From Bradyrhizobium sp. CCBAU 53340 (GTDB lineage Bacteria; Pseudomonadota; Alphaproteobacteria; Rhizobiales; Xanthobacteraceae), in assembly GCF_015291645.1 (NCBI RefSeq), contig NZ_CP030055.1, positions 2,046,001-2,110,000 on the forward strand: a stretch of DNA of 64,000 bases, written 5' to 3'. Of this stretch, positions 1 to 64,000 are shown piece by piece. The position numbers were made by a program, and so were the translations under genes. Position 1 is the first letter of the stretch. Each line of letters starts with the position of its first letter. The notes beneath the pieces are model-generated. The model had not been told where the DNA came from, did not search any database, and was given only the letters and a program-made list of their open reading frames with translations.

Positions 1-1
1 G

Positions 2-1246
2 TTCGAGGAGATCCTCAAGCAGGCCTCTGCGCTTCCCCCGCATACGGTATTGTTTTGGGGCTTGATGTCCGTCGATGCGGCCGGCGTCGTTCATGACGGT
101 GATCGCGCGCTGCATCGCCTCCGTGCCGTCGCCAATGCTCCCATCTTCTGCTTCGAGGAGTCGTTCTTCGGACGTAATATCGTCGGCGGCCCCATGCATT
201 CCATCTCCGAGCTGGGCGAAAAGACCGCCGATGCGGCCCTCCGGATCCTCGGTGGTGAGAAGCCTGCAGACGTCAAGATCGAGCCGATCGCCTATGCCGT
301 ACCGAAGTACGACTGGCGCGAATTGCAGCGATGGGGAATCAATGAGAGCAACCTGCCTGAAGGCAGCGAGGTCCTGTTCCGGGAGCCCGGCATTTGGGAA
401 GAATACCGCTGGCAGCTGGCCTTGATCGCAGCGGTGATCCTGATCCAGGCAGGACTCATCAGCGGTTTGCTTCATGAACGCCGGGGACGACGTCTCGCCG
501 AGGTCGAGTCCCGGCAGCGCCTGGCCGAGCTCGCGCATGTCAACCGTTACGCAGCGGTCGGAGAGCTAACTGCGTCGATCGCCCACGAGCTGAACCAGCC
601 ACTCGGTTCGATTCTGACCAACGCGGAGACGGCAGAGTTGATGCTGAAGGGCACGGCGCCAGATCTTGCGGAAATCGGCGAAATTCTTGCCGACATCAGG
701 CGTGACGACCAGCGCGCCGGCGAGGTGATCCGCCGGTTGCGCAGCGTGCTCAAGAAGGCGCCGTTCGAGATCAAGGATATCGAACTGAATGAAACGGTGC
801 GGGAAGCGATCGGTCTGGTCGGTGACGTGGCCGCGGGCCGCAATATCGCGTTGGGGTTCTATGCTCCGCCCGAGATGGAGCTGCACGTCAAGGGCGATCC
901 TGTCCAACTGCAGCAGGTCGTGCTGAATTTGATCCTCAATGCGTTGGAGGCGATATCGGAAAGCCCGGCAGGCAAACGCGAGGTCAGCGTCACAATGGGG
1001 CGCTCGGCTGAGTTCGCCGAAATCCGCGTGGGCGACACTGGACCAGGCATCGCGGGCGGCGACCTCAAAACCATCTTCGAGCCTTTCTTCACCACCAAGC
1101 TGGAGGGCATGGGCATGGGGCTGGCGATCGTGCGAACGATCGTCGAAGCGCACCATGGCACGATTTCCGCGGAGAACCAGCCGTTCGGTGGTGCGCTGTT
1201 CACGGTTCGCCTCCCGATCGCGAGCTGGCGTCCCGCATTGCAGTAG
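2..1246 (+). CDS. Sensor histidine kinase, 5'-truncated by the window edge
   Basis: Membrane sensor kinase whose reading frame is open to the first bases, so its start lies upstream. About the first 110 codons look like the end of a periplasmic-binding-type sensor domain (ABC_sub_bind-like). One hydrophobic helix follows (ALIAAVILIQAGLISGLL, near 415-475). Then comes a HisKA dimerisation helix with the phospho-acceptor His at 584-586 in SIAHELNQPLG. The HATPase domain shows N box NLILNALEAI, G1 DTGPGI, F box PFFTTK and G2 GMGLAIV. It should autophosphorylate and pass phosphate to a response regulator, probably encoded upstream; no receiver domain is seen here. The kinase motifs are complete. 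The identity of the sensor domain is less certain because only its end is visible. Confidence 0.88.
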   Translation, partial: FEEILKQASALPPHTVLFWGLMSVDAAGVVHDGDRALHRLRAVANAPIFCFEESFFGRNIVGGPMHSISELGEKTADAALRILGGEKPADVKIEPIAYAVPKYDWRELQRWGINESNLPEGSEVLFREPGIWEEYRWQLALIAAVILIQAGLISGLLHERRGRRLAEVESRQRLAELAHVNRYAAVGELTASIAHELNQPLGSILTNAETAELMLKGTAPDLAEIGEILADIRRDDQRAGEVIRRLRSVLKKAPFEIKDIELNETVREAIGLVGDVAAGRNIALGFYAPPEMELHVKGDPVQLQQVVLNLILNALEAISESPAGKREVSVTMGRSAEFAEIRVGDTGPGIAGGDLKTIFEPFFTTKLEGMGMGLAIVRTIVEAHHGTISAENQPFGGALFTVRLPIASWRPALQ

Positions 1247-1332
1247 TCGACGCTCCCGTTTCGTTGATTTTTGTCAATGAACGTCCCTCTGTCGGTCTCA
1301 TCCTTGTTGGCAAGACTGACATGGAGGATGCG

Positions 1333-2973
1333 ATGTTCCGCTGCGGCAAGACGTTGCTTGCGCTTGCGCTGGTGCTGGCTACGCCAGTTTGCGTGTCGGC
1401 CCAGACAGCCGACAAGCCGCTCGGAGCCACCCCGCAGGTGCAGCCCGCCAATCTCCCTGCGCCGGCGGCCGAGCTTCTCAAGCCCGAACAATTGGAGGCT
1501 CTGGTCGCGCCGATTGCGCTCTATCCTGACGAATTGCTTGCCAACGTGCTGGCCGCCTCGACCTATCCGCTGGAGGTGGTTCAGGCTGACCGCTGGCTCA
1601 AGGAGCGCAAGAACCTCAAAGGCGACGCGCTGAAAACGGAGGTGGACAAGCAGGGCTGGGACGACAGCGTCAAGGCGCTGGCCAGCACCGCAGATGTCCT
1701 GGCCATGATGAGCGACCAGCTCGACTGGACCAAGAAGCTCGGCGATGCCTTTCTCGCCCAGCAGCCTGATGTGATGGACGCGATCCAGCGTCTGCGCACC
1801 AAGGCCTATGACAACAAGAAATTGGTCACCACCAAGCAGCAGAAGGTCAGCGTCCAGTCTCAGGAAGGCAAGCAGGTCGTCGTGATCCAGCAGGCTGACC
1901 CATCAGCGATCTACGTGCCGTACTACGATCCGGCCACCGTCTACGGCAGCTGGCCCTATGCAGAGTATCCGCCATACTACTGGGGCTATCCGTCCTATAT
2001 CGGTGCAGGAGTGGTCGCGGCCGGCATCGCGTTCGGCACGGCCTGGGCGATCGGACGTTGGGGCAATTACTGGGGCGGTGGCTGCAATTGGGGCAACCGC
2101 AACGTCTACGTCAATCATCGCACCACGAACATCGGCAATGGCTGGCAGCACAATCCTGCGCATCGGCAGGGCGTGCGCTACAGCAACACGAATGTTCAGC
2201 AGAAATTCGGCAACAATAATCTAAAGGCCAGTGCGTCGGATCGGATGGACTTCCGTGGTCGTGACGGCAACCAGGTGCTGCGCCCCAATCAGGGGACGGG
2301 AGACCGAGCCGGCGACCGCGCCGGTGATCGGAATGCACCAGGCGACCGTGCTGGCGATCGCGCAGGTGATCGCACCGGCAATCGCGGTGATCGGCCCGGC
2401 GGCGCCGATCGTGCCGGTGCCGGGAATCGCGCCAAAGGCGGCGGTGATCGCGCCAAGGCCGCTTCCAAAGGAGGCGGCGATCGCGCGAAAGCCGCGAACC
2501 GCTCGGGTGGCGGTGGCAATCGCGGCGGCGCGATGAACGTGTCGTCCGGTCGCTCGGCGGCCGCGGCATCGGCGCGCGGGAGGTCAAGCATGGCAAGCAT
2601 GCCGCGAGGTGGCGGCGGACCGAGCATGGCCGGCCGAGGCGGCGGAGGCGGGATGGCGATGCGCGGCGGTGGAGGCGGCGGTGGTCGTGGAGGCGGTGGC
2701 GGCCGGCGCTCCGATATCGCGCTGAAGCACGACATCGTCCTACTCGGGCACCTCGGCAACGGCCTCGGCTATTATCGCTTCAGCTACATCGGCAGCGACA
2801 AAGCCTATGTCGGCGTGATGGCGCAGGAGGTCGAGCAGGTGATGCCGGCGGCTGTCACCGGCGGCAGCGACGGCTATCTGCGCGTCTACTACGAGAAGCT
2901 CGGACTGACATTCCGCACCTACCGCGACTGGCTTGCTCACGGTGCGAAGCTTCCCGCGGAGGTGATGCCATGA
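1333..2973 (+). CDS. DUF3300 exported protein with S74-like C-terminal chaperone domain
   Basis: Predicted 546-residue exported protein. The ATG at 1333 is chosen because GGAGG lies five bases upstream and a signal peptide follows (LLALALVLATPVCVSAQ). Residues about 45-230 match DUF3300 (LVAPIALYPDELLANVLAAS, then a Tyr/Trp-rich stretch). The middle is low-complexity: GDRAGD repeats near residues 320-370, then Gly/Arg-rich sequence. The end resembles the intramolecular chaperone of phage tailspikes (peptidase S74): SDIALK, Ser460 to Lys465, then GYYRFSY and GVMAQEVEQV. In that family the SDxxxK serine and lysine form the self-cleavage dyad, so autoprocessing is possible. DUF3300 function is unknown. 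The stop overlaps the start of the next gene (ATGA). Confidence 0.85.
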   Translation: MFRCGKTLLALALVLATPVCVSAQTADKPLGATPQVQPANLPAPAAELLKPEQLEALVAPIALYPDELLANVLAASTYPLEVVQADRWLKERKNLKGDALKTEVDKQGWDDSVKALASTADVLAMMSDQLDWTKKLGDAFLAQQPDVMDAIQRLRTKAYDNKKLVTTKQQKVSVQSQEGKQVVVIQQADPSAIYVPYYDPATVYGSWPYAEYPPYYWGYPSYIGAGVVAAGIAFGTAWAIGRWGNYWGGGCNWGNRNVYVNHRTTNIGNGWQHNPAHRQGVRYSNTNVQQKFGNNNLKASASDRMDFRGRDGNQVLRPNQGTGDRAGDRAGDRNAPGDRAGDRAGDRTGNRGDRPGGADRAGAGNRAKGGGDRAKAASKGGGDRAKAANRSGGGGNRGGAMNVSSGRSAAAASARGRSSMASMPRGGGGPSMAGRGGGGGMAMRGGGGGGGRGGGGGRRSDIALKHDIVLLGHLGNGLGYYRFSYIGSDKAYVGVMAQEVEQVMPAAVTGGSDGYLRVYYEKLGLTFRTYRDWLAHGAKLPAEVMP

Positions 2974-3884
2974 CGGGTCTGAAATCGTTCCGTCGCTCGG
3001 TGTTGCCGGGCATCATGGCGCTGGCGCTTCTCGGTTCAGCATCCCACGCGCAGCAATCCTACAAGACGCCGGAGGATGCGGCCGCTGCGCTCGCGGCCGC
3101 GGTCAAGAGCGGACCGGCCGGCATCCTGAACGTGCTCGGCAGGTCGGCAGAGGACATCGTTTCCTCCGGCGACGAGGTCGCAGATAATGATATCCGCCAG
3201 CGCTTCAGCTCGATGTATGACGCCAAGCACGGCATCAAGGCGGAAGGCAACAAAACTGCGACCTTACTCCTGGGAGCGGATGATTTTCCGTTCCCGATTC
3301 CGCTGGTCAATACCAAGGCCGGATGGGAATTCGACACCGACGAGGGGCGCGTCGAAGTGCTTCGCCGTCGCATCGGGCGCAATGAGCTCGACGCGATCCA
3401 GACCGCGCTCGCTTACGTCGATGCGCAGAACGAATATGCCGACAAGGACCGCGGCGAGGGTGCCGGCGTCTACGCGCAGCACATCGTCTCCTCGCCCGGC
3501 AAGAAGGACGGCCTGTTCTGGCGTGACGACAGCGATCCGAGCCCACTCGGGCCGCTTGCGGCGCAAGCCTCAAGCGAGGGCTACAAGGCCGGGGACGGTA
3601 TGACGCCCTATCACGGCTATTACTTCCGGATCCTGAAGGGACAGGGACCGGATGCTCCCGGCGGCGCGATGAACTACGTCGTCAAGGGCAAGATGCTCGG
3701 CGGTTTTGCACTGATCGCCTGGCCGGCTGAGTACGGCAATTCCGGCGTGATGACCTTCCTGGTCAATCATGCCGGGGTCGTCTACCAGAAGGATCTCGGC
3801 AAGCGCACCGACTTTGTGGCTAAGCGCCTTACGCTGTTTGATCCCGACCAGACCTGGAAGAAGGTCGATGCCGCGAAACCCTGA
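2970..3884 (+). CDS. DUF2950 family exported protein
   Basis: 304-residue secreted protein of the uncharacterised DUF2950 family. It starts with a signal peptide (VLPGIMALALLGSASHAQ) and continues into EDAAAALAAAVKSGPAGIL, typical of the family N-terminus. The later tract GDGMTPYHGYYFRILKGQG and the end (VMTFLVNHAGVVYQKDLG) also fit. The ATG overlaps the stop of the DUF3300 gene by four bases, and a GGAGG just upstream lies inside that gene, so the two are translationally coupled. DUF3300 and DUF2950 genes are often neighbours, which suggests a shared envelope role. No catalytic motif is visible. Confidence 0.85.
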   Translation: MTGLKSFRRSVLPGIMALALLGSASHAQQSYKTPEDAAAALAAAVKSGPAGILNVLGRSAEDIVSSGDEVADNDIRQRFSSMYDAKHGIKAEGNKTATLLLGADDFPFPIPLVNTKAGWEFDTDEGRVEVLRRRIGRNELDAIQTALAYVDAQNEYADKDRGEGAGVYAQHIVSSPGKKDGLFWRDDSDPSPLGPLAAQASSEGYKAGDGMTPYHGYYFRILKGQGPDAPGGAMNYVVKGKMLGGFALIAWPAEYGNSGVMTFLVNHAGVVYQKDLGKRTDFVAKRLTLFDPDQTWKKVDAAKP

Positions 3885-3885
3885 G

Positions 3886-4332
3886 ATGACCAGCGCCATG
3901 CTTCGTTCCATCAGCCGCCTTGTCGCGATCGTGCTGCTCGCGGTCACCGTTCCGGCCGCTCCCTCGCTCGCGCAAGCTGCCGGACACGTCCGGGTCAAGA
4001 TCGTGAAGGCGGGCCTGCTGGTCGGCGGCGGAGCCGGCAGTGGTATATTGAGCTATCGCGGCCGCAGCTATCCCTTTCGCATCACAGGAATAAGCCTCGG
4101 CATCACGGCCGGTGCCACAGCGGGCCGCCTGGAAGGCTGGGCCTCCGGCATCAGAGATGTCCGCGACTTCGCGGGCACCTACAGTTCGGTTGGCGGCGGT
4201 GGTGCTCTCGTCGGCGGTGTGGGTGGTGTCCACCTAAGGAACGACAACGGCGTCGTGATGGTCTTGCAAGGCCCCAAGGCGGGATTGGAGATGGCCGCCA
4301 ACCTCGGTGCGATTACAATTTCGTTAAAGTGA
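3886..4332 (+). CDS. Small exported Gly-rich protein of unknown function
   Basis: About 148 residues, one base downstream of the DUF2950 stop and therefore probably the third gene of that operon. A signal peptide is clear (ISRLVAIVLLAVTVPAAPSLAQA). The mature part is rich in glycine (LLVGGGAGSGILSYRGR, SSVGGGGALVGGVGGVHL) and ends in a hydrophobic strand-like tail. It could be a beta-rich envelope protein, but I do not recognise a named family with confidence. A second ATG four codons in (3898) is an alternative start. The context suggests it works with the two preceding exported proteins. Confidence 0.7.
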   Translation: MTSAMLRSISRLVAIVLLAVTVPAAPSLAQAAGHVRVKIVKAGLLVGGGAGSGILSYRGRSYPFRITGISLGITAGATAGRLEGWASGIRDVRDFAGTYSSVGGGGALVGGVGGVHLRNDNGVVMVLQGPKAGLEMAANLGAITISLK

Positions 4333-4509
4333 GTAACTCCTTGCGAGACGTTGTGCTACCCGGCGCGCTGACCAAGTATTTACAGCTGGCGCCGTGTCAA
4401 CCTGTCAACCGCGTCAACCCAAGGTCGGCCTTGTGCGGCTAGCGATTTTCTGGGGCATCGCGCATCGCCCATTGCAACCGCTTCTCAACGTCGATTTTCG
4501 TTTTCATCT

Positions 4510-4672
4510 CGACCAGTCCCCGCCTACTGTGGCCCGTGACGGTCGCCGACAACGAAAAGCGGCCGATGGATAACGTGCTCGCCGAGCTATGGGAGGAACG
4601 CGCCGGCATTCTCAATTGGCTCGTCGCCGGCGCGCTCGAATATCTCAACGCCGGCGGGTTGACGTCGCACGA
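4510..4672 (+). pseudogene. Fragment of phage/plasmid-type primase
   Basis: The frame read from about 4510 contains WPVTVADNEKRP and WEERAGILNWLVAGALEYL, the pattern seen near the end of P4-type phage or island primase-helicases (E-R-x-GILNW). Nothing else of such a protein is present, upstream helicase motifs are absent, and the frame runs straight into the dusA-like sequence of scar A. It is best read as the last scrap of an integrated element. The rest of 4333-4843 shows no other gene. Confidence 0.5.
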
Positions 4673-4804
4673 TTATCGATTTTCTGTGGCCCCCATGATG
4701 GATTGGCGCGAGACCTCAAGTTTTTCAAGTGGTTAGGTGGCCGCGTGTGCGCGACGTGTGCACCGGGAGATCAACAAAGATCCTGTTACGGCCAGCGTGA
4801 GCAG
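4673..4804 (+). repeat. dusA-type attachment scar A (uninterrupted copy)
   Basis: Contains the 15-mer cccatgatggattgg at 4692-4706, found again in the same orientation at 29684 and 40993. In frame it encodes YRFSVAPMMDW, matching the conserved N-terminus of tRNA-dihydrouridine synthase A (APMMDWTDRH), a known integration target of islands. The frame then stops after RETSSFSSG, so no dusA follows. Bases 4707-4804 align without gaps over at least 64 bases to the sequence resuming at 31612 after the group II intron, which makes this the empty-site counterpart of scar B. Confidence 0.7.
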
Positions 4805-4843
4805 ACATTTGAAATGGAAGAGAAGTCGCCGTGTGGCTTGCAG

Positions 4844-6856
4844 CTAGCTAGTGGCCTGCGGTTCCGACGCGCGCAGCGTGGGATAGCGTGCCGCCAATTC
4901 CGCGAAGAGCTCCTGCACTAGCCCCGCGTCGTCTTCGTGCCGATCGGCCTTGAGCCGGGCGTCGAGGGCATCGAACAGCTGATGCTTGACGAAGAACCGC
5001 CACGCCACCGGCAAGCGCGCCAGGATGGCGGTGAGCTCGCGATAGCGGGCCTCGGTCCAGCGGCTCTCGAAGGTGGAACGATAGGAGCCGAAGTCAAACA
5101 CGTCGCTCCGTTCCGGCCGCGCCTTCCGCATCTCGTCGCGCAGCCTGCGCGTGCCGTCCTCGTCAATGCGGTTGCGGTCGATGACGACGCCATACTGCGC
5201 CCGCGCGGCCTCGAGCGAGACATAGCCGGAGAGAACGTCGATCAAGACCCGGCGCGGCTCACGCAACAGAGGATCGCCGAATCCGCCGGCGCCGGCGCCG
5301 ACGAGACGAATCCGGTCGCCGGGCTTGCAGGGCACCACGTCGGTGTTGCCGAGCGCCTCGGTGACTGGTCCGTCGGGATTTCTGGTGAAGATTGCGTTGG
5401 CGCCGGCGCCGCCGCCGAGGACGCCCCACGAGGCGAAATAGGTGCGATCGCGATTGCGCGCGGTGACAGTGGTGCCCGGCGTGAACACCTCGAACTCCAT
5501 GGTGAGGCCGAGCCCGCCGCGATAGGTTCCGGCACCGCCAGAGTCGGGTGCGAGGCAATAGCGCCGCATGCGGATCGGCACCTCCAGTTCGTTGATCTCG
5601 ACCGGCGTGTTGCGCAGGAAGGCGTTGTTGGCGCCCGAGCCGTCGCTGCCGTCGCCGGTAGCCATTCCGCCCGCGCCGCCGCCGACCGGTCCGAGCGAGG
5701 CCATGACGCCGCGTCCGGCCTGATCCATCGTCTTGACCGTGACGATCGCCATGCCGCCGGCGGAGCAGGCCGGCATGCGCTCGGGAATCGCGCGGGAGAA
5801 TACGCCGAAGGTCAGCATGTGCGTGATCTTGCAAGTCAGGCTGCGCATGCCGACCGCCGCCGGTGCCGTCGCATTCATGACGGTGCCTTCCGGGAGGACG
5901 CAGCGAACCACACGATCGAGCCCGGAATTGAGCAGGATGTCGCTGTTCAGCGTGTAGAGCACGTAGTGGAATCCGACCAGCGCCAGCGCATGGCGCGGCA
6001 TGCCGCCGGTCGGCATGTTCAGCGAGGAGGCGAGCTGAGGGTCGCTGCCGGTATAGTCCATGACCGCGCGGCCGTTGTCGATCGTCAGCGTCAGCGCGAG
6101 CCGCATCGGCTTGCCGTTCTCACTGTCCTCGTCGGCATATTCCGCGAAGAAATATTCTCCGTCCGGAATTGTCTTCAGGACGGCTTCAGCCTGTTTCTCG
6201 GCGTAGTCCATCACCTGGTACATGCCGGCTTTGAAATCGTCGATGCCGAAGCGCTCGATGATCTCGAGCACGCGCTTCTCGCCGTTCACCAGCATGGCGA
6301 TCTGCGCCTGCAGATCGCCGCGATTTTGCGACGGCGCGCGCACGTTCAGGGTCATGATGTCGAGCAGGCCTTCGTCGAGCTCGCCCTGGTCGACGATCTT
6401 GCAGGGCGGAAAGCGGATGCCTTCCTGCTCGATCTCGGTCAGCCTGCGCGAGAGCGACGCCGGGACCGCGCCGCCCATGTCGGTGTTGTGGATGTGGCCG
6501 CCGACATAGCAGACGATCTCGCCGCGGTAGAACACCGGCTTCCACATCAGGATATCGGGCGTATGCGTCGCCACGCTGCCGCTATAGGCATCGTTGGTCA
6601 TGCAGATGTCGCCAGGGTGATACTCCCTGATCAATCCCAGCACTGGCCCGTAGTCGAGGCCGATATACCAGGTCGCTCCCAGCGTCTTCGGGGAGGCGAA
6701 GGCGAGCCCTTCCGGCGTGATCAGGGCGCAGGAGAAATCCTCGGTCTCCTTCACAAAGGTCGAATGCGCCGTGCGGATCAGCGTGTAGGCCATGCTTTCC
6801 GCAGCAGCCACGCAGTAATTGGCGAAGATCTGAAGAGCGGAACCACTGAGTGCCAT
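4844..6856 (-). CDS. hyuB: Hydantoinase B / oxoprolinase family, beta subunit
   Basis: 670 residues, the usual size for the HyuB or N-methylhydantoinase B family. Family blocks are visible: FVKETEDFSCALITPEG, GDICMTNDAYSGSVATHTPD, YVGGHIHNTDMGG, and the C-terminal LVGAGAGGFGDPLLREP. With HyuA it would form an ATP-dependent cyclic-amide hydrolase acting on hydantoins, 5-oxoproline or similar lactams in the cytoplasm. The start codon lies 12 bases past the hyuA stop and is preceded by AAAGGA. It is the last gene of a four-gene operon with transporter and FAD oxidase. The exact substrate cannot be read from sequence. Confidence 0.93.
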   Translation of the reverse strand: MALSGSALQIFANYCVAAAESMAYTLIRTAHSTFVKETEDFSCALITPEGLAFASPKTLGATWYIGLDYGPVLGLIREYHPGDICMTNDAYSGSVATHTPDILMWKPVFYRGEIVCYVGGHIHNTDMGGAVPASLSRRLTEIEQEGIRFPPCKIVDQGELDEGLLDIMTLNVRAPSQNRGDLQAQIAMLVNGEKRVLEIIERFGIDDFKAGMYQVMDYAEKQAEAVLKTIPDGEYFFAEYADEDSENGKPMRLALTLTIDNGRAVMDYTGSDPQLASSLNMPTGGMPRHALALVGFHYVLYTLNSDILLNSGLDRVVRCVLPEGTVMNATAPAAVGMRSLTCKITHMLTFGVFSRAIPERMPACSAGGMAIVTVKTMDQAGRGVMASLGPVGGGAGGMATGDGSDGSGANNAFLRNTPVEINELEVPIRMRRYCLAPDSGGAGTYRGGLGLTMEFEVFTPGTTVTARNRDRTYFASWGVLGGGAGANAIFTRNPDGPVTEALGNTDVVPCKPGDRIRLVGAGAGGFGDPLLREPRRVLIDVLSGYVSLEAARAQYGVVIDRNRIDEDGTRRLRDEMRKARPERSDVFDFGSYRSTFESRWTEARYRELTAILARLPVAWRFFVKHQLFDALDARLKADRHEDDAGLVQELFAELAARYPTLRASEPQATS

Positions 6857-6868
6857 AATCCGAATCCT

Positions 6869-8920
6869 TTAGATCGCCGCGGCAAGATTGATGATGTGAA
6901 GATTGCCCCAGCGGTCGACGTTCACCTCGAAGTCGGGGAGCACGCAGGTGGTGGTGTCGTCCTGTGCGATGATCGCAGGGCCGACGATGTGGTCGCCGGC
7001 GCGCAATGCTTCGCGCCGATAGAGCGGCATCTGCCGCATCGCGCCGTCCATCCAGCACGGCACGATGGCGGCGGGCTTCGCGGGCGCGGTCGCATCCGGG
7101 ACCGGCGTCAGCACCGGGCGCGGCGTGCGGACCTTGGCCACGACGCGCAGCGCCACCACCTGGATCACGGCCTTCTCGTCGCGATAGCGGTAAAGGCGCT
7201 CATGGGCCTGATGGAAGGCTTCGCGCAGCGCGGCGAGGTTCTTCGTGCGCATGGCCTCGGCGTCGAACGCGGTCTCGATCTCGAAGGACTGGCCTTGGTA
7301 GCGCATCTCGGCGGTGTAGGTCAGTTCGGGCCGCGCGCTGGCGCCGACCTCGGCGCGGACCCAGCCGAGTGCTTCCTGCTCCAGCGCCTGCCGAGCGCGC
7401 TCGAGCGCATCCCATTCCTCGTCACCGAGCGCACACCAGGCAACCGCGACGAAATCGTTGCGCGTGTCGGCGATCAGGCCGCCAAGGGCGCTGAGCACGC
7501 CGGGCGTCAGGGGCACGGTAATCCGCTCCATGTTGAGGGCGCGCGCCAGATGGCAGGCGAGCATCGGACCTGCGCCGCCGAAGGCCATCAGCGCGAATTC
7601 CCGGGGATCGATCCCGAACCGCGAGATCAGCCGGCTGACGCCCGAATACATCCCGGACATCGAGACATTGATGATCGCTTCGGCAACCGCTTCGATGGAC
7701 TCGCCGAGTCGTGCGGCGAGGGGCGCAATCGCCTCGCGCGCGGCTGCAACATCGAGCCGGACCGAATCATAGCCGAGCGCCGTCTGGCCGAGCACGCCGA
7801 TCGCGGCGAAGGCATCGGTGATGGTGGGCTCGCGGCCGCCGCGCCCGTAGCAGACCGGACCCGGCGTCGAGCCTGCGCTCTCCGGTCCGACCTTGAGCAC
7901 GCCGAACGGATCCACGCGCGCGATCGAGCCCCCACCGTCACCGATCGAGGTGACGGAGACCGAGGGAATGTGGATCTGATGGTCGCCGATATATTCGCCG
8001 GTGGCATATTGCGGCTCGCCGCCGACAATCAGTGCGACGTCGGCGGTCGTGCCGCCGATGTCGAGGCTCATGACGTTCTTCAGCTCGCAGAGCTGTGCGA
8101 CCCACGCGGCGCCGATCACGCCGGAGGCCGTGCCTGATAGTACGATCTGGACGCAATCGGTCTTGCCGCGCTCGGCGCTCATCACGCCGCCGTTCGATTT
8201 GGTGACCTTGAGATCGGCGGTGACGCCGGAGCTGCGCAATGCCGCCTGCAGCGAGGTCAAATAGTTCGAGACCACCGGCTGCACATAGCCGCCGATCACG
8301 GCCGTGTTGGTGCGTTCGTATTCGCGGATGATCGGCCACACCTCGCTGGCGCAGGAGACGAACAGTTCCGGCGCCGTCTCGGCGATGATCGCCCGGACCT
8401 GCCGCTCGTGCTCTGGATTGCGGTAGGCATGGAGCAGCGAGATCACGACGCCCTCGCAGCCGGTGCGCTTCAGCCCGGCCACGGCTTCGCGCACGCTCGC
8501 GGCGTCGACCGGTTCGAGCTCTTTGCCCTCGGCGTCCAGCCGTCCGTCGATGCCGAAGGTGCGATAGCGCGGCACCAGCGGCTCCGGCCGCGCCGACATC
8601 AGATGATACATGTCGGGAGTCTTCAGACGCGCCAGCACCAGGACGTCCTCGAAATAGCGGTTGGTGATCAAACCGAGGCGAATGCCCTTGCGCTGCACCA
8701 CCGCGTTGACGCCGACCGTGGTGCCGTGGGTGAAGTGCACAACCTCGGCCGGGTCGATCCCGTAGCGCTCGCCGAGCATGCGCATGCCGTCGGCGACCTC
8801 GCGGCCCGGCGCGTCCGGGCGCGAGAACACCTTGAGGCTGCGCACGGTGCCGTCGCTTTCGTCGAGGACCGCGAAGTCGGTGAAGGATCCGCCGATATCG
8901 ACGCCGATTCTCAAACCCAT
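6869..8920 (-). CDS. hyuA: Hydantoinase A / oxoprolinase family, ATP-binding subunit
   Basis: 683 residues from the ATG at 8920, chosen because GGAGAG precedes it and the product opens with GLRIGVDIGGSFTDF, the phosphate-binding loop of the family. Further marks are THGTTVGVNAV, a second ATPase-fold loop LDIGGTTADVALIVGG, and AFGGAGPMLACHLARAL. It is the ATP-using partner of the adjacent HyuB. The upstream neighbours are an FAD-dependent amine oxidase and an MHS-type transporter, suggesting uptake and breakdown of a cyclic or N-substituted nitrogen compound. N-methylhydantoin, 5-oxoproline or acetophenone-carboxylase-like roles all remain possible. Confidence 0.93.
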   Translation of the reverse strand: MGLRIGVDIGGSFTDFAVLDESDGTVRSLKVFSRPDAPGREVADGMRMLGERYGIDPAEVVHFTHGTTVGVNAVVQRKGIRLGLITNRYFEDVLVLARLKTPDMYHLMSARPEPLVPRYRTFGIDGRLDAEGKELEPVDAASVREAVAGLKRTGCEGVVISLLHAYRNPEHERQVRAIIAETAPELFVSCASEVWPIIREYERTNTAVIGGYVQPVVSNYLTSLQAALRSSGVTADLKVTKSNGGVMSAERGKTDCVQIVLSGTASGVIGAAWVAQLCELKNVMSLDIGGTTADVALIVGGEPQYATGEYIGDHQIHIPSVSVTSIGDGGGSIARVDPFGVLKVGPESAGSTPGPVCYGRGGREPTITDAFAAIGVLGQTALGYDSVRLDVAAAREAIAPLAARLGESIEAVAEAIINVSMSGMYSGVSRLISRFGIDPREFALMAFGGAGPMLACHLARALNMERITVPLTPGVLSALGGLIADTRNDFVAVAWCALGDEEWDALERARQALEQEALGWVRAEVGASARPELTYTAEMRYQGQSFEIETAFDAEAMRTKNLAALREAFHQAHERLYRYRDEKAVIQVVALRVVAKVRTPRPVLTPVPDATAPAKPAAIVPCWMDGAMRQMPLYRREALRAGDHIVGPAIIAQDDTTTCVLPDFEVNVDRWGNLHIINLAAAI

Positions 8921-8975
8921 AGTGCAGGTCTCTCCGTTAGAGTGTTGTCGAACCATGTCCGCGGGCGGGCGGGGC

Positions 8976-10295
8976 TTAGCGGCGCTTTTCCATGTGGTCG
9001 CGCAGCTGGAAATAACTGCCGAGGATCGGCATGAACCATGTCTGGCCGTGATAGAGCGGATGGGACGGCAGCGGCGTGCCGAAGGCGTCGGATGCAAGAT
9101 CGTGCTCGCCCAGCAGGTGACGTCCCAGCCGATGGCCGAGCCAGGTCATCGTCGTGACGCCGCTGCCGTTGCAGCCGGCCGCGTAGTAGCAGCCTTGCGG
9201 ATCGCGCCCGAGATGCGGCAGGGCATCCAGCGTCACGGCCACCTTGCCGCCCCAGCTATGGCTGACCTTGACGTCGCGCAGTTGCGGAAAGCGCTCCGTC
9301 ATCTGTGCGAACAGGATCTTCGCGCTGGCTTTGCGGTCGAGCGGATAGAAACGCGCGCGACCGCCGAACAGAAAGCGTTGTCCGTCGGGGGAGTAACGGT
9401 AGTAGGCTGTCACCCGGTTGGCCTCGGCGACGCCGCGATCCCCGGAGATGAGCGTGCCGCGCAGCTCCGCAGGCACGACGTCGGTCGCGATCTGATGCGA
9501 GGTGACCGGGACCAGGCGTCGCTTGAGCCAGGGCGTCGCCGCGCCGGTGTAGCCGTTGGTTGCGATCACCACGCGCCTCGCGGAAATCTCGCCTTGGCCG
9601 GTCGTGATCCGGTAGCCGGCACCCGTGCGCGCGATCGACGAGACCGGCGCATGGCAGACGAGTTTTGCGCCGGCGGCAAGCGCGGCCGCCAGCAGCCCGC
9701 CGAAGAATTTCGCCGGATGCAGATGTCCCGCGCCGTTGATCAGCGCGCCGCCGACATAGACCTCGCTCGCCAGCTCCCGGCGCAGCGCATCGCGGTCCAG
9801 CATGCGCACGTCGCTGTCGGTATGCGCGTTGAGCCTCGCAATCCGTCCTTCCCAGCTGCGAACCTGCGCCGCGGTCCAGGCCGCGGCGATGCGGCCGTTG
9901 CGGCGATAGTCGCAATCTATGCCGTGGCGCGTGATCAACGTCTCGAGGAAGCGGTAGCCGGCCGCCGCCTCGCGCAGCCTGTCCTCGATCGCCGTGTTGC
10001 CGGCCGCCGCGCTGACGCGCTTGGACATGCTCTTGCCGACATTGACGCCGCCTGTGACCTGGCCGCCGCTGAGCGTGCTGGCGCCGATGCCGGGAAGCTC
10101 GGCTTCCAGCACCACGACCTTGGTGCCGTGCGCGGCGAGTTCGAGCGCGCAGGATAGGCCGGCATAGCCGGCGCCGATGATCGCGACATCGGTCTCGCGG
10201 GGCAGGCTGCCGGCGCCGGAATCGTTCGGACGCCAGCCGTCCCACCAATAGGGGGTCTCGGAGAAATCCGGTGCGAAGATGGAGGACTTGCTCAT
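8976..10295 (-). CDS. FAD-dependent amine/amino acid oxidoreductase (PuuB/DadA-like)
   Basis: 439 residues with an N-terminal Rossmann loop TDVAIIGAGYAGLSCALEL (about residues 36-54). The DAO-family C-terminus follows (YYAAGCNGSGVTTMTWLG, the second FAD-contacting segment). The opening PYWWDGWRP is typical of gamma-glutamylputrescine-oxidase-like members. It should oxidise a secondary or primary amine to an imine or aldehyde with H2O2 or electron release. It starts three bases after the MFS gene stop and sits 55 bases before hyuA, so it belongs to the same operon. It is one of three DadA-like oxidases here. Confidence 0.88.
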   Translation of the reverse strand: MSKSSIFAPDFSETPYWWDGWRPNDSGAGSLPRETDVAIIGAGYAGLSCALELAAHGTKVVVLEAELPGIGASTLSGGQVTGGVNVGKSMSKRVSAAAGNTAIEDRLREAAAGYRFLETLITRHGIDCDYRRNGRIAAAWTAAQVRSWEGRIARLNAHTDSDVRMLDRDALRRELASEVYVGGALINGAGHLHPAKFFGGLLAAALAAGAKLVCHAPVSSIARTGAGYRITTGQGEISARRVVIATNGYTGAATPWLKRRLVPVTSHQIATDVVPAELRGTLISGDRGVAEANRVTAYYRYSPDGQRFLFGGRARFYPLDRKASAKILFAQMTERFPQLRDVKVSHSWGGKVAVTLDALPHLGRDPQGCYYAAGCNGSGVTTMTWLGHRLGRHLLGEHDLASDAFGTPLPSHPLYHGQTWFMPILGSYFQLRDHMEKRR

Positions 10296-10298
10296 CGC

Positions 10299-11645
10299 TT
10301 ACACCACCGGATCGGCAACGGCAGTTGCCGGGACGACGTAAGGCGCGGAGCGACGCTGATCGTAATAGAGGAATACGCTGACGAAGGAGAGGGTCGCGAT
10401 GACCGCAACGTAGCAGGGGACCGCGTAGGGCGTGCCGGTCCGTTCGATCAAGAATGCCGCAACCAGCGGCGCGGTCCCGCCGAACAGGGCGGTGCCGGTA
10501 TTGTAGGCGATGCCGCTCGCCGTCACGCGCATCTCGCGCGGGAACATGTCGACGAGTCCGATCGTCATGCCGCTGGTGATCAGTGGATAGACCAGCACCG
10601 GAATGACCGCGGCGGCGATCGCGCTCGCTGGCGTCGCAAAACTTGCGACATAGAAGGAGAGGAACATCGCGGGGATCACGAGGATGCAGCCGGCGAGCAG
10701 GGTCGGCCGCCGCCCCACGGTGTCGTTGACCCAGCCGTAGGTGACGGTGGTCGCCATCAGCACCATCTGGGCGATGAAGATCGCCAGCGATGCCTGCGTC
10801 TCGCCGATCTTCACGAAATTGGTGAGATAGGTCGCCAGGAAGCCGAGCACAAGATAGTTCGACAGCGTGTGGCTCATCAGGATGCTGATGAAGAACAGCA
10901 TCCGGCGCCACTGGCTGCGGAACACGGCCGAGAGCGGCGGTGCTTCCGTCCGCAGGCGGCGGCGCTCTTCCTCGATGGCGAGAAACTCAGGCGATTCATC
11001 GATCTGGGTACGGATCCAAAGACCGAGAAGCCCGAGTGGCACACCAAGCCCAAACATCAGCCGCCAGCCCCAGCTTGCCATGCTCTCCGCGCCGATGATG
11101 GCCGAGACCAGTGTGAAGATGCCGACCGCGATCGCCGTGCCGGCATAGGCGGCGACCGGTGAGAAGGAGGCCCTGAGCGCGCGGTGCTTGCTGTCTCCCT
11201 GCTCGACGATATAGGCGGTCGCAGCGGTGTACTCGCCGCCAGCGAAGAAGCCCTGTGCCAGACGACAGAACACCAGAGAGGCCGTCGCGAAGCTGCCGGC
11301 GATGGCGTAGCTCGGCAGGAATGCCGTGATCGCAGTGACCACGCACATGCCGCTCACCGAGACGAAGAGCGCCGAGCGTCGCCCCAGGCGATCACCAACG
11401 CGTCCCATGACGATGCCGCCGAGCGGTCGGATCAGGAAGCTCGACGCATAGATCATCATCGTCTGCAGCAGCGCCACGGTCGGATTGCCGGGCGGGAAGA
11501 ACGTCGTCGAGATGATCTTCGCAAGCAGGCCGAAGATCGCGAAATCCAGGAAGTCGATGAGATTGCCGGCCACGGCGCCGGAGATCGCCTTCAGTTGGAG
11601 GCGGCGGGTCATTGGGCCGGGGGGAGTCGCTCCATCTCGGGTCAA
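10299..11645 (-). CDS. MFS transporter, metabolite:H+ symporter (MHS) type
   Basis: 448 residues, about 12 membrane helices. The MFS loop-2/3 motif is present as GRVGDRLGRRSALF, and GGEYTAATAYIVEQG is characteristic of the MHS group (ShiA/ProP/KgtP relatives), which import organic acids or osmolytes with protons. The start is read as TTG at 11645 because GGAGAA sits six bases upstream; the first ATG, at 11612, has no good ribosome site. It is the first gene of the operon ending in hyuB, and divergent from an IclR regulator across a palindromic operator. It probably imports the substrate of the operon. Confidence 0.88.
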   Translation of the reverse strand: MTRDGATPPGPMTRRLQLKAISGAVAGNLIDFLDFAIFGLLAKIISTTFFPPGNPTVALLQTMMIYASSFLIRPLGGIVMGRVGDRLGRRSALFVSVSGMCVVTAITAFLPSYAIAGSFATASLVFCRLAQGFFAGGEYTAATAYIVEQGDSKHRALRASFSPVAAYAGTAIAVGIFTLVSAIIGAESMASWGWRLMFGLGVPLGLLGLWIRTQIDESPEFLAIEEERRRLRTEAPPLSAVFRSQWRRMLFFISILMSHTLSNYLVLGFLATYLTNFVKIGETQASLAIFIAQMVLMATTVTYGWVNDTVGRRPTLLAGCILVIPAMFLSFYVASFATPASAIAAAVIPVLVYPLITSGMTIGLVDMFPREMRVTASGIAYNTGTALFGGTAPLVAAFLIERTGTPYAVPCYVAVIATLSFVSVFLYYDQRRSAPYVVPATAVADPVV

Positions 11646-11744
11646 GCCAAGTTCTCCTGTTGTTGGACCATCCGCTCGCGCGGACCGTCGGGAATGAGCG
11701 CCGCATGTTTCTGTTGCCCCGGCCAGGCAACTGTGCCACTATAC

Positions 11745-11757
11745 GGAACGTCGTTCC
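11745..11757. promoter_or_regulatory. Palindromic IclR-type operator candidate
   Basis: Perfect inverted repeat GGAACG-T-CGTTCC in the divergent gap between the MFS operon (start 11645) and the IclR gene (start 11883). Size and GGAA..TTCC arms fit IclR-family operators. It probably controls the hyu operon, and perhaps the regulator itself. Confidence 0.55.
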
Positions 11758-11882
11758 ATTTTTAAGTTAGCAAGGAAGCGGGTGGATGGCAAGCGCTGTC
11801 GGGAAAAGCCGGCCTTGTGCTATGGGCGGCGCTCGTGCCCTCTGCCAAGGGACGCTGCTGCGCGGGAATCGCGGTCGGGGTG

Positions 11883-12617
11883 ATGAAGAGTCTGCTGAAG
11901 AGCCTGGAAGTTCTGGAAGCCGTCGCGGAGATGCAGCCGGTCGGCGTGAGCGAGCTTGCGCGCCGGCTCGATCTGCCCAAATCCACCACGCAACGGATTC
12001 TGCAGACATTCGCGACGACCGGCTGGCTGCGTCCGGTCGGCGGCGAGGCCACGCGCTGGCAGATCGGTCATCGCGTGCTGCATCTCCAGGTGCCGGAGCT
12101 GCAAGCCGGCCAGCTCTACGTCGCGGCGCGCAAGCCGATGCAGGAGCTGCGCGATCAGGTGAACGAGACCGTACACCTGTCGATTCTGGACGGGCTCGAC
12201 GCCATGCTCCTGATCGATCGCGTGGACTGTACGCAGAATGTCAGGACCTTCAGTCCGATCGGCGATCGATCGCCGATTCACGCCACGGCTATCGGCACGG
12301 CAGTGATGGCGCACCTCGCGCCCGACCAGATCGATGCCGTCATCAATCGCGGCCTGACGCGCTATACCGAGAGCACCATCACGGACCCGCAGGAGTTGCG
12401 CGCGGAGCTCGCTCGTGTGCGCGAGCGCGGCTATTCGCTGAACCTTTGCTGCTACCGTCCGGCCGTCTGCGCCATTGGCGCCGCCATTCTCGATCCCCAG
12501 GGCCGGCCCGTCGGCGGCCTCTGCATCTCGATGCCTGCTTCCCGTTACGTCGAACGCAACGAGAAGATCTGGGGCGGCATGGTCAATGCGACCGCGCGCA
12601 AGATCAGCGTCGGCTAA
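11883..12617 (+). CDS. IclR family transcriptional regulator
   Basis: 244 residues from the ATG at 11883; a frame extension upstream exists but carries no ribosome site and the family fold begins at once here (KSLLKSLEVLEAVAEM). The winged helix is VSELARRLDLPKSTTQRILQ. The C-terminal effector domain includes HATAIGTAVMAHL and the end GGLCISMPASRY. It is divergent from the MFS/oxidase/hyuA/hyuB operon and is its likely local regulator, sensing a small organic ligand. A GC hairpin separates it from the convergent next gene. Confidence 0.9.
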   Translation: MKSLLKSLEVLEAVAEMQPVGVSELARRLDLPKSTTQRILQTFATTGWLRPVGGEATRWQIGHRVLHLQVPELQAGQLYVAARKPMQELRDQVNETVHLSILDGLDAMLLIDRVDCTQNVRTFSPIGDRSPIHATAIGTAVMAHLAPDQIDAVINRGLTRYTESTITDPQELRAELARVRERGYSLNLCCYRPAVCAIGAAILDPQGRPVGGLCISMPASRYVERNEKIWGGMVNATARKISVG

Positions 12618-12632
12618 GAGCGCGGTCAGCCT

Positions 12633-12649
12633 CGTGGCAATGCGCCACG
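12633..12649. terminator. Small hairpin between convergent genes
   Basis: CGTGGC-aatgc-GCCACG lies in the 44-base gap between the convergent IclR and FAD oxidase genes. There is no T-run, so its role as a terminator is only plausible. Confidence 0.3.
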
Positions 12650-12661
12650 CAGTCCAGCTTG

Positions 12662-13987
12662 CTAGAAATCCGAGACCTTTCCAACCGCAAGTCCGGCGAA
12701 GCGCTCAGGCCGGTAGGGTACCGGATCGACGATCGGTGCGGCGCCCGTGACGAGATCCGCGATGAGATGGCCCGCCCCTGGGCCGATGCCGAAGCCGTGG
12801 CCGCTGAAGCCCGCGGCCAATATCAATCCGGGCCGGCCGGACGCCTCGCCGATGACAGGCACGCCGTCGGGCGTCGAATCGATATAGCCGCCCCATGCAG
12901 CGGTGATCTTCGCGTCTGTCAGGGCCGGCAACAATTCGAGCGCGCGCCGATGCGTGAGCTCGATCGTGTTCCGGTCGGGCGCAGGATCGAGAATGCGCAT
13001 CCGCTCCATCGGCGTCGGTTCGTCCATGCGCCAACGCCGGAGTGTTTCGTGTCCGGACCGCACGCCTTCAAGGCCGCCGGGGAGCAGGCTGCGCCACCGG
13101 CGCAGGAACATCGGCAGGAATTGCGGGGCAAAGCGCAGCTGTTGCGGCGTCGGATCGACGCGGCCTCGGCCGCTGATGGCGAGCGTGTAGCCGCCGCCTC
13201 CGCGCTTCGTCACCGAAACGGCGGAGGTGTGAAGCGCGTCGGGCAGGCCCTTCGCGGCTTCAGAGACGGACAGAATCGACGACCGGATCGAGGCGAGCGG
13301 AAGGCGGATGCCGGCCTGATGGCAGAAGGACGAGGACCACGCGCCGCCGGCCACGATGGCGATCCGCGTGCGAATGGTGCCATGCTCCGTCACGACCGCA
13401 CTCATGCGGCCGGCCTCGGTCTCCAGCCCGCGCGCCGCGCACATCTGGTGCACGGTGCTGCCGCGCTTGAGAATCGCCCGCGCGACCGCCGGCGCAGCGC
13501 TGGCGGGATCGGCGGTGCCGTCGCTTGGCGAGAAGACACCGCCCTTCCAGGCGCGTCCCGTCGCGGTGCCGCGCTGCGTGGCCGTGGTCGCATCGAGCAT
13601 GTGTGTGGTGACGCCCACCGTTCGCGCGAAGTCGCGCCAGCGTGCCCAGCCCGCGAGCTCAGCCTCGTCGTTGCTGAGATAGAGGAGGCCGCAGCGGGAG
13701 AAGCCGGTGCTCTCGCCGCTCTCCGCGCCAAAGCTCTCCCACAGCTCCAGGCTCCTGGTCGCCATCGGCAATTCGCGAGCATCGCGGTTCTGCTGGCGGC
13801 ACCAGCCCCAGTTTCGGCTGGACTGCTCGGCGCCGATCCGTCCCTTCTCCACCAGCGCGACGCTGAGGCCTCGCAGGGTGAGATAGTAGGCGGCGAACAC
13901 CCCGACGATGCCACCTCCGATCACCACGGCATCGGCGCTGCCGGGAAGATCCGGCGTGGTCTCGATATGGCTGAGTGGAGCGGGCAT
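12662..13987 (-). CDS. FAD-dependent oxidoreductase (DadA / glycine oxidase-like)
   Basis: 441 residues. FAD loop ADAVVIGGGIVGVFAAYYL near the N-terminus, followed by RNWGWCRQQNRD and the C-terminal GFSGHGFGIGPGAGHLIADL, both typical of DAO-family amino-acid or N-methyl-amino-acid dehydrogenases. The ATG at 13987 has AGGAA six bases upstream. It lies divergent to an Lrp gene, with Lrp-like operators between them, which suggests regulation by that Lrp and use of an amino acid as substrate. It converges on the IclR gene and is not part of the hyu operon. Confidence 0.88.
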   Translation of the reverse strand: MPAPLSHIETTPDLPGSADAVVIGGGIVGVFAAYYLTLRGLSVALVEKGRIGAEQSSRNWGWCRQQNRDARELPMATRSLELWESFGAESGESTGFSRCGLLYLSNDEAELAGWARWRDFARTVGVTTHMLDATTATQRGTATGRAWKGGVFSPSDGTADPASAAPAVARAILKRGSTVHQMCAARGLETEAGRMSAVVTEHGTIRTRIAIVAGGAWSSSFCHQAGIRLPLASIRSSILSVSEAAKGLPDALHTSAVSVTKRGGGGYTLAISGRGRVDPTPQQLRFAPQFLPMFLRRWRSLLPGGLEGVRSGHETLRRWRMDEPTPMERMRILDPAPDRNTIELTHRRALELLPALTDAKITAAWGGYIDSTPDGVPVIGEASGRPGLILAAGFSGHGFGIGPGAGHLIADLVTGAAPIVDPVPYRPERFAGLAVGKVSDF

Positions 13988-14062
13988 CCTGGTTTCCTAG
14001 ATTTCGGTCGTCACAGCGTAAGGCGCGCATCGGCGCCAGCGGCGCCGGATTTGATGGTGTCT

Positions 14063-14077
14063 CAGCATTTTATGCTG
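14063..14077. promoter_or_regulatory. Lrp-type operator candidate 1
   Basis: CAGCATTTTATGCTG is a perfect 6-3-6 palindrome and matches 14 of 15 positions of the E. coli Lrp consensus YAGHAWATTWTDCTR. It sits 75 bases upstream of the FAD oxidase start, in the divergent region shared with the lrp-like gene. Confidence 0.6.
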
Positions 14078-14170
14078 TATCGTCTCGTCGCCGCAAAACT
14101 GCGTTTTTCTCGGACGATATGACCTCGATGAGAAACGACGCTTGCGGACTGGGTGAGCTTTCGGCTCATT

Positions 14171-14185
14171 GTGCAAAATTTTCTG
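14171..14185. promoter_or_regulatory. Lrp-type operator candidate 2 (autoregulation)
   Basis: Read on the minus strand this is CAGAAAATTTTGCAC, 13 of 15 matches to the Lrp consensus. It ends 37 bases before the Lrp start codon, where autoregulatory binding is common in the family. Confidence 0.5.
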
Positions 14186-14222
14186 TTGTGCCTTCTGGCG
14201 CCTGCTCGATGGAGAGTCTCCC

Positions 14223-14699
14223 ATGAAGCTGGATCGGATCGACATCAAGATCCTCCACGAACTCCAGAAGAACGGCCGCATTACCAATGTGGAGCTCGCC
14301 GAGCTGGTGAACCTGTCGCCCAGCCCGTGTCTCATGCGCGTGAAGAGACTGCAGGCCGAGGGCTATATCGAGGGTTACGCCGCGCAGATCAACGTGCGCG
14401 AGCTCGGGCAGACGCTGACCGTGTTCACCGAGGTGACGTTGAAGAACCACAGGCAGATCGACTTTGCCCGTTTCCTGTCGGCGGTCGACAAGGTCGACCA
14501 GCTGATCGAGTGCCATCTGGTCTCCGGAGGCTACGACTACATGCTGAAATTCGTCACCGCCAGCATCGGCGAGTACCAGACGATCATGGAGCGTCTGACC
14601 GACATGGATATCGGCATCGACAAATATTTCAGCTTCGTCGTTCTCAAGTCGCCGATCGTGCGCTCGCAGATGCCGCTGACCAGCCTGTTTCCGGCCTGA
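14223..14699 (+). CDS. Lrp/AsnC family transcriptional regulator
   Basis: 158 residues from the ATG at 14223, preceded by GGAGAG. The N-terminal helix-turn-helix is typical (LDRIDIKILHELQKNGRITN, then LAELVNLSPSPCLMRVKRLQ). The C-terminal RAM ligand domain includes ECHLVSGGYDYMLKF, and the family motif near the end reads SFVVLKSPIV. It should bind amino acids and control the surrounding amine and amino acid catabolic genes. Three candidate Lrp boxes occur at 14063, 14171 and 22482. Upstream frame extension is not needed. Confidence 0.93.
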   Translation: MKLDRIDIKILHELQKNGRITNVELAELVNLSPSPCLMRVKRLQAEGYIEGYAAQINVRELGQTLTVFTEVTLKNHRQIDFARFLSAVDKVDQLIECHLVSGGYDYMLKFVTASIGEYQTIMERLTDMDIGIDKYFSFVVLKSPIVRSQMPLTSLFPA

Positions 14700-14721
14700 T
14701 TGGCCGCAGCGCGGGCCACTG

Positions 14722-16383
14722 CTACTGGTGGCCATAGGCACGCAATTCGTCGGCTTCCTGCTTCAAATTGTCGAGCCAGTCCGGATCGAGCTTAGGGACG
14801 GAAGAGAACAGCAGCCGCGTATAAGGGTGCTGTGGCGCCGCGAGCCGGGTCGACGTGATCTGCTCGACCTTCTTACCGCGATACATCACTATGATTTCGT
14901 CGCAGATCGCCTCGACGACCGACAGGTCGTGGCTGATGAAGATATAGGAGATGCCGAGTTCGCGCTGCAGCTCCTTGAGAAGCTCGATCACCGCGGCTGC
15001 GACGACGGTATCGAGAGCCGACGTGATCTCGTCGCACAGGATGAGCGTAGGCTCGGCGGCGAGTGCCCGGGCAAAATTCACCCGCTGCTTTTGGCCGCCC
15101 GACAGCTCTCCCGGCAATCGATGGCGCACCGATTTGGGCAGGTGGACGAGATCGAGAAGTTCGCTGACGCGCGCGTCGCGCGCCTTGCCCCTCATGCCGT
15201 GATAGAAGGTGAGTGGACGCCTCAGAATGTCCTCCACCGACTTCGCCGGATTGAGCGCGGTGTCCGCGTGCTGGAACACGATCTGGATGTCGCGGAGGTC
15301 ATTGCGGGTGCGATTGCGGCCCGCCTTGCCCAATTCGCGGCCGTTGAAGATGATGTCGCCCGCATGAGCGGGCAGAATGCCGGCGATCGCCCTGGCAAGG
15401 GTCGACTTGCCGCAGCCGGATTCGCCGATGATGCCGAGATTTTGCCCGCGATCCAGTTTGAGGCTGACGGCCTGGACCGCACGGACCAGCGGCTGCCCGT
15501 CGCGCGCGCGAGGGCCATAGCCCACCGTCAGATTGTCGACCTCAAGCAAGGGCCGCTTTGTCGCGTCGTCGTCGGCCGTCGCCCGCTGCTGGGTCTTCGG
15601 CCTGAATGCGGCCAGCAGCTGTCTTGTATAGGGGTGCTGGGCATCGTCGAGGATTTGATCTGTCGTCCCGGTTTCCTGGACCGTGCCGTCCTTGAGGACC
15701 ACGATCCGGTCGGCGATCTGGGCGACCACGGCCAGATCGTGCGAGACGTAGACGCCTGCGATGTTGTGCTGCGCCGTGACGGACTTGAACGCGCGCAGCA
15801 CCTCGACCTGCGTCGTGACGTCGAGTGCCGTGGTGGGCTCGTCGAAGATGACGACCTTCGGCTGGCCGATCAGGGCCATCGCGGCGGCGAGCCGCTGCAA
15901 CTGCCCTCCCGAGACCTGGTGCGGATAGCGGTTGCCGATCGTCTCCGGCTCCGGCAACGACAGCGCCTTGAACAGCGAGAGGGCCTTCGCCTGCGCTTCG
16001 GCGGCCGGCATCAGCCTGTGGATCCGGGCCACCTCGGTGACCTGGTCCATGATGGTGAGTGCAGGGTTGAAGGCGGCCGCAGCGCTCTGCGGCACGTAGG
16101 CGACGCTCGTTCCGCGAATCCTGGTGCGCTCGGCTTCCGACAAAGACACCATGTCAATGCCGGCTACGCGCACCTCGCCACTGGAGATCGCGCAGCCTTG
16201 CCGGGCATAGCCCATCAGTGTCATGGCGATCGTGGTCTTGCCAGAGCCGCTCTCGCCGATCAGGGCGAGGATCTCGCCTCTGGCGATGTCGAGGCTGACA
16301 CCCTTGATGATCTCGACCCGCCTGCCGGCGTCGGTCGTTGCCTCGACCCTGAGGTCGCGGATCTCGACGAGGTTTCCGGTCAT
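14722..16383 (-). CDS. Dipeptide/oligopeptide ABC transporter, fused double ATPase (DppD-DppF)
   Basis: 553 residues with two nucleotide-binding domains. The first has Walker A GESGSGKT, signature VSGGQLQRLA and Walker B VVIFDEPTTALD. The second has GESGCGKSTL, LSGGQKQRVNFA and LILCDEITSALD. C-terminal oligopeptide-type extensions follow each (QHPYTRQLLAAF and QHPYTRLLFSS). It energises the two permeases encoded just upstream, overlapping the second by four bases. It forms one operon with the binding protein at 18267-19871. Fusion of the DppD and DppF halves is common in rhizobial systems. Confidence 0.93.
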   Translation of the reverse strand: MTGNLVEIRDLRVEATTDAGRRVEIIKGVSLDIARGEILALIGESGSGKTTIAMTLMGYARQGCAISSGEVRVAGIDMVSLSEAERTRIRGTSVAYVPQSAAAAFNPALTIMDQVTEVARIHRLMPAAEAQAKALSLFKALSLPEPETIGNRYPHQVSGGQLQRLAAAMALIGQPKVVIFDEPTTALDVTTQVEVLRAFKSVTAQHNIAGVYVSHDLAVVAQIADRIVVLKDGTVQETGTTDQILDDAQHPYTRQLLAAFRPKTQQRATADDDATKRPLLEVDNLTVGYGPRARDGQPLVRAVQAVSLKLDRGQNLGIIGESGCGKSTLARAIAGILPAHAGDIIFNGRELGKAGRNRTRNDLRDIQIVFQHADTALNPAKSVEDILRRPLTFYHGMRGKARDARVSELLDLVHLPKSVRHRLPGELSGGQKQRVNFARALAAEPTLILCDEITSALDTVVAAAVIELLKELQRELGISYIFISHDLSVVEAICDEIIVMYRGKKVEQITSTRLAAPQHPYTRLLFSSVPKLDPDWLDNLKQEADELRAYGHQ

Positions 16384-17234
16384 TCGGAGCTCCTGTCGCG
16401 AATCCTGCGCGGCAGGTTGTCGATCAGAAGGTTGACGCTGATGGTGAGGCTCGCGATGGCGAGCGAGGGAAAGATCACCGCCGGTGCGCCAAAGGGCAGA
16501 CCGGCGATGTTCTCGCGAACCAGCGCACCCCAGTCGGCGTAAGGCGGCTGCACGCCGAGCCCGAGAAAGGACAGGCCGGAGAGCAGCAGTACGATGAAGA
16601 CGAAGCGCAGGCCGAGATCGGCAAGCACGGGACCGAGGATGTTGGGAAGAATCTCAGAGGCGATGAGATAAGGCAGGCGCTCGCCCCTGATACGGGCGAC
16701 GACGATGAAGTCCATCGTATTGACGTTGACGGCAAGCGCGCGGGCGAAGCGATAGGCGCCCGGCGTGTAGATCACCGACAGCGTCCCTATCAGCGCCGGG
16801 ATCGACGAGCCGACCGCGGCGACCACGACGAGGCCAAACAGCTTGCTGGGGATCGAGTTGAGCGCATCGAGAAAGCGGCTCAGCGTGCTGTCGAACCAGC
16901 CCCCGGCGACTGCGGCGGTCATGCCGAGCGCGACGCCGCAGAAGCAGGCGATGGTGACGGCGGCGAGCGAGATGCCGAGCGTGTAGCGGGCGCCCATCAG
17001 GATGCGCGAGAAGATGTCGCGACCGAGATAGTCCGAGCCGAACCAGAGCTCTCGGCTCATGGGGCCGAAATAATCGGAATCGACGATCTCTCCGACGGAA
17101 TGCGGGATGATTTGCGGGGCGAAAAGCGCGACGGCGGCCCAGAGAAGAATGATGCCAAGGGCAGTCATGCCGACCAGATTGAAGCGATAGCCCAATCGCA
17201 TGCCTAGCCGGCCCGATGAGGTCGAATTCGTCAT
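16380..17234 (-). CDS. Oligopeptide-type ABC transporter permease (DppC-like)
   Basis: 284 residues with an N-terminal membrane helix (LVGMTALGIILLWAAVALFA), five or so further helices and the EAA loop before the last helices (VARIRGERLPYLIASEILPN). FGSDYLGRDIFSRILMGARY is the hallmark of DppC/OppC permeases. It overlaps both neighbours by four bases, so expression is coupled. It pairs with the DppB-like permease to form the channel for peptides, opines, amines or similar nitrogen compounds. Confidence 0.92.
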   Translation of the reverse strand: MTNSTSSGRLGMRLGYRFNLVGMTALGIILLWAAVALFAPQIIPHSVGEIVDSDYFGPMSRELWFGSDYLGRDIFSRILMGARYTLGISLAAVTIACFCGVALGMTAAVAGGWFDSTLSRFLDALNSIPSKLFGLVVVAAVGSSIPALIGTLSVIYTPGAYRFARALAVNVNTMDFIVVARIRGERLPYLIASEILPNILGPVLADLGLRFVFIVLLLSGLSFLGLGVQPPYADWGALVRENIAGLPFGAPAVIFPSLAIASLTISVNLLIDNLPRRIRDRSSE

Positions 17235-18181
17235 CGGAGCCTCGGATTGGACAAGACGGCGATGATATCGGCAGCCGTGATCAATGCCAGATAACCGAGG
17301 CAGAAGATCATCGCGCAGGTCTGGATCAGCGGCAGGTCGCGGGTCGAAACGGCATCGACCATCAGCTTCGCAACTCCAGGATAATTGAAGATGGTCTCCA
17401 CGATGATGACGCCGCCGAGCAGATAAGACAGCGAGAGCGCGACCGCGTTGACGATCGGGCCGAGCGCATTGGGCAGTGCGTGTCGCAGCACGAGCCGGGG
17501 CCGCGAGGCGCCCTTGAGGAGCGCCATCTCGACATAGGGTGTGTTCAATGTCTCGACCACAGCGGCGCGGGTCATGCGGATCATCTGCGCCGAAACGCCG
17601 AATGTGAGGGTCATGACCGGCATCGCGTAGATCCTCAGGAGGTCATGGAGCGACTTGACCTCGTTGGTGAGGGAAAGGGCCGGCAGCCATTTAAGGTAGA
17701 CCGCGAACAGCAGCACCGCTAGCGTTGCGATCATGAATTCCGGCACCGAGATGATGCCGATGGTCGCGATGGTCACGGTGCGGTCGTACAGCGTGCCGCG
17801 CCACATCGCAGCGGTAATGCCGAGCGTCAATGCGAATGGCACGGCGATCGCTGCGGTCAGTCCTGCGAGTTTCATCGTGTTGACGAATCGCCCGCTGATC
17901 AGACTCGCAACCGGGACATTGTTTGCATAAGACTTGCCGAAATCGCCTTGGAAGAGACCGGCGATCCATCGCAGGAAGCGAATGATCGCGGGATCGTTGA
18001 GATGCATCGCCTTGCGTAGGCCCTCGACGGCCTCGGGCGTCGCGGACTGCCCGAGCAGGATGGTGGCCGTGTCGCCTGGTAGGAGCGCGGTGGCAAAGAA
18101 GACCGCGAAGGAAACGATCACGAGCGTGATCAAGGCGATGAGAAGTCGCTTGGCCACAAGCAACGACACTTGCTTTTTCAC
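17231..18181 (-). CDS. Oligopeptide-type ABC transporter permease (DppB-like)
   Basis: 316 residues when started at the GTG at 18181, which has GGGAG about eight bases upstream; an in-frame ATG seven codons earlier is possible. DppB features: first helix LLIALITLVIVSFAVFFAT, LLPGDTATILLG, a large periplasmic loop, and EAA loop VEMALLKGASRPRLVLRHAL. About six membrane helices. It is the second gene of the operon after the binding protein, 85 bases from it, and overlaps the DppC-like gene. Confidence 0.9.
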   Translation of the reverse strand: MKKQVSLLVAKRLLIALITLVIVSFAVFFATALLPGDTATILLGQSATPEAVEGLRKAMHLNDPAIIRFLRWIAGLFQGDFGKSYANNVPVASLISGRFVNTMKLAGLTAAIAVPFALTLGITAAMWRGTLYDRTVTIATIGIISVPEFMIATLAVLLFAVYLKWLPALSLTNEVKSLHDLLRIYAMPVMTLTFGVSAQMIRMTRAAVVETLNTPYVEMALLKGASRPRLVLRHALPNALGPIVNAVALSLSYLLGGVIIVETIFNYPGVAKLMVDAVSTRDLPLIQTCAMIFCLGYLALITAADIIAVLSNPRLR

Positions 18182-18266
18182 ATTCGCGCTCCCGCGGCAC
18201 AACGGTCATTCAGGCCGGCTTGGGTTCCGATCTCAGGATCCCAGGCCGTGACCTCGCCTTGCGCGG

Positions 18267-19871
18267 TCAGGCGGTCAGCCAGACGTATTCGGCGAAGGCG
18301 TAGCCCATCATGCCGCCGAGCGGATTGGGCTCAAGTCCCTTTAGTTTGGCGGTGATGGCATCCACGTTGGAAATGTAGGCCGGAATGATGGTGGCGGCCT
18401 GTTCCGAAACCATCACCTGCATCTCATTGTAGATCTCGTGACGCTTGGCCTGGTCGAGCGAACCGCGGGCTTCGATCAGCAGCTTGTCGAATTTCTCCGA
18501 GGCGAAGCGGCTCTCGTTCCACGGCGCGTCCGACTTGTAGAGCAGGGAGAACAGGATGTCCGGCGTCGGGCGCGGGTTGATGTTGCCGAAATGGATCGGT
18601 GACTTCAGCCAGTAATTGCTCCAGTAGCCGTCGGAAGGCACGCGCTTCACGTCGAGCTTCATGCCGATCTGGGCTGCGCTGGCCTGGACGATCATGGCCA
18701 TGTCGACTGCCGAACTCGGCGCATCAGAGGTAATGACCTCGACCGTCTGACCGAGCACGCCGGCCTTCTGAAAATGGAATTTGGCCTTGTCCAAATCGAA
18801 CGCTTTGGGCTTGAGGGCTGCGTTGTGGTAGGCGTTGACGGGCGAGACGGGCTGGTCGTTGCCGACCACGCCGAAGCCGCGCAGCGCCGATTTGACGATC
18901 TGCTCGCGGTTGACGACGTATTTCATGCCCTCGACGAAGTCCCTGTTGTTGCCGGGCGTCATGTCCATGCGGATGTTCAGGTCGGTGTAGGTGCCCGATG
19001 TGGTCGTTGACAGCGCGAAGCCGTCCTTGCCGTCGAGCAGGCGCACCGAGCGCGGGTTGATCGAGGCGCCGAGATGAATGTCCCCGGACAGCAGGGCGTT
19101 GATTCGGGCGCTCTCGTCCGGGATGGCGAAGAACTCGAAGGAGTCGACGTTCGGACCGCTCTTGAAGTAGTTGGTGTTCCGCGCCCCGATCGAGCGTTCG
19201 CCGGGCGTGAACTGTTTGCAGGTGAAGGCGCCGGTGCCGTTGCCCGAGGAGAAATCGGTGGTGCCGTCGGCCACGATCATGAAGTGATGCATGGACAGGA
19301 TCGTCGGCAGGTCCGCGTTGGGGCTCGCCAGCGTGACCTCGACGGTCGTCTTGTCCACGGCCTTGAATTCAGTCATCTGGGACGCGATCGCGGCTACCTT
19401 CGATCCGGTCGCCTTGTCCAGATGGCGCTTCAGCGAAAAGATGACGTCGTCGGCACCGAGATTCTTGCCGTTGTGGAAGGTGACCCCCTTCTTCAGCTTG
19501 ATCGTCCAGGTCTTGGCATCGTTGCTTTCGATGGACTCGGCGAGCTCCATCTGGGGTACGCCGCTCTGGTCGAGAAATGTCAGGCGATTGTAGAAGGAGC
19601 AGCAGCGAACATAATCGGTCGAGAGCGAGGCTTTGGCCGGGTCCAGGGTGTCGGCGGTGGACGAGGACCAGGCCGCGGCTTTCAGGGCGCCGCCTTTCAC
19701 GGGTGTCGCCGCCACCGCTTCCGACGCACGGCCGAAGACCGTGCTGGTCGCGGCCATCGCCACGCCGTTCGCAAGCATCAGCTTCAGCAGGTCGCGACGC
19801 GAAGCCCCGCGCCGGATTGCGTTCTCGATCGTGGCATCGTCCGAAGAAGACCAGTTCGTCGTGTCGCTCAT
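18267..19871 (-). CDS. ABC transporter substrate-binding protein, family 5, Tat-exported
   Basis: 534 residues of the DppA/OppA (SBP_bac_5) family. The N-terminus has a Tat signal: SRRDLLKLMLANGVAMA inside a 55-residue leader ending near ASEAVAA. Domain marks include TWTIKLKKGVTFHNGKNLGA and RFASEKFDKLLIEARGSLDQ. It captures the substrate in the periplasm for the permeases encoded downstream. GAGGG precedes the ATG. The related genes nearby (aminotransferase, amine oxidases, SSADH) suggest an amine, opine or amino acid derivative rather than a plain peptide. Confidence 0.92.
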   Translation of the reverse strand: MSDTTNWSSSDDATIENAIRRGASRRDLLKLMLANGVAMAATSTVFGRASEAVAATPVKGGALKAAAWSSSTADTLDPAKASLSTDYVRCCSFYNRLTFLDQSGVPQMELAESIESNDAKTWTIKLKKGVTFHNGKNLGADDVIFSLKRHLDKATGSKVAAIASQMTEFKAVDKTTVEVTLASPNADLPTILSMHHFMIVADGTTDFSSGNGTGAFTCKQFTPGERSIGARNTNYFKSGPNVDSFEFFAIPDESARINALLSGDIHLGASINPRSVRLLDGKDGFALSTTTSGTYTDLNIRMDMTPGNNRDFVEGMKYVVNREQIVKSALRGFGVVGNDQPVSPVNAYHNAALKPKAFDLDKAKFHFQKAGVLGQTVEVITSDAPSSAVDMAMIVQASAAQIGMKLDVKRVPSDGYWSNYWLKSPIHFGNINPRPTPDILFSLLYKSDAPWNESRFASEKFDKLLIEARGSLDQAKRHEIYNEMQVMVSEQAATIIPAYISNVDAITAKLKGLEPNPLGGMMGYAFAEYVWLTA

Positions 19872-19915
19872 GTCAATCCCTCGCTGGCTAAAGCTTACGG
19901 CTCGTGTTGCGGGGA

Positions 19916-19935
19916 GCGGCAGATTGTTCTGCCGC
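19916..19935. promoter_or_regulatory. Palindrome upstream of the peptide ABC operon
   Basis: GCGGCAGA-TTGT-TCTGCCGC, a perfect 8-4-8 inverted repeat starting 45 bases before the binding-protein start codon. It could be an operator; with no T-run it is unlikely to be a terminator. The gap 19872-20143 shows no gene. Confidence 0.45.
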
Positions 19936-20143
19936 GCCGTTGTGGTGGAAGCTTGCGCGGTCCGTCACAACGACGTTTGCCGCGTCTCCTACCCAGGACT
20001 GCATTCTTTCCCGCGATCGAAGTCTCGCAGGATAGTCCCGCGGCTTTGGCCGAAAAAACCGCGAGCCGCGGCACAAAATTGCGAAGATGTCTCTGTTTCT
20101 AGTATTTCGGACCTGCGTCCAGCCGGCTCATTGTGCATGCCTA

Positions 20144-21523
20144 CTAATGTTGCAGCGCGGCGCGAACTTCGGCATCGGCCAAGGTATCGTCGAGAGTCCT
20201 GGTGGTGCGCTCGATGATGGCGTCGATGTCGGATTCGGTGCAGCAGAGCGGCGGCGCATAGCCCAAGACGCCGGTCGGAAAGGCCCTGATGACCAGACCG
20301 TTCTTCCAGGCGCGTTCGAAGATGCGCTTCGCCGGCTCGGCCGCAGCGGGGAGTGGTGTCTTGCGGTCCTTGTCTGTGACGAGCTCGATCGCGGCCAGCA
20401 TGCCGCGGCCGCGCACGTCTCCGACGAGGGGATGATCCTTCAACGCCCGAAGGCCCGCCATGAGACGTGCACCCGCCTTTAAACCATTCGCAAGCAGCCC
20501 ACTCTCGTAGAGGCGCAGTACTTCCAGAGCCACGGCGGCACTGACCGGATGCGCGGAGTAGGTGTAGCCATGACCGACCGCGCTCGCACCCGCCGCTTCG
20601 GCGATCGTGTCGTAGACGTGATCCGACATGAAGACCGCGCCCATCGGAACGTACCCGGAGGTCAATCCCTTGGCGACAGTCATGAGGTCGGGGATGATGT
20701 CGTCCTCGCTGCATGCGAACAACGGTCCGGTCCGGCCAAACCCGGTGATGACCTCGTCCGCAACGAAGAGAATGCCATAGGTCTGGCACCGCGCGCGCAT
20801 GGCTTTCATCCAACCTTTCGGCGGCACGAGCACGCCACCCGAGCCCTGGATCGGCTCGGCGTAAAATGCGGCCACGCGCTGCGGGCCGCCGATCTCCTCG
20901 ATTTTCGCATCGAGCGCGGCGAGCGAGGCTGCGATGACGGCATCGTCGTCCGCGCCGGCCGGATTGCGATAGACATAGTGCGACGGAATTTTGTGCTGCC
21001 AGCTCAGCGGCACACCGAATCCCGCGTGGAAGGCGGGCAGGGCTGTCAGGCCGGCGCCGACGGTCGAAGACCCGTGATAGCCCTGTTCGACCGAGATGAA
21101 ATGCTCGCGCTGTGGCTCACCCCGTGCGTGCCAATAATAGCGGATGAAACGGACCGTGCTGTCGACGGCATCCGAACCGCCGAGCGTGAAATAGACATGG
21201 TCGAGGTCGCCGGGCGCACGCTCCGCCAGCTCGGCCGCAAGCCGGATTGCAGGCTCCGATCCGAGGCTGAAATAGCCCGTGGCGTAGGGAAGCTCTTGCA
21301 TCTGCTTTGTCGCGGCGGCAACGATGCTGTCATGACCATAACCGGCATTGACGCACCAGAGCCCGGCGAAGCCGTCGACAAGCTGATGCCCGGAGGCATC
21401 AGTCACGGTGGCTCCCTTGGCTGATCTCAGCACCTTGACGCCGGCTGCTTCGTGACCCCGATAGGAGGCGACCGGGTGGATGAGATGGGCCCGATCGAGT
21501 TCAACGAGCGAATTGCTGAGCAT
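20144..21523 (-). CDS. Class III PLP-dependent aminotransferase (omega-amino acid type)
   Basis: 459 residues. The family entry is seen (GHQLVDGFAGLWCVNAGYGH), then YHGSSTVGAGLT, the PLP aspartate in LFVADEVITGFGRTG, and the Schiff-base lysine near residue 285 in TVAKGLTSGYVPMGA. It should move an amino group from an omega-amino acid, diamine or beta-alanine-like donor to pyruvate or a keto acid. Start set at the ATG at 21523 because GGAGA lies five bases upstream. It begins 12 bases after the acetyltransferase gene stop, so the two are probably cotranscribed. Confidence 0.92.
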   Translation of the reverse strand: MLSNSLVELDRAHLIHPVASYRGHEAAGVKVLRSAKGATVTDASGHQLVDGFAGLWCVNAGYGHDSIVAAATKQMQELPYATGYFSLGSEPAIRLAAELAERAPGDLDHVYFTLGGSDAVDSTVRFIRYYWHARGEPQREHFISVEQGYHGSSTVGAGLTALPAFHAGFGVPLSWQHKIPSHYVYRNPAGADDDAVIAASLAALDAKIEEIGGPQRVAAFYAEPIQGSGGVLVPPKGWMKAMRARCQTYGILFVADEVITGFGRTGPLFACSEDDIIPDLMTVAKGLTSGYVPMGAVFMSDHVYDTIAEAAGASAVGHGYTYSAHPVSAAVALEVLRLYESGLLANGLKAGARLMAGLRALKDHPLVGDVRGRGMLAAIELVTDKDRKTPLPAAAEPAKRIFERAWKNGLVIRAFPTGVLGYAPPLCCTESDIDAIIERTTRTLDDTLADAEVRAALQH

Positions 21524-21535
21524 CAAGATCTCCGC

Positions 21536-22378
21536 TTATCCAAAAGCCTGGCTGGCGAGGGCAAAAGTGGTGAATGGCCCAAGGCAGGACCGTGCAGTGT
21601 TGGGACGCTGCATGGCGATGCCTTCGTCAACCCGGGGCAGTCCATGGTTCGCGACCCAGGCGCTCAATTGGGAGCCTTCGGCCGTATCGAGGCGGACGAA
21701 GCGTCCCTCGCTTCGGGCCACGAAGAATTCAATCAATGCTTTGCCGTCGTCGACGTTTGCGGCGACCACGGGGCCGATCACCTCACCTCTGCCGAAGGTA
21801 CGTAACCCCGCAAATCCGGTGATTCCCTGGCCGCGATCGAGCACGGCCAGTTGGCCGACCTTCGCAAGCGTACGCAGCAGATCTCGTCGGTCTGCGCCGC
21901 AGGCGCTTTTGTCCAGCTCGATGATCCCGAAGATATCGTGCGCCTCGGCCGGCCGGACTTTGGCGGGCGGCGCAACATGCCGGGCCAGACCCTGATGCTG
22001 GACAATCGTGCCGGTCTGCCCAAAACCCAGCTTCTGATAGAGCGGAGCGCCATCACGCGTTGCGATCAGCCTCAGCGTGCGCGGCCCCGCGAACGCGATG
22101 ACCGCTTCCATGAGTTGGCGCCCCAATCCGCGCCCGCGGGCAGCTTCATCGACGATGACCATGTTGATGGTCGCGACGTCCTGCTCGTAGGGCGTCATCA
22201 GCACGGTCCCGAGCACGGTTGCAGCATCGGTGTCCAGCGCCACAAATCCCGTGCTTAGATCCAGCGCCAGTTGCCAGTCGTCGAGGCGATGAGGCCACCC
22301 GGCTTGACGTGAGAGGCGTAACGCGCCTTCGAGATGCTCATGGCGCAATGTCGTGAGCGAGATCGTGCTCTGGGTCAT
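21536..22378 (-). CDS. GNAT family N-acetyltransferase, two-domain
   Basis: 280 residues from the ATG at 22378. The N-terminal GNAT fold shows the acetyl-CoA loop RGRGLGRQLMEAVIAFA. The second half resembles a degenerate GNAT lobe and ends in FTTFALASQAFG. A related protein with the same plan lies at 28593-29495. It probably acetylates an amine or amino acid. It lies just before the aminotransferase gene and opposite the dehalogenase, with a candidate Lrp box in between. A longer N-terminus is possible but adds unrelated sequence. Confidence 0.85.
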   Translation of the reverse strand: MTQSTISLTTLRHEHLEGALRLSRQAGWPHRLDDWQLALDLSTGFVALDTDAATVLGTVLMTPYEQDVATINMVIVDEAARGRGLGRQLMEAVIAFAGPRTLRLIATRDGAPLYQKLGFGQTGTIVQHQGLARHVAPPAKVRPAEAHDIFGIIELDKSACGADRRDLLRTLAKVGQLAVLDRGQGITGFAGLRTFGRGEVIGPVVAANVDDGKALIEFFVARSEGRFVRLDTAEGSQLSAWVANHGLPRVDEGIAMQRPNTARSCLGPFTTFALASQAFG

Positions 22379-22481
22379 AGACTGGCTTTCCTGTCCGCCT
22401 CCAGTCTCGTACGTCGGTGACATGCAGATCGTCTGAAGGGCATTGCGGGAACGACATCTTTCACCGCAGGCGGCGGAAAAG

Positions 22482-22496
22482 CCGCATCTTATGCCG
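22482..22496. promoter_or_regulatory. Lrp-type operator candidate 3
   Basis: CCGCATCTTATGCCG matches 12 of 15 positions of the Lrp consensus and 12 of 15 bases of the box at 14063. It lies between the divergent acetyltransferase (start 22378) and HAD gene (start 22551), 54 bases before the latter. Confidence 0.45.
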
Positions 22497-22550
22497 CGTC
22501 GACGCTCTATTGTTGCGGCCCTGACATTGTGCGAGTGCACCAGGATAGGG

Positions 22551-23222
22551 ATGATGAGCCAGTTTCGCCCGAAATACGTGACCTTCGACTGCTACGGCAC
22601 GCTGACGAATTTCCAGATGGCCGAAGCCGCGCAGGATCTCTATCGTGCACACCTGCCCGAAGCGCAGATGGCGGCGCTCGTGCGCGATTTTGCAGCGTAT
22701 CGGCTTGACGAGATTCTCGGCGACTGGAAACCCTATGCGGACGTCGTCCACAATGCGCTGGAACGCGCCTGCAAGCGCAACGCCGTTGCCTTCAAGTCCG
22801 AGCATGGGCAGATGGTTTATGACCGCGTGCCGAGCTGGGGGCCGCATCCCGACGTTCCTGCCGGACTTGCCAAGGTCGCCAAGGAGATTCCGCTCGTCAT
22901 CCTCTCCAACGCCATGAATGCGCAGCTGCCGTCCAACGTGGCCAAGCTCGGGGCGCCGTTTCATGCCGCGCTCACGGCCGAACAGGCTCAGTCCTACAAG
23001 CCGCGCATGAAGGGCTTCGAGTTCATGTTCGATACGCTGGGCTGTGGACCCGAGGACGTGGTGCACTGCTCCTCGTCCTTCCGCTACGACCTGATGACAG
23101 CGCACGACCTCGGCATCAAGAACAAGGTGTGGGTCAATCGGGGTCACGAGCCCGCCAACCCGTATTACGGCTATGTCGAGATCAAGGACATCGGCGGCCT
23201 GCCTGCGGTGTTCGGGCTCTGA
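22551..23222 (+). CDS. Haloacid dehalogenase, type II (HAD superfamily)
   Basis: 223 residues. HAD motif I is at the N-terminus as VTFDCYGTLTNF, with the nucleophile Asp at residue 13. Motif II is VILSNAMN, the lysine lies in SYKPRMKGFEFM, and the acidic motif region reads VVHCSSSFRYDLMTAHDLG. This matches type II L-2-haloacid dehalogenases, though the physiological substrate may be a phosphorylated or non-halogenated compound. Upstream in-frame codons were dropped because the family begins at QFRPKYVTFDCYG. The FAD oxidase gene starts 16 bases later, so the two form a pair. Confidence 0.88.
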   Translation: MMSQFRPKYVTFDCYGTLTNFQMAEAAQDLYRAHLPEAQMAALVRDFAAYRLDEILGDWKPYADVVHNALERACKRNAVAFKSEHGQMVYDRVPSWGPHPDVPAGLAKVAKEIPLVILSNAMNAQLPSNVAKLGAPFHAALTAEQAQSYKPRMKGFEFMFDTLGCGPEDVVHCSSSFRYDLMTAHDLGIKNKVWVNRGHEPANPYYGYVEIKDIGGLPAVFGL

Positions 23223-23238
23223 GCCGGCGGGATCTGCG

Positions 23239-24513
23239 GTGAAATACGTTCCTTACTGGCATGATACCGCACCGCGCTTTTCCGGCGGTGCCGACGGTCC
23301 CGTCGAGGGGCACTATGACGTTGCGGTGATCGGGGGCGGCTTCACGGGTCTTGGAGCTGCGCGGCAGCTTGCGAAGGCGGGCACGAAGGTCGTTGTCCTC
23401 GAAGCAGACCGGGTGGTCGGCGGCGCATCGGGACGTAACGGCGGCCATCTCAACAATGGTCTCGCCCACAGCTATCTCGCCGCCAAAGCCGAGCTCGGCA
23501 AGGAGCGAGCCGTCGCGCTCTACCGCGCGCTCGATTCCTCGATCGACACGCTCGAGGCGCTGATCGCGGAGGAAGGCATCGCGTGCGACTTCCGCCGCGC
23601 TGGCAAGCTCAAGCTCGCCTCCAAGCCGAAACATCTCGACGCCATCGCTCGCAATTTCGAGGCGGTTCATCGCGAAGTGGATCCGGACACCGCGTTGCTG
23701 TCAGCTCAGGATCTCGGTGCGGAAATTGGCTCGCCCTTCTTCGGTGCGATGCTCTCGAAGAAGAGCGCGATGATGCATATGGGACGCTATGGCGTCGGAC
23801 TTGCCGAGGCCGCCAAGCGCGGCGGCGCCACCATCTTCGAGCAGGCACTGGTGACCGCGCAGACGCGCGAAGGGGCGCGCCATCGGCTGACGACGCCGCG
23901 CGGCAGCGTCACGGCCGACCAGGTGATGCTGGCGACGGGCGCCTATACCACCTCGAACTTCGGTTACTTCCGCCGACGCCTCGTCGCCGTCGGCAGCTTC
24001 ATCGTTGCGACCCGGCCGCTGACGACGGCTGAAATTGCGGCCACCATGCCGGGCAATCGCACGTGCGTCACGTCGATGAACGTCGGCAATTATTTTCGTC
24101 TCGCTCCGGACAACCGTCTGATCTTCGGCGGCCGCGCGCGCTTCTCGGCGACCTCGGACCAGCGGTCCGACGCCAAGAGCGGCGCTATCCTGGTGGAGGG
24201 GCTCACACGGGTCTTCCCGCAACTGGCCGGTATCGAGATCGACTATTGCTGGGGCGGCCTCGTCGACATGACAAGCGACCGCTTTCCGCGCGCCGGCTAT
24301 CAGGACGGGCTGTGGTATGCGATGGGCTATGCCGGTCACGGCGCACAGCTGTCGACCCATCTCGGCATGATCATCGCAGATGCGATGCTCGGGCGCGAAG
24401 ACCGCAACCCGATGAAGGACCTCGACTGGCCCGCGGTGCCCGGACATTTCGGTAAGCCGTGGTTCCTGCCGCTGGTGGGAATGTATTACAAGATGCTCGA
24501 TCGCATTCAGTAG
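23239..24513 (+). CDS. FAD-dependent oxidoreductase (PuuB-like amine oxidase)
   Basis: 424 residues from a GTG at 23239 that has GGCGGGAT upstream. An earlier frame start inside the HAD gene gives an unlikely leader. The FAD loop is YDVAVIGGGFTGLGAARQL, followed by VVGGASGRNGGHLNNGLAH, diagnostic of gamma-glutamylputrescine oxidase relatives. It also has FGGRARFS and the C-terminal YAMGYAGHGAQLSTHLG. It should oxidise an amine made or imported by neighbouring systems. It is cotranscribed with the HAD gene and converges on the SSADH gene. Confidence 0.9.
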   Translation: MKYVPYWHDTAPRFSGGADGPVEGHYDVAVIGGGFTGLGAARQLAKAGTKVVVLEADRVVGGASGRNGGHLNNGLAHSYLAAKAELGKERAVALYRALDSSIDTLEALIAEEGIACDFRRAGKLKLASKPKHLDAIARNFEAVHREVDPDTALLSAQDLGAEIGSPFFGAMLSKKSAMMHMGRYGVGLAEAAKRGGATIFEQALVTAQTREGARHRLTTPRGSVTADQVMLATGAYTTSNFGYFRRRLVAVGSFIVATRPLTTAEIAATMPGNRTCVTSMNVGNYFRLAPDNRLIFGGRARFSATSDQRSDAKSGAILVEGLTRVFPQLAGIEIDYCWGGLVDMTSDRFPRAGYQDGLWYAMGYAGHGAQLSTHLGMIIADAMLGREDRNPMKDLDWPAVPGHFGKPWFLPLVGMYYKMLDRIQ

Positions 24514-24547
24514 TCTGAAGACGATCGAGCCTCTTGCTCGTCGCGGC

Positions 24548-26005
24548 CTAGCCCAGCCCTCCGATGTGAAAGGCCTTGGTCTCGAGGTATTCCTCGATCC
24601 CGACCTGTGCCCCTTCGCGTCCCAGTCCTGATTGCTTGATGCCGCCGAACGGAGCTACCTCCGTCGACACCATCCCGGTGTTGAGGCCCACCATGCCGGC
24701 TTCGAGTGCTTCGGCAACGCGCCAGGATCGCTTGAGGTCGCGCGTATAGAAGTAGGCGGCAAGTCCGAACGGTGTCGCGTTTGCAATGGTAATCGCCTCT
24801 TCGTCGGTCTCGAAGCGGAACAGCGGTGCGACAGGGCCAAACGTTTCCTCATGCGCCAGCACCATGTCGGTGGTTGCCTCGGTGAGGACGATCGGCGCGG
24901 TGAATTGCGGGCCCTTGGGCAGGGTTGCCGGTCGAGCAGCGATACGGGCACCCTTGGATAGCGCATCGGCGACATGGCGGTTGATCTTGCTGATCGCCGT
25001 TTCGTTGATCATCGGCCCGATCGCCACGCCGGGTTCGAGACCCGATCCCACTTTCATTCTCTCGACGCGGGCGACAAGCTTTGCGGCGAAGGCATCGTAG
25101 ACGCCGGCCTGGACGAGGATCCTGTTGGCGCAAACGCAGGTCTGCCCGCCATTGCGGAACTTCGACATGATTGCACCCTCGACCGCAAGGTCCAGATCGG
25201 CATCGTCAAAGACGATGAAGGGCGCATTGCCGCCGAGCTCGAGGCTCACGCGCTTGACGCTATCAGCGGCACCGCGCATCAACAGCGAGCCGACGCGGGT
25301 CGAGCCGGTGAACGAAATCTTGCGCACCGTCTCGTTGGCCATGATCTCCGCGCCGATCTCGCTCGGCAGGCCGGTGACGACGTTGATGACGCCCGCGGGA
25401 ATTCCGGCGCGCTCAGCCAGCACGGCGAGAGCCAGCGCCGAATGGGGCGTGAATTCCGATGGCTTGATCACAACGGTGCATCCAGCCGCGAGCGCGGGAG
25501 CCACCTTGCGCGTTATCATGGCGTTGGGGAAATTCCAGGGCGTGATGATCGCGCATACCCCAACAGGCTCCTTGAGGATGACGATGCGCCGGTCGGGTGT
25601 GGGCGAGGGGATCGTGGAGCCGCCGATCCGCCGGGCCTCCTCCGCGAACCATTTGACGAAGGAGGCGCCGTAGCGGATCTCGCCCTTGGACTCTTCTAAT
25701 GGCTTGCCCTGCTCGAGCGTCAGGATACGCGCGAGATCGTCGAGATGCGCGATCATGAGGCCGTGCCAGGCCTCCAGAAGCGCGGCGCGCCCCGCATTGG
25801 TTTTCGCGCGCCAGCTCCCGTAAGCCTTCGCGGCCGCGGCAATGGCGGCGCTTGTGTCGTCCCGTCCCATGGCCGGAACGGTTCCGAGAACAGTCTGCGT
25901 CGCCGGGTCGATCACGTCGATGGTCGCGCCCGAGAGCGCGCCTTGCCACTGGCCGCAGATCAGGCCCTGCTGGCGGAAGAGCTGCTTGTCGCTGAGGTTC
26001 TTCAT
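24548..26005 (-). CDS. gabD: NAD(P)-dependent succinate-semialdehyde dehydrogenase
   Basis: 485 residues, the normal length for GabD. Visible are ITPWNFPNAMITRK, the cofactor-binding FTGSTRVGSLL, the catalytic glutamate in VSLELGGNAPFIVFDDAD and the nucleophile in GQTCVCANR, then EETFGPVAPLFRF. It oxidises succinate semialdehyde or a related aldehyde such as glutarate semialdehyde to the acid. It fits downstream of the aminotransferase and amine oxidases that produce such aldehydes. It is followed, in transcription order, by nothing closely spaced; the gene upstream is the tartrate-type dehydrogenase, 17 bases away. Confidence 0.9.
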   Translation of the reverse strand: MKNLSDKQLFRQQGLICGQWQGALSGATIDVIDPATQTVLGTVPAMGRDDTSAAIAAAAKAYGSWRAKTNAGRAALLEAWHGLMIAHLDDLARILTLEQGKPLEESKGEIRYGASFVKWFAEEARRIGGSTIPSPTPDRRIVILKEPVGVCAIITPWNFPNAMITRKVAPALAAGCTVVIKPSEFTPHSALALAVLAERAGIPAGVINVVTGLPSEIGAEIMANETVRKISFTGSTRVGSLLMRGAADSVKRVSLELGGNAPFIVFDDADLDLAVEGAIMSKFRNGGQTCVCANRILVQAGVYDAFAAKLVARVERMKVGSGLEPGVAIGPMINETAISKINRHVADALSKGARIAARPATLPKGPQFTAPIVLTEATTDMVLAHEETFGPVAPLFRFETDEEAITIANATPFGLAAYFYTRDLKRSWRVAEALEAGMVGLNTGMVSTEVAPFGGIKQSGLGREGAQVGIEEYLETKAFHIGGLG

Positions 26006-26022
26006 CTGTTGCGCCTTGTCGA

Positions 26023-27066
26023 TCAGGAGAGACGGGAAAGCACGGCTGCGGTGATGGCCTCGGTGCGCTCCTTGCCGGGAACCGTGCCGATGCCATGTGA
26101 GGTGACGGCCGCCAGCGCCGTCATGATCCGCGCGGCGGCCTTTGCCTCGCCGAGATGCTCGAGCATCATCGCCCCGGACCAGATGGCTGCGATCGGATTG
26201 GCCGTGCCGAGATGGGCGATGTCGGGTGCCGAGCGGTGGACGGGCTCGAACATCGAGGGCGCGTTACGCTCCGGATTGATATTGGCCGAGGCGGCAAAGC
26301 CGAGCCCGCCCTGGATGGCGGCGCCGAGATCGGTCAGAATGTCGCCGAACAGGTTGGAGGCGACGACGACGTCGAGGCTCTCCGGCGCCATCACCATGCG
26401 CGCGGCGAGCGCGTCGACGTGATAGCTCGTGCATTCGACGTCGGGATAGTCGGCGGCAACCAGCCGCGTCACCTCGTCCCAGAACACCATCGAGTATTTT
26501 TGTGCATTCGACTTGGTGACCGAGGCGAGCTTCTTGCGCCGCTTGCGCGCCTGCTCGAACCCGAACCGCAGGATCCGTTCGACGCCGGCGCGCGTGAACA
26601 CGGAGGTCTCGACCGCGATCTCGGCGGAGGTGCCCTGATGCACGCGCCCGCCGGCGCCTGAATATTCGCCTTCGGTATTCTCGCGGATGCAGAGGATGTC
26701 GAATGTGGTCGTCTTCAGCGGACCGTTGACGCCCGGCAGCAGACGATGCGGCCGGACGTTGGCATATTGGGTGAACCCTTTGCGGATAGGCAGCAGCAGC
26801 CCATGCAGCGATACGGCATCGGGCACCTCCGCCGGCCAGCCGACCGCGCCGAGCAGAATCGCATCGAATCGTTGCAGCGTCTCGATGCCGTCGGCCGGCA
26901 TCATTGTGCCCGTGTCCTTGTAAAAGGCACAGGACCACGGAAATGTCGTTCCATTCAGCGCAAAGCCCGAATGACCGGCGGCTGCTTCGAGTACAGCCCA
27001 TGCGGCCTCGGTCACGTCGCGGCCAATACCGTCACCGGGGATGAGTGCGATCGCGTAGGTCTTCAT
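26023..27066 (-). CDS. Tartrate dehydrogenase / isopropylmalate dehydrogenase-like decarboxylase
   Basis: 347 residues from the ATG at 27066, which has GAGGAG five bases upstream. The beta-decarboxylating dehydrogenase fold is clear: IALIPGDGIGRDVTEAAW, then IRENTEGEYSGAGGRVHQG, the catalytic lysine region VTKSNAQKYSMVFW, DILTDLGAAIQGGLGFAAS and EPVHRSAPDIAHLG. The IRENTEGEYSG and VTKSNA forms are typical of tartrate dehydrogenase or D-malate dehydrogenase rather than LeuB. It would oxidise a 2-hydroxy dicarboxylate with NAD. Its position between SSADH and GhrA suggests a carboxylic acid branch of the same pathway. Confidence 0.88.
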   Translation of the reverse strand: MKTYAIALIPGDGIGRDVTEAAWAVLEAAAGHSGFALNGTTFPWSCAFYKDTGTMMPADGIETLQRFDAILLGAVGWPAEVPDAVSLHGLLLPIRKGFTQYANVRPHRLLPGVNGPLKTTTFDILCIRENTEGEYSGAGGRVHQGTSAEIAVETSVFTRAGVERILRFGFEQARKRRKKLASVTKSNAQKYSMVFWDEVTRLVAADYPDVECTSYHVDALAARMVMAPESLDVVVASNLFGDILTDLGAAIQGGLGFAASANINPERNAPSMFEPVHRSAPDIAHLGTANPIAAIWSGAMMLEHLGEAKAAARIMTALAAVTSHGIGTVPGKERTEAITAAVLSRLS

Positions 27067-27086
27067 GAGGACTCCTCGACTCGGCG

Positions 27087-27437
27087 TCATGACACCGTGA
27101 CGTAGATCTTGCGAACGGTCTCGATCGTCTTCCACACGCCCGTAAATCCGGGTTTCATGATGAAGCTGTCGCCGGCCTTGAATGTCATCGGGACGCCGCC
27201 ATCAGGCGTGATCTCGATCGTGCCGGCGAGGATGTGACAGAACTCGAAGGTCTCGCCCTTGATCGAGCGCGTCTCGCCTGGCGTTGCTTCCCACACGCCG
27301 GTGTGCACGAGTTCGCCCTTGGCCTCGTCCTGGACCCAGGTCTTGAAGTGCGGTGCGCCGGCAATGAGCCGCTCCGGTATCGGGCCGGATTCCTTCGGGG
27401 CAAAAGTCGGGCTGGGTTCGATCCGTTTCAGCAGCAA
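27087..27437 (-). CDS. Small cupin-domain protein
   Basis: 116 residues from a TTG at 27437 supported by GAGGAG seven bases upstream. A single cupin is seen: ETRSIKGETFEFCHILAGTI for motif 1 and FKAGDSFIMKPGFTGVW for motif 2. It matches the cupin_3 type found beside amino acid and amine catabolic genes. Possible roles are isomerase, dioxygenase or ligand sensor; motif 1 lacks the usual pair of histidines, so metal catalysis is doubtful. It lies between the GhrA and tartrate-type genes in the same direction. Confidence 0.8.
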   Translation of the reverse strand: MLLKRIEPSPTFAPKESGPIPERLIAGAPHFKTWVQDEAKGELVHTGVWEATPGETRSIKGETFEFCHILAGTIEITPDGGVPMTFKAGDSFIMKPGFTGVWKTIETVRKIYVTVS

Positions 27438-27449
27438 GTTGGGCTCCTC

Positions 27450-28373
27450 TCAGTAACCGCGGGTCCGATCGACGAGCCCGACGAGGTCGAGGCCCGCTTC
27501 ATACCGCTTGATGTTGTCGATGACCGCGCGAGCGGCGGTGCCCGCCTGGGTGACGCTTGCCACATGCGGGGTCAGCAGCACTTTCGGGTGGATCCACAAG
27601 GCGTGATCGGAGGGCAGCGGCTCCGGTTCGGTCACGTCGATGACCGCGCTGGCGAGTTGGCCCGTATCGAGAGCCGCGAGGAGTGCGCGGGAATCGAGCT
27701 GCGCGCCGCGCCCGGCGTGGACGAGGGCCGCGCCTTTCGGCAATTGCGCAAAGAGTTCTTGATTCAGAATCCCTCGCGTGGCCCCGGTGAGCGGCAGCAG
27801 ACAAATGAGGATGTCGATTTCGCCGAGCATCCGGCTGAGGCCGGCATCGCCGCTATAGGTCGCAACGCCTGCGATCGTTTTGTCCGACCGGCTCCAGCCG
27901 CTCAAGCGGAAGCCGAAGGGCTTCAGGCTCTCTAGTACGGCGCGGCCGAGCACGCCAAGTCCGAGGACTCCGACCCGCTGGTCGGGGGCCTGCTTCTGCG
28001 GCAGAGCCCGCCATTCGCGGCGTCGCTGCAAATCGAGATAGGTCGGGATGTTGCGGTGAAGCGCCAGCACCGCGAGGGTGACATATTCCTGCATCATCCG
28101 GATGATGCCGTCTTCCACCATCCGGACCACCTTCACCCCAGGTGGAATCCCCGCCAGCCGCAACTGATCGATGCCCGCGCCGACCGAAAACATGATCTCG
28201 AGGTTACGGTATTGTTCCAGCGCCTCCGGCACGGACCAGGTGATGACATATCGTATATCGGCAGGAGAGACCGCGGCCGGTCCGATGGCGAAGGGCAGGT
28301 GTGGGAGCTCGCGCGCGAAGGCCGCGCGAAAGACGGCCCCGCGCTGTGCGTCGGAATTGAAGAGAAATGTCAT
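27450..28373 (-). CDS. ghrA: Glyoxylate/hydroxypyruvate reductase A-like 2-hydroxyacid dehydrogenase
   Basis: 307 residues, the length of GhrA. The NAD(P) loop is [20 protein letters not shown], followed by [18 protein letters not shown], the conserved arginine region [15 protein letters not shown], and the catalytic His in [10 protein letters not shown]. It should reduce glyoxylate, hydroxypyruvate or a related 2-keto acid. It starts the run ghrA, cupin, tartrate-type dehydrogenase, SSADH on the minus strand (gaps of 12, 20 and 17 bases), which is probably one operon. Confidence 0.88.
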
Positions 28374-28592
28374 TGTCGAATTCGAAGCGCGCAGGGAATG
28401 GCGAACTTGCCGGATTGAACCAGACTATCGGGCCCGTCATGTCAATCGGTGCCGAATGCGGTTGCGATTTGGTGGAATGTTTCGTTGGACGGCGGTTCCG
28501 GAACGCAATCTGCGGCGGGGCCCGGTGTAAGCTGAGCCTGACCAGCTCGCAGCCGCCGATTTCGACCGATGGCGAGCCGATCAGGGGGCGAC

Positions 28593-29495
28593 ATGAAATC
28601 CCGCACGACCAGTTCGCTGACGATCGACGCATTCGACGCGCGCGCGGTCGACATCGACACGGTGGAGCTCGATCAGCTCTATACGCTCTCGATCGGCGTT
28701 GGCTGGCCGCACCGTCCGGAGGACTGGCAGTTTCTGCGTGATGCGGGCCACGGCATCGTCGTTCACGACGAAATCGGGCGGGTGCTGGGCTCCGCCATGT
28801 GGTTTCCCCATGGAGCGGATTTTGCCACTGTCGGCATGGTGATCACCTCGCCCCGTCTTCAGGCCCTCGGCACGGCTCAGTGGCTCATGAAGCGCGTTCT
28901 GACTGAATCCAAGGGGCGCAACCTCCGTCTCAATGCGACGCACGCAGCGCGCAAGCTCTATTTGTCGCTCGGCTTTCGCCGCGAACGAACGGTGTTCCAG
29001 CGCCAGGCGGAATTGCCGCGCTTCGGTGAGATACCGCGGCTTCCCGAAGGAGCCGAGCTGCGCGAGCTGAATCGCGAGGACCTGCCGGCGATCGCTCAAC
29101 TCGATGCGCAGGCGTTTGGCGCCTCGCGTCTCGATTTACTCACGGCCCTGATGGAGCAATCCACCGGGTTCGGACTCTATCGGCAGGGGCGTCTCGTCGC
29201 GTTCGCGTTGTGCCGCCCATTTGGGCGAGGCCATGTCGTGGGTCCTGTGGTCGCGTCAAGCGACGAGGACGCGATCGTTGTGGTTGCCCCGCAAGTCGCG
29301 GCCCATGAAGGACGGTTCCTAAGGGTCGACACGCACCTCGCCGACGGTGAGTTCTGCGCCTTCCTGGCCCGGTCCGGCCTTGCTTTTTTCGACACGGTCA
29401 CGACGATGTCGCTGGGAGGGGAGTTTCGTGATCCCAACGATCGCTCTGGGAAGTCGCCCGTGACTTACGCGCTCGCAAGTCAAGCGCTCGGTTAA
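28593..29495 (+). CDS. GNAT family N-acetyltransferase, paralogue of the one at 21536
   Basis: 300 residues from the ATG at 28593 (GGGGGCG upstream). GNAT features: VGMVITSPRLQALGTAQWLM and a second lobe (REDLPAIAQLDAQAFGASRL). It shares with the protein at 21536-22378 the block WPHR-x-x-DWQ, the same domain plan and the closing T-x-ALASQA-x-G, so the two are paralogues. The acetyl-CoA loop is less canonical here (SPRLQALGTAQW in place of RGRGLGRQ). It is divergent from ghrA and ends at a strong terminator. Confidence 0.83.
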   Translation: MKSRTTSSLTIDAFDARAVDIDTVELDQLYTLSIGVGWPHRPEDWQFLRDAGHGIVVHDEIGRVLGSAMWFPHGADFATVGMVITSPRLQALGTAQWLMKRVLTESKGRNLRLNATHAARKLYLSLGFRRERTVFQRQAELPRFGEIPRLPEGAELRELNREDLPAIAQLDAQAFGASRLDLLTALMEQSTGFGLYRQGRLVAFALCRPFGRGHVVGPVVASSDEDAIVVVAPQVAAHEGRFLRVDTHLADGEFCAFLARSGLAFFDTVTTMSLGGEFRDPNDRSGKSPVTYALASQALG

Positions 29496-29533
29496 GCCCA
29501 AATCTTTGGGCATCCGCCCGCGCGGGCCTTTTT
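29496..29533 (+). terminator. Rho-independent terminator
   Basis: Two hairpins directly after the acetyltransferase stop: GCCCAAA-tc-TTTGGGC (29496-29511) and the self-complementary GCCCGCGCGGGC (29516-29527) followed by CTTTTTG. This closes the upstream catabolic block just before scar B. Confidence 0.75.
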
Positions 29534-29660
29534 GCAGCTAAAATTCCTTAAGCCGATCGAAGCCGCAGCTGGAAGGATCGTCCATTCCAGACGGAAGCGA
29601 AGTCAACGCATACATCAGATTCTAGCGCAAAGTGTACCTTCTTTGCTGAATGTCGCTCTT

Positions 29661-29702
29661 CCTTTTCAGTTGGCTCAAAATGGCCCATGATGGATTGGAG
29701 CG
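29661..29702 (+). repeat. dusA-type attachment scar B, left half (5' exon of the intron)
   Basis: Carries the 15-mer cccatgatggattgg at 29684-29698, encoding PMMDW in frame as in DusA, with an upstream FSV as in scar A. The sequence agcg at 29699-29702 is the last exon part; the intron starts at 29703. Joined to 31612 it rebuilds a continuous homologue of scar A. Confidence 0.7.
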
Positions 29703-30059
29703 GTGCGCCGGGAGACCGGCAGGAGACAGAATGCAAGTCCTTCACGGTGAAGGAGTAGCGATCCACACCGGCCCCGAGTCATGCGCGGGTCGTCGCGAGG
29801 CGACGCGTGAAGCGTTGACAGGGGAACGCATAGGCCAGCCATTGAGCGGCGAAATTCCAATCATTCGGAGTGCCGATGCCCTCGTTCCGGCAGAAGGCAA
29901 TATGGTCGGGCACGTGATCGCGAGTGCCCGGTCGGCTCCGCGCCGTCTGAGACCCTGGCATGTGCGCACATCTTCTGCGCAGGAACCGGGAGGTCTCCGC
30001 ATTGCCCTGGGCTGCCGCGCCTGGGGCCGCACGGGGGAGGCCGGAGGCCGCAGCCCGTG

Positions 30060-31538
30060 ATGCACGATGCGGAGAAGTCGGACTCGCCCAGAGTACCGAG
30101 GAAGTCGGCGAACAACGCGGCCTGTGCTGCGGCGGAGCCGATGGAGGGAAGGGGTGGGACCAAGGGGAATGCGGACCCGCAAAGCACGGTCCGGACGCAG
30201 AGCCGGAGAGCCGTGTCCCAGGCGCAGGCCCGCATACGAGAAGCCGTCAACAGGAACAGCAAGGAGAAGCTGACGGCGCTCCTGCACCACGTCTGTGTCG
30301 ACTGCCTGCGTGCGGCATTCTTCGCGTTGAAGAAGCGCGCCGCAGCCGGCATCGATCAGGTCACGTGGGACCACTACGCGGAGAACCTCGAAGACAACCT
30401 GAGAGGCCTTCACCGCCGGGTTCAGACAGGAGCGTATCGAGCGCTGCCGTCACGTCGGACCTACATTCCGAATGCGGACGGCAAGCAACGGCCGCTCGGC
30501 ATCGCCGCGATCGAGGACAAGATCGTCCAGGCGGCGTTGGTCATGATCCTCACGCCAATCTACGAAGCGGAGTTCCTGGGCTTCAGCTACGGGTTCCGTC
30601 CGGGGCGGAGCCGGCACAAAGCGCTGGACGCGCTCGCGTACGGGATCAAAGGACGCAACGTCCGATGGATTCTCGACGCCGACATCCGGTCGTTCTTCGA
30701 CACGATCAGTCATGCATGGCTGGTCCGCTTCATCGAACATCGGATCGAAGACAAGAGGATCGTCCGCCTGATCCGCAAATGGCTGAAGGCGGGCGTACTG
30801 GAAGACGGACACTTGGCCGAGACGGAGGAGGGGACGCCACAGGGGGCGGTGATCTCGCCGCTGCTTGCGAACATCTACCTCCACTATGTTTACGACCTGT
30901 GGGTCCACGCATGGCGCACGCGCCACGCGACCGGCAACATGATCGTCGTGCGCTATGCGGACGACACCATCGTCGGCTTCCAGCATCGGGCGGACGCGGA
31001 ACGCTTCCTCCACGACCTGACGGAGAGGCTCGCCAAGTTTGCACTAAATCTGCACCCTGAGAAGACGCGTCTGATCGAGTTCGGCCGCTTTGCAGCCGGC
31101 GATCGGATCCGACGCGGCGAGGGTAAGCCGGAAACGTTCGACTTCCTTGGGTTCACGCACATCTGCGGGACCATGCGGGATGGCCGACGATTCCAGCTCG
31201 AGCGCAAGACGAAGCGCAAACGGAAACGGGCAACACTGCAGAGGATCGTGGATGAGCTCCGTCGCATCCGGCATTCGCCGATCGACGGGCAGGGGCGTTG
31301 GCTGGCAACCGTGCTGAGGGGGCACTATGCCTACTTCGCGGTGCCGACCAACCTTCCGGCGGTGCGCGCGCTGCGCAATCAGGTCAAGATGTACTGGTTC
31401 CTGAGCCTGCGGCGACGAAGCCAGAGGCATCGACTGACCTGGTCGCGCATGAACGTCATTGCCGCGAAGCACCTGCCGCTCCCGCGTGTCCTGCACCTAT
31501 GGCCGGAGCAACGCTTCCTCGTCACCCACCCGAGGTAG
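30060..31538 (+). CDS. ltrA: Group II intron-encoded reverse transcriptase/maturase (LtrA type)
   Basis: 492 residues from ATG at 30060 (a GTG immediately before is an alternative). Reverse-transcriptase blocks are in order: AAAGIDQVTWDHYAENLEDN, RPLGIAAIEDKIVQAAL, FGFRPGRS-type GFRPGRSRHKALDAL, DADIRSFFDTISH, GTPQGAVISPLLANIYLHYV, the active site VVRYADDTIVG, then LGFTHICG. A basic maturase (X) region follows. The end is RVLHLWPEQRF and there is no HNH endonuclease, so insertion would be endonuclease-independent. The stop codon directly abuts domain V of the intron RNA. Confidence 0.93.
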   Translation: MHDAEKSDSPRVPRKSANNAACAAAEPMEGRGGTKGNADPQSTVRTQSRRAVSQAQARIREAVNRNSKEKLTALLHHVCVDCLRAAFFALKKRAAAGIDQVTWDHYAENLEDNLRGLHRRVQTGAYRALPSRRTYIPNADGKQRPLGIAAIEDKIVQAALVMILTPIYEAEFLGFSYGFRPGRSRHKALDALAYGIKGRNVRWILDADIRSFFDTISHAWLVRFIEHRIEDKRIVRLIRKWLKAGVLEDGHLAETEEGTPQGAVISPLLANIYLHYVYDLWVHAWRTRHATGNMIVVRYADDTIVGFQHRADAERFLHDLTERLAKFALNLHPEKTRLIEFGRFAAGDRIRRGEGKPETFDFLGFTHICGTMRDGRRFQLERKTKRKRKRATLQRIVDELRRIRHSPIDGQGRWLATVLRGHYAYFAVPTNLPAVRALRNQVKMYWFLSLRRRSQRHRLTWSRMNVIAAKHLPLPRVLHLWPEQRFLVTHPR

Positions 31539-31611
31539 GAGCCGTATGCGTGAATTGCGCACGTACGGATCTGCGCGGGGGGCGCTCAGCAATGGGCGTC
31601 CCTACCGCGAC
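31539..31611 (+). ncRNA. Group II intron domains V and VI
   Basis: Domain V is the 34-base hairpin from 31539, beginning GAGCCGTATGCG with the catalytic AGC triad and returning through GCACGTACGG. Domain VI follows (31573-31611), a GC-rich stem with a probable bulged branch-point A in CCTACC. The intron ends GCGAC. Confidence 0.8.
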
Positions 31612-31710
31612 AGAGTGCAAGTTTTTCAATCGGTTAGAGGGCCGCGTGTGCATGACGTGTGCACCGGAAGATCAAGAACAGTCTATCGTCGGCAAGCGTG
31701 GGCGGTTGCT
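31612..31710 (+). repeat. dusA-type attachment scar B, right half (3' exon)
   Basis: Resumes as agagtgcaagtttttcaa and matches scar A from 4711 onward without gaps; about 54 of the first 64 bases agree, and the similarity fades after about 31710. An open frame reads CKFFNRLEGRVCMTCAPEDQ here and LKFFKWLGGRVCATCAPGDQ in scar A. The remaining bases to 31966 show no gene. Confidence 0.65.
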
Positions 31711-31966
31711 CTTTGGAGATGCGGGCGTTTGATTAGAGCAGGGCGCTTGCGCGAGTCTAAGACTAATGATGTTCGTCACCAACGAGATCTCTGTTCGGCT
31801 TAGCCCGATGTCGCGGCTATTTGCGGTGAAGGCAAAGAATGGCGGTCGGGGTTTCGAGTCGCTCCCCCGCTACCAGCCGTGGTCCTCAGAACGCTACGCC
31901 AAAGCGACACCTGACTAGCTCCGTCTCCGCATCGCCCTTGCGAGACAGCATCGCTGCGCCTGCCGC

Positions 31967-33796
31967 TTACGCCACAAAAACGCTTGCGCCGCGGTCTGCG
32001 CAGCTGACGCGCTCGCGGAAGAAGCCGAAGAGCTCGCGGCCGATCCCGACATGTGCCGCGGAGAGATCGGCTTGCGCGCAGGTTCGCGCGGCCCACTCGC
32101 TCGGGGTGACGAGCACGTCAAGCCGCCCGGTTTCGGCGTCGAGCCTGATGACGTCGCCATCGCGAATCCGCGCAATCTCACCGCCGTCAGCCGCTTCAGG
32201 CGTGACGTGAATGGCCGTGGGAACCTTACCCGAGGCGCCCGAAAGCCGCCCATCAGTCACAAGTGCCACTCTCAGCCCGCGATCCTGAAGGACGCCAAGG
32301 AGCGGCATCAGCTTGTGCAGCTCCGGCATTCCGTTTGCCTTCGGACCCTGGAAGCGCACCACCGCAACCATATCATCCGTGAGCTCGCCCGCAGCGAAGC
32401 TCCGTTGCAGATCCTCCTGGGAATGGAAAACGCGAGCCGGCGCTTCGATCACATGGCGCTGCGACGCGACCGCAGATGTCTTGACGACGGCGCGCCCGAG
32501 ATTGCCGTTCAGAACCCGAAGGCCGCCTGTTGCCTGGAACGGATCAGCGATCCGCCGAAGCACGGCAGAATCGCCGCTTGCCGCCGGCCCATCGTGCCAC
32601 GTCAGCACTCCCTCGGTATCGAGCCGCGGCTCTTGCATGTACGCGTCGAGCCCGGCACCGCAGACGGTCAGGGCGTCGCGGTGCAGGAGCCCGGCAGCAA
32701 GCAATTCCCGGATCAGGACGCTCATCCCACCGGCGGCATGAAAATGGTTCACATCTGCGGAGCCGTTGGGATAGATGCGCGCGATAAGCGGCGTCACCTC
32801 CGCGAGGTCGGCGAAATCGTCCCAGGTCAAAGTGAGACCGGCCGCCGCAGCCATGGCAACCAGATGCAGCGTCAGATTGGTCGACCCGCCGGTGGCATGC
32901 AGTCCGACGATGCCGTTGACGAAGGCGCGCTCGTCGAGCACGCGACCGATCGGGATGTACTGATTGCCGAGTGAAGTGATGTGCAATGCGCGCTCGGTCG
33001 CGGCACAGGTGAGGGCATCGCGCAAGGGCGTATTCGGGTTCACGAAGGATGAGCCCGGCAGCTGCAGCCCCATGATCTCCATCAGCATCTGGTTGGTATT
33101 GGCGGTACCGTAAAAGGTACAGGTCCCCGCGCCGTGATAGGCCTGCGCCTCGGCTTGCAGCAATGCGTCGCGTCCGACCTTTCCTTCTGCGTAAGCCTGC
33201 CGGATTTTCGCTTTTGCGTCGTTGGCCAGGCCCGAGGTCATCGGACCGGATGGAATGAAGACCGCAGGCAGGTGCCCGAACGACAGCGCGCCGATCACGA
33301 GACCTGGCACGATCTTGTCGCAAATGCCGAGAAATACCGCGGCGTCGAACGTTTGATGTGACAGCGCGATCGCGGTGGACAAGGCGATGACCTCCCGCGA
33401 GAACAGCGAGAGCTCCATTCCCGCTTCGCCCTGGGTGATGCCGTCGCACATCGCGGGAACGCCGCCTGCGACCTGGGCAACGCCGCCGGCTGCGCGGGCG
33501 CTGCGTCGGATGAGCTCAGGGAAACACTCGTAGGGCTGATGCGCCGAAAGCATATCGTTGTAGGCCGTGACAATTCCCAGGCTGGGGACGCGACCATCCT
33601 GCATCAGAGTTTTGTCGTGCGCGCCGCAAGCCGCAAAAGCATGAGCCTGGTTGGCACATCCCAGCCGCCGGCGTACCGGCGTGCTCGCCGCGTTCGCAAT
33701 GCGGTCGAGATAGCGTTGTCGGCTGTCGTGACTGCGCCGAGCGATGCGATCCGTCACCTCGCCGACCCGCGCATTGATCTTTGCTGCGATCGTCAT
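31967..33796 (-). CDS. edd: Phosphogluconate dehydratase
   Basis: 609 residues, the usual Edd length. It is an ILVD/EDD dehydratase with Fe-S ligands in the expected places: [20 protein letters not shown] early, [43 protein letters not shown], and [20 protein letters not shown]. It converts 6-phosphogluconate to KDPG in the Entner-Doudoroff pathway. It is the last gene of the ROK, kinase, zwf, edd run. KDPG aldolase (eda) and lactonase (pgl) are not in this window. Confidence 0.96.
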
Positions 33797-33845
33797 ACTG
33801 GCCTCCTGTTTGCGGGTTGGGCATCGGCGATGCGCTGCTCCGCGG

Positions 33846-35390
33846 TCACGGAGCGTCCTCCATCCATGTTCGGCCGTCGCGTTCGATCAGTGCGACGGCG
33901 GCGGAGGGGCCCCAGCTGCCGGCAACGTAGGGACGCGGGATTTCATTCAGCTGGCTCCACGCCTGACGGATCGGATCGATCCAGCGCCATGCGGCTTCCA
34001 CTTCGTCCCGACGCATGAATAAGGTCGCATCTCCGCGGACCACGTCCATCAACAGCCGCTCGTAAGCGTCAGGCACGGAGACGTCGAATGCTTCGGCGAA
34101 GCTCATGTCGAGAGGGATATATTGCAACCGCATGCCGCCCGGTCCGGGCTCCTTGATCATCAGCCAGAGCTTGATTCCCTCGTCGGGCTGCAAACGGATC
34201 ACCAGCCGCGTCTGCAAAGCCTTTCCCGAATTCGAATTGAAGATCGAGTGCGGCACTTTCCTGAAAGTCACGACGATCTCGGAGCTGCGCTGTTGCAGTC
34301 GCTTTCCGGTGCGCAGATAGAAGGGAACGCCGGTCCAGCGCCAATTCGCAACGGCCGCCTTGAGTGCGACGAAAGTCTCGGTCGCGCTTTGGCGATCATC
34401 GATCTCTTCCGCGTAACCGGGGACGGCGATGCCGTTGCATGCGCCTGGGCGGTATTGGCCCGGCACGGTCAGCGATGCCGCGTTCGCCTCGTCGATCCGC
34501 TCAAGCGATTTCAGGATCTTGAGCTTCTCATCACGTACGGCGTCGGCTTCGAGCGAATGTGGCGGCTCCATCGCCACCAGGCAGAGTAGCTGCAGAAGGT
34601 GGTTTTGAACCATGTCGCGTAGCGCGCCGGATTTGTCGTAGTAGGGGCCGCGTTCCTCCACGCCGATGGACTCCGCGACCGTGATCTGCACATGGTCAAT
34701 GTGGGCGGCATTCCAAAGAGGTTCGAACAGCGCGTTGGCAAAGCGCAGCGCCATCAGGTTCTGCACGGTCTCCTTGCCGAGATAGTGATCGATCCGGTAG
34801 ACGCGCTCCTCCGGGAAAATCATCCCGATGGCTTGGTTGAGCCGGATTGCGGATTCGAGATCCTTGCCGATCGGCTTCTCGATGACGATGCGGGAATCGC
34901 CTTCTGAAAGACCGTACTGACCCAGTCTTTCGCAGATCGGTCCGAACAGATGCGGCGCCGTCGCCAGATAGTGGACCTGGATGCGATCGGCATAGGCTAA
35001 TAGCGCGCCGGCGAGTTCGGTCCAGCCATTCTCACCTTCCGCATCGGCAGCCAAATAGGAGATTCGGGCAAGGAAGCGATCGAGTTCGGGTCCCGTCGTC
35101 TCTGATGCCGGCACATGTTTGACGATCGCCTCGCGCACCATCGCGAGGAAGTCATCTTGCGACATTGCACCGCGCGCGACGCCGAGAATGGTTGCTTCAT
35201 CCGGCAACTGGCCCGCAAAATCGCGGCGAAACAGCGCCGGCAACAGCTTGCGGCGAGCAAGATCACCTGTCACCCCGAAAACGGTCAGGACGAAGGGTGC
35301 CACCGGGATGACGCGGCTTGTCATGCCCGCCGCCTTTTCAATTCGAGCCCCTTTGATGTGCCCCGTTGTGTCCGTCACTCTGTCAAGCAT
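33846..35390 (-). CDS. zwf: Glucose-6-phosphate 1-dehydrogenase
   Basis: 514 residues from the ATG at 35390, which overlaps the kinase stop by eight bases (ATGCTTGA); a longer upstream reading is only antisense-like sequence within the kinase gene. The cofactor loop is [17 protein letters not shown]. The active-site motif [19 protein letters not shown] is complete. It oxidises glucose 6-phosphate to 6-phosphogluconolactone, the first step before Edd. The start is translationally coupled to the sugar kinase. An alternative ATG 22 codons later is also possible. Confidence 0.95.
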
Positions 35391-36339
35391 GGCATGGCTC
35401 CGTACTCGCATCGATGTCGGCGGCGGTCGGCAGGTCGGCTCCATCGCGGGACACCGTGATGGCAGCGGCAGCCGTCGCGTAAGCGAGCAACTCGCGGATT
35501 GCAGGCAGGTCGAGCGCCGCGATGGCGTCAGGACGGAGCCGGCCGGTTTTCGCAAGCTGCGCAAGCAGCGCGGCGTGAAACGTGTCGCCGGCGCCTACGG
35601 TGTCGCGCACGATCGCGGAACGACCGGGCACCGAAACGCTGCCAGCGGTCGAAAAGGCGGTTGCTCCCTTTGCTCCCTCGGTCACGACGACCAGGTGCGC
35701 GCCGCACGCGAGCCAGTAGGCGGCCGCATCGGCAATTGAGGCGCGACCACCCCAGGCAATGCGGACATCCTCGTCGCTCGCTTTGATTATCGTGGCGGTC
35801 CGATAGAAGCGTTCCGCGGCGACGGCCCAGCTTTTCATGTCGCCGATGACGGTCGGCCGCACGTTCGGATCGACGCTGATGACGCGGCGGCCCTGCTCGC
35901 GCTCGGCGAGCGCGGCGAATGTGGTGCCGACCGGCTCGACAGCCATGGAATAGGAGCCAAAGCTCAGAGCCTGAATATCGTCCGGCAGCTCGCGGGGCAG
36001 GTGGACAAGCTGAAGCGAGCGATCTGCTGCGCCTTCGCCGTGGAAAGTGTAGTTCGGCTGGCCGTCATCGGTCATCGCCACGATCGAAATCGGGGACGGC
36101 CGATCGGCGCGCATAACAAAACGACCATCGACGCCCTCGCGAGCGAGCCTGTCTGCGAGGAACGTGCCGAAGTGATCGCGCGAGATCCCACTCAGGAAGG
36201 CCGTTCGAACCCCAAGCCGAGCGAGGCCAACAGCAACATTGAAGGGAGAGCCGCCGGCAACGGCATGGGTCGACATGTCGGACCCGCCGTGTGCCCTCAC
36301 AAATAGGTCGATCAACGCTTCGCCGCAGACAAGAATCAT
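35383..36339 (-). CDS. PfkB family carbohydrate kinase (fructokinase-like)
   Basis: 318 residues from the ATG at 36339 (GAGGG upstream). PfkB signatures: MILVCGEALIDLF at the N-terminus, VAGGSPFNVAVGLARLG, and the C-terminal GAGDTFHAALLAQL with the catalytic aspartate. Fructokinases share this arrangement. The linked frc-type importer makes fructose the likely substrate, giving fructose 6-phosphate that can enter the Zwf/Edd route after isomerisation. It is preceded by the ROK gene with a 34-base gap. Confidence 0.9.
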   Translation of the reverse strand: MILVCGEALIDLFVRAHGGSDMSTHAVAGGSPFNVAVGLARLGVRTAFLSGISRDHFGTFLADRLAREGVDGRFVMRADRPSPISIVAMTDDGQPNYTFHGEGAADRSLQLVHLPRELPDDIQALSFGSYSMAVEPVGTTFAALAEREQGRRVISVDPNVRPTVIGDMKSWAVAAERFYRTATIIKASDEDVRIAWGGRASIADAAAYWLACGAHLVVVTEGAKGATAFSTAGSVSVPGRSAIVRDTVGAGDTFHAALLAQLAKTGRLRPDAIAALDLPAIRELLAYATAAAAITVSRDGADLPTAADIDASTEPCHA

Positions 36340-36373
36340 GATGCGCAACCCTCGTTCATCAGGACGACCATGC

Positions 36374-37609
36374 TCAATCCTTGAAGAGCACGTCGTGGTC
36401 GCGAGCGAACGCCGCGAGCAACGGCAGCGCCGCGCCGCCGATCGCGCGCGCATCGCGCCCGATCGAGCCTTCGACCACCACAGCGTCGGTGAGGCCCTGC
36501 CGGTCCATACGGGCCCATTCGTCGTTCGTTCGCTCGACGAGGCGACGGCGCACATCGACCGGAAAGGCCCCGTCAATGATGACGGCTTCAAAGTCGATCA
36601 CTGCGAGTAGGGCGGTGATCGCCTGCGCCAACGCCGCGGCCGCCTCGGAAAGCCACGCTTCCAGTGGTTCCTCGAAGCTCGACCAGTCGTTGGGCGAGAG
36701 CCAGATATCGGTGCCTGGCCGGCCCGCGGCGATCAGTCGGCGCTCGAGCTGATAGATGGAAGCGGTGCGGATCAACTGCTCAAGGCTTGCCTCACCGTTT
36801 TCCTCCCGTCGCATGATCGGCATGGAGCCGAGCGCGCCGGCATTGCTGCTGCGGCCCGGGAAGAGGCTGCCGTTCAGAACGATGCCGCCGCCGATGAAGG
36901 TGCCAATGTACAAATAGGCGAAATCCCGATACGCCGCGCCGGCACCGAAGGTGAGTTCGGCTGCACATGCCGAAGTCGCGTCGTTGCAGACGCGCACCGG
37001 CCAAGGAGCGAAACGGCGCGACAGTTCTGCGGCGACGTTGAAGTCACGCCATTTGCCGAGCGCGCCGGGTGGTGTCTGCAGATCAGCTTCCCAGTTCCAC
37101 AACTCGAATGGCATTGCGACGCCGATGCCGCTGATCCTGCCACGCTGGGCGTCGGGCAATTCGGCGAGAAGGCCCGGCATCTCGCGTTCGGCAAAGGCCA
37201 TGATCTCGTCGGGCGCGGGGAAGGAATAGATCATGCGTCGCCTGGCACGGATGCCGGCCGCGAAGTCCATCAACACCAGATCCGAACTGCGCCGGCCGAT
37301 CATGAGCCCCAATCCAAATGCGCCGTCCGGATTGAGCGAATAGGGGACCGAAGGCTGGCCGATGCGGCCTCGCTGTGGTTCGCCCGGTAGGAGCAGTCCA
37401 TCGGCTTCCAGCCGATTGATGATTACGGTCGTGGTTTGAGTTGAAAGGCCAGTGAGGCGCGCAATCTCGACCTTGGCGAGACTGCGATGGCGCCGAATGA
37501 GGGAGAGGATCAGGCGTTCGTTGTACAGTCTCACGCCGGTTTGGGTGGTGCCGCGGCTGTCGCCGGGGAAGGCCACCGTAGCGCCAGCAACCGGTGCTAT
37601 TTCTTCCAT
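36374..37609 (-). CDS. ROK family transcriptional regulator of the fructose cluster
   Basis: 411 residues from the ATG at 37609, preceded by GAGGAG. The N-terminal winged helix reads SLAKVEIARLTGLSTQTTTV, followed by a ROK sugar-binding fold (GIGVAMPFELWNWEADLQTP, YLYIGTFIGGGIVLNG). The zinc motif usual in ROK repressors (CxCGxxGCxE) is missing; in its place is PIMRREENGEASLEQLI. It is divergent from the sugar importer across a 33-base palindrome, so it is probably the repressor of both arms, released by fructose or a phosphorylated sugar. Confidence 0.9.
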   Translation of the reverse strand: MEEIAPVAGATVAFPGDSRGTTQTGVRLYNERLILSLIRRHRSLAKVEIARLTGLSTQTTTVIINRLEADGLLLPGEPQRGRIGQPSVPYSLNPDGAFGLGLMIGRRSSDLVLMDFAAGIRARRRMIYSFPAPDEIMAFAEREMPGLLAELPDAQRGRISGIGVAMPFELWNWEADLQTPPGALGKWRDFNVAAELSRRFAPWPVRVCNDATSACAAELTFGAGAAYRDFAYLYIGTFIGGGIVLNGSLFPGRSSNAGALGSMPIMRREENGEASLEQLIRTASIYQLERRLIAAGRPGTDIWLSPNDWSSFEEPLEAWLSEAAAALAQAITALLAVIDFEAVIIDGAFPVDVRRRLVERTNDEWARMDRQGLTDAVVVEGSIGRDARAIGGAALPLLAAFARDHDVLFKD

Positions 37610-37707
37610 CCTCGGCTCCTCACAATCGGGAATCTGTCCTCGCGACAGGTCGATTGGTCCCATTTTCGGCAGTCGGCCGCCACAATGGACGCAGATGGCC
37701 ACGCGTG

Positions 37708-37740
37708 TCAATTAATAAATCGGGATGATTTATTTATTGA
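37708..37740. promoter_or_regulatory. ROK operator: long AT-rich palindrome
   Basis: Two 14-base arms (37708-37721 and 37727-37740) around the spacer gggat, complementary except for one pair; the core is AATAAATC-gggat-GATTTATT. It lies in the divergent gap between the ROK gene and the sugar importer and stands out as AT-rich in GC-rich DNA. NagC/Mlc-type operators have this character. Confidence 0.75.
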
Positions 37741-37766
37741 CAAGGTCGTTTGGCGCTCTCTAGGAT
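37737..37766 (+). promoter_or_regulatory. Sigma-70-type promoter of the fructose importer
   Basis: TTGACA at 37737-37742, an 18-base spacer, and TAGGAT at 37761-37766. The -35 box overlaps the right arm of the palindrome, so repressor binding would block RNA polymerase. The downstream start codon is at 37825. Confidence 0.6.
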
Positions 37767-37824
37767 GCCCCAACACGCGGTCGAAACCGTGCAGGCAACA
37801 AGACGTCCAACGAGGAGGGAATAA

Positions 37825-38844
37825 ATGCGTCAATCACTCGGACTAATCGCAGCGTTCGCGCTGGCTCTGGGCAGCACCAGCAGTTTCGCGGCCGACAAGT
37901 CGATCGTGGGCCTCATCACCAAGACCAACACCAATCCGTTCTTCGTGAAGATGAAGGCCGGCGCCGACGAGGCTGCGAAGGCGAACGATGTCGAGCTGCG
38001 CTCGTTTGCCGGAAAGGTCGACGGCGACAACGAGAGCCAGGTTGCGGCCATCGAGGACCTCATCGCCGCCGGTGCCAAGGGCATCCTGATCACACCAAAC
38101 GACTCCCGCGCGATCGTCCCGGCTGTCGAGAAGGCGCGGGCGGCGGGCATTCTGGTCATCGCCCTCGACACCCCGCTCGATCCGCCGAACGCGGCGGATG
38201 CAACGTTTGCCACCGATAATTTTCTGGCAGGTGAAATGATCGGCCAATGGGCCGCCAAGACGCTGGGTGCGAAGGCGGCATCGGCGAAGATCGCGCTGCT
38301 CGACCTCAACGTGAACCAGATCTCGGTTGATGTCGCCCGCGATCAGGGCTTTCTGAAAGGTTTTGGCATCGATCTCGGCAACCCCGCCAAGATCGGTGAC
38401 GAGAAGGATGCGCGTATCGTCGGTCACGATGTGACGCTCGGCAGCGAGGAGGGCGGCCGCAAGGCGATGGAGAACCTGCTCCAGAAGAATCCCGACATCT
38501 CGCTCGTCTATACCATCAACGAGCCGGCGGCGGCGGGAGCCTACGAGGCCTTGCGCTCCGTCGGCCGCGACAAGGATGTGCTGATCGTTTCCGTCGATGG
38601 CGGTTGCCCCGGCGTGCGCAACGTGAAGGACAGCGTCATCGGCGCCACCTCCATGCAGTTCCCGCTGCTGATGGCGGCGAAGGGCGTCGAGGCGGTGAAG
38701 ACTTTTGCCTCCGGCGGCGGCAAGCCGAAGTCCTCGCCCGGTCTCGACTTCGTCAATACCGGCGTCGAACTCGTCACTGACAAGCCTGTTGGCGAAATGC
38801 CGTCGATCGACAGCGCTGCCGCCTTGAAGAAGTGCTGGGGCTGA
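37825..38844 (+). CDS. frcB: Sugar ABC transporter substrate-binding protein (FrcB-like)
   Basis: 339 residues with a signal peptide ([19 protein letters not shown]). It is a Peripla_BP_4 ribose/fructose-type binding protein: [66 protein letters not shown]. It resembles the fructose-binding FrcB of rhizobia. The ribosome site GAGGAGGG precedes the ATG. It is the first gene of a three-gene import operon divergent from the ROK, kinase, zwf, edd genes. Fructose specificity is inferred from similarity and context. Confidence 0.88.
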
Positions 38845-38961
38845 TCGCAGCTCCGACTTGTACCCAACGGCAAGAACTGGCGCCCGCGAGCCGGGCGCCA
38901 AGAGCCGGAAACCCTTCCGCGATTGGACGGGCAGATCTCCGCATCAACGAGGAAAATGGCC

Positions 38962-40044
38962 ATGACCGATATCGGCAGTAGCCGCCCGGCCGCCCAGGCC
39001 TTCGAGCTCGTGCTCGACAAGGGCGAGAGTCGCGTCGCCGAATTCGAGGTTCGCGCGAGATCGCCGCTGCAGAAGCTTCAGCACTTTCTGCACGCCAATC
39101 CGACGGCGGTGCCGGCAATCGTGCTCCTGCTCAGCGTTGCGGCGTTCGGCTTCACCGTCGGCCCGCGTTTTCTGTCGATGTTCAACCTGTCGCTGATCAT
39201 CCAGCAGGTCACGATCATCGGCGTGATCGGAGCGGCACAGACGTTGATCGTGATCACCGCCGGCATCGATCTGTCGGTCGGAGCCATCATGGTGCTGTGC
39301 TCCGTCATCATGGGCAAGCTCGCGGTCACCATAGGACTGCCAGCTCCAATCGCGCTCGTTGTCGGCGTTGCCGCGGGTGCCGGCTGCGGCGTGCTCAACG
39401 GTACGCTGGTGACCCGGCTCAAGCTGCCGCCGTTCATCGTCACGCTCGGGACGTGGTCGATCTTTTTTGCTCTCAACCTTTGGTATTCGGCGTCCGAGAC
39501 CATCCGCTCGCAGGAGGTCGCGAAAATCGCCCCGTTGCTGCAGGCATTGGGAACGCCGGTGAACGTCCTTGGCGCGCGTTTCACCTACGGCTCGTTCTTC
39601 ATGCTCGGCCTCGTGGCGTCGATCTGGTTCGCGCTGAATCGCACGGCCTTCGGGCGCCATCTCTATGCGGTGGGCGACGATCCCGACGCGGCGCGGCTTT
39701 CCGGCATCCGAACGGACCGCATTCTCTTTAGTGTCTATGTGATCGCCGGCGTGATTTGCGCGCTTGGTGCGTGGACCCTGATCGGGCGCATTGGTTCGAT
39801 CAGCCCGCAGGCCGGCCAGACGGCTAATCTGGATAGCATCACCGCGGTGGTCGTCGGCGGCGCCAGCCTATTCGGCGGGCGTGGTTCGATTATCGGTACG
39901 CTGATCGGCGCTCTTATTGTCGGCGTCTTTCGCAACGGCCTCGCGTTGTCCGATGTCGATGTGCTCTGGCAGGAGTTCGCCGTCGGCTGGCTGATCATCA
40001 TCGCTGTGGCGCTCGATCAATGGATTCGCAAGGTGTCGGCATGA
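38962..40044 (+). CDS. frcC: Sugar ABC transporter permease (FrcC-like)
   Basis: 360 residues from the ATG at 38962 (GAGGA nine bases upstream; an ATG two codons earlier is too close to it). It is a BPD_transp_2 permease with about nine or ten helices: LIVITAGIDLSVGAIMVLCS, PFIVTLGTWSIFFALNLW, HLYAVGDDPDAARLSGI and SITAVVVGGASLFGGRGSI. It forms the membrane channel of the fructose-type importer. Its stop overlaps the ATPase start (ATGA). Confidence 0.9.
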   Translation: MTDIGSSRPAAQAFELVLDKGESRVAEFEVRARSPLQKLQHFLHANPTAVPAIVLLLSVAAFGFTVGPRFLSMFNLSLIIQQVTIIGVIGAAQTLIVITAGIDLSVGAIMVLCSVIMGKLAVTIGLPAPIALVVGVAAGAGCGVLNGTLVTRLKLPPFIVTLGTWSIFFALNLWYSASETIRSQEVAKIAPLLQALGTPVNVLGARFTYGSFFMLGLVASIWFALNRTAFGRHLYAVGDDPDAARLSGIRTDRILFSVYVIAGVICALGAWTLIGRIGSISPQAGQTANLDSITAVVVGGASLFGGRGSIIGTLIGALIVGVFRNGLALSDVDVLWQEFAVGWLIIIAVALDQWIRKVSA

Positions 40045-40838
40045 GCACAGGACCGAATGTTCCCGGGGCAACACCGCTGCTTCAGGCACGCGGCCTCAAC
40101 AAGCGCTATGGCCGCGTGACGGCGCTCGATCACGCCGACTTCGATCTCTATCAGGGCGAGATCTTGGCCGTGATCGGAGACAATGGCGCCGGAAAATCGT
40201 CGCTGATCCGCGCGCTCTCGGGCGCGCTCGTTCCGGATGCCGGCGAGATCAGGCTCGACGGCCGGCCAGTCGCGTTCCGCTCGCCACTCGACGCTCAGGC
40301 GGCCGGCATCGAGACGGTCTATCAAACGCTGGCACTGTCTCCGAGCCTGTCGATCGCCGACAACATGTTTCTCGGCCGCGAATTGCGCCGTCCCGGTGCG
40401 CTCGGCACGTTCTGCCGCATGCTCGATCGCAAGGCCATGCAACGCATTGCCCGCGAAAAGCTTACCGAGCTTGGCCTCATGACCGTGCAGAGCATCAATC
40501 AGCGCGTCGAGACGTTATCGGGCGGTCAGCGCCAGGGTGTGGCGGTAGCAAGGGCCGCAGCCTTCGGCTCGCGCGTCGTCATCATGGACGAGCCGACTGC
40601 GGCGCTCGGTGTCAAGGAATCGCGTCGCGTGCTGGACTTGATCCTCGACGTGCGACGACGAGGCGTCTCAGTGGTCCTGATCAGCCACAACATGCCGCAC
40701 GTGTTCGAGATAGCCGATCGCATCCATATTCATCGGCTCGGTCGGCGGCTCACGGTGATCGATCCCAAGGCCTACACGATGTCGGATGCGGTTGCCTTCA
40801 TGACCGGGGCTCGGGCGCCGATTGAAGTCGCAGCGTGA
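40041..40838 (+). CDS. frcA: Sugar ABC transporter ATPase (FrcA-like, single domain)
   Basis: 265 residues with one nucleotide-binding domain, as in FrcA, unlike the double-domain RbsA type. Walker A is GDNGAGKSSL, signature LSGGQRQGVAVARA, and Walker B VVIMDEPTAALGV. The ATG at 40041 overlaps the permease stop by four bases. A small GAAAG/CTTTC hairpin follows the stop. 40839-41046 has no gene and carries scar C. Confidence 0.9.
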   Translation: MSTGPNVPGATPLLQARGLNKRYGRVTALDHADFDLYQGEILAVIGDNGAGKSSLIRALSGALVPDAGEIRLDGRPVAFRSPLDAQAAGIETVYQTLALSPSLSIADNMFLGRELRRPGALGTFCRMLDRKAMQRIAREKLTELGLMTVQSINQRVETLSGGQRQGVAVARAAAFGSRVVIMDEPTAALGVKESRRVLDLILDVRRRGVSVVLISHNMPHVFEIADRIHIHRLGRRLTVIDPKAYTMSDAVAFMTGARAPIEVAA

Positions 40839-40992
40839 CAGGACTCGAAAGCTTCGTCTTTCTTGGGGACGTAAGCGCGTCGATGCTCTCTCAGTTTTCG
40901 GAAACCCTCGCCGGCGTGGGGGCAGGGTCGTGGAGAGCCTTTCTCTGATTGGCTCCAATCGGACATCATTTGCTGGAGCTAGATCAAACTTA

Positions 40993-41007
40993 CCCATGAT
41001 GGATTGG
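40993..41007 (+). repeat. dusA-type attachment scar C
   Basis: Third exact copy of cccatgatggattgg, same orientation as scars A and B. In frame it reads LPMMDWTDSRASD, closer to native DusA (MMDWTDRH) than the other two. It lies 40 bases from the 3' end of the broken integrase gene. Sequence after the 15-mer does not match scars A and B. Confidence 0.65.
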
Positions 41008-41046
41008 ACCGATTCACGAGCTTCGGATTGTCCAAGGAGCTGAGCC

Positions 41047-42340
41047 TCAGATTGATCTTTGCTCAGTTTGGACAACGAGTGGGACCACACCCTGCTTGCC
41101 AGCTGAAACTCGATCGCATGCCGGTATGCGCCTCTTCCGAGCCAACCCCGTAGGGCATGATCTTGGGCAATCGATGTGCTCAAACACCGCGCAGCTGATC
41201 GCCTGTTGCCGGCTGCGCAAATGATCTTCGAGAAGCTTGTGTCGCGTAATATAGCCTCCGTTTACTCCGGGAATGGCATGGTTCATCAGGAGCTTGGCGT
41301 CGATTTCCGGGACACCTGCTGCCGTTGCAATCGTACGGAAGGTTTGACGAAGGTCGTTGCCCCACTTCGGTAGCATTTCCCGGTCCTCTTTCGTTTCCGC
41401 TAGATGCCCTGACGTGCTGTCAGCCGGAAAGACCCACTCTTGTGCTTGCGCGGGATACATCTGCCTGCCGAACCGGGTTGTGCGGACGAGGCAAATGACC
41501 ATCTGTCGCGACAACGGAATATCGAAGGCCTTCTTCTTGCCTCCCTTTGGTTTAGGGATGTGCAGCGTGCGGCGCCGGAAATCTATGTGCTTCGGCTTGG
41601 CTTCCTGGAGCGCAGTAGGTCTAGAACCGCAAAGGAGAGTGAAGAGGTGGAACTCTCTGCGAACGGGGTTGTCTAGAGCGGCGAGCTGCGCGAACCAACC
41701 CCTCAGGTCAGCCGATCCCATCCCGGTATTGCGGCGCTCCTCCTCATTCCAGTATCGGCTGGATTATCTGGCGGCAACGACCTGTTCGTCTTTCGAGCAT
41801 GATTGTAGATGGCTCGCAGAGTCCGCATGCTGCCATTGGCCATGTACGGTCCATTTTCCCTTGTGACCTCGTCGTGCTTCTTGGCCACTCGAGCCGGATC
41901 GGTTGCGAGCTCATGGAGTGTCTCGTCGAGCCATTCCGCAAAAATTCGTTCGATGTGGTCGCGGTAGCCCTCGATCGTCTTCTCGCTGCGGTTCTTCCGG
42001 ACCAGATGCGCATCGAGATACCCTTCCCAGGCCTGCCTCAGAGTGATGCTCGCGACCCTCCCGCCAATTGCGATCGCAGGAACGGGATGCGGTTCTTCGG
42101 CTTGTTTATCGTCTTTTGGGTGCCGTCCGCGGCTAATCTGGGCCAAGTACTCATTGGCAGTGGCGCGCGCAGCGCGGGTCGACATCTCATTAGCATCGCC
42201 AATGGAAACCCCAATGGATGAAGCCCGCTTGCCACCGCGCCTCAGGTCACCCTGGACAGTAAAGGTAGGTACCAGCCTTCTTTCGGAGCGGGTAATTGAG
42301 CGATTGCCTTGTCGGTGAGAGAAATTTGAATATCGGTCAT
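41047..42340 (-). pseudogene. int: Tyrosine integrase, frameshifted at two places
   Basis: The start at 42340 reads MTDIQISLTDKAIAQLPAPK and then GWYL, after which the frame must change to continue with PTFTVQGDLRRGGKRA (arm-binding domain, around 42268). A second shift near 41750 separates SLPPDNPAD from WNEEERRNTGMGSADL. The catalytic half keeps SRPTALQEA (first Arg), LRQTFRTIATAAGV (second Arg) and LLMNHAIPGVNGGYI (His and Tyr). About 20 residues seem missing at the first break. It is a phage/island-type integrase lying between dusA scar C and the tRNA-Lys remnant at 42521; either could be its target. Confidence 0.82.
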
Positions 42341-42520
42341 TACAAGAGTCCACGGCCGCCAAAACGGTTTTCAAACGGTGATGGCGGATTGAGCAGTTGG
42401 AAGGTTTGAGTTCGATGGAGCGCGAAACTATGCGAGAAACACCTACAAACAAAGGGCTTCTCCAATACTCATCTTAGCGCGGCGTGCATCTAGAAACTGT
42501 GGCGAAGGGATAGTACTGAA

Positions 42521-42607
42521 CTCTTAATCAGTGGGTCCGAGGTTCGAGCCATGGTGCGCCCACCAAATAAAATCTATTGCTTGCAGCGATTGAGTATCAG
42601 AACGAGC
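42521..42607 (+). repeat. tRNA-Lys(CTT) 3'-end remnant, left copy of an 87-base direct repeat
   Basis: ctcttaatca is the anticodon loop (CTT) and its 3' stem, followed by variable loop, a damaged T arm (cgagg/catgg no longer pair well), acceptor 3' strand tgcgccc and ACCA. The acceptor and D arm are absent. About 40 bases beyond the tRNA end (attgcttgcagcgattgag) also match the copy at 52588. Typical of an integration scar in a tRNA gene. Confidence 0.75.
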
Positions 42608-42651
42608 TTTTCAGTTGGACGATTTCAACGTCCAACTGCACCGGAAGTTTT

Positions 42652-42930
42652 CTCGATCTTGGCAAGCACGTCGAGCCATCGCGGATCAGCTTTTCGCGCC
42701 GGCAGTTCGGCATTGTTCGGCAGCATGAGTGCGGTTTCCACCAAGCGGACGATGTTGCCAGGATGGCTCATCTCATGGCGGGGAATTTCGTCGTCATTCA
42801 ACGTCATGTCGGTGGCCACATAGCTCGCACAGGTCGAAATCGCTCTCGCCCCTCGTCGAACAGGCGAACATTTCGGATTGATTCCGGCTGCGTTGACGAT
42901 GGCGTCTACGTCTTCCACCGTGGTACCCAT
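42652..42930 (-). pseudogene. Possible C-terminal fragment of a short-chain dehydrogenase
   Basis: The minus frame contains VEDVDAIVNAAGIN, YVATDMTLNDDEIPRHEM and GNIVRLVETALMLPNNAEL, resembling the last third of an SDR enzyme. No Rossmann start or catalytic residues precede it. It sits between the left tRNA-Lys remnant and a decayed membrane-protein fragment and is probably residue from an earlier insertion. Confidence 0.4.
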
Positions 42931-42999
42931 CCGATAGTGGTGCTCGACCGCGACTGCAATTTCTTGCGGAACTGGGGGCGAAGGTCGATCCTCGCGCGC

Positions 43000-43264
43000 A
43001 CGGTCTGCATATGGATGCCGACGATAATCCCTACGCAGATGACGGCGACCATAGTGGGTCTGCCGCGCCATCCTGATGTAGTCGTATTCGCCCTTGATCG
43101 ACCAGTTGCCGCCGAGCCGTATTCGGCGCCGACGCCGGCAACGAGGCCGGTGTGCACCACGTGGCTGTCGACGCCTTCGAACAGGGGGCTGCCGCCGATG
43201 GTCCACGTGTCGTCGCCGAGTGGTTCTCGCTGGCGATTGCGACGCCGCCCTTGCCGTACTCCAT
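43000..43264 (-). pseudogene. Decayed outer-membrane beta-barrel fragment
   Basis: Short blocks in three different frames line up as one protein: YGKGGVAIASENH, then VVHTGLVAGVGAEYG, then GGNWSIKGEYDYIRM. Order and wording are those of the last strands of Omp25/Omp31-like porins. At least two frameshifts make it nonfunctional. The remainder of 42341-43326 has no intact gene. Confidence 0.5.
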
Positions 43265-43326
43265 GAGTCGGTCCCCGACGGCGAAGCCGGCTCGCGCGCT
43301 CGCGACCGCGAGTCAGTCGACGGGTC

Positions 43327-45867
43327 CTATAACCAGAGGATCTGCTTGCGATAATTGACGTCAGTCAAGAGCGGCGCAGCCGGTCCTTGGTGAAACACCG
43401 CGCCGCGCTCCAGCGCGAAGACGCGGTCGGCGAGTGCAAGCACGAGATCGAGATTATGCTCGACGATCACGATCGACATGTGTCGCCGGAGCTGGTCGAA
43501 AACGCGAAACAGCTCCAGCGTCACCGCTGGCGCGAGGCCTTCGAATGGTTCGTCGAGCAGCAAGAGGCGCACATTGCCGGACATCGCACGAGCCACCGCC
43601 ACCATCTGCTGCTCACCGCCGGAGAGATAGTCGGCCGCGATGTGCATGCGCTCCTTCAGCCGCGGGAAGTGGTGGAGGATCTGCTCCTCGTCCCAGACCA
43701 CGCCGTCGCTGCCGTCGGTCTGGCGGGCGAGGCGGCCGAGTGCGAGATTTTCCCGCACGGTCATGCCGGCGAACAGGCCGCGGCCCTGCGGCACATAGCC
43801 GATGCCGTGACGGGCGATGTCGGGCGCGGCAAGGCGTGAGATATCGCGGTCGCGATAGGCGATACTGCCGGTGGCCGGCGGCACAAGGCCCGCGATGGTC
43901 TTGAGCAGCGTCGACTTGCCGGCGCCGTTGCGCCCCAGAAGCGCGACGATCTCACCCTCGCGCACGTCGAGCGCGGCGTCGTTGAGGATGTGGCTCTTGC
44001 CGTAAAACGTGTTGACGCGGTCGAGCCGCAACACGGTCTCGCGCTCGCCGGCCCTCTCATCGCTGCGCCGGTGCTCGACGGCGGGAATGCCCTTGCCGGT
44101 ATAAATCTCCTGCACCCGCAGATCAGACCGCACCGCCCCGGGGCAGTCGGACATCAGCACCTCGCCCTGGTTCATGACGGTCACGACCTGCGAGAAGCCC
44201 AGCACGCGGTCGATGTCGTGCTCGACGATCAGCACGGGGATGTTGACCGCGATGTTCTTGACGAGATTGGAGACGCGCTCGCGCTCGGCGGCGGCGAGCC
44301 CCGCTAGCGGCTCGTCGAGAAGCAGCACCTGCGGCTTGGAGCCCAGGGCGATGCCGAGATCGACCAGCCGCTGCCCGCCATAGGAGAGTTCGCCGCCCTC
44401 GATCTCCTCGATGCCTTGGAGGCCCAGGAACTTCACAAGCGCGGCGGTCTCGGCGTGGATGTCTTCGTAGGCGTCGATGTCATTCCAGACGTTGAAGCGC
44501 ATGGTGCGCTGCGCCTGCAGCGACAGGCGCAGGTTCTCGTAGATCGAGAGTCCGCGGAACAGATTGGTGATCTGGAACGAGCGTGCCAGCCCTTGATGGC
44601 AGATCAGGTTCGCCGGCACCCCGGCGACGTCGCGGCCCCGCAGGCGGATGGTCCCGTTGTCCGGCGCGTAGAGGCCCGAGACGAGATTGAACAACGTGGT
44701 CTTGCCGGCGCCGTTCGGTCCGATCAGCGCATGGATCTCGCCGGCGGCGACTTTGAGGCTCGCATTCTCGACCGCGCGGATGCCGCCGAACTTCCGGCAG
44801 ACGCCGCTGACCTCCAGCACAGTACCCTTCAATGCCTCCGGCCGCAGGAAATCGGGTAGCGGCAGACCATCATAAATCTTGCGCCGGCTCATCGCCGCCG
44901 TCTCTTCCGCGGGCGGATGGAAGCGGCGCATTACCAGCGCGCCGACCCCGACGAGGCCGCCGGGCGAATACATCACGAAGGCGACGAAGGTGAGGCCGAA
45001 CCAGAACAGCCAGTCCGACGTCCAGATCGAGAACAGCTCCCGGAATAGAATGAAGAACAGCGCGCCAAGCGCAGGACCGAGCAGGCTGCGCATGCCGCCG
45101 ATCACGACCATCGCCAGCAGTTCGCCGGCGAACGGCACCGAGACGGCGTCGGCGGAGACGAGATAGTTCAGGAACGCGATCAGCGCCCCGGCGAGACCCG
45201 TGACGACCGCGGAGATCACGAACACCGCGAGCTTGTAGCGCTCGACTGGATAGCCCTGAAAGCTCGCGCGCAGCTGGTTCTCGCGGATCGCCACCAGCAC
45301 ATGTCCGAACGGCGAGCGCACCAGCCGCATCAGCACAAAGAGTGTCATGAGCCCGATGACCGCGACCATGATGTAATAGTTGAGCGCACTGTCGAAGCTG
45401 ATCGACCCAACGCCGCCGCGGGTCAGTCCGCCAAGCCCGTCCTCACCGCCGGTGAGGCTCGTCCAGCGGAACGCGGTGGTATAGACCAGCGCCGCCAGCG
45501 CCAGCGTCAGCAGCGAGAAGTAAACGCCACGCCGGCGGAGGATCAGGAGGCCTGTCACGGTCGAGCCGATGGCGACCACGGCCATCGATCCCAGCAGCGG
45601 CAGCCAGATCTCGCCGGGGAAGAAGTGCAGCTGGATCAGGCCGGCTGCATAGGCGCCGACGCCAAACCACGTGCTGTGGCCGAACGAGACAAGGCCGGTA
45701 TAACCGATGCAAAGGTTGAGCCCCATGGCCGCGATGGCAAGGCCGAGCATCCAGGTGCCAGTGTTAAGCGACAGGCCCAGCGCGCGCAGCAGTAACGGTA
45801 GCAAGATGATCGCAACGATTGCGATCAGCAGCGGCCTCAGCCGCTCGATGGTCGAGACATTCTTCAT
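43327..45867 (-). CDS. Branched-chain-type ABC transporter, LivM-LivG-LivF triple fusion
   Basis: One uninterrupted 846-residue frame from the ATG at 45867. Residues about 1-310 are a LivM permease (CIGYTGLVSFGHSTWFGVGA). Residues about 355-600 are a LivG ATPase, with Walker A GPNGAGKTT near residue 383, LSYGGQRLVDLGIAL and LLLDEPLAGL. Residues about 620-846 are a LivF ATPase, with GRNGAGKST near 643, LSGGEQQMVAVARAM and LLLDEPFEGL. It thus supplies one permease and both ATPases of an amino acid or aromatic acid importer. Its start overlaps the livH stop (ATGA). An internal Met in SRRKIYDGL could permit a separate ATPase product. Confidence 0.9.
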   Translation of the reverse strand: MKNVSTIERLRPLLIAIVAIILLPLLLRALGLSLNTGTWMLGLAIAAMGLNLCIGYTGLVSFGHSTWFGVGAYAAGLIQLHFFPGEIWLPLLGSMAVVAIGSTVTGLLILRRRGVYFSLLTLALAALVYTTAFRWTSLTGGEDGLGGLTRGGVGSISFDSALNYYIMVAVIGLMTLFVLMRLVRSPFGHVLVAIRENQLRASFQGYPVERYKLAVFVISAVVTGLAGALIAFLNYLVSADAVSVPFAGELLAMVVIGGMRSLLGPALGALFFILFRELFSIWTSDWLFWFGLTFVAFVMYSPGGLVGVGALVMRRFHPPAEETAAMSRRKIYDGLPLPDFLRPEALKGTVLEVSGVCRKFGGIRAVENASLKVAAGEIHALIGPNGAGKTTLFNLVSGLYAPDNGTIRLRGRDVAGVPANLICHQGLARSFQITNLFRGLSIYENLRLSLQAQRTMRFNVWNDIDAYEDIHAETAALVKFLGLQGIEEIEGGELSYGGQRLVDLGIALGSKPQVLLLDEPLAGLAAAERERVSNLVKNIAVNIPVLIVEHDIDRVLGFSQVVTVMNQGEVLMSDCPGAVRSDLRVQEIYTGKGIPAVEHRRSDERAGERETVLRLDRVNTFYGKSHILNDAALDVREGEIVALLGRNGAGKSTLLKTIAGLVPPATGSIAYRDRDISRLAAPDIARHGIGYVPQGRGLFAGMTVRENLALGRLARQTDGSDGVVWDEEQILHHFPRLKERMHIAADYLSGGEQQMVAVARAMSGNVRLLLLDEPFEGLAPAVTLELFRVFDQLRRHMSIVIVEHNLDLVLALADRVFALERGAVFHQGPAAPLLTDVNYRKQILWL

Positions 45868-46739
45868 TCGAACTTCTCGATGCGTTCGCCGAGCAGGCCG
45901 CGCGGACGTATCAGCAGTACCAGGAACATCAGGATGTAGATCGAGGCCTCGCCGGCGGCGGGCTCGAAATGAATCGCGATACCGCGCACGACCCCGACGA
46001 GAAGGGCAGCGATGACGACGCCCCAGAAACTGCCGAGCCCGCCGATCACCACCACGACAAATGCGATGGTCATGATCTCGGCGCCCATCGCGGGGTGGAC
46101 CGTCGTGATCGGCGCGAAGAAGGCACCACCGAGGGCGGCGAGGCCGACGCCGAGCATGACGATCGCGGTCATGTAAGGCTGCAGGCGAATGCCGAGCGCC
46201 GCGACCATGTCGGGCCGCTGGATGCCGGCGCGCACCACGCGTCCGAACGAGGTCTTTTGCAGGAGCCACCAGATGCCGAGCAGGATCGCCGCGACAACGC
46301 CAAGGATCAGCAGGCGATAGCGCGAGAACAGGAAGTCGCCGACGATGACCGAGCCGCGAAAGCTTTGCGGGATCTCGGTCGTAATGGGCGCTGCGCCCCA
46401 GATCATGCGGATAGCCTGCTCTGCGACCATCGCAAGCCCAAAGGTCACGAGCAGGCTGAGAATCGGATCGGCGGTGTAGAAACGGCGCAGGATGAAGCGC
46501 TCGAACGGGATGCCGAGCAGCGCCACAGCAAGCGGCGAGACCACGACGGAAGCACCGAAGCCGAGGCGGCTGGCCAGCTCGACGCAGAGATAGGCGCCGA
46601 GCGCATAGAACGCGCCATGCGCGAGGTTGACGATGCCGCCGACGGAGAAGATCAGCGACAGCCCGAGCGCGATGAGCAAATAGTAGCCTCCGAGCACGAG
46701 GCCATTCACCACCTGTTCAAGCAAGAACTCGAACTGCAT
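45864..46739 (-). CDS. livH: Branched-chain amino acid-type ABC permease LivH
   Basis: 291 residues, about eight helices. LivH features: LVNGLVLGGYYLLIALGLSL, IVNLAHGAFYALGAYL and VFVVVVIGGLGSFWG-like IAFVVVVIGGLGSFWGVVIA. It forms the translocation channel with the LivM part of the fusion encoded immediately downstream. It starts 27 bases after the binding-protein stop. The paired solute is probably not leucine but whatever the linked ThDP enzyme uses. Confidence 0.92.
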   Translation of the reverse strand: MQFEFLLEQVVNGLVLGGYYLLIALGLSLIFSVGGIVNLAHGAFYALGAYLCVELASRLGFGASVVVSPLAVALLGIPFERFILRRFYTADPILSLLVTFGLAMVAEQAIRMIWGAAPITTEIPQSFRGSVIVGDFLFSRYRLLILGVVAAILLGIWWLLQKTSFGRVVRAGIQRPDMVAALGIRLQPYMTAIVMLGVGLAALGGAFFAPITTVHPAMGAEIMTIAFVVVVIGGLGSFWGVVIAALLVGVVRGIAIHFEPAAGEASIYILMFLVLLIRPRGLLGERIEKFE

Positions 46740-46766
46740 GTTGCGTCCTTGCCGCGTGGGCGCGCG

Positions 46767-48011
46767 TCAGGCCTTCATCTCGCAGGGATTCTGCTCTTTG
46801 GTCGGATAGATCGTCTCCAGGGGATCGTTCGCCGCCGGCACCACATCGCCCAGCACCAGCATGTCCCACTGGTCCTTCATCTGGTCTTTCGGCTTGACCG
46901 TGAACGGATAGGCCTCCTGCACCAGCTGATGATCCCAGGCGCGGAAATACGCCTTGCGCGCCTTGCCGATGTCGAACTGCGCCTGCTTCTCGAAATAGAC
47001 GATCAGTTCATGGCTGTCGGTCGACTTCATCGAATTGATCGCTTCCGCCAGGAGTTTCAGCGTGACATAGTCGATCCAGGCATGGTTCTCCGGTGGTTTG
47101 CCGTATTTCTTGCTAAAGGCGGCGACGAAGCTCTTAGATGTTGGATTGTCCAGCGTGTGATACCAGACGGTTGGCCAGGTGCCGCTGAGATTTCCCGGGC
47201 CCGCGGCCCAGGCATCACCGGTGTTGAGGTTGAATCCGACCAGCGGGTAGGGGAAGCCGAACTCGGCATATTGCTTGACGAGGTTCGTCACCTGGTTGCC
47301 GGCGAGATTGCAGCAGACCACGTCGGGCTTCGCCTGCCGCACCTTCAACAGATACGGGCTGAAGTCGGTGACATCGGTCGCGATCAGCTCGTCGCCAATC
47401 AGGTTCGCATCATGCGCGCTAAAGAAGGTCTTTGCGGCTTTCAGGAGGTCGTGACCGAAAATGTAGTCGGCCGTCAGCGTGAAGAACTTCTTGCCCTTCA
47501 CCATTCCCTTCTGGGACAGCGCGGTACCGACCGCGTTCACCATGACGGTGTTCGGGATGTCGCAGTGGAACGCGTACCTGTTGCAGTTCTTGCCGCGTAG
47601 CGCGTCCGAGCGGGCGCCGGTCGAGAAGAATACCTTTTTGTTGCGCTCGGCCACCTGCATGATGGTGAGCGAGGAGGCCGACGAGATCTCGCCCAGCAGC
47701 ACCACCGCGCCGTCCTGCTCCAGCATGCGCTGCGCCTTGGTCGCCGCGGTCGCCGGGTTGATCGAGTCTTCAGACAGCAAGTCGATCTGCTTGCCAAGGA
47801 TGCCGCCGGCGGCATTGATCTCTTCGGCGGCGAGTTTCACCCCCAACTGTGCGTAGCTGCCGATCACGCCGAGAAAGCCGGTCAGGGGCGTCAGATGCCC
47901 GATCCGGATCTTCTCGGCCTGTGCCCTGACGATCGCGGGAAACCCCAGCGCGGCTGCGCCGGCAAAGGCCGCGCCCGCCCGTAGCAACGTCCGTCGTGGA
48001 TAGCGGATCAT
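46767..48011 (-). CDS. ABC transporter substrate-binding protein, branched-chain type (Peripla_BP_6)
   Basis: 414 residues with a twin-arginine-like leader (YPRRTLLRAGAAFAGAAALG, cleavage near IVRAQA). The fold begins IRIGHLTPLTGFLGVIGSYA and includes LAAEEINAAGGILGKQIDLL and VLLGEISSASSLTIMQVAER. Such proteins bind branched-chain amino acids, amides, urea or aromatic acids. GAGGAG precedes the ATG. It lies between the IclR gene and livH on the same strand. Confidence 0.9.
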   Translation of the reverse strand: MIRYPRRTLLRAGAAFAGAAALGFPAIVRAQAEKIRIGHLTPLTGFLGVIGSYAQLGVKLAAEEINAAGGILGKQIDLLSEDSINPATAATKAQRMLEQDGAVVLLGEISSASSLTIMQVAERNKKVFFSTGARSDALRGKNCNRYAFHCDIPNTVMVNAVGTALSQKGMVKGKKFFTLTADYIFGHDLLKAAKTFFSAHDANLIGDELIATDVTDFSPYLLKVRQAKPDVVCCNLAGNQVTNLVKQYAEFGFPYPLVGFNLNTGDAWAAGPGNLSGTWPTVWYHTLDNPTSKSFVAAFSKKYGKPPENHAWIDYVTLKLLAEAINSMKSTDSHELIVYFEKQAQFDIGKARKAYFRAWDHQLVQEAYPFTVKPKDQMKDQWDMLVLGDVVPAANDPLETIYPTKEQNPCEMKA

Positions 48012-48153
48012 CTCTGTCTCCTCCCGGGTTCATCGCCCGCCTCTCTTCAAAACCGAGCATCCTGGATTGTGAGAGAGCGTTTATTAATGCCGGAGGATAA
48101 TCCCGAACGCCATTGCCGGTGTCAACCGGCAAAATCGCGGTCTGGACTGCGGC

Positions 48154-49119
48154 CTAGACTTTCTGCGTGAACGCCTTGTGCGGCCGGTCCTTGGCGCCGA
48201 ACTCGGCAGACAGGCGGTCGGCGGCGGCCTGCACGACTTGTGCGCCGGCGTGCAGCGCCTGGTTGGACAGACGCCAGATCGGGCCGGAAATGCCGAGCGC
48301 GCCGATCACCTGACCGGTGAAATCGGTCACGGGCACGGCGACGCAGCGTACTTCCGGATTGAACTCGCCGTCGTCGAAGGCAACGCCGGTGCGCTGCACT
48401 TCGGCAATCTCGCGCATCAGCGTGCCGACGTCGCTGATGGATTTCGGCGTGGACGGTTTCAGCTCCACGCGATCGATGAAGCGCTTGAGTTGCTCGGGAC
48501 GAAGCGAGGCCAGGATGATCTTGCCGAGCGCGGTGCAATGGGCGGGCCGCACCACGCCGACACGATCGGCGAGCTGGAAGGCGCCGGGGCCGCTGGTGCG
48601 CGCGATAACGACCACCGCATCGCCCATTCGCACGGCAAAATGGCCACTTTCGCCGGTCTGGCGAGACAGCTCCTCCAGCACGGGTGTCGCGACATTGACC
48701 ATCTCGATCTCGTCGAGCGCGGATGCTGCGAGCGCAAACAAGGGACGGCCGATCCGATACCGCTTGTTGTCCTTCTCCTGGCGAAGGTAGCCGAGCGAGA
48801 CCAGCGTCTTTGCGAGATGAAACGTGGTGGAGTTGTGCAGGCCGACTAACTTGCTCAGTTCCGCAAGCCCAATGCCCTCACGATGCCGCGCCACCTCTTC
48901 AAGGATCGAGAAGGCGCGCCCGAGCGACTGAACCCCGCCGCCGCGTTGCTTGTCGTCGGTCTCATCCTCACCAGTAGCCTGCGCTGCGGGAACCAGTTTG
49001 GCAATCGCGGCCTTGCGTGGGCTTGCAGGCTTCTCGCTGGTTGTAGGCTTGGTACGCGATCTCAAGGACAAGGCCCTCTCTGGTGAGTCGTTATGGCTCC
49101 ATTCTTGCGACAGTAGCAC
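48154..49119 (-). CDS. IclR family transcriptional regulator of the Liv/ThDP module
   Basis: Up to 321 residues; the true start is unclear because the first codons are GTG and TTG and the N-terminal 60 residues are low-complexity (KPTTSEKPASPRKAAIAK). The winged helix is GIGLAELSKLVGLHNSTTFH. The effector domain has HCTALGKIILASL and PVTDFTGQVIGALGISGP. It is upstream of the transporter genes and divergent from the ThDP enzyme operon, so it probably controls both. Confidence 0.88.
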   Translation of the reverse strand: MLLSQEWSHNDSPERALSLRSRTKPTTSEKPASPRKAAIAKLVPAAQATGEDETDDKQRGGGVQSLGRAFSILEEVARHREGIGLAELSKLVGLHNSTTFHLAKTLVSLGYLRQEKDNKRYRIGRPLFALAASALDEIEMVNVATPVLEELSRQTGESGHFAVRMGDAVVVIARTSGPGAFQLADRVGVVRPAHCTALGKIILASLRPEQLKRFIDRVELKPSTPKSISDVGTLMREIAEVQRTGVAFDDGEFNPEVRCVAVPVTDFTGQVIGALGISGPIWRLSNQALHAGAQVVQAAADRLSAEFGAKDRPHKAFTQKV

Positions 49120-49185
49120 GCAACGAGCGCAGCCGTTGGCGCGGAGTTTCGCGTTTCCTTTGGCGGGAACATATCACAATATAGT

Positions 49186-49214
49186 TTGACGTACAGCATT
49201 ATGAGAAATAGGCT
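49186..49214 (+). promoter_or_regulatory. Possible promoter of the ThDP operon
   Basis: TTGACG, 17 bases, TAGGCT in the divergent gap before the ThDP gene start at 49293. The -35 is good, the -10 poor. An ATAT-caca-ATAT tract just upstream may be part of an operator. Confidence 0.35.
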
Positions 49215-49292
49215 GCTTGCGGCCCCATGATGACCGGCCGCGTTTCCGCATCGGTACACAAGAAGTCGACGGGCCGAGAGGGAGACCGGTTA

Positions 49293-51092
49293 ATGTCGCA
49301 AAACATGCTCAATGGCGCGCAGGTCATTGTCGATTATCTGATCCAGGAGAAGGTGCCGCAGGTGTTCGGGCTGTGCGGCCACGGCAACATTCAGTTCATC
49401 GACGCGCTCTACGAGCGCTCCTCCGACATCAAGACGATCTCGGTGCATCATGAGAGCGTCGCCGGCTTCATGGCGGACGTCTATTACCGTGTCTCCGGCA
49501 GGCCGACCGCGACCTTCACATCCTGTGGGCCAGGTTCGGCGAATTTGCCGATCTCTCTTGCGAACGCCTTTCTCGATTCCGTGCCGTTCATGGCGATTAC
49601 CGGCAATGTGCCGACCAGCCAGTTCAATCGCGGCGCGTTTCAGGAGATGTACCGGCACTATCAGGCCGACTTCCCGTCCACCGTGCGCACTATCTGCAAG
49701 AAGGTGTTCCAGCCGACGCGTGGCGAGATGGTGCCGCTCGCGGTGCGCCAAGCCTGGAAAACCATGGTGACGGGAAGGCCCGGGCCTGTTGTGGTCGACG
49801 TACCCTTTGACGTCTTCATGGAATCGGCCGCCGAAGAGGCGCCAAAGGCGACCGAGTGGAGTGCCAACATCTCAAGCCGCTGCGGCGCCGATCCGGAGGG
49901 CGTCGAGAAGGCGGTCGACATGCTGCTTGCGGCCGAGCGACCGGTGATGCTGGTCGGGCAGGGCGTGCGCTATGGCGGCGCGGCGGAGGAGCTGCGCAAG
50001 CTTGCCGAGCGGCTTCAGATTCCCGTAGCAGCGTCCGCGAGCGGCCTCGGCGCGCTCGACGTCAATCATCCGCTCGCGCTCGGCCTCGTCGCGCGCGCCG
50101 GCCATTACCAGGCCAACCACGCGGCGCGTCAGGCCGACGTACTGCTCGCACTCGGTGTTCGCTTCGACGACCGCACTTCGAGCTCGTGGATTCCCGGCTA
50201 TTCCTTCACGATCCCGCCGACGAGATTGATCCACGTCGACATCGATCCTGAAGAGATAGGCCGCAACTATCCGGTCGCGCTCGGATTGATGGCTGATGTT
50301 CGCACCTTCCTGCGGCAAGTACATGCCGAGCTTGATCGCCGCGACAATCTGTTCAGGAAATCGGATGCGCGCAAAAAATGGCTGGCGCAGATCGACGGCT
50401 ATCGCAAGGAGTGGGACAAGTTCGTCGCGCCCGGCTTCTCTGACGACACCGTCCCGATCAATCCGCAGCGCGCAGCCGCCGAGATCGACAAGGCGCTGCC
50501 TGAGGATGCGATCCTGGTCTCCGACATCGGGGTGCACCACAACTGGCTGCTCGGCTTCTGCAAGCCGAAGCGGCCGGATTCGCTGATCGGCTCGATGGGC
50601 TTTGGCCCGATGGGTTTTGGCGTCGCCGGCGTGATGGGCGCGAAGTTCGCGGCGCCTGATCGGCCCTGCGTGTCGGTCTGCGGCGACGGCGCCTTCTTCA
50701 TGCATGCCAACGTGCTTGGCACCGCGGTCGAGTACAATTTGCCCGTGGTCTGGGTGGTCTGGAACAATTACGCCTATGCCTCGATCCGCGGCCTCCAGCG
50801 CGGCTATCTCGGCGGGCGCGAGCTTGCCACCGATTTCAGGCATCCCGAGACGGGGGAGCGCTACAATCCGGATTTCGCGGCGATGGCGCGGTCCTGCGGC
50901 GTCGAAGGCGTGCGGGTCGATCGTGCCGCTGACATCGGCGAGGCCATCCGCAAGGGCATCGCCGCCAACAAGCCGTACCTGATCGACGTCGATATCGCCG
51001 CCGACGTCAATCCATCCGGCGCCGGCATTTGGGAACTACCTGGCCTCGGCCAGAGCAAGGCCGGAATCGGCACGCGCTTCCAGCCAGGCTGA
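49293..51092 (+). CDS. Thiamine diphosphate-dependent enzyme, acetolactate synthase-like
   Basis: 599 residues from the ATG at 49293 (GAGAGGGAGA upstream). The three ThDP domains are present. The pyrimidine-activating glutamate is Glu54 in SVHHESVAGFMAD. SCGPGSANLPISLANAF follows. The ThDP/Mg motif starts at Gly464, GDGAFFMHANVLG, with Asn at 491-492 in VVWNNYAY. It should decarboxylate or ligate a 2-keto acid. No regulatory small subunit (IlvN) lies next to it and the neighbours are catabolic, so an anabolic acetolactate synthase is unlikely. The reaction is not predictable; related folds include benzoylformate decarboxylase, Xsc and IolD. Confidence 0.9.
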   Translation: MSQNMLNGAQVIVDYLIQEKVPQVFGLCGHGNIQFIDALYERSSDIKTISVHHESVAGFMADVYYRVSGRPTATFTSCGPGSANLPISLANAFLDSVPFMAITGNVPTSQFNRGAFQEMYRHYQADFPSTVRTICKKVFQPTRGEMVPLAVRQAWKTMVTGRPGPVVVDVPFDVFMESAAEEAPKATEWSANISSRCGADPEGVEKAVDMLLAAERPVMLVGQGVRYGGAAEELRKLAERLQIPVAASASGLGALDVNHPLALGLVARAGHYQANHAARQADVLLALGVRFDDRTSSSWIPGYSFTIPPTRLIHVDIDPEEIGRNYPVALGLMADVRTFLRQVHAELDRRDNLFRKSDARKKWLAQIDGYRKEWDKFVAPGFSDDTVPINPQRAAAEIDKALPEDAILVSDIGVHHNWLLGFCKPKRPDSLIGSMGFGPMGFGVAGVMGAKFAAPDRPCVSVCGDGAFFMHANVLGTAVEYNLPVVWVVWNNYAYASIRGLQRGYLGGRELATDFRHPETGERYNPDFAAMARSCGVEGVRVDRAADIGEAIRKGIAANKPYLIDVDIAADVNPSGAGIWELPGLGQSKAGIGTRFQPG

Positions 51093-51136
51093 TCTCGGTT
51101 CGCGACAGCAATCAACAACAATAACAGGAGATGGGA

Positions 51137-51841
51137 ATGACGCTCGCAGGCAAGAAGGTCATGGTGGTCGGCGGCTCCTCAGGCATCGGCCTCGCCACGG
51201 CCGAACTTGCAAAAAGAGCAGGCGCGGATGTCATCATCGCCTCGCGCAGCGCTGCAAAACTCGATCCAATCGCCGAGCGGCTGAAGGTGACGGCAATTCC
51301 CACCGACGTCACCAGCGACCAGAGCGTCGCGGAGCTGTTCCGCCATACCGGCGCTGTCGATCACGTCGTGCTGACGGCGGCGCAGCTTCGCACCGGACCG
51401 TTCAAGACGGTCGCAATGGAGGATGTGCGCGCCACGATGGAGGGCAAGTTCTGGGGTGCCTGGCGCGTGGCGCGCAAGGCCGAGATTTTGCCAGGCGGCT
51501 CCTTGACACTGGTCACGGGCTTCCTCAGCGTCCGGCCGCGGCCGAACTCGGCGATCATCAGCGCTGCGAATGGTGCGCTGGAATCGCTCGCGCGCGCACT
51601 TGCGCTCGAGCTCGCGCCAGTGCGGGTGAATGCGGTCTCGCCGGGCGTGATTGACACGCCGATCCGTGAGGCAATGCCGGAAGCGGCGCGGCAGGAGATG
51701 CTCGCCAAGACCGCGGCCGCGCTGCCGGTCGGCCGCGTCGGCATGGCCGGCGACATCGCGCAGCAGATCGCGAGCCTCATGATCAACGGCTTCGCCACCG
51801 GATCGATCGTCTATATCGATGGCGGCGCGCTAGTGAACTGA
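51137..51841 (+). CDS. SDR-fold protein lacking the catalytic Tyr and Lys
   Basis: 234 residues; the ATG at 51137 is preferred because AGGAG is six bases upstream, whereas the ATG at 51131 abuts it. The NAD(P) loop is intact (VVGGSSGIGLA). The NNAG motif is degenerate (LTAAQL). At the active site, where YxxxK is expected, the sequence is NSAIISAANGALES: Ile141 in place of Tyr and Asn145 in place of Lys. Such SDRs exist as uncharacterised Lin1944-like groups. It may bind nucleotide without being a normal dehydrogenase. It follows the ThDP gene by 44 bases. Confidence 0.85.
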   Translation: MTLAGKKVMVVGGSSGIGLATAELAKRAGADVIIASRSAAKLDPIAERLKVTAIPTDVTSDQSVAELFRHTGAVDHVVLTAAQLRTGPFKTVAMEDVRATMEGKFWGAWRVARKAEILPGGSLTLVTGFLSVRPRPNSAIISAANGALESLARALALELAPVRVNAVSPGVIDTPIREAMPEAARQEMLAKTAAALPVGRVGMAGDIAQQIASLMINGFATGSIVYIDGGALVN

Positions 51842-51865
51842 ACGCACGGGAAAAGGAATGCGATC

Positions 51866-52249
51866 ATGGCCTCAGAGAACAGCGGCGCCTTCATCCGCAA
51901 CATCGCCGAGGTGCCCTGGCGCGAATTTCCCAATCACTTTGGCGGCGCGCTGTCGAAGCCCCTGGTGATGCCGGAGACGACCGGCTCACGCCACATAGAC
52001 TATCGCATCTCGATGTACCAGCCGATGGCCCATGTCGCGCGGCACCATCACAAGGTGCAGGAACAAGTCTATCATGTGCTCGAAGGCGAGGGGTTGATGG
52101 AGATCGCGGGCAAGAGCCAGGTCGTGCGTAAGCATGACGTGATCTTCCTGCCGCCCGGCGTCGAACACGCGATCTCCAATTCAGGCCTCACCGATCTCGT
52201 TTTTCTGGTGCTGACCTCGCCGGCGACGGACGAAGGGAGTGCTACCTAG
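51866..52249 (+). CDS. Cupin-domain protein of the ThDP operon
   Basis: 127 residues with a full cupin motif 1, HVARHHHKVQEQVYHVLEGEG (His pair and Glu), and motif 2 DVIFLPPGVEHAISN, so a bound metal is plausible. AAAGGA precedes the ATG, 24 bases after the SDR stop. Possible roles are sugar or keto acid isomerase, dioxygenase, or cofactor-independent sensor. It is the last gene of the ThDP, SDR, cupin operon. Confidence 0.85.
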   Translation: MASENSGAFIRNIAEVPWREFPNHFGGALSKPLVMPETTGSRHIDYRISMYQPMAHVARHHHKVQEQVYHVLEGEGLMEIAGKSQVVRKHDVIFLPPGVEHAISNSGLTDLVFLVLTSPATDEGSAT

Positions 52250-53166
52250 CCGTCGCCCCGCAGGCTCAGTTGATGCCATGGTCGCAGCCTCCCTATATTG
52301 TCTCTTCACCGTTCGCGATCCACGGCGACATGTCACATGACTAATATCAATATCAGTGGATTGACCCCACGTCCGAGCCGGAATGGACCGGCTTCGACCG
52401 GCAGTCAGCCGACCATCTGGTGAAGGTCTCGAACGCTTCGATCGCACTGAGCTAGGCCCTGGCAATTCGCAATGGGCGGCCGGTCGATACCTCGTTTAGA
52501 TCTCAGTCTGTAAGCCATTGATCTGAAATGATCCGATTTTGGCCCGGTTGGAAAAATAAACTAGAGAAATCAACGGCCACAGCGTGTCTCTTAATCAGCG
52601 GGTCCCAGGTTCGAGCCCTGGTGCGCCCGCCATTTGAAATCAATTGCTTGCAGCGATTGAGTATCAAAACGGGCTCCTTTAGTTGGGGGTCGGTGGTACT
52701 TTCCTTTTTCGATCTCATTGCCAGCCCGCGATTTTGTGCGATTCCGGTACTCGGTGGCTACGCCCGAGCCCCCTTTTGGGTCGGCCATATGAGGAGCGGC
52801 TTTCGGTCCTGATGGCCAAGCGCCGCCATCGATGCCTGCGCGGCAAGATCAGCCTGAAGGTCATAGCCAATATGACTAGAAACGCCGTGGTGCTATTGGC
52901 CGCGATGATCGTCAGCGGAGCTGCCGGCGCATGCGGCCCCAGCGAGACCAACTCGACGAAGGCGCTCGCGGCCTCGAACAAGAAGCCCGGCATCATTGTT
53001 CGGCGGCGACCACCATTCGCTCCGTCGTCTGCCCTCCGGCGAACAGAACCGTTGCCGCCAGCACGCCGGAGCATTGTCGTCGAATCGTTGAAACGCCATC
53101 GTGAGTTCGCCTCGCAAATCGAAAAGTCCAGCGCGCGCCAACCACGCGCTCGATACGATATCTCGC
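52250..53166. other. Gene-poor gap carrying the right tRNA-Lys scar
   Basis: Outside the tRNA remnant (52588-52674) and one doubtful small frame at 52872, no gene can be supported in these 917 bases. Composition and stop-rich frames suggest decayed insertion DNA. Confidence 0.6.
52588..52674 (+). repeat. tRNA-Lys(CTT) 3'-end remnant, right copy of the 87-base direct repeat
   Basis: Better preserved than the left copy: anticodon loop ctcttaa, T arm CCAGG-ttcgagc-CCTGG pairing fully, acceptor 3' strand TGCGCCC and GCCA. The 5' half of the tRNA is missing. About 40 bases past the tRNA end match the left copy, giving an att-like repeat with the copies starting 10,067 bases apart. Confidence 0.78.
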
Positions 53167-53216
53167 CTATTGACCGGCGCTTTGCCCGCCGTCGACATGC
53201 AGGATCTCTCCGGTAA
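52872..53216 (+). CDS. Doubtful small basic exported protein
   Basis: 114 residues starting with a hydrophobic stretch (AVVLLAAMIVSGAAGACG) and then Arg-rich sequence with no recognisable domain. The first part could be a lipoprotein signal, but the lipobox is weak. The end overlaps the SDR gene on the other strand. It may not be expressed. Confidence 0.25.
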   Translation: MTRNAVVLLAAMIVSGAAGACGPSETNSTKALAASNKKPGIIVRRRPPFAPSSALRRTEPLPPARRSIVVESLKRHREFASQIEKSSARQPRARYDISPIDRRFARRRHAGSLR

Positions 53217-53877
53217 CGAAGCTGGCACCCTCGAGGTACAGCACGGCATCGACGATATCGCGCACCTCACCGATTCGTCCGACTGGATGCAGTGTGGCCA
53301 GGAAATCGTACGTTTCGGGTCTATGCATCGGTGTCTTGATCGCTCCCGGCGCCACGGCGTTGACGCGGACGCCCTTGCTTGCGTATTCGATTGCGAGCGA
53401 TCTCGTCGCCGCGTTCAAGCCGCCCTTCGTGAGGGCTGCCAGTACCGAAGGCACCCGGCTTGTCACGTTTTCGTCGAGACTGCTCGTGATTTGCACAATG
53501 TGCCCGGCGCCGCGCTTCAGCATCTCCCGCGCCGCACGTCGCGTGATGTGGAAGAAGCCGTCGAGATTGATGCCGAGTATGTTGGTGTAGTCCTCGTCGG
53601 TATAGTCCGTGAACCGCTTTGCGATGAAGATGCCGGCGTTGTTGACCAGAGTGTCGAGGCGGCCGAAGCGTTCGATCGCCTGCGACACGATGCGTTCCGC
53701 GGTCGCGGGGTCGGTGATGTCGCCGGCGACCGCCAGGATATTCGGATCGGACGACGACCTGATCGACCGGGAATTTGCGACGACGCGGAAACCACGATCG
53801 CGAAATCCACGGACCAAGGCGTCGCCGATACCCTGCGAGGCGCCGGTGACGATGGCGACTTTCTGTTCTGTATCCAT
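53167..53877 (-). CDS. SDR family protein with Tyr-to-Ala active-site change
   Basis: 236 residues from the ATG at 53877 (GGAGA upstream). The SDR fold is otherwise normal: VTGASQGIGDALV, LVNNAGIFIAK, ITSSLDENV, NAVAPGAIKTPM. At YxxxK the sequence is AALTK: the Lys (151) is kept but Ala147 stands where Tyr should be. It may be inactive, or use another residue. It is the last gene of the ketone-body/efflux operon, 47 bases after bdhA. Confidence 0.85.
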   Translation of the reverse strand: MDTEQKVAIVTGASQGIGDALVRGFRDRGFRVVANSRSIRSSSDPNILAVAGDITDPATAERIVSQAIERFGRLDTLVNNAGIFIAKRFTDYTDEDYTNILGINLDGFFHITRRAAREMLKRGAGHIVQITSSLDENVTSRVPSVLAALTKGGLNAATRSLAIEYASKGVRVNAVAPGAIKTPMHRPETYDFLATLHPVGRIGEVRDIVDAVLYLEGASFVTGEILHVDGGQSAGQ

Positions 53878-53924
53878 GATGGATCTCCATGAAGTTTGTT
53901 GAATGGCGGCCAATGCCGTATCTG

Positions 53925-54707
53925 CTACTGCGCGGTCCAGCCACCATCGACGGAGATCGCCGTACCCGTGATCTGATCCGCCGCCGGCGAGCACAGGAAG
54001 GCTACGGTGCCGCCGAGTTGCGCCGGCGAAACGAAATCGAGCGACGGCTGCTTCTCCGCCAGTAGCGTCCTCATCGCATCCTTCTGGCTGATGTGCCGCT
54101 CGGTGGCGATGTTGCCGATCTGCTTTTCGACCAGGGGCGTCAGCACCCAGCCGGGACAAACGGCATTGCAGGTGACACCGCTACCGGCGGTCTCAAGGCC
54201 GACCACCTTCGTCAATCCTACGAGCCCGTGCTTGGCCGCGACATAAGCCGCCTTATGCGTCGACGCGACCAGGCCGTGCGTGGAGGCAATGTTGACGATC
54301 CGGCCCCAGCGCCGTTTCCGCATGTGAGGGACCGCTGCCGCGATGCCGTGGAACGCCGCCGACAGATTGATCGCAAGGATTGCGTCCCACTTGGCGGCCG
54401 GGAATTCTTCCACCGGCGCGGTGAATTGGATGCCGGCGTTGTTCACGAGAATGTCGAGATGTCCGAACTCGCGGACCGTCGTGTCGATCAATCCCTTCAC
54501 GGCTTCAGCGCCCGACATATCGGCCGCGTTGTAGACGACGCGCACGCCGTGATCGCGCTCGATCCCTTTTCGGATCGACTCGATCTCGCCGGCATCGCCA
54601 AACCCGTTCAGCACGAGATCGGCGCCTTGCCTGGCCAGTTCCCTGGCGATGCCGAGCCCGATGCCGCTGGTCGATCCGGTGACGATTGCAACCTTGTTCT
54701 TCAACAT
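53925..54707 (-). CDS. bdhA: 3-hydroxybutyrate dehydrogenase
   Basis: 260 residues from the ATG at 54707, preceded by AAAGGA. Canonical SDR with VTGSTSGIGLGIAREL, catalytic Ser142 in IASTHGLV and Tyr155/Lys159 in AAYVAAKHG. VCPGWVLTPLVEKQI and the end ITGTAISVDGGWTAQ are typical of D-3-hydroxybutyrate dehydrogenase. It interconverts 3-hydroxybutyrate and acetoacetate, which matches the acetoacetate decarboxylase encoded four genes upstream and suggests a link to PHB turnover. Confidence 0.93.
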   Translation of the reverse strand: MLKNKVAIVTGSTSGIGLGIARELARQGADLVLNGFGDAGEIESIRKGIERDHGVRVVYNAADMSGAEAVKGLIDTTVREFGHLDILVNNAGIQFTAPVEEFPAAKWDAILAINLSAAFHGIAAAVPHMRKRRWGRIVNIASTHGLVASTHKAAYVAAKHGLVGLTKVVGLETAGSGVTCNAVCPGWVLTPLVEKQIGNIATERHISQKDAMRTLLAEKQPSLDFVSPAQLGGTVAFLCSPAADQITGTAISVDGGWTAQ

Positions 54708-54751
54708 GGCAGTTCCTTTCAATGCTGGGTGGTCGTTCTGGGGTGAAGTGC

Positions 54752-56362
54752 TCAGTGTCCGCCGCCGGCCTCGAGATGCCCGGGTTTGGTCAGCATCAGT
54801 GCGGCGATCAGGGCGACGATCTGCGAGATGCCGAGCAGGTAAAAGGTATCGCTGAAGGCGAAAATGAAGGCCTGCTTCTGCACGATCTTGCCGACCGCGA
54901 CATAGGCCCGGTGGACGGCGTCAACGCGATCGATCACACCATGGCTGATGAAGTACTGGGTGAGCTGATCGAGCCGTGTTCGGGTCGCCTGCTCGAACAG
55001 TGTGACTTGCTGGGAAAGCACGTTGGAGTGATATTGCTCGCGCTTGGTGAGCAGCGTCTGGAGGGCAGCGATGCCGATCGCGCCGCCGAGATTGCGCATC
55101 ATGTTGAACAGTGCAGATGCGGATCCGGCGTTCTCCTGCTCGATTCCGGAGGTTGCGACCGCCGACAGCGGCGCGAAGCACAGCGCCTGGCCAAACGCGC
55201 GGACGACGTTCGGCCAAAACAGTTGGTCGGCCGCGTAGTCGTTGGTCATGTAGATATTCATGAAGTTCGAGGTCGCGAACAGCGCAAAGCCGATGCCGAT
55301 CACAAGGCGCGGGTCCAGCCGCTGCATCAGGCGCGGCACGAGCGGGATCAGCAGCAACTGCGGCAGGCCGGTCCAGGCGAGCACCATGCCGATCTGCTCC
55401 GAATTGTAGCCCTGTATGCGCGACAGATAGACCGGAAGGACATAGACCGAGCCATACAGCGCTATGCCGAGCAGGAAGTTTGCGAGCACGCCGAAGCCGA
55501 AGTTGCGACGAAACAGGATGCGCAAATTGAGCAGCGGCTTGATTGTCGTCAGTTCGATAGCGAGGAACAGCGTCAAGGCAATCGCCGCGACCACAGCCAG
55601 CTTGACGATGAAAGGTGAGCCGAACCAGTCGTCCTTGTTGCCTTCCTCGAGCACGGTCTGGAGCGCGGCGAGCCCGATCGCCATGGTCACGATGCCGGCC
55701 CAGTCGCCTTCGCGCAGCAGCGACAGCTTCATCGGCGACGGTTCCAGCGAAACGTACAGCATGGAGATCAAGACGGCGCCGGGCACGATGTTGACATAGA
55801 AGACGTATTCCCAGCCGAGATTTTCGGTGAGATAGCCGCCGATCGTCGGACCGATCGCCGGTGCGAACGTCGCCGAAATCGCAAACATCGCCAGCCCGAT
55901 CGGCTGCTTGGCCTTTGGCAAGAGCGTGATGATGAGCGTGAACGCCATGGGGATCAGCACGCCGCCCGTGAAGCCTTGCACGGCGCGCAGCACGATCATC
56001 TGCGGCAGGTTCTGCGCGAGCGCGCAGGCCGCCGAGAACACCAGGAAGAGGAAGGCATTGGTGAGCAGATAGATGCGGACAGAGAATACCTGCGCAAGCC
56101 ACCCGCTCAAGGGAATCACGACGATCTCGGCGATCAGGTAGGAGGTCGAGATCCAGCCGCCGTCGTCGATGCCTGCGCCGATGCCGCCCTGAATGTTGGC
56201 AAGGGAGGCATTGACAATCTGGATATTGAGGACCGCCATGAAGGCGCCGAGCGTGGCTCCGACCACCGCAAGCCAGGTTTTCGCGGAGATGCGCGGATCG
56301 GCAGCCGACGACAGGGCCTCGGTCGCGGGAGCGGCACCGATGGTCGTCTGCAGCGTGGTCAT
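54752..56362 (-). CDS. MFS efflux pump, DHA2 family (EmrB-like, 14 helices)
   Basis: 536 residues. The first helix LAVVGATLGAFMAVLNIQIV and SYLIAEIVVIPLSGWLAQVF are DHA2 hallmarks; VQGFTGGVLIPMAFTLIITL and FAISATFAPAIGPTIGGYL (motif C) mark it as an exporter. It would work with the periplasmic adaptor encoded just upstream and an outer-membrane channel (none here) to expel drugs, fatty acids or toxic intermediates. It starts 34 bases after the adaptor gene stop. Confidence 0.92.
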   Translation of the reverse strand: MTTLQTTIGAAPATEALSSAADPRISAKTWLAVVGATLGAFMAVLNIQIVNASLANIQGGIGAGIDDGGWISTSYLIAEIVVIPLSGWLAQVFSVRIYLLTNAFLFLVFSAACALAQNLPQMIVLRAVQGFTGGVLIPMAFTLIITLLPKAKQPIGLAMFAISATFAPAIGPTIGGYLTENLGWEYVFYVNIVPGAVLISMLYVSLEPSPMKLSLLREGDWAGIVTMAIGLAALQTVLEEGNKDDWFGSPFIVKLAVVAAIALTLFLAIELTTIKPLLNLRILFRRNFGFGVLANFLLGIALYGSVYVLPVYLSRIQGYNSEQIGMVLAWTGLPQLLLIPLVPRLMQRLDPRLVIGIGFALFATSNFMNIYMTNDYAADQLFWPNVVRAFGQALCFAPLSAVATSGIEQENAGSASALFNMMRNLGGAIGIAALQTLLTKREQYHSNVLSQQVTLFEQATRTRLDQLTQYFISHGVIDRVDAVHRAYVAVGKIVQKQAFIFAFSDTFYLLGISQIVALIAALMLTKPGHLEAGGGH

Positions 56363-56396
56363 GGTTGTCTCCCTGTCTTGAAAGGAGGATGCGAGT

Positions 56397-57545
56397 TCAG
56401 CTACGCGGTGCCCCGCGACCGGAGGCGAGTCGCTTATTGGCCTCGCGTTCGGCGATCGCTGCCGACTTCGTGTCGACGGTCGGCTCCGCCGACATGCCGG
56501 GGCGGAGCAGGCCGTTCAGGCTTTGGTCGTCGAGCACGATCTTGACCGGAACGCGCTGCACGATCTTGGTGAAGTTGCCGGTGGCATTGTCGGGAGGCAG
56601 CAGCGCGAACTCGAGGCCACTGGCCGGCGACAGGCTGTCGACGTGACCCTTCAGTCGGGTCGAATGAAAGCCGTCGACCCGCAGATCGACCGGCTGGCCG
56701 TTGCGCACATGAGTCAGCTGGGTCTCCTTGAAATTTGCGACCACATAAACAGCATCGAGCGGCACGACCGCCATCAGCTGCGTTCCGGCCTGCACGTACT
56801 GGCCCACGCGGAGCGTGCGGGCGCCGACGGTGCCGTCGACCGGCGCGGTAATCCGCGTGTAGGAGAGGTTCAGCGCAGCCTGCTGCTCGACCGCGCGAGC
56901 GCGGTCGAGCTGGGCGATCGCCTGGGCGCGCTGGGTGGCGAGAACCTCGATCTTCTTGTTGGCGGCGATCAATCCTGCCTTGCTCTGCTCGAGTTGGGCA
57001 GTCTGCGAGCGCAGTGCCGCGTCAGTCTGCTGGGCGCGCTGTATGGTCCCTGAACCCGACTTCATGAGCTCGTCGTAGCGGGCGCGCTCCTGCTGGGCGA
57101 ACTTCAGATTGGCTTCTGTGGCGTCGATCTCGGCGGCCTGCTGCTGAATCAGCGGCTGCTGCAATTCGATCTGTGCGTCGAGGTTCTTCACCGCGGCCTT
57201 GGAGGCGGCGACGTCGGCGCTGGCCTGGTTCAGCGCAGTCCTGAAGTCGCTGTCGTCGATTCGTGCCAGCAGCTGACCGGCCTTGACCGCTTCGTTGTCC
57301 GCGACCAGCACATCAGCAATGTAGCCGGAAATCTTCGGCGCGATGATCGTGGAATCGGCTTTGACATAGGCGTCGTCGGTCGTCTCCAGGTAGCGGCCGG
57401 TCGTGAGGTAGTAGTGGCCGAAGGCGGCGGCCCCGGCAACGCCGAGCGCGGCGGCGAAGGCAAGCGCGGCGCGTCGGATCGCCTGGCGCGACGGCGAAAG
57501 ACGAGTTGTGGTCTTCTGATCGGATGCGTAGGAAAGGATCGACAT
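56397..57545 (-). CDS. HlyD/EmrA-type membrane fusion protein
   Basis: 382 residues from the ATG at 57545 (GGAGA upstream). One membrane helix near residues 27-48 (AALAFAAALGVAGAAAFGHY), then DDAYVKADSTIIAPKISGYI typical of EmrA, a lipoyl half-motif, an alpha hairpin rich in Gln and Ala (coiled coil), and VDGTVGARTLRVGQYVQAGT. It links the inner-membrane MFS pump to an outer-membrane channel. It sits in a run of closely spaced genes, 30 bases after the patatin gene. Confidence 0.92.
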   Translation of the reverse strand: MSILSYASDQKTTTRLSPSRQAIRRAALAFAAALGVAGAAAFGHYYLTTGRYLETTDDAYVKADSTIIAPKISGYIADVLVADNEAVKAGQLLARIDDSDFRTALNQASADVAASKAAVKNLDAQIELQQPLIQQQAAEIDATEANLKFAQQERARYDELMKSGSGTIQRAQQTDAALRSQTAQLEQSKAGLIAANKKIEVLATQRAQAIAQLDRARAVEQQAALNLSYTRITAPVDGTVGARTLRVGQYVQAGTQLMAVVPLDAVYVVANFKETQLTHVRNGQPVDLRVDGFHSTRLKGHVDSLSPASGLEFALLPPDNATGNFTKIVQRVPVKIVLDDQSLNGLLRPGMSAEPTVDTKSAAIAEREANKRLASGRGAPRS

Positions 57546-57575
57546 GTCGTTCTCCGAAACCCTAGAGGTCAAGTC

Positions 57576-58751
57576 TCAACCGCGGCGATGGACGTCGTGG
57601 GTGACGATGCCGAGCTCGGGTGGCGGCGGATTCAATCGTCCCGGGTCCGCCAGCGTGCGGCGGATATCGTCCAGTCCGCTCTGCCAGTGGGCGCGCATCG
57701 CGCTCAGCCCGAACTCGTAGTCCTTCGACTGGCCCTCATAGATCTTGGATTGGTAGATCAGGTGGATGATGTTGTGGGTGCGGCGGCTGGCCATGTCTGC
57801 GATGGCGAGCATCTCGGGATCCTGCATTGCGCTCTGCGGCAGCCTTTCGATCGCCCGCTGCAATGCCTGGCGCATCTTCTGCATCCGCAGCGCCTGGTCC
57901 GTAATGGCGCGCGTGCGACTCGAATATTGAATATCTTTCTGGCGGCTCTGTACCTCCATCATGTCGTGGGGAACGCGCCCTCTTGCGGACCAGAGGTCGA
58001 CCTGAAATGTCAGCGTGTCACGTGACTCGCTCGACAAGATGCGTGAGAGCGGCGTGTTCCAGACGACGCCGCCGTCCCAATAATGTTCGCCCTCGATCTC
58101 GACTGCGGGAAAGCCCGGTGGCAGCGCGCCGGAAGCCATGAAATGCTTCGGTTCGAGCCGACGTTCGTCGGTGTCGAAGTAGGTGAGGTTACCGGTGCGG
58201 ACATTGACCGCGCCGACACTGACGCGCGCCTCGCCCGAGTTCAGGCGATCGAAATCGACGAGCCGCTCCAACGTCTGCTTCAATGGTGTGGTGTCGTAGT
58301 AGCTCGTGGCTGAATCGCCTGAAAAGGGCGACCAGAGCGGCGAGGGGAAGCGCGGTTTGAAGAAGCCGGGCTGACCATGGAACAGGGCCCTCATGGCGGA
58401 CATTGCATTGTGCATCGAGCGCAGATCGAAGGCGAAAGGCAGGGAATCGGCCAGCCCTTCGCCGGCGGGCCAGCCCGCCGGAGAGGCGCAAATCGTTTCC
58501 CAGAACTCGCGCAGCCGAGCGACCCGCTGGTCTTCGGGCGAGCCGGCAATGATGGCCGCGTTGAGCGCGCCGATCGATATGCCGGCCAACCAGTTGGGCC
58601 GAATACCTGCCTCGTGCAGCCCCTCATAGACGCCTGCCTGGTAGGCGCCGAGTGCACCGCCGCCCTGGAGAACCAGCGCGACGACGTCGTATGGCAGCGC
58701 GTCGGTTTGCTGCGGGACAGAATTGGTTTGCTCGCGTGTCATCTTCAGCAT
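57576..58751 (-). CDS. Patatin-like phospholipase with DUF3734-type C-terminus
   Basis: 391 residues. The oxyanion loop QGGGALGAYQAGVYE, the nucleophile Ser59 in GISIGALNAAI, and the dyad Asp in YWDGGVVWNTPL are all present, so an active serine hydrolase is expected. The C-terminal part (MMEVQSRQKDIQYSSRTRA, HNIIHLIYQSKIYEGQSKDY) matches DUF3734. Patatins of this type are known neighbours of acetoacetate decarboxylase and 3-hydroxybutyrate dehydrogenase genes, and a role in lipid or PHB mobilisation has been suggested. The gene starts 15 bases after the adc stop. Confidence 0.9.
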   Translation of the reverse strand: MLKMTREQTNSVPQQTDALPYDVVALVLQGGGALGAYQAGVYEGLHEAGIRPNWLAGISIGALNAAIIAGSPEDQRVARLREFWETICASPAGWPAGEGLADSLPFAFDLRSMHNAMSAMRALFHGQPGFFKPRFPSPLWSPFSGDSATSYYDTTPLKQTLERLVDFDRLNSGEARVSVGAVNVRTGNLTYFDTDERRLEPKHFMASGALPPGFPAVEIEGEHYWDGGVVWNTPLSRILSSESRDTLTFQVDLWSARGRVPHDMMEVQSRQKDIQYSSRTRAITDQALRMQKMRQALQRAIERLPQSAMQDPEMLAIADMASRRTHNIIHLIYQSKIYEGQSKDYEFGLSAMRAHWQSGLDDIRRTLADPGRLNPPPPELGIVTHDVHRRG

Positions 58752-58766
58752 TTTCGCAACTCCCGA

Positions 58767-59567
58767 TCAATCGGCATTCGCTTCGATGAGGGTTTCAGAC
58801 CTGGATGAGTGTCGTTGGGTGGCCGCGCCCGGTGACAGGTAGTTGTGGACCACGGTGCCAAGTCCGAGCGTCAAGTCGGCGATGAGATGCTTGGCCGACA
58901 GCACCTGAAGAACGGGCAGCTCAGCGACCGGGGCGAGGGCATGCGAATAGAGGTCGAGCGCCGCCGGACCGGTCCACGCCCCCTTCACGGTGATGTCTTC
59001 GAGGTGGTATCGCACGAGCTCGCAGATCCGCGCCGAGCCGTCGACATGCGGGATGATCTTGAGCAGGAAATTCGGTGCTGCGAGCTTTCGCGCTTCCAGC
59101 TCGCTATCGAGGGCGCGGTGCTTGTAGCCCATGGTGCCGGTGGCAATACGAACCGAGCCGTAGTTCAAGGTGCCGACCAGCGTATCGATCTCGACCGCGA
59201 GCTTGGGCTGCGCGAGCTTCTTGGGAAAGCCCCACAACTCACGCCCGCCCGCAATTGGCGGGTGATCATTGAGAAACATCTGATGAGTGAAGCTGCCGGC
59301 CTGGCCCTTGTAGGACACCGGAATCACCTGGCCGCTTTCGGTGTAGTCGCCAAAGCCGGTTGAGTCCGGCATGCGAATGAACTCGTAGTTCACCACGGGT
59401 TCGGCCAGCTCGAGCGGTGCCGGCACGATCCTGCGCAAGGCCTCGGGGTCGGTCCGGTACTGGATGATGAAGTACTCGCGGTTGACGAAGCGGTAGGGGC
59501 CGGGTGGAAAGGCCGGGTTTGTCAGGGGCATGGCGAACGCGGTCGCTCGCACGGTTTCGTGTTTCAT
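58767..59567 (-). CDS. adc: Acetoacetate decarboxylase
   Basis: 266 residues. The active-site motif is complete: [17 protein letters not shown], with Lys116 as Schiff-base lysine and Lys117 as the neighbour that lowers its pKa. [15 protein letters not shown] and [20 protein letters not shown] are family blocks. It converts acetoacetate to acetone and CO2, or acts on a related beta-keto acid. It is adjacent to the patatin and in one run with bdhA. Confidence 0.93.
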
Positions 59568-59643
59568 TGCTCGGCTCCAGCTGATTGACGGTGATCGGGC
59601 CGCGCTGATGCGTCGTCAGCGCGACCCTTCCTGCGCTAAGCGC

Positions 59644-60849
59644 CTACACTTCGCCGACGCGTTCGGGATCGGCCGAGGCCAGAGCGGCCGCTCGCTCGGC
59701 CTGCGGCGGATAGATCCACACAGTGTTGATCTGCTGCTTGGTGTGCTTCGCCTCGGCGCCGACCAGCTCGAGCTTCCGCTCCCAGCCGCGCGTGAAGATC
59801 GCGCCGGCCTCTCCGAGGTCGAGACAGGTTGCATAGGCCTTCTGGTGATACGGCCTGGTCGGCACGCCCAACAGCTCGGCGGCGGCGTTGTTACCGGCAA
59901 AAGCGCCCATCCGCGTGGCATGCTGGCATGACATCAATGCGTAGTTGCCGATATCATCGCATGCGGCCTTGGCGGCATCGCCGGTGGCAAAGACGCCGGC
60001 GACACCCGGTACGCGCAGATCGCGATCCACAAGCAGGCGGCCGAGACTGTCACGTTCGGCAGGGATCTGTGCAGTCAACGGAGCGGCGCGCATGCCGGCA
60101 GCCCAGACCACGGTCTCGGTTTCGATGTGCTCGCCGGTCGATAGCGTGACCCCGGACTTGTCGAGCGCCGCGACGCCGGCGCCCAGCCTTGTCTCCACGC
60201 CGAGCTTGCGCAGGGCATCCTCGATGGCGGGCCTCGAGCTTGGACCCATGTCGGGTGCGATTGCGCTGTTGCGATCGACGATCACGACGCGCGGCTTGGT
60301 ATCCTCGCCGAAGATCGCGCGAAGCCGCGCGGGCATCTCGGTTGCGGTCTCGATGCCGGTGAAACCGCCGCCGGCAACAACGACGGTGTCGCGGCCGTTT
60401 CTCGCCGGCCGACCGGGGAGGCTGTGGAGATGCCGGTCGAGGGTGATCGCGTCGTCGAGCTGGTCGACGCTGAAGGAGTGTTCGGCGAGGCCGGGGATGT
60501 TCGGGCGGAACAGCCGGCTGCCGGTGGCAATAACCAGCCTGTCATAGGAGTGCTTGTCGCGCGATCCTTCGGAAGTCACGACATCCACCGTGCGAGCCTT
60601 GGCGTCGATCGTCTCTGCGCTGCCCTGCACGTAGACGACGTCGATGGCCTTGAGGACGTCCTGCAGAGGTGCCGCCACGGTCTCGGGTTTCGATTCGTAG
60701 AGTCTCGGGCGAACCACGAGCGTCGGCTCCGGCGCAATGAGGGCGATCTCGAGCTCCGGGGGCGAAACGCCCTGGATGTCGCGCAGGCGAGCGGCGGAAA
60801 GGGCAGCGTACATACCAGCGAAGCCGGCTCCGATGATGACTAGTCGCAT
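59644..60849 (-). CDS. Type II NADH dehydrogenase-like FAD oxidoreductase
   Basis: 401 residues from the ATG at 60849 (GGAGA upstream). The FAD loop is LVIIGAGFAGMYAALSAARL and the NAD loop VVVAGGGFTGIETATEMPAR; VPGVAGVFATGDAAKAACDD is the second FAD-contacting motif. It resembles NDH-2 enzymes that move electrons from NADH to quinone without pumping protons; no clear C-terminal membrane anchor is seen. As first gene of the run it may dispose of NADH made by bdhA. Confidence 0.88.
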   Translation of the reverse strand: MRLVIIGAGFAGMYAALSAARLRDIQGVSPPELEIALIAPEPTLVVRPRLYESKPETVAAPLQDVLKAIDVVYVQGSAETIDAKARTVDVVTSEGSRDKHSYDRLVIATGSRLFRPNIPGLAEHSFSVDQLDDAITLDRHLHSLPGRPARNGRDTVVVAGGGFTGIETATEMPARLRAIFGEDTKPRVVIVDRNSAIAPDMGPSSRPAIEDALRKLGVETRLGAGVAALDKSGVTLSTGEHIETETVVWAAGMRAAPLTAQIPAERDSLGRLLVDRDLRVPGVAGVFATGDAAKAACDDIGNYALMSCQHATRMGAFAGNNAAAELLGVPTRPYHQKAYATCLDLGEAGAIFTRGWERKLELVGAEAKHTKQQINTVWIYPPQAERAAALASADPERVGEV

Positions 60850-60962
60850 GTGACTTTCTCCTGTGGTTGCATGTTTCCGGGGCATACGCGCGTCACCGCC
60901 GCCGCTCCTGCTGGGGCGGTTGTTGTCGTCGATGACGCGAAGACGTGAAGTGAGCGTAGCTC

Positions 60963-61256
60963 TCAGGGAGCCGAGCAGCTCGGCGTCGATCCGATCGGTC
61001 GGAACCAACGTCGACGGATCAGGATCGGCTCAGCGGCGTTGACGCTCCACTCGGCATAGGGGAGGGAAGCGCCGTCTCTCTTCATGACGGACGTTACCGA
61101 GTTTGCGCTTTGTACGGACTGCACTGGTATTTCGACTTCCTCGCCGGTTGCGGAGGTGAAGCGCACGGCCAACGATAGCCCGTATACGATAGCGCTTGCG
61201 AACATCCTTCGTCGCGGCGCGATTTTGACCAAGCTAACGAAGTTCTTCCAGATCAT
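60963..61256 (-). CDS. Small hypothetical protein
   Basis: 97 residues from the ATG at 61256, which has GGAGA six bases upstream. No domain is recognised. A middle stretch (RMFASAIVYGLSLAVRFTSA) is partly hydrophobic; the end is basic and aromatic (ILIRRRWFRPIG). It lies between the AraC genes and the NDH-2-like gene on the same strand. The good ribosome site is the main argument for it; it could be spurious. Confidence 0.4.
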   Translation of the reverse strand: MIWKNFVSLVKIAPRRRMFASAIVYGLSLAVRFTSATGEEVEIPVQSVQSANSVTSVMKRDGASLPYAEWSVNAAEPILIRRRWFRPIGSTPSCSAP

Positions 61257-61353
61257 GGCTCGTCTCCGTTGGGTCGTGGGCACCCTGATCATCTAGCGGA
61301 TCGGACCTTGAGTTGCGCCAGAGCGATTGCTCTGCCTGTCGCGTGATTGCTGA

Positions 61354-62304
61354 TTAGCGCGTGCGTCGTCGCCAATCGCTCGGCGTTTCGCCGGTCAATT
61401 TCCTGAAGGCGGCGGCAAAGGCTGTTTGAGAGGCATAGCCAAGCTCTGCCGCCACCATGGCAATCGATGTGTCGCTGTCCCGGAGCATGTTCATGGCTTG
61501 CTCGAGCCGATGCTGGCGCAACCAGGCATGGGGTGAAAGCCCGGTGCTTTCCTTGAAAGCGCGGCAGAAATGGAAACGAGACAGGCCGGCATCCGCAGCG
61601 AGAGCCCCAAGAGAGACGTCAGCATCGCTGTCCGAACGCAGGCGTTCGATCGCGCGTCGCAGAGCATGGGGAGCCAGGCCGCCCGTGATTGGCGCGACGG
61701 CGGTTGGCGCACCGGTGTGCGCAGCGAGGATGCGCGTGGCCAGCAGATCCGTCAGTCGATGCCTGAACAGGGCATCCAGCACCGCATTGCCCTGCAGCAC
61801 ATCCGCCGCACTCATCAGTAGTCCTGATGTGACAGGGTCGGGATGTCCGGTGCGTTCCAGAAGATCGCCGGGAACGGGCGCATCGGCTTCGCGTGCAACG
61901 CGTTCGAGCGTTGTGTGCGGAAGATACAGCTGGATGACATCGACAAGGCCAGGAATATCCCACCTGGCGCTTGAACCCGCCGGAATGATCGTCACAACTC
62001 CGGAACGTGCCGTTCCAATCGCAACCGATTTCCCGGCGCGCCGCTCCAGGCGCTGAACGCCTGTGGGATAAGTCATGATGACGTGGTCGGTCATGGGCTC
62101 CACCACGTCGTGCAAGGCCCCATGCTTCCAATGTGCGATGCCGCCATTGGAGGGATCCGAAGCTATCTGGAGCGGTGCCGTTTTGAGAATGCGCGCCATC
62201 TCCACGTCGGCAGGACGGCGCTCGACGATCTGCGAGTCGTTGAGGTGTGCAGGGGGACCGGCAAGCAGAGCCCCCAAAGCATCGTGCTGGATCGGCTTGT
62301 TCAT
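61354..62304 (-). CDS. AraC family transcriptional regulator, copy 1 of a tandem pair
   Basis: 316 residues. The C-terminal AraC DNA-binding domain is complete: SLGALAADAGLSRFHFCRAF, TGLSPHAWLRQHRLEQAMNM, IAMVAAELGYASQTAFAAAF. The N-terminal half is a cupin-like sensor (SVAIGTARSGVVTIIPAGSS). It is 316 residues, like the next gene, and largely identical to it in the DNA-binding part. GAGGA precedes the ATG. The nearby operon (adc, bdhA, efflux) is the likely target. Confidence 0.92.
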   Translation of the reverse strand: MNKPIQHDALGALLAGPPAHLNDSQIVERRPADVEMARILKTAPLQIASDPSNGGIAHWKHGALHDVVEPMTDHVIMTYPTGVQRLERRAGKSVAIGTARSGVVTIIPAGSSARWDIPGLVDVIQLYLPHTTLERVAREADAPVPGDLLERTGHPDPVTSGLLMSAADVLQGNAVLDALFRHRLTDLLATRILAAHTGAPTAVAPITGGLAPHALRRAIERLRSDSDADVSLGALAADAGLSRFHFCRAFKESTGLSPHAWLRQHRLEQAMNMLRDSDTSIAMVAAELGYASQTAFAAAFRKLTGETPSDWRRRTR

Positions 62305-62353
62305 GGAGCTGTCCTCACGTTCGATGGAAGTTTCGCGATCGAAGCGAACGTTG

Positions 62354-63304
62354 CTAACGCATGCGCCGCCGCCAATCGCTCGGCGTTTCGCCGCTCAATC
62401 GCCTGAACGCTGCGGCGAAGGCCGTTTGAGAGGCATATCCAAGCTCTACCGCCACCATGGCGATCGACGTGTCGGTGTCGCGAAGCAAGTTCATGGCCTG
62501 ATCGAGCCGGTGTTGGCGCAGCCAGGCGTGAGGTGAAAGACCGGTGCTCGCTTTGAATGCGCGACAGAAGTGGAAGCGCGACAGGCCAGCATCGGAAGCC
62601 AGGGCATCGAGGGAGACATCCGCATCGCTGTCCGAGCGCAAGCGTTCGATGGCACGGGTCAGGACCTTCGGCGAAAGCCCGCCGTTGGCCGGTCGGAATG
62701 TGGTCGGTGACCCGGTATGCGCAGCCAGGAGGCGCATGGCCAGGAGATCTGTCAGTTGATGCCTAAACAGCGCATCCAGGGGGCCATTATTCTCCAGCGC
62801 GCTCACCGTGCTCAGGAGCAATCGGGAAGTAATGGGATCCGGATGCGCCGTTCGCTCCAGGAGATCGGTCGTTGGACCAGTCACGGCTTCGTCGGCAACC
62901 CGCTTCAAGGTTGCGTGCGGAAGATAGAGCTGAATGACGTCTACAGGTTTCGGAATGTCCCACCGGGAGCTTGATCCTTCGGGAATGATGATCACGACGC
63001 CGCGACGAAACGTGCCGGTCGCAACCGACCTTCCTGACCGCCGCTCCATGTGCTGCGTCGTGCCGTTATAAGCCATGATGACGTGGTGGCTCATCGGCTC
63101 GACGACATCGTGCAATGGTTCATGTTTCCAGTGGGCGATCCCGGCGCCGGAGGCGTCCAAAGTCATGCGAAATGGTGCGGTGTGAAGCACGCGCGCCATC
63201 TCCGCATCAGCGGCGCGCCGCCCAGTGGTTGGCGGTTGGGCTTGGCTCGGCTCGGATACGGACGGCAAATCATCTGGAGCAGCATTCGCTATCGGCTGGC
63301 TCAT
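62354..63304 (-). CDS. AraC family transcriptional regulator, copy 2 of a tandem pair
   Basis: 316 residues, closely related to the previous gene along its length: RHQLTDLLAMRLLAAHTGSP corresponds to RHRLTDLLATRILAAHTGAP there, and the helix-turn-helix blocks SLDALASDAGLSRFHFCRAF and VAVELGYASQTAFAAAFRRL are nearly the same. The N-terminal sensor differs more, suggesting separate ligands. AAGGA lies upstream of the ATG. The two genes are separated by 49 bases and probably arose by tandem duplication. Confidence 0.92.
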   Translation of the reverse strand: MSQPIANAAPDDLPSVSEPSQAQPPTTGRRAADAEMARVLHTAPFRMTLDASGAGIAHWKHEPLHDVVEPMSHHVIMAYNGTTQHMERRSGRSVATGTFRRGVVIIIPEGSSSRWDIPKPVDVIQLYLPHATLKRVADEAVTGPTTDLLERTAHPDPITSRLLLSTVSALENNGPLDALFRHQLTDLLAMRLLAAHTGSPTTFRPANGGLSPKVLTRAIERLRSDSDADVSLDALASDAGLSRFHFCRAFKASTGLSPHAWLRQHRLDQAMNLLRDTDTSIAMVAVELGYASQTAFAAAFRRLSGETPSDWRRRMR

Positions 63305-63759
63305 GGTGGAATCCTTGCTTCTGGGCCATACGGTCGCAGCGCCGTAGCTCGATTTCGCGGCTGGCCCGAAGGCGGTTGCTTGCTGCCTGTCCTGATCGGG
63401 TGCCGGCGAGCGTCGCGGGCTGCAGGTGCGGGTTCTAAGCCCGGAGAACTACGGGGTCTTTCCCAAAGCTGTGCCGCTTTTCCCGATTCTGCTGAAAGCG
63501 CTGCTTGCGAGAACTTGTGATCGGTTGAGGCAGGCGTTCTGTCGGAACGACCGGACCGAGGAGGTCGCTGTAAAGCGCGAATGGCATTGAAATCGCTACC
63601 AAAAATCGCGTCCGCGAAACGAGCCGGTCGTTTGTCACAATCGCCCGTCTAAACGCTCGCCAACCTAGACCCCCGCACTCCGATACCGGATAATACCTGC
63701 TGTAACGGCAGCCGCGGGGATGGCTGCCTGCCCCGATTCCATGGATGTGGCCCAGCCTA
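63305..63759. other. Intergenic region between divergent AraC-type genes
   Basis: 455 bases with no convincing gene. As the shared upstream region of the tandem AraC genes (minus) and the partial AraC-like gene (plus) it should hold both promoters; I see no clear consensus boxes. Confidence 0.5.
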
Positions 63760-64000
63760 ATGACACCAACAAGCCTACACGGGCCTCGGCTCGGGCAACT
63801 GCTTCAGGTGAGGAATGCGCCCGCGTTGATTACGCGTTCGCTCCGCAGCGCTGAACTGGCGGTCACTGAAACACGGCAGGACAGTCCCGAGCGGACGCTT
63901 TCGGGTTCGTTTCCCTCTGATGACGCCTATTTCGTCAGCCTCAAGCTTCGCGATTACCCCGAGTGCGAATGCTGGGAACGCAGCCGGTGCGTGATCAAGG
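63760..64000 (+). CDS. AraC-type regulator N-terminus, truncated by the window edge
   Basis: Eighty codons are visible from the ATG at 63760, with an in-frame ATG five codons earlier as alternative. The sequence LGQLLQVRNAPALITRSLRS, followed by AELAVTETR and DDAYFVSLKLRDYPECECWE, is the sensor-domain opening common to a rhizobial AraC subfamily. The DNA-binding half lies beyond the window, so the assignment depends on the N-terminus alone. It is divergent from the tandem AraC pair. Confidence 0.65.
   Translation, partial: MTPTSLHGPRLGQLLQVRNAPALITRSLRSAELAVTETRQDSPERTLSGSFPSDDAYFVSLKLRDYPECECWERSRCVIK

What the first reader, a model, noticed from the sequence alone, without database searches (positions are those of the whole stretch)
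4673..41007. Three direct-orientation dusA attachment scars divide the region into modules
The 15-mer cccatgatggattgg occurs at 4692, 29684 and 40993, always on the plus strand and always in a frame giving PMMDW, the conserved DusA N-terminus (scar A even reads FSVAPMMDW). None is followed by dusA. The 5' end of dusA is an established target of a tyrosine-integrase family. Scars A and B bracket a 25-kb catabolic block; B and C bracket the fructose/Entner-Doudoroff block of 9.4 kb once the intron is subtracted. This fits tandem accretion of islands at one site. The alternative is that the spaces between scars are old chromosome.
Basis: partly seen in the sequence, partly recalled or inferred. 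Interest (0 to 1): 0.78.

Follow-up and report, generated by a model that had tools for sequence, protein, structure and literature searches.

The report
Islands stacked at dusA attachment sites
Three short repeats mark real recombination sites where two blocks of catabolic genes were stacked onto a soil bacterium's chromosome, and a self-copying intron that appears to seek out this kind of site has landed in the middle one.

Summary
The 15-mer is where stated. Intact dusA lies 2.9 Mb away on the other strand. The sites are hybrid attachment sites: A = dusA 5' end|core|P'1; B = P|core|group II intron|P'1; C = P|core|P'2 beside a broken integrase gene. Modules A-B (25.0 kb) and B-C (9.4 kb without intron) show no integrase, so they look like cis-mobilizable islands accreted at a dus5'|core|P'2 junction, which G117 and G187 carry without them. 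In three complete relatives genes left of A lie upstream of dusA on its strand, so a rearrangement separated array and dusA.

Unforeseen: the intron's nearest relatives with a visible 5' end sit in such att sites (7 junctions in 6 of 265 genomes, left flanks unrelated), and its EBS1 pairs 6/6 with hybrid sites, 5/6 with native dusA. My ten paper searches listed no such case. Excision, homing and the cause of the rearrangement are inferred, not shown.

The parts
4521..4658 (+). Fragment like the C-terminal part of phage DNA primases, directly upstream of the dus5' piece; probably the end of an older element
   Evidence: phrog_1156 E 1.6e-6 on 4500-4706 translated
4659..4691 (+). dus5': dusA start (TTG) and DYRFSVA, left half of site A
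   Evidence: 88% over 42 bp with host dusA, core included
4692..4706 (+). Core of site A
4707..4789 (+). P'1 arm of site A, left end of module A-B
   Evidence: model R1 91.8 bits; alignment of 29 sites
4707..29683 (.). Module A-B: catabolic island (hydantoinase/oxoprolinase, FAD oxidoreductases, dipeptide ABC transporter, aminotransferase, dehydrogenases); no integrase domain found
   Evidence: Pfam; PF00589 in own genome
29640..29683 (+). P arm, right end of module A-B (approximate)
   Evidence: type counts
29684..29698 (+). Core of site B
29703..31611 (+). Group II intron inserted 4 bases after the core; begins GTGCG, ends GAC
   Evidence: RF02005 at 29734-29955 and RF00029 at 31537-31611; boundaries
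30057..31538 (+). Intron-encoded reverse transcriptase/maturase, 493 aa, uninterrupted
   Evidence: TIGR04416 359 bits, cut-off 300; RVT_1; aligns over its length with relatives
31612..31696 (+). P'1 arm of site B, displaced by the intron; left end of module B-C
31612..40992 (.). Module B-C: dehydratase of the IlvD/EDD family, glucose-6-phosphate dehydrogenase, ROK regulator, sugar ABC transporter; no integrase domain found
40943..40992 (+). P arm, right end of module B-C (approximate)
40993..41007 (+). Core of site C
41008..41046 (+). P'2 arm of site C (ACCGATTCACG..)
   Evidence: same arm beside homologous integrases in relatives
41047..42500 (-). Broken tyrosine integrase gene, called intK here; PF00589 remnant in 41047-41721, 54 bp missing near 42266 relative to relatives
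42521..42565 (+). tRNA-Lys 3' fragment beside the start of intK: attachment site of a second system
   Evidence: intact tRNA-Lys in L044:2274-2349
52588..52634 (+). Second tRNA-Lys 3' fragment, about 10 kb further

Best explanation
A, B and C are attachment sites of the dusA-type recombination system, in the order dus5'|core|P'1 - cargo - P|core|[intron]|P'1 - cargo - P|core|P'2-intK. Seen in the sequence: the core equals the conserved 5' part of dusA, P and P'1 arms recur across the genus, and no integrase domain was found in the cargo. Inferred: two integrase-less islands (A-B, B-C) were integrated at a dus5'|core|P'2 junction by a dusA integrase acting in trans (candidate: relatives of int371 of G005). 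Having P ends, they cannot rebuild the start of dusA and are kept only behind another element. A group II intron whose EBS1 (CGTTCC) matches core + A(G/A)CG then entered site B; it puts 1.9 kb between core and arm and should lock the modules in place. A later chromosomal rearrangement separated the array from the dusA gene; its cause is open.
For: Hybrid flanks. P'1 arm conserved in 29 aligned sites; beyond about 250 bp no position is consistently shared between sites. 86 distinct sites: 23 have dusA on the right, of which 20 dus5', 3 unclassified, 0 P on the left; 28 have P on the left, none beside dusA and none with int371 in the left flank held (two of the 28 had under 1.5 kb; Fisher 2e-5). 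No PF00589 hit between A and C, nor among the listed hits between sites of G188, G002 and G021 (list cut). G005 spacer between int371 and dusA carries the P'1 motif. A-B in G047 ends inside the core. G117 and G187 keep dus5'|core|P'2|intK. Left-flank genes are upstream of dusA on its strand in G002, G005, G021. Intron.
Against: No experiment; nothing shows that A-B or B-C ever excised. A-B in G047 lacks the P'1 arm and in G084 lies without att; B-C content in G264, G252 and G018 has no att borders, so the gene clusters also exist or move without these sites. In G145 A-B is circularly permuted but with no core at the junction. G000 has no int371 relative at E 1e-30, so no present-day enzyme for P'1 is identified in it. 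Blocks in G002 and G000 interleave rather than run collinear, so a single simple inversion is not shown. EBS2-IBS2 pairing of the intron is unclear.
Confidence: 0.72

Rival explanations
1. The DNA between the 15-mers is old chromosome and the repeats are chance or a conserved coding motif.
For: The flank left of A is shared by relatives. The A-B and B-C gene clusters occur in other genomes without att borders.
Against: About 0.016 exact copies expected in the genome; arms on both sides conserved in unrelated contexts; arms absent from intact dusA; G117 and G187 lack both modules at the same junction.
Confidence: 0.04
2. The modules are real but were placed by another route: homologous recombination between core/arm repeats, or movement of the whole composite by the tRNA-Lys integrase (intK), not by a dusA integrase.
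For: intK lies between core C and a tRNA-Lys fragment, and the fragment is found at 18 of 19 intK loci; no int371 relative in G000; gene clusters move without att in relatives.
Against: Borders at A, B and C follow the P/P' pattern expected of core-specific recombination, and in G047 the border falls inside the core.
Confidence: 0.14
3. The intron did not home to att sites; one ancestral insertion was spread by the islands themselves.
For: All junctions share position and orientation; most copies are partial; some 3' fragments (e.g. G114, 93% over 273 bp; G259, 98% over 115 bp) were not placed relative to att sites.
Against: The left flanks of the 7 junctions (1480 bp each) show no pairwise BLAST match, and EBS1 pairs with the att exon while other groups pair with their own targets.
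Confidence: 0.15
4. Array and dusA were separated by a bipartite element using a tRNA-Lys and a dusA-type site, as bipartite symbiosis ICEs invert chromosomes, rather than by an ordinary repeat-mediated inversion.
For: Cassette core|P'2|intK|tRNA-Lys fragment in several genomes: core at 8 of 19 loci, tRNA-Lys fragment at 18 of 19. In G187 the sequence after the fragment resembles that after the intact tRNA-Lys of G000. Bipartite inversion is described for tRNA-Val/ybgC in PMC9174649 (passages).
Against: No conjugation or second-site data here; the intact tRNA-Lys of G000 (C1:2008274-2008349) is followed by what looks like native sequence; breakpoints were not mapped; blocks interleave.
Confidence: 0.25

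Closest known systems
dusA-specific genomic islands with DAI integrases (Farrugia et al. 2015, PMC4482086; passages read; also PMC8409611, passages)
   Same: Same target, the 5' end of dusA; the islands supply a new dusA 5' end; repeats at both ends; Bradyrhizobium sp. BTAi1 is named there; a tandem of two elements is reported at a Vibrio dusA
   Different: Modules A-B and B-C have no integrase and P ends that give no dusA start; they lie in an array away from dusA
CIME and tandem accretion (Streptococcus ICESt1 relatives; reviewed in PMC5704250, passages)
   Same: Elements that keep att ends but have lost integration and transfer genes, stacked in tandem
   Different: Dozens of relatives with shared arms across one genus at dusA-type sites; a P-type end that never abuts the target gene in the 28 sites seen
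Group II introns aimed at integron attC sites (IIC-attC; PMC7923331 and PMC4424553, passages)
   Same: A group II intron specialised on recombination sites of a cassette-like system
   Different: Here the sites are tyrosine-integrase att sites of large islands, and EBS1-IBS1 pairing is 6 bp, whereas 3-4 bp are given for IIC
Bipartite symbiosis ICEs of Bradyrhizobium (PMC9174649, passages; PMC9239051, passages)
   Same: Two attachment systems and large chromosomal inversions in the same genus
   Different: Sites named there are tRNA-Val and ybgC (and other tRNAs); dusA is not mentioned in the passages or term counts seen; transfer genes were not looked for here

Membership tests
dusA-specific island (DAI family), for A-B and B-C | Direct repeats of the dusA 5' core at both ends | tested here: met
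dusA-specific island (DAI family), for A-B and B-C | Carries a dusA-type tyrosine integrase | tested here: not met
   no PF00589 match between A and C; no int371 relative in the genome at 1e-30
dusA-specific island (DAI family), for A-B and B-C | Right end supplies a new dusA 5' end | tested here: not met
   right ends at B and C are P type
CIME (cis-mobilizable element) | att ends kept, integration gene absent | tested here: met
CIME (cis-mobilizable element) | No conjugation genes | tested here: inconclusive
   none among the 27 reading frames searched with Pfam between A and C; not every frame was searched
CIME (cis-mobilizable element) | Mobilised by enzymes of another element | not testable with these tools
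   needs an experiment
Group II intron | Catalytic RNA domains and GUGYG..AY ends | tested here: met
   RF02005 and RF00029 over gathering score; GTGCG..GAC
Group II intron | Reverse transcriptase/maturase | tested here: met
   TIGR04416 over cut-off
Group II intron | EBS1-IBS1 pairing | tested here: met
   6 of 6; fixed register 52 of 66 over 11 entries against 20-40 in other registers
Group II intron | EBS2-IBS2 pairing | tested here: inconclusive
   looked at by eye in the alignment; no convincing 6-bp pairing in the expected register
Group IIC-attC intron | Insertion at an integron attC stem-loop with short EBS1 pairing | tested here: not met
   target is the dusA-type core, 6-bp EBS1 pairing
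Bipartite ICE | Conjugation genes and two integrated parts at two chromosomal sites | not tested
   only att geometry beside intK was examined

The most novel reading that the evidence does not exclude
A group II intron lineage has specialised on the hybrid attachment sites of dusA islands. Its EBS1 reads core + A(G/A)CG, a sequence made when an island recombines (38 of 49 P'1 sites) and rare at native dusA (1 of 23). It thus spares the host gene, parasitises the island array, and by splitting core from arm freezes accreted modules in the chromosome. Underneath lies a genus-wide stock of integrase-less cargo islands that share only about 150 bp of arms and core, a large-scale counterpart of gene-cassette arrays.
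Probability: 0.5. Interest if true: 0.78.

Novelty: new variant of a known kind. Interest (0 to 1): 0.64.

Why it matters
It shows how a soil bacterium may stack catabolic islands that carry no integration genes of their own, using only short shared arms, and gives a rule (P-type ends do not touch dusA) that predicts their order. The intron adds a layer: a retroelement aimed at island junctions could turn mobile DNA into fixed chromosome, which bears on why so many genomic islands are immobile. Both ideas can be tested with short constructs in laboratory strains.

Tried and rejected
Truncated dusA copies: tblastn of host DusA against the window gives only 16 residues at A and 10 at C. intK as the dusA integrase: not preferred, because its start adjoins a tRNA-Lys 3' fragment at 18 of 19 loci. 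A gene shared beside P'1 sites: no position beyond the first 250 bp is consistently shared. One clean empty site for the whole region: not found; G117 and G187 show only the junction, and their further flanks differ from G000. RNA families: only the two intron parts in the window. Cause of the G145 permutation: no core at its junction, left open.

Limits and results against: searches scored only 2 candidates per genome, so absences there are not counted; searches drew samples or cut lists, and row lists were cut by the tool. In one search the dusA sites with int371 (11 of 20, plus 1 of 3 unclassified) are inflated, because L255-L284 came from the int371 search; sites with too little flank were dropped, and my type rules leave 11 of 86 left halves unclassified. 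Some of the 90 genomes with an int371 hit match at only 31-39% identity. One of the 7 intron junctions (G104) continues for only 61 bp, both in G192 stop at contig ends, and the 3' side was seen only in G000 and G028. Intron fragments without a 5' end (G114, G259, G246) were not placed. In the EBS1 test eight representatives were used, best of three registers, a one-base boundary shift in one group; L289 and L292 were left out; the att loop also pairs 6 of 6 with one other group's exon (f6). The tree left out L285, L286, L287, L288, L290 (second loci of kept copies) and L320, and is midpoint-rooted.

Literature: ten searches, open-licence PMC only; listings were seen for all, passages for PMC4482086, PMC8409611, PMC8627217, PMC9174649, PMC9239051, PMC5704250, PMC7923331, PMC4424553; no paper was read whole. 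That a P-type end beside dusA would cost it its start is my inference.
Full report
OBSERVATION. The 15-mer is at the three stated places on the plus strand and is not expected by chance. In the whole genome (8,716,512 bp, two contigs) it occurs six times exactly and once with its first base changed. The copy at C1:4987111, minus strand, is the start of an open dusA reading frame. The window is C1:2046001-2110000, so this array is 2.9 Mb from dusA. The genus is Bradyrhizobium by inference: 26 of 27 stretches with the arm pattern in named genomes bear that name, the other being an alphaproteobacterial MAG, and G058:C5 and NZ_VLLA01000005.1 have the same length, 392,767 bp.

ANATOMY. Flanks fall into types. 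Left halves are a dusA 5' end (dus5') or an element arm P ending like GCTCAAACTT. Right halves are dusA body, P'1, P'2 or rarer arms. A = dus5'|P'1. B = P|P'1 with a group II intron four bases after the core. C = P|P'2. P'1 is conserved for roughly 75 bp after the core in 29 aligned sites and holds CGTGTGCAC-like repeats. In 9-kb right flanks only the first 250 bp is consistently shared between P'1 sites; later stretches are shared with up to 9 others at no fixed place, apart from one that is a neighbouring site's arm. DusA protein matches the window only by 16 residues at A and 10 at C.

CARGO. A-B holds hydantoinase/oxoprolinase, FAD oxidoreductases, a dipeptide-type ABC transporter, an aminotransferase and dehydrogenases; B-C a dehydratase of the IlvD/EDD family, glucose-6-phosphate dehydrogenase, a ROK regulator and a sugar ABC transporter (27 reading frames). 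No PF00589 match lies between A and C.

RELATIVES. Of 195 genus genomes, 124 have the exact 15-mer, many several times on one strand; the reversed-pattern control is 0 in the rows shown. A core+P'1 pattern with up to 2 mismatches is in 57 of 107 genomes of the genus and 2 of 284 of other genera of the family, control 0. Among 86 distinct sites, 23 have dusA on the right (20 dus5', 3 unclassified, 0 P on the left); of 28 P-type sites none abuts dusA and none has int371 in the left flank held, two of them with short flank (Fisher 2e-5; sites are not fully independent). int371, about 140 bp upstream of dusA and divergent from it in G005, has a hit at 1e-30 in 90 of 265 genomes, some distant, and none in G000. 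Its spacer to dusA carries the P'1 motif, so it is my candidate enzyme (inference). No listed PF00589 hit lies between the exact sites of G188, G002 or G021 (list cut at its weak end).

MODULARITY. A-B is collinear in G047 over 25.7 kb; its right border falls inside the core, its left lacks the P'1 arm. G084 has the cluster without att. In G145 it is circularly permuted through a 1.2-kb spacer without a core: compatible with a circular intermediate, not proof. B-C content is in G264, G252 and G018 without att borders. G117 and G187 carry dus5'|core|P'2|intK|tRNA-Lys fragment, the G000 order with A-B and B-C left out. In G117 a segment that G000 has at C1:2021878-2025182 ends 205 bp before the core; in G000 a different neighbouring segment ends near A.

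WHY dusA IS ELSEWHERE. Markers left of A lie upstream of dusA on its strand in three complete genomes: 385-399 kb away in G002, 331-343 kb in G005, 68-81 kb in G021. G002's zone before dusA matches parts of both C1:2.01-2.12 Mb (plus) and C1:4.98-5.15 Mb (mostly minus) of G000, in interleaved order. Two decayed P'1 arms (60.7 and 27.8 bits) lie 83 and 174 kb upstream of the G000 dusA. So the zone was split; one simple inversion is not shown. intK lies between core C and a tRNA-Lys fragment; the fragment is at 18 of 19 intK loci examined, the core at 8 of 19. A two-site element is a possible cause.

THE INTRON. 29703-31611, with Rfam matches to both catalytic parts and a 493-aa reverse transcriptase/maturase over the NCBIfam cut-off, full length against relatives. 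Copies at 89% or more with a visible 5' end (G028, G218, G177, G192) sit at the same place of dusA-type sites; 67-79% relatives sit in several other targets. A junction pattern finds 7 places in 6 of 265 genomes, reversed control 0. The left flanks of the seven show no pairwise match. The att-site copies (6 rows) are split from 23 others with 100/100 support. In a fixed register 11 intron/exon entries pair at 52 of 66 positions against 20-40 in other registers. With eight target groups and the best of three registers, own pairs are 48 of 48, shuffle mean 29.8, 1 of 20,000 reaching 48; the att loop pairs 6/6 with GGAGCG and GGAACG and 5/6 with dusA's GGACCG, but also 6/6 with one unrelated group's exon. 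A(G/A)CG follows the core at 38 of 49 P'1 sites and 1 of 23 dusA sites. EBS2 is unclear. I infer homing to hybrid att sites and inactivation of site B.

KNOWN WORK (passages only). dusA islands and integrases: PMC4482086, PMC8409611; dusA ICEs in Mesorhizobium: PMC8627217. CIME accretion: PMC5704250. Group II intron targets listed as homing sites, terminators and attC: PMC4424553; integron introns: PMC7923331. Bipartite ICE inversions: PMC9174649. Searches combining group II intron with dusA, attB, attachment site, attC or Bradyrhizobium listed nothing on this case.

VERDICT. The array reading is right in kind: a known mechanism in a genus-wide form with a distinct integrase-less end type. The intron is the more surprising part and rests on seven junctions, pairing statistics and unrelated left flanks.

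Noticed in passing
window 42521-42565 and 52588-52634; L044:2274-2349: Two tRNA-Lys 3' fragments mark a second, tRNA-Lys-based attachment system beside the dusA-type one; an intact tRNA-Lys lies about 80 kb to the left of the first.
   Followed up: partly
G000:C1:2969972, 3018466, 3163692: Three more dusA-type sites on the plus strand, all P-type on the left, form another displaced set.
   Followed up: partly
G000:C1:5070051-5070112 and 5161257-5161322: Decayed P'1 arms on the minus strand upstream of the true dusA, so that locus has its own old array.
   Followed up: partly
L070, L073; L050:18466-18480: Further right-arm types after the same core (ACCGGGACATC.., ACGGACTCTCC.., GCTTGCTGATCC..), the last also at a near-core in G002 at 4215918, suggest several integrase specificities on one core.
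   Followed up: no
G145:C1:1776282-1801230: The A-B gene cluster is circularly permuted relative to the window, joined through a 1.2-kb spacer.
   Followed up: partly
L289-L314: Other clades of the same intron family use their own repeated target groups, e.g. TAGCATTACAGTTG and TAGCACTACTTTGG, whose nature was not examined.
   Followed up: no
window 61355-63211: Two neighbouring AraC-type regulator-sized frames are tandem copies, 74% identical over 863 bp; only the first was searched with Pfam.
   Followed up: no
window 4521-4658: A primase-like fragment directly abuts the dusA start at site A, a likely relic of an older phage or satellite.
   Followed up: partly
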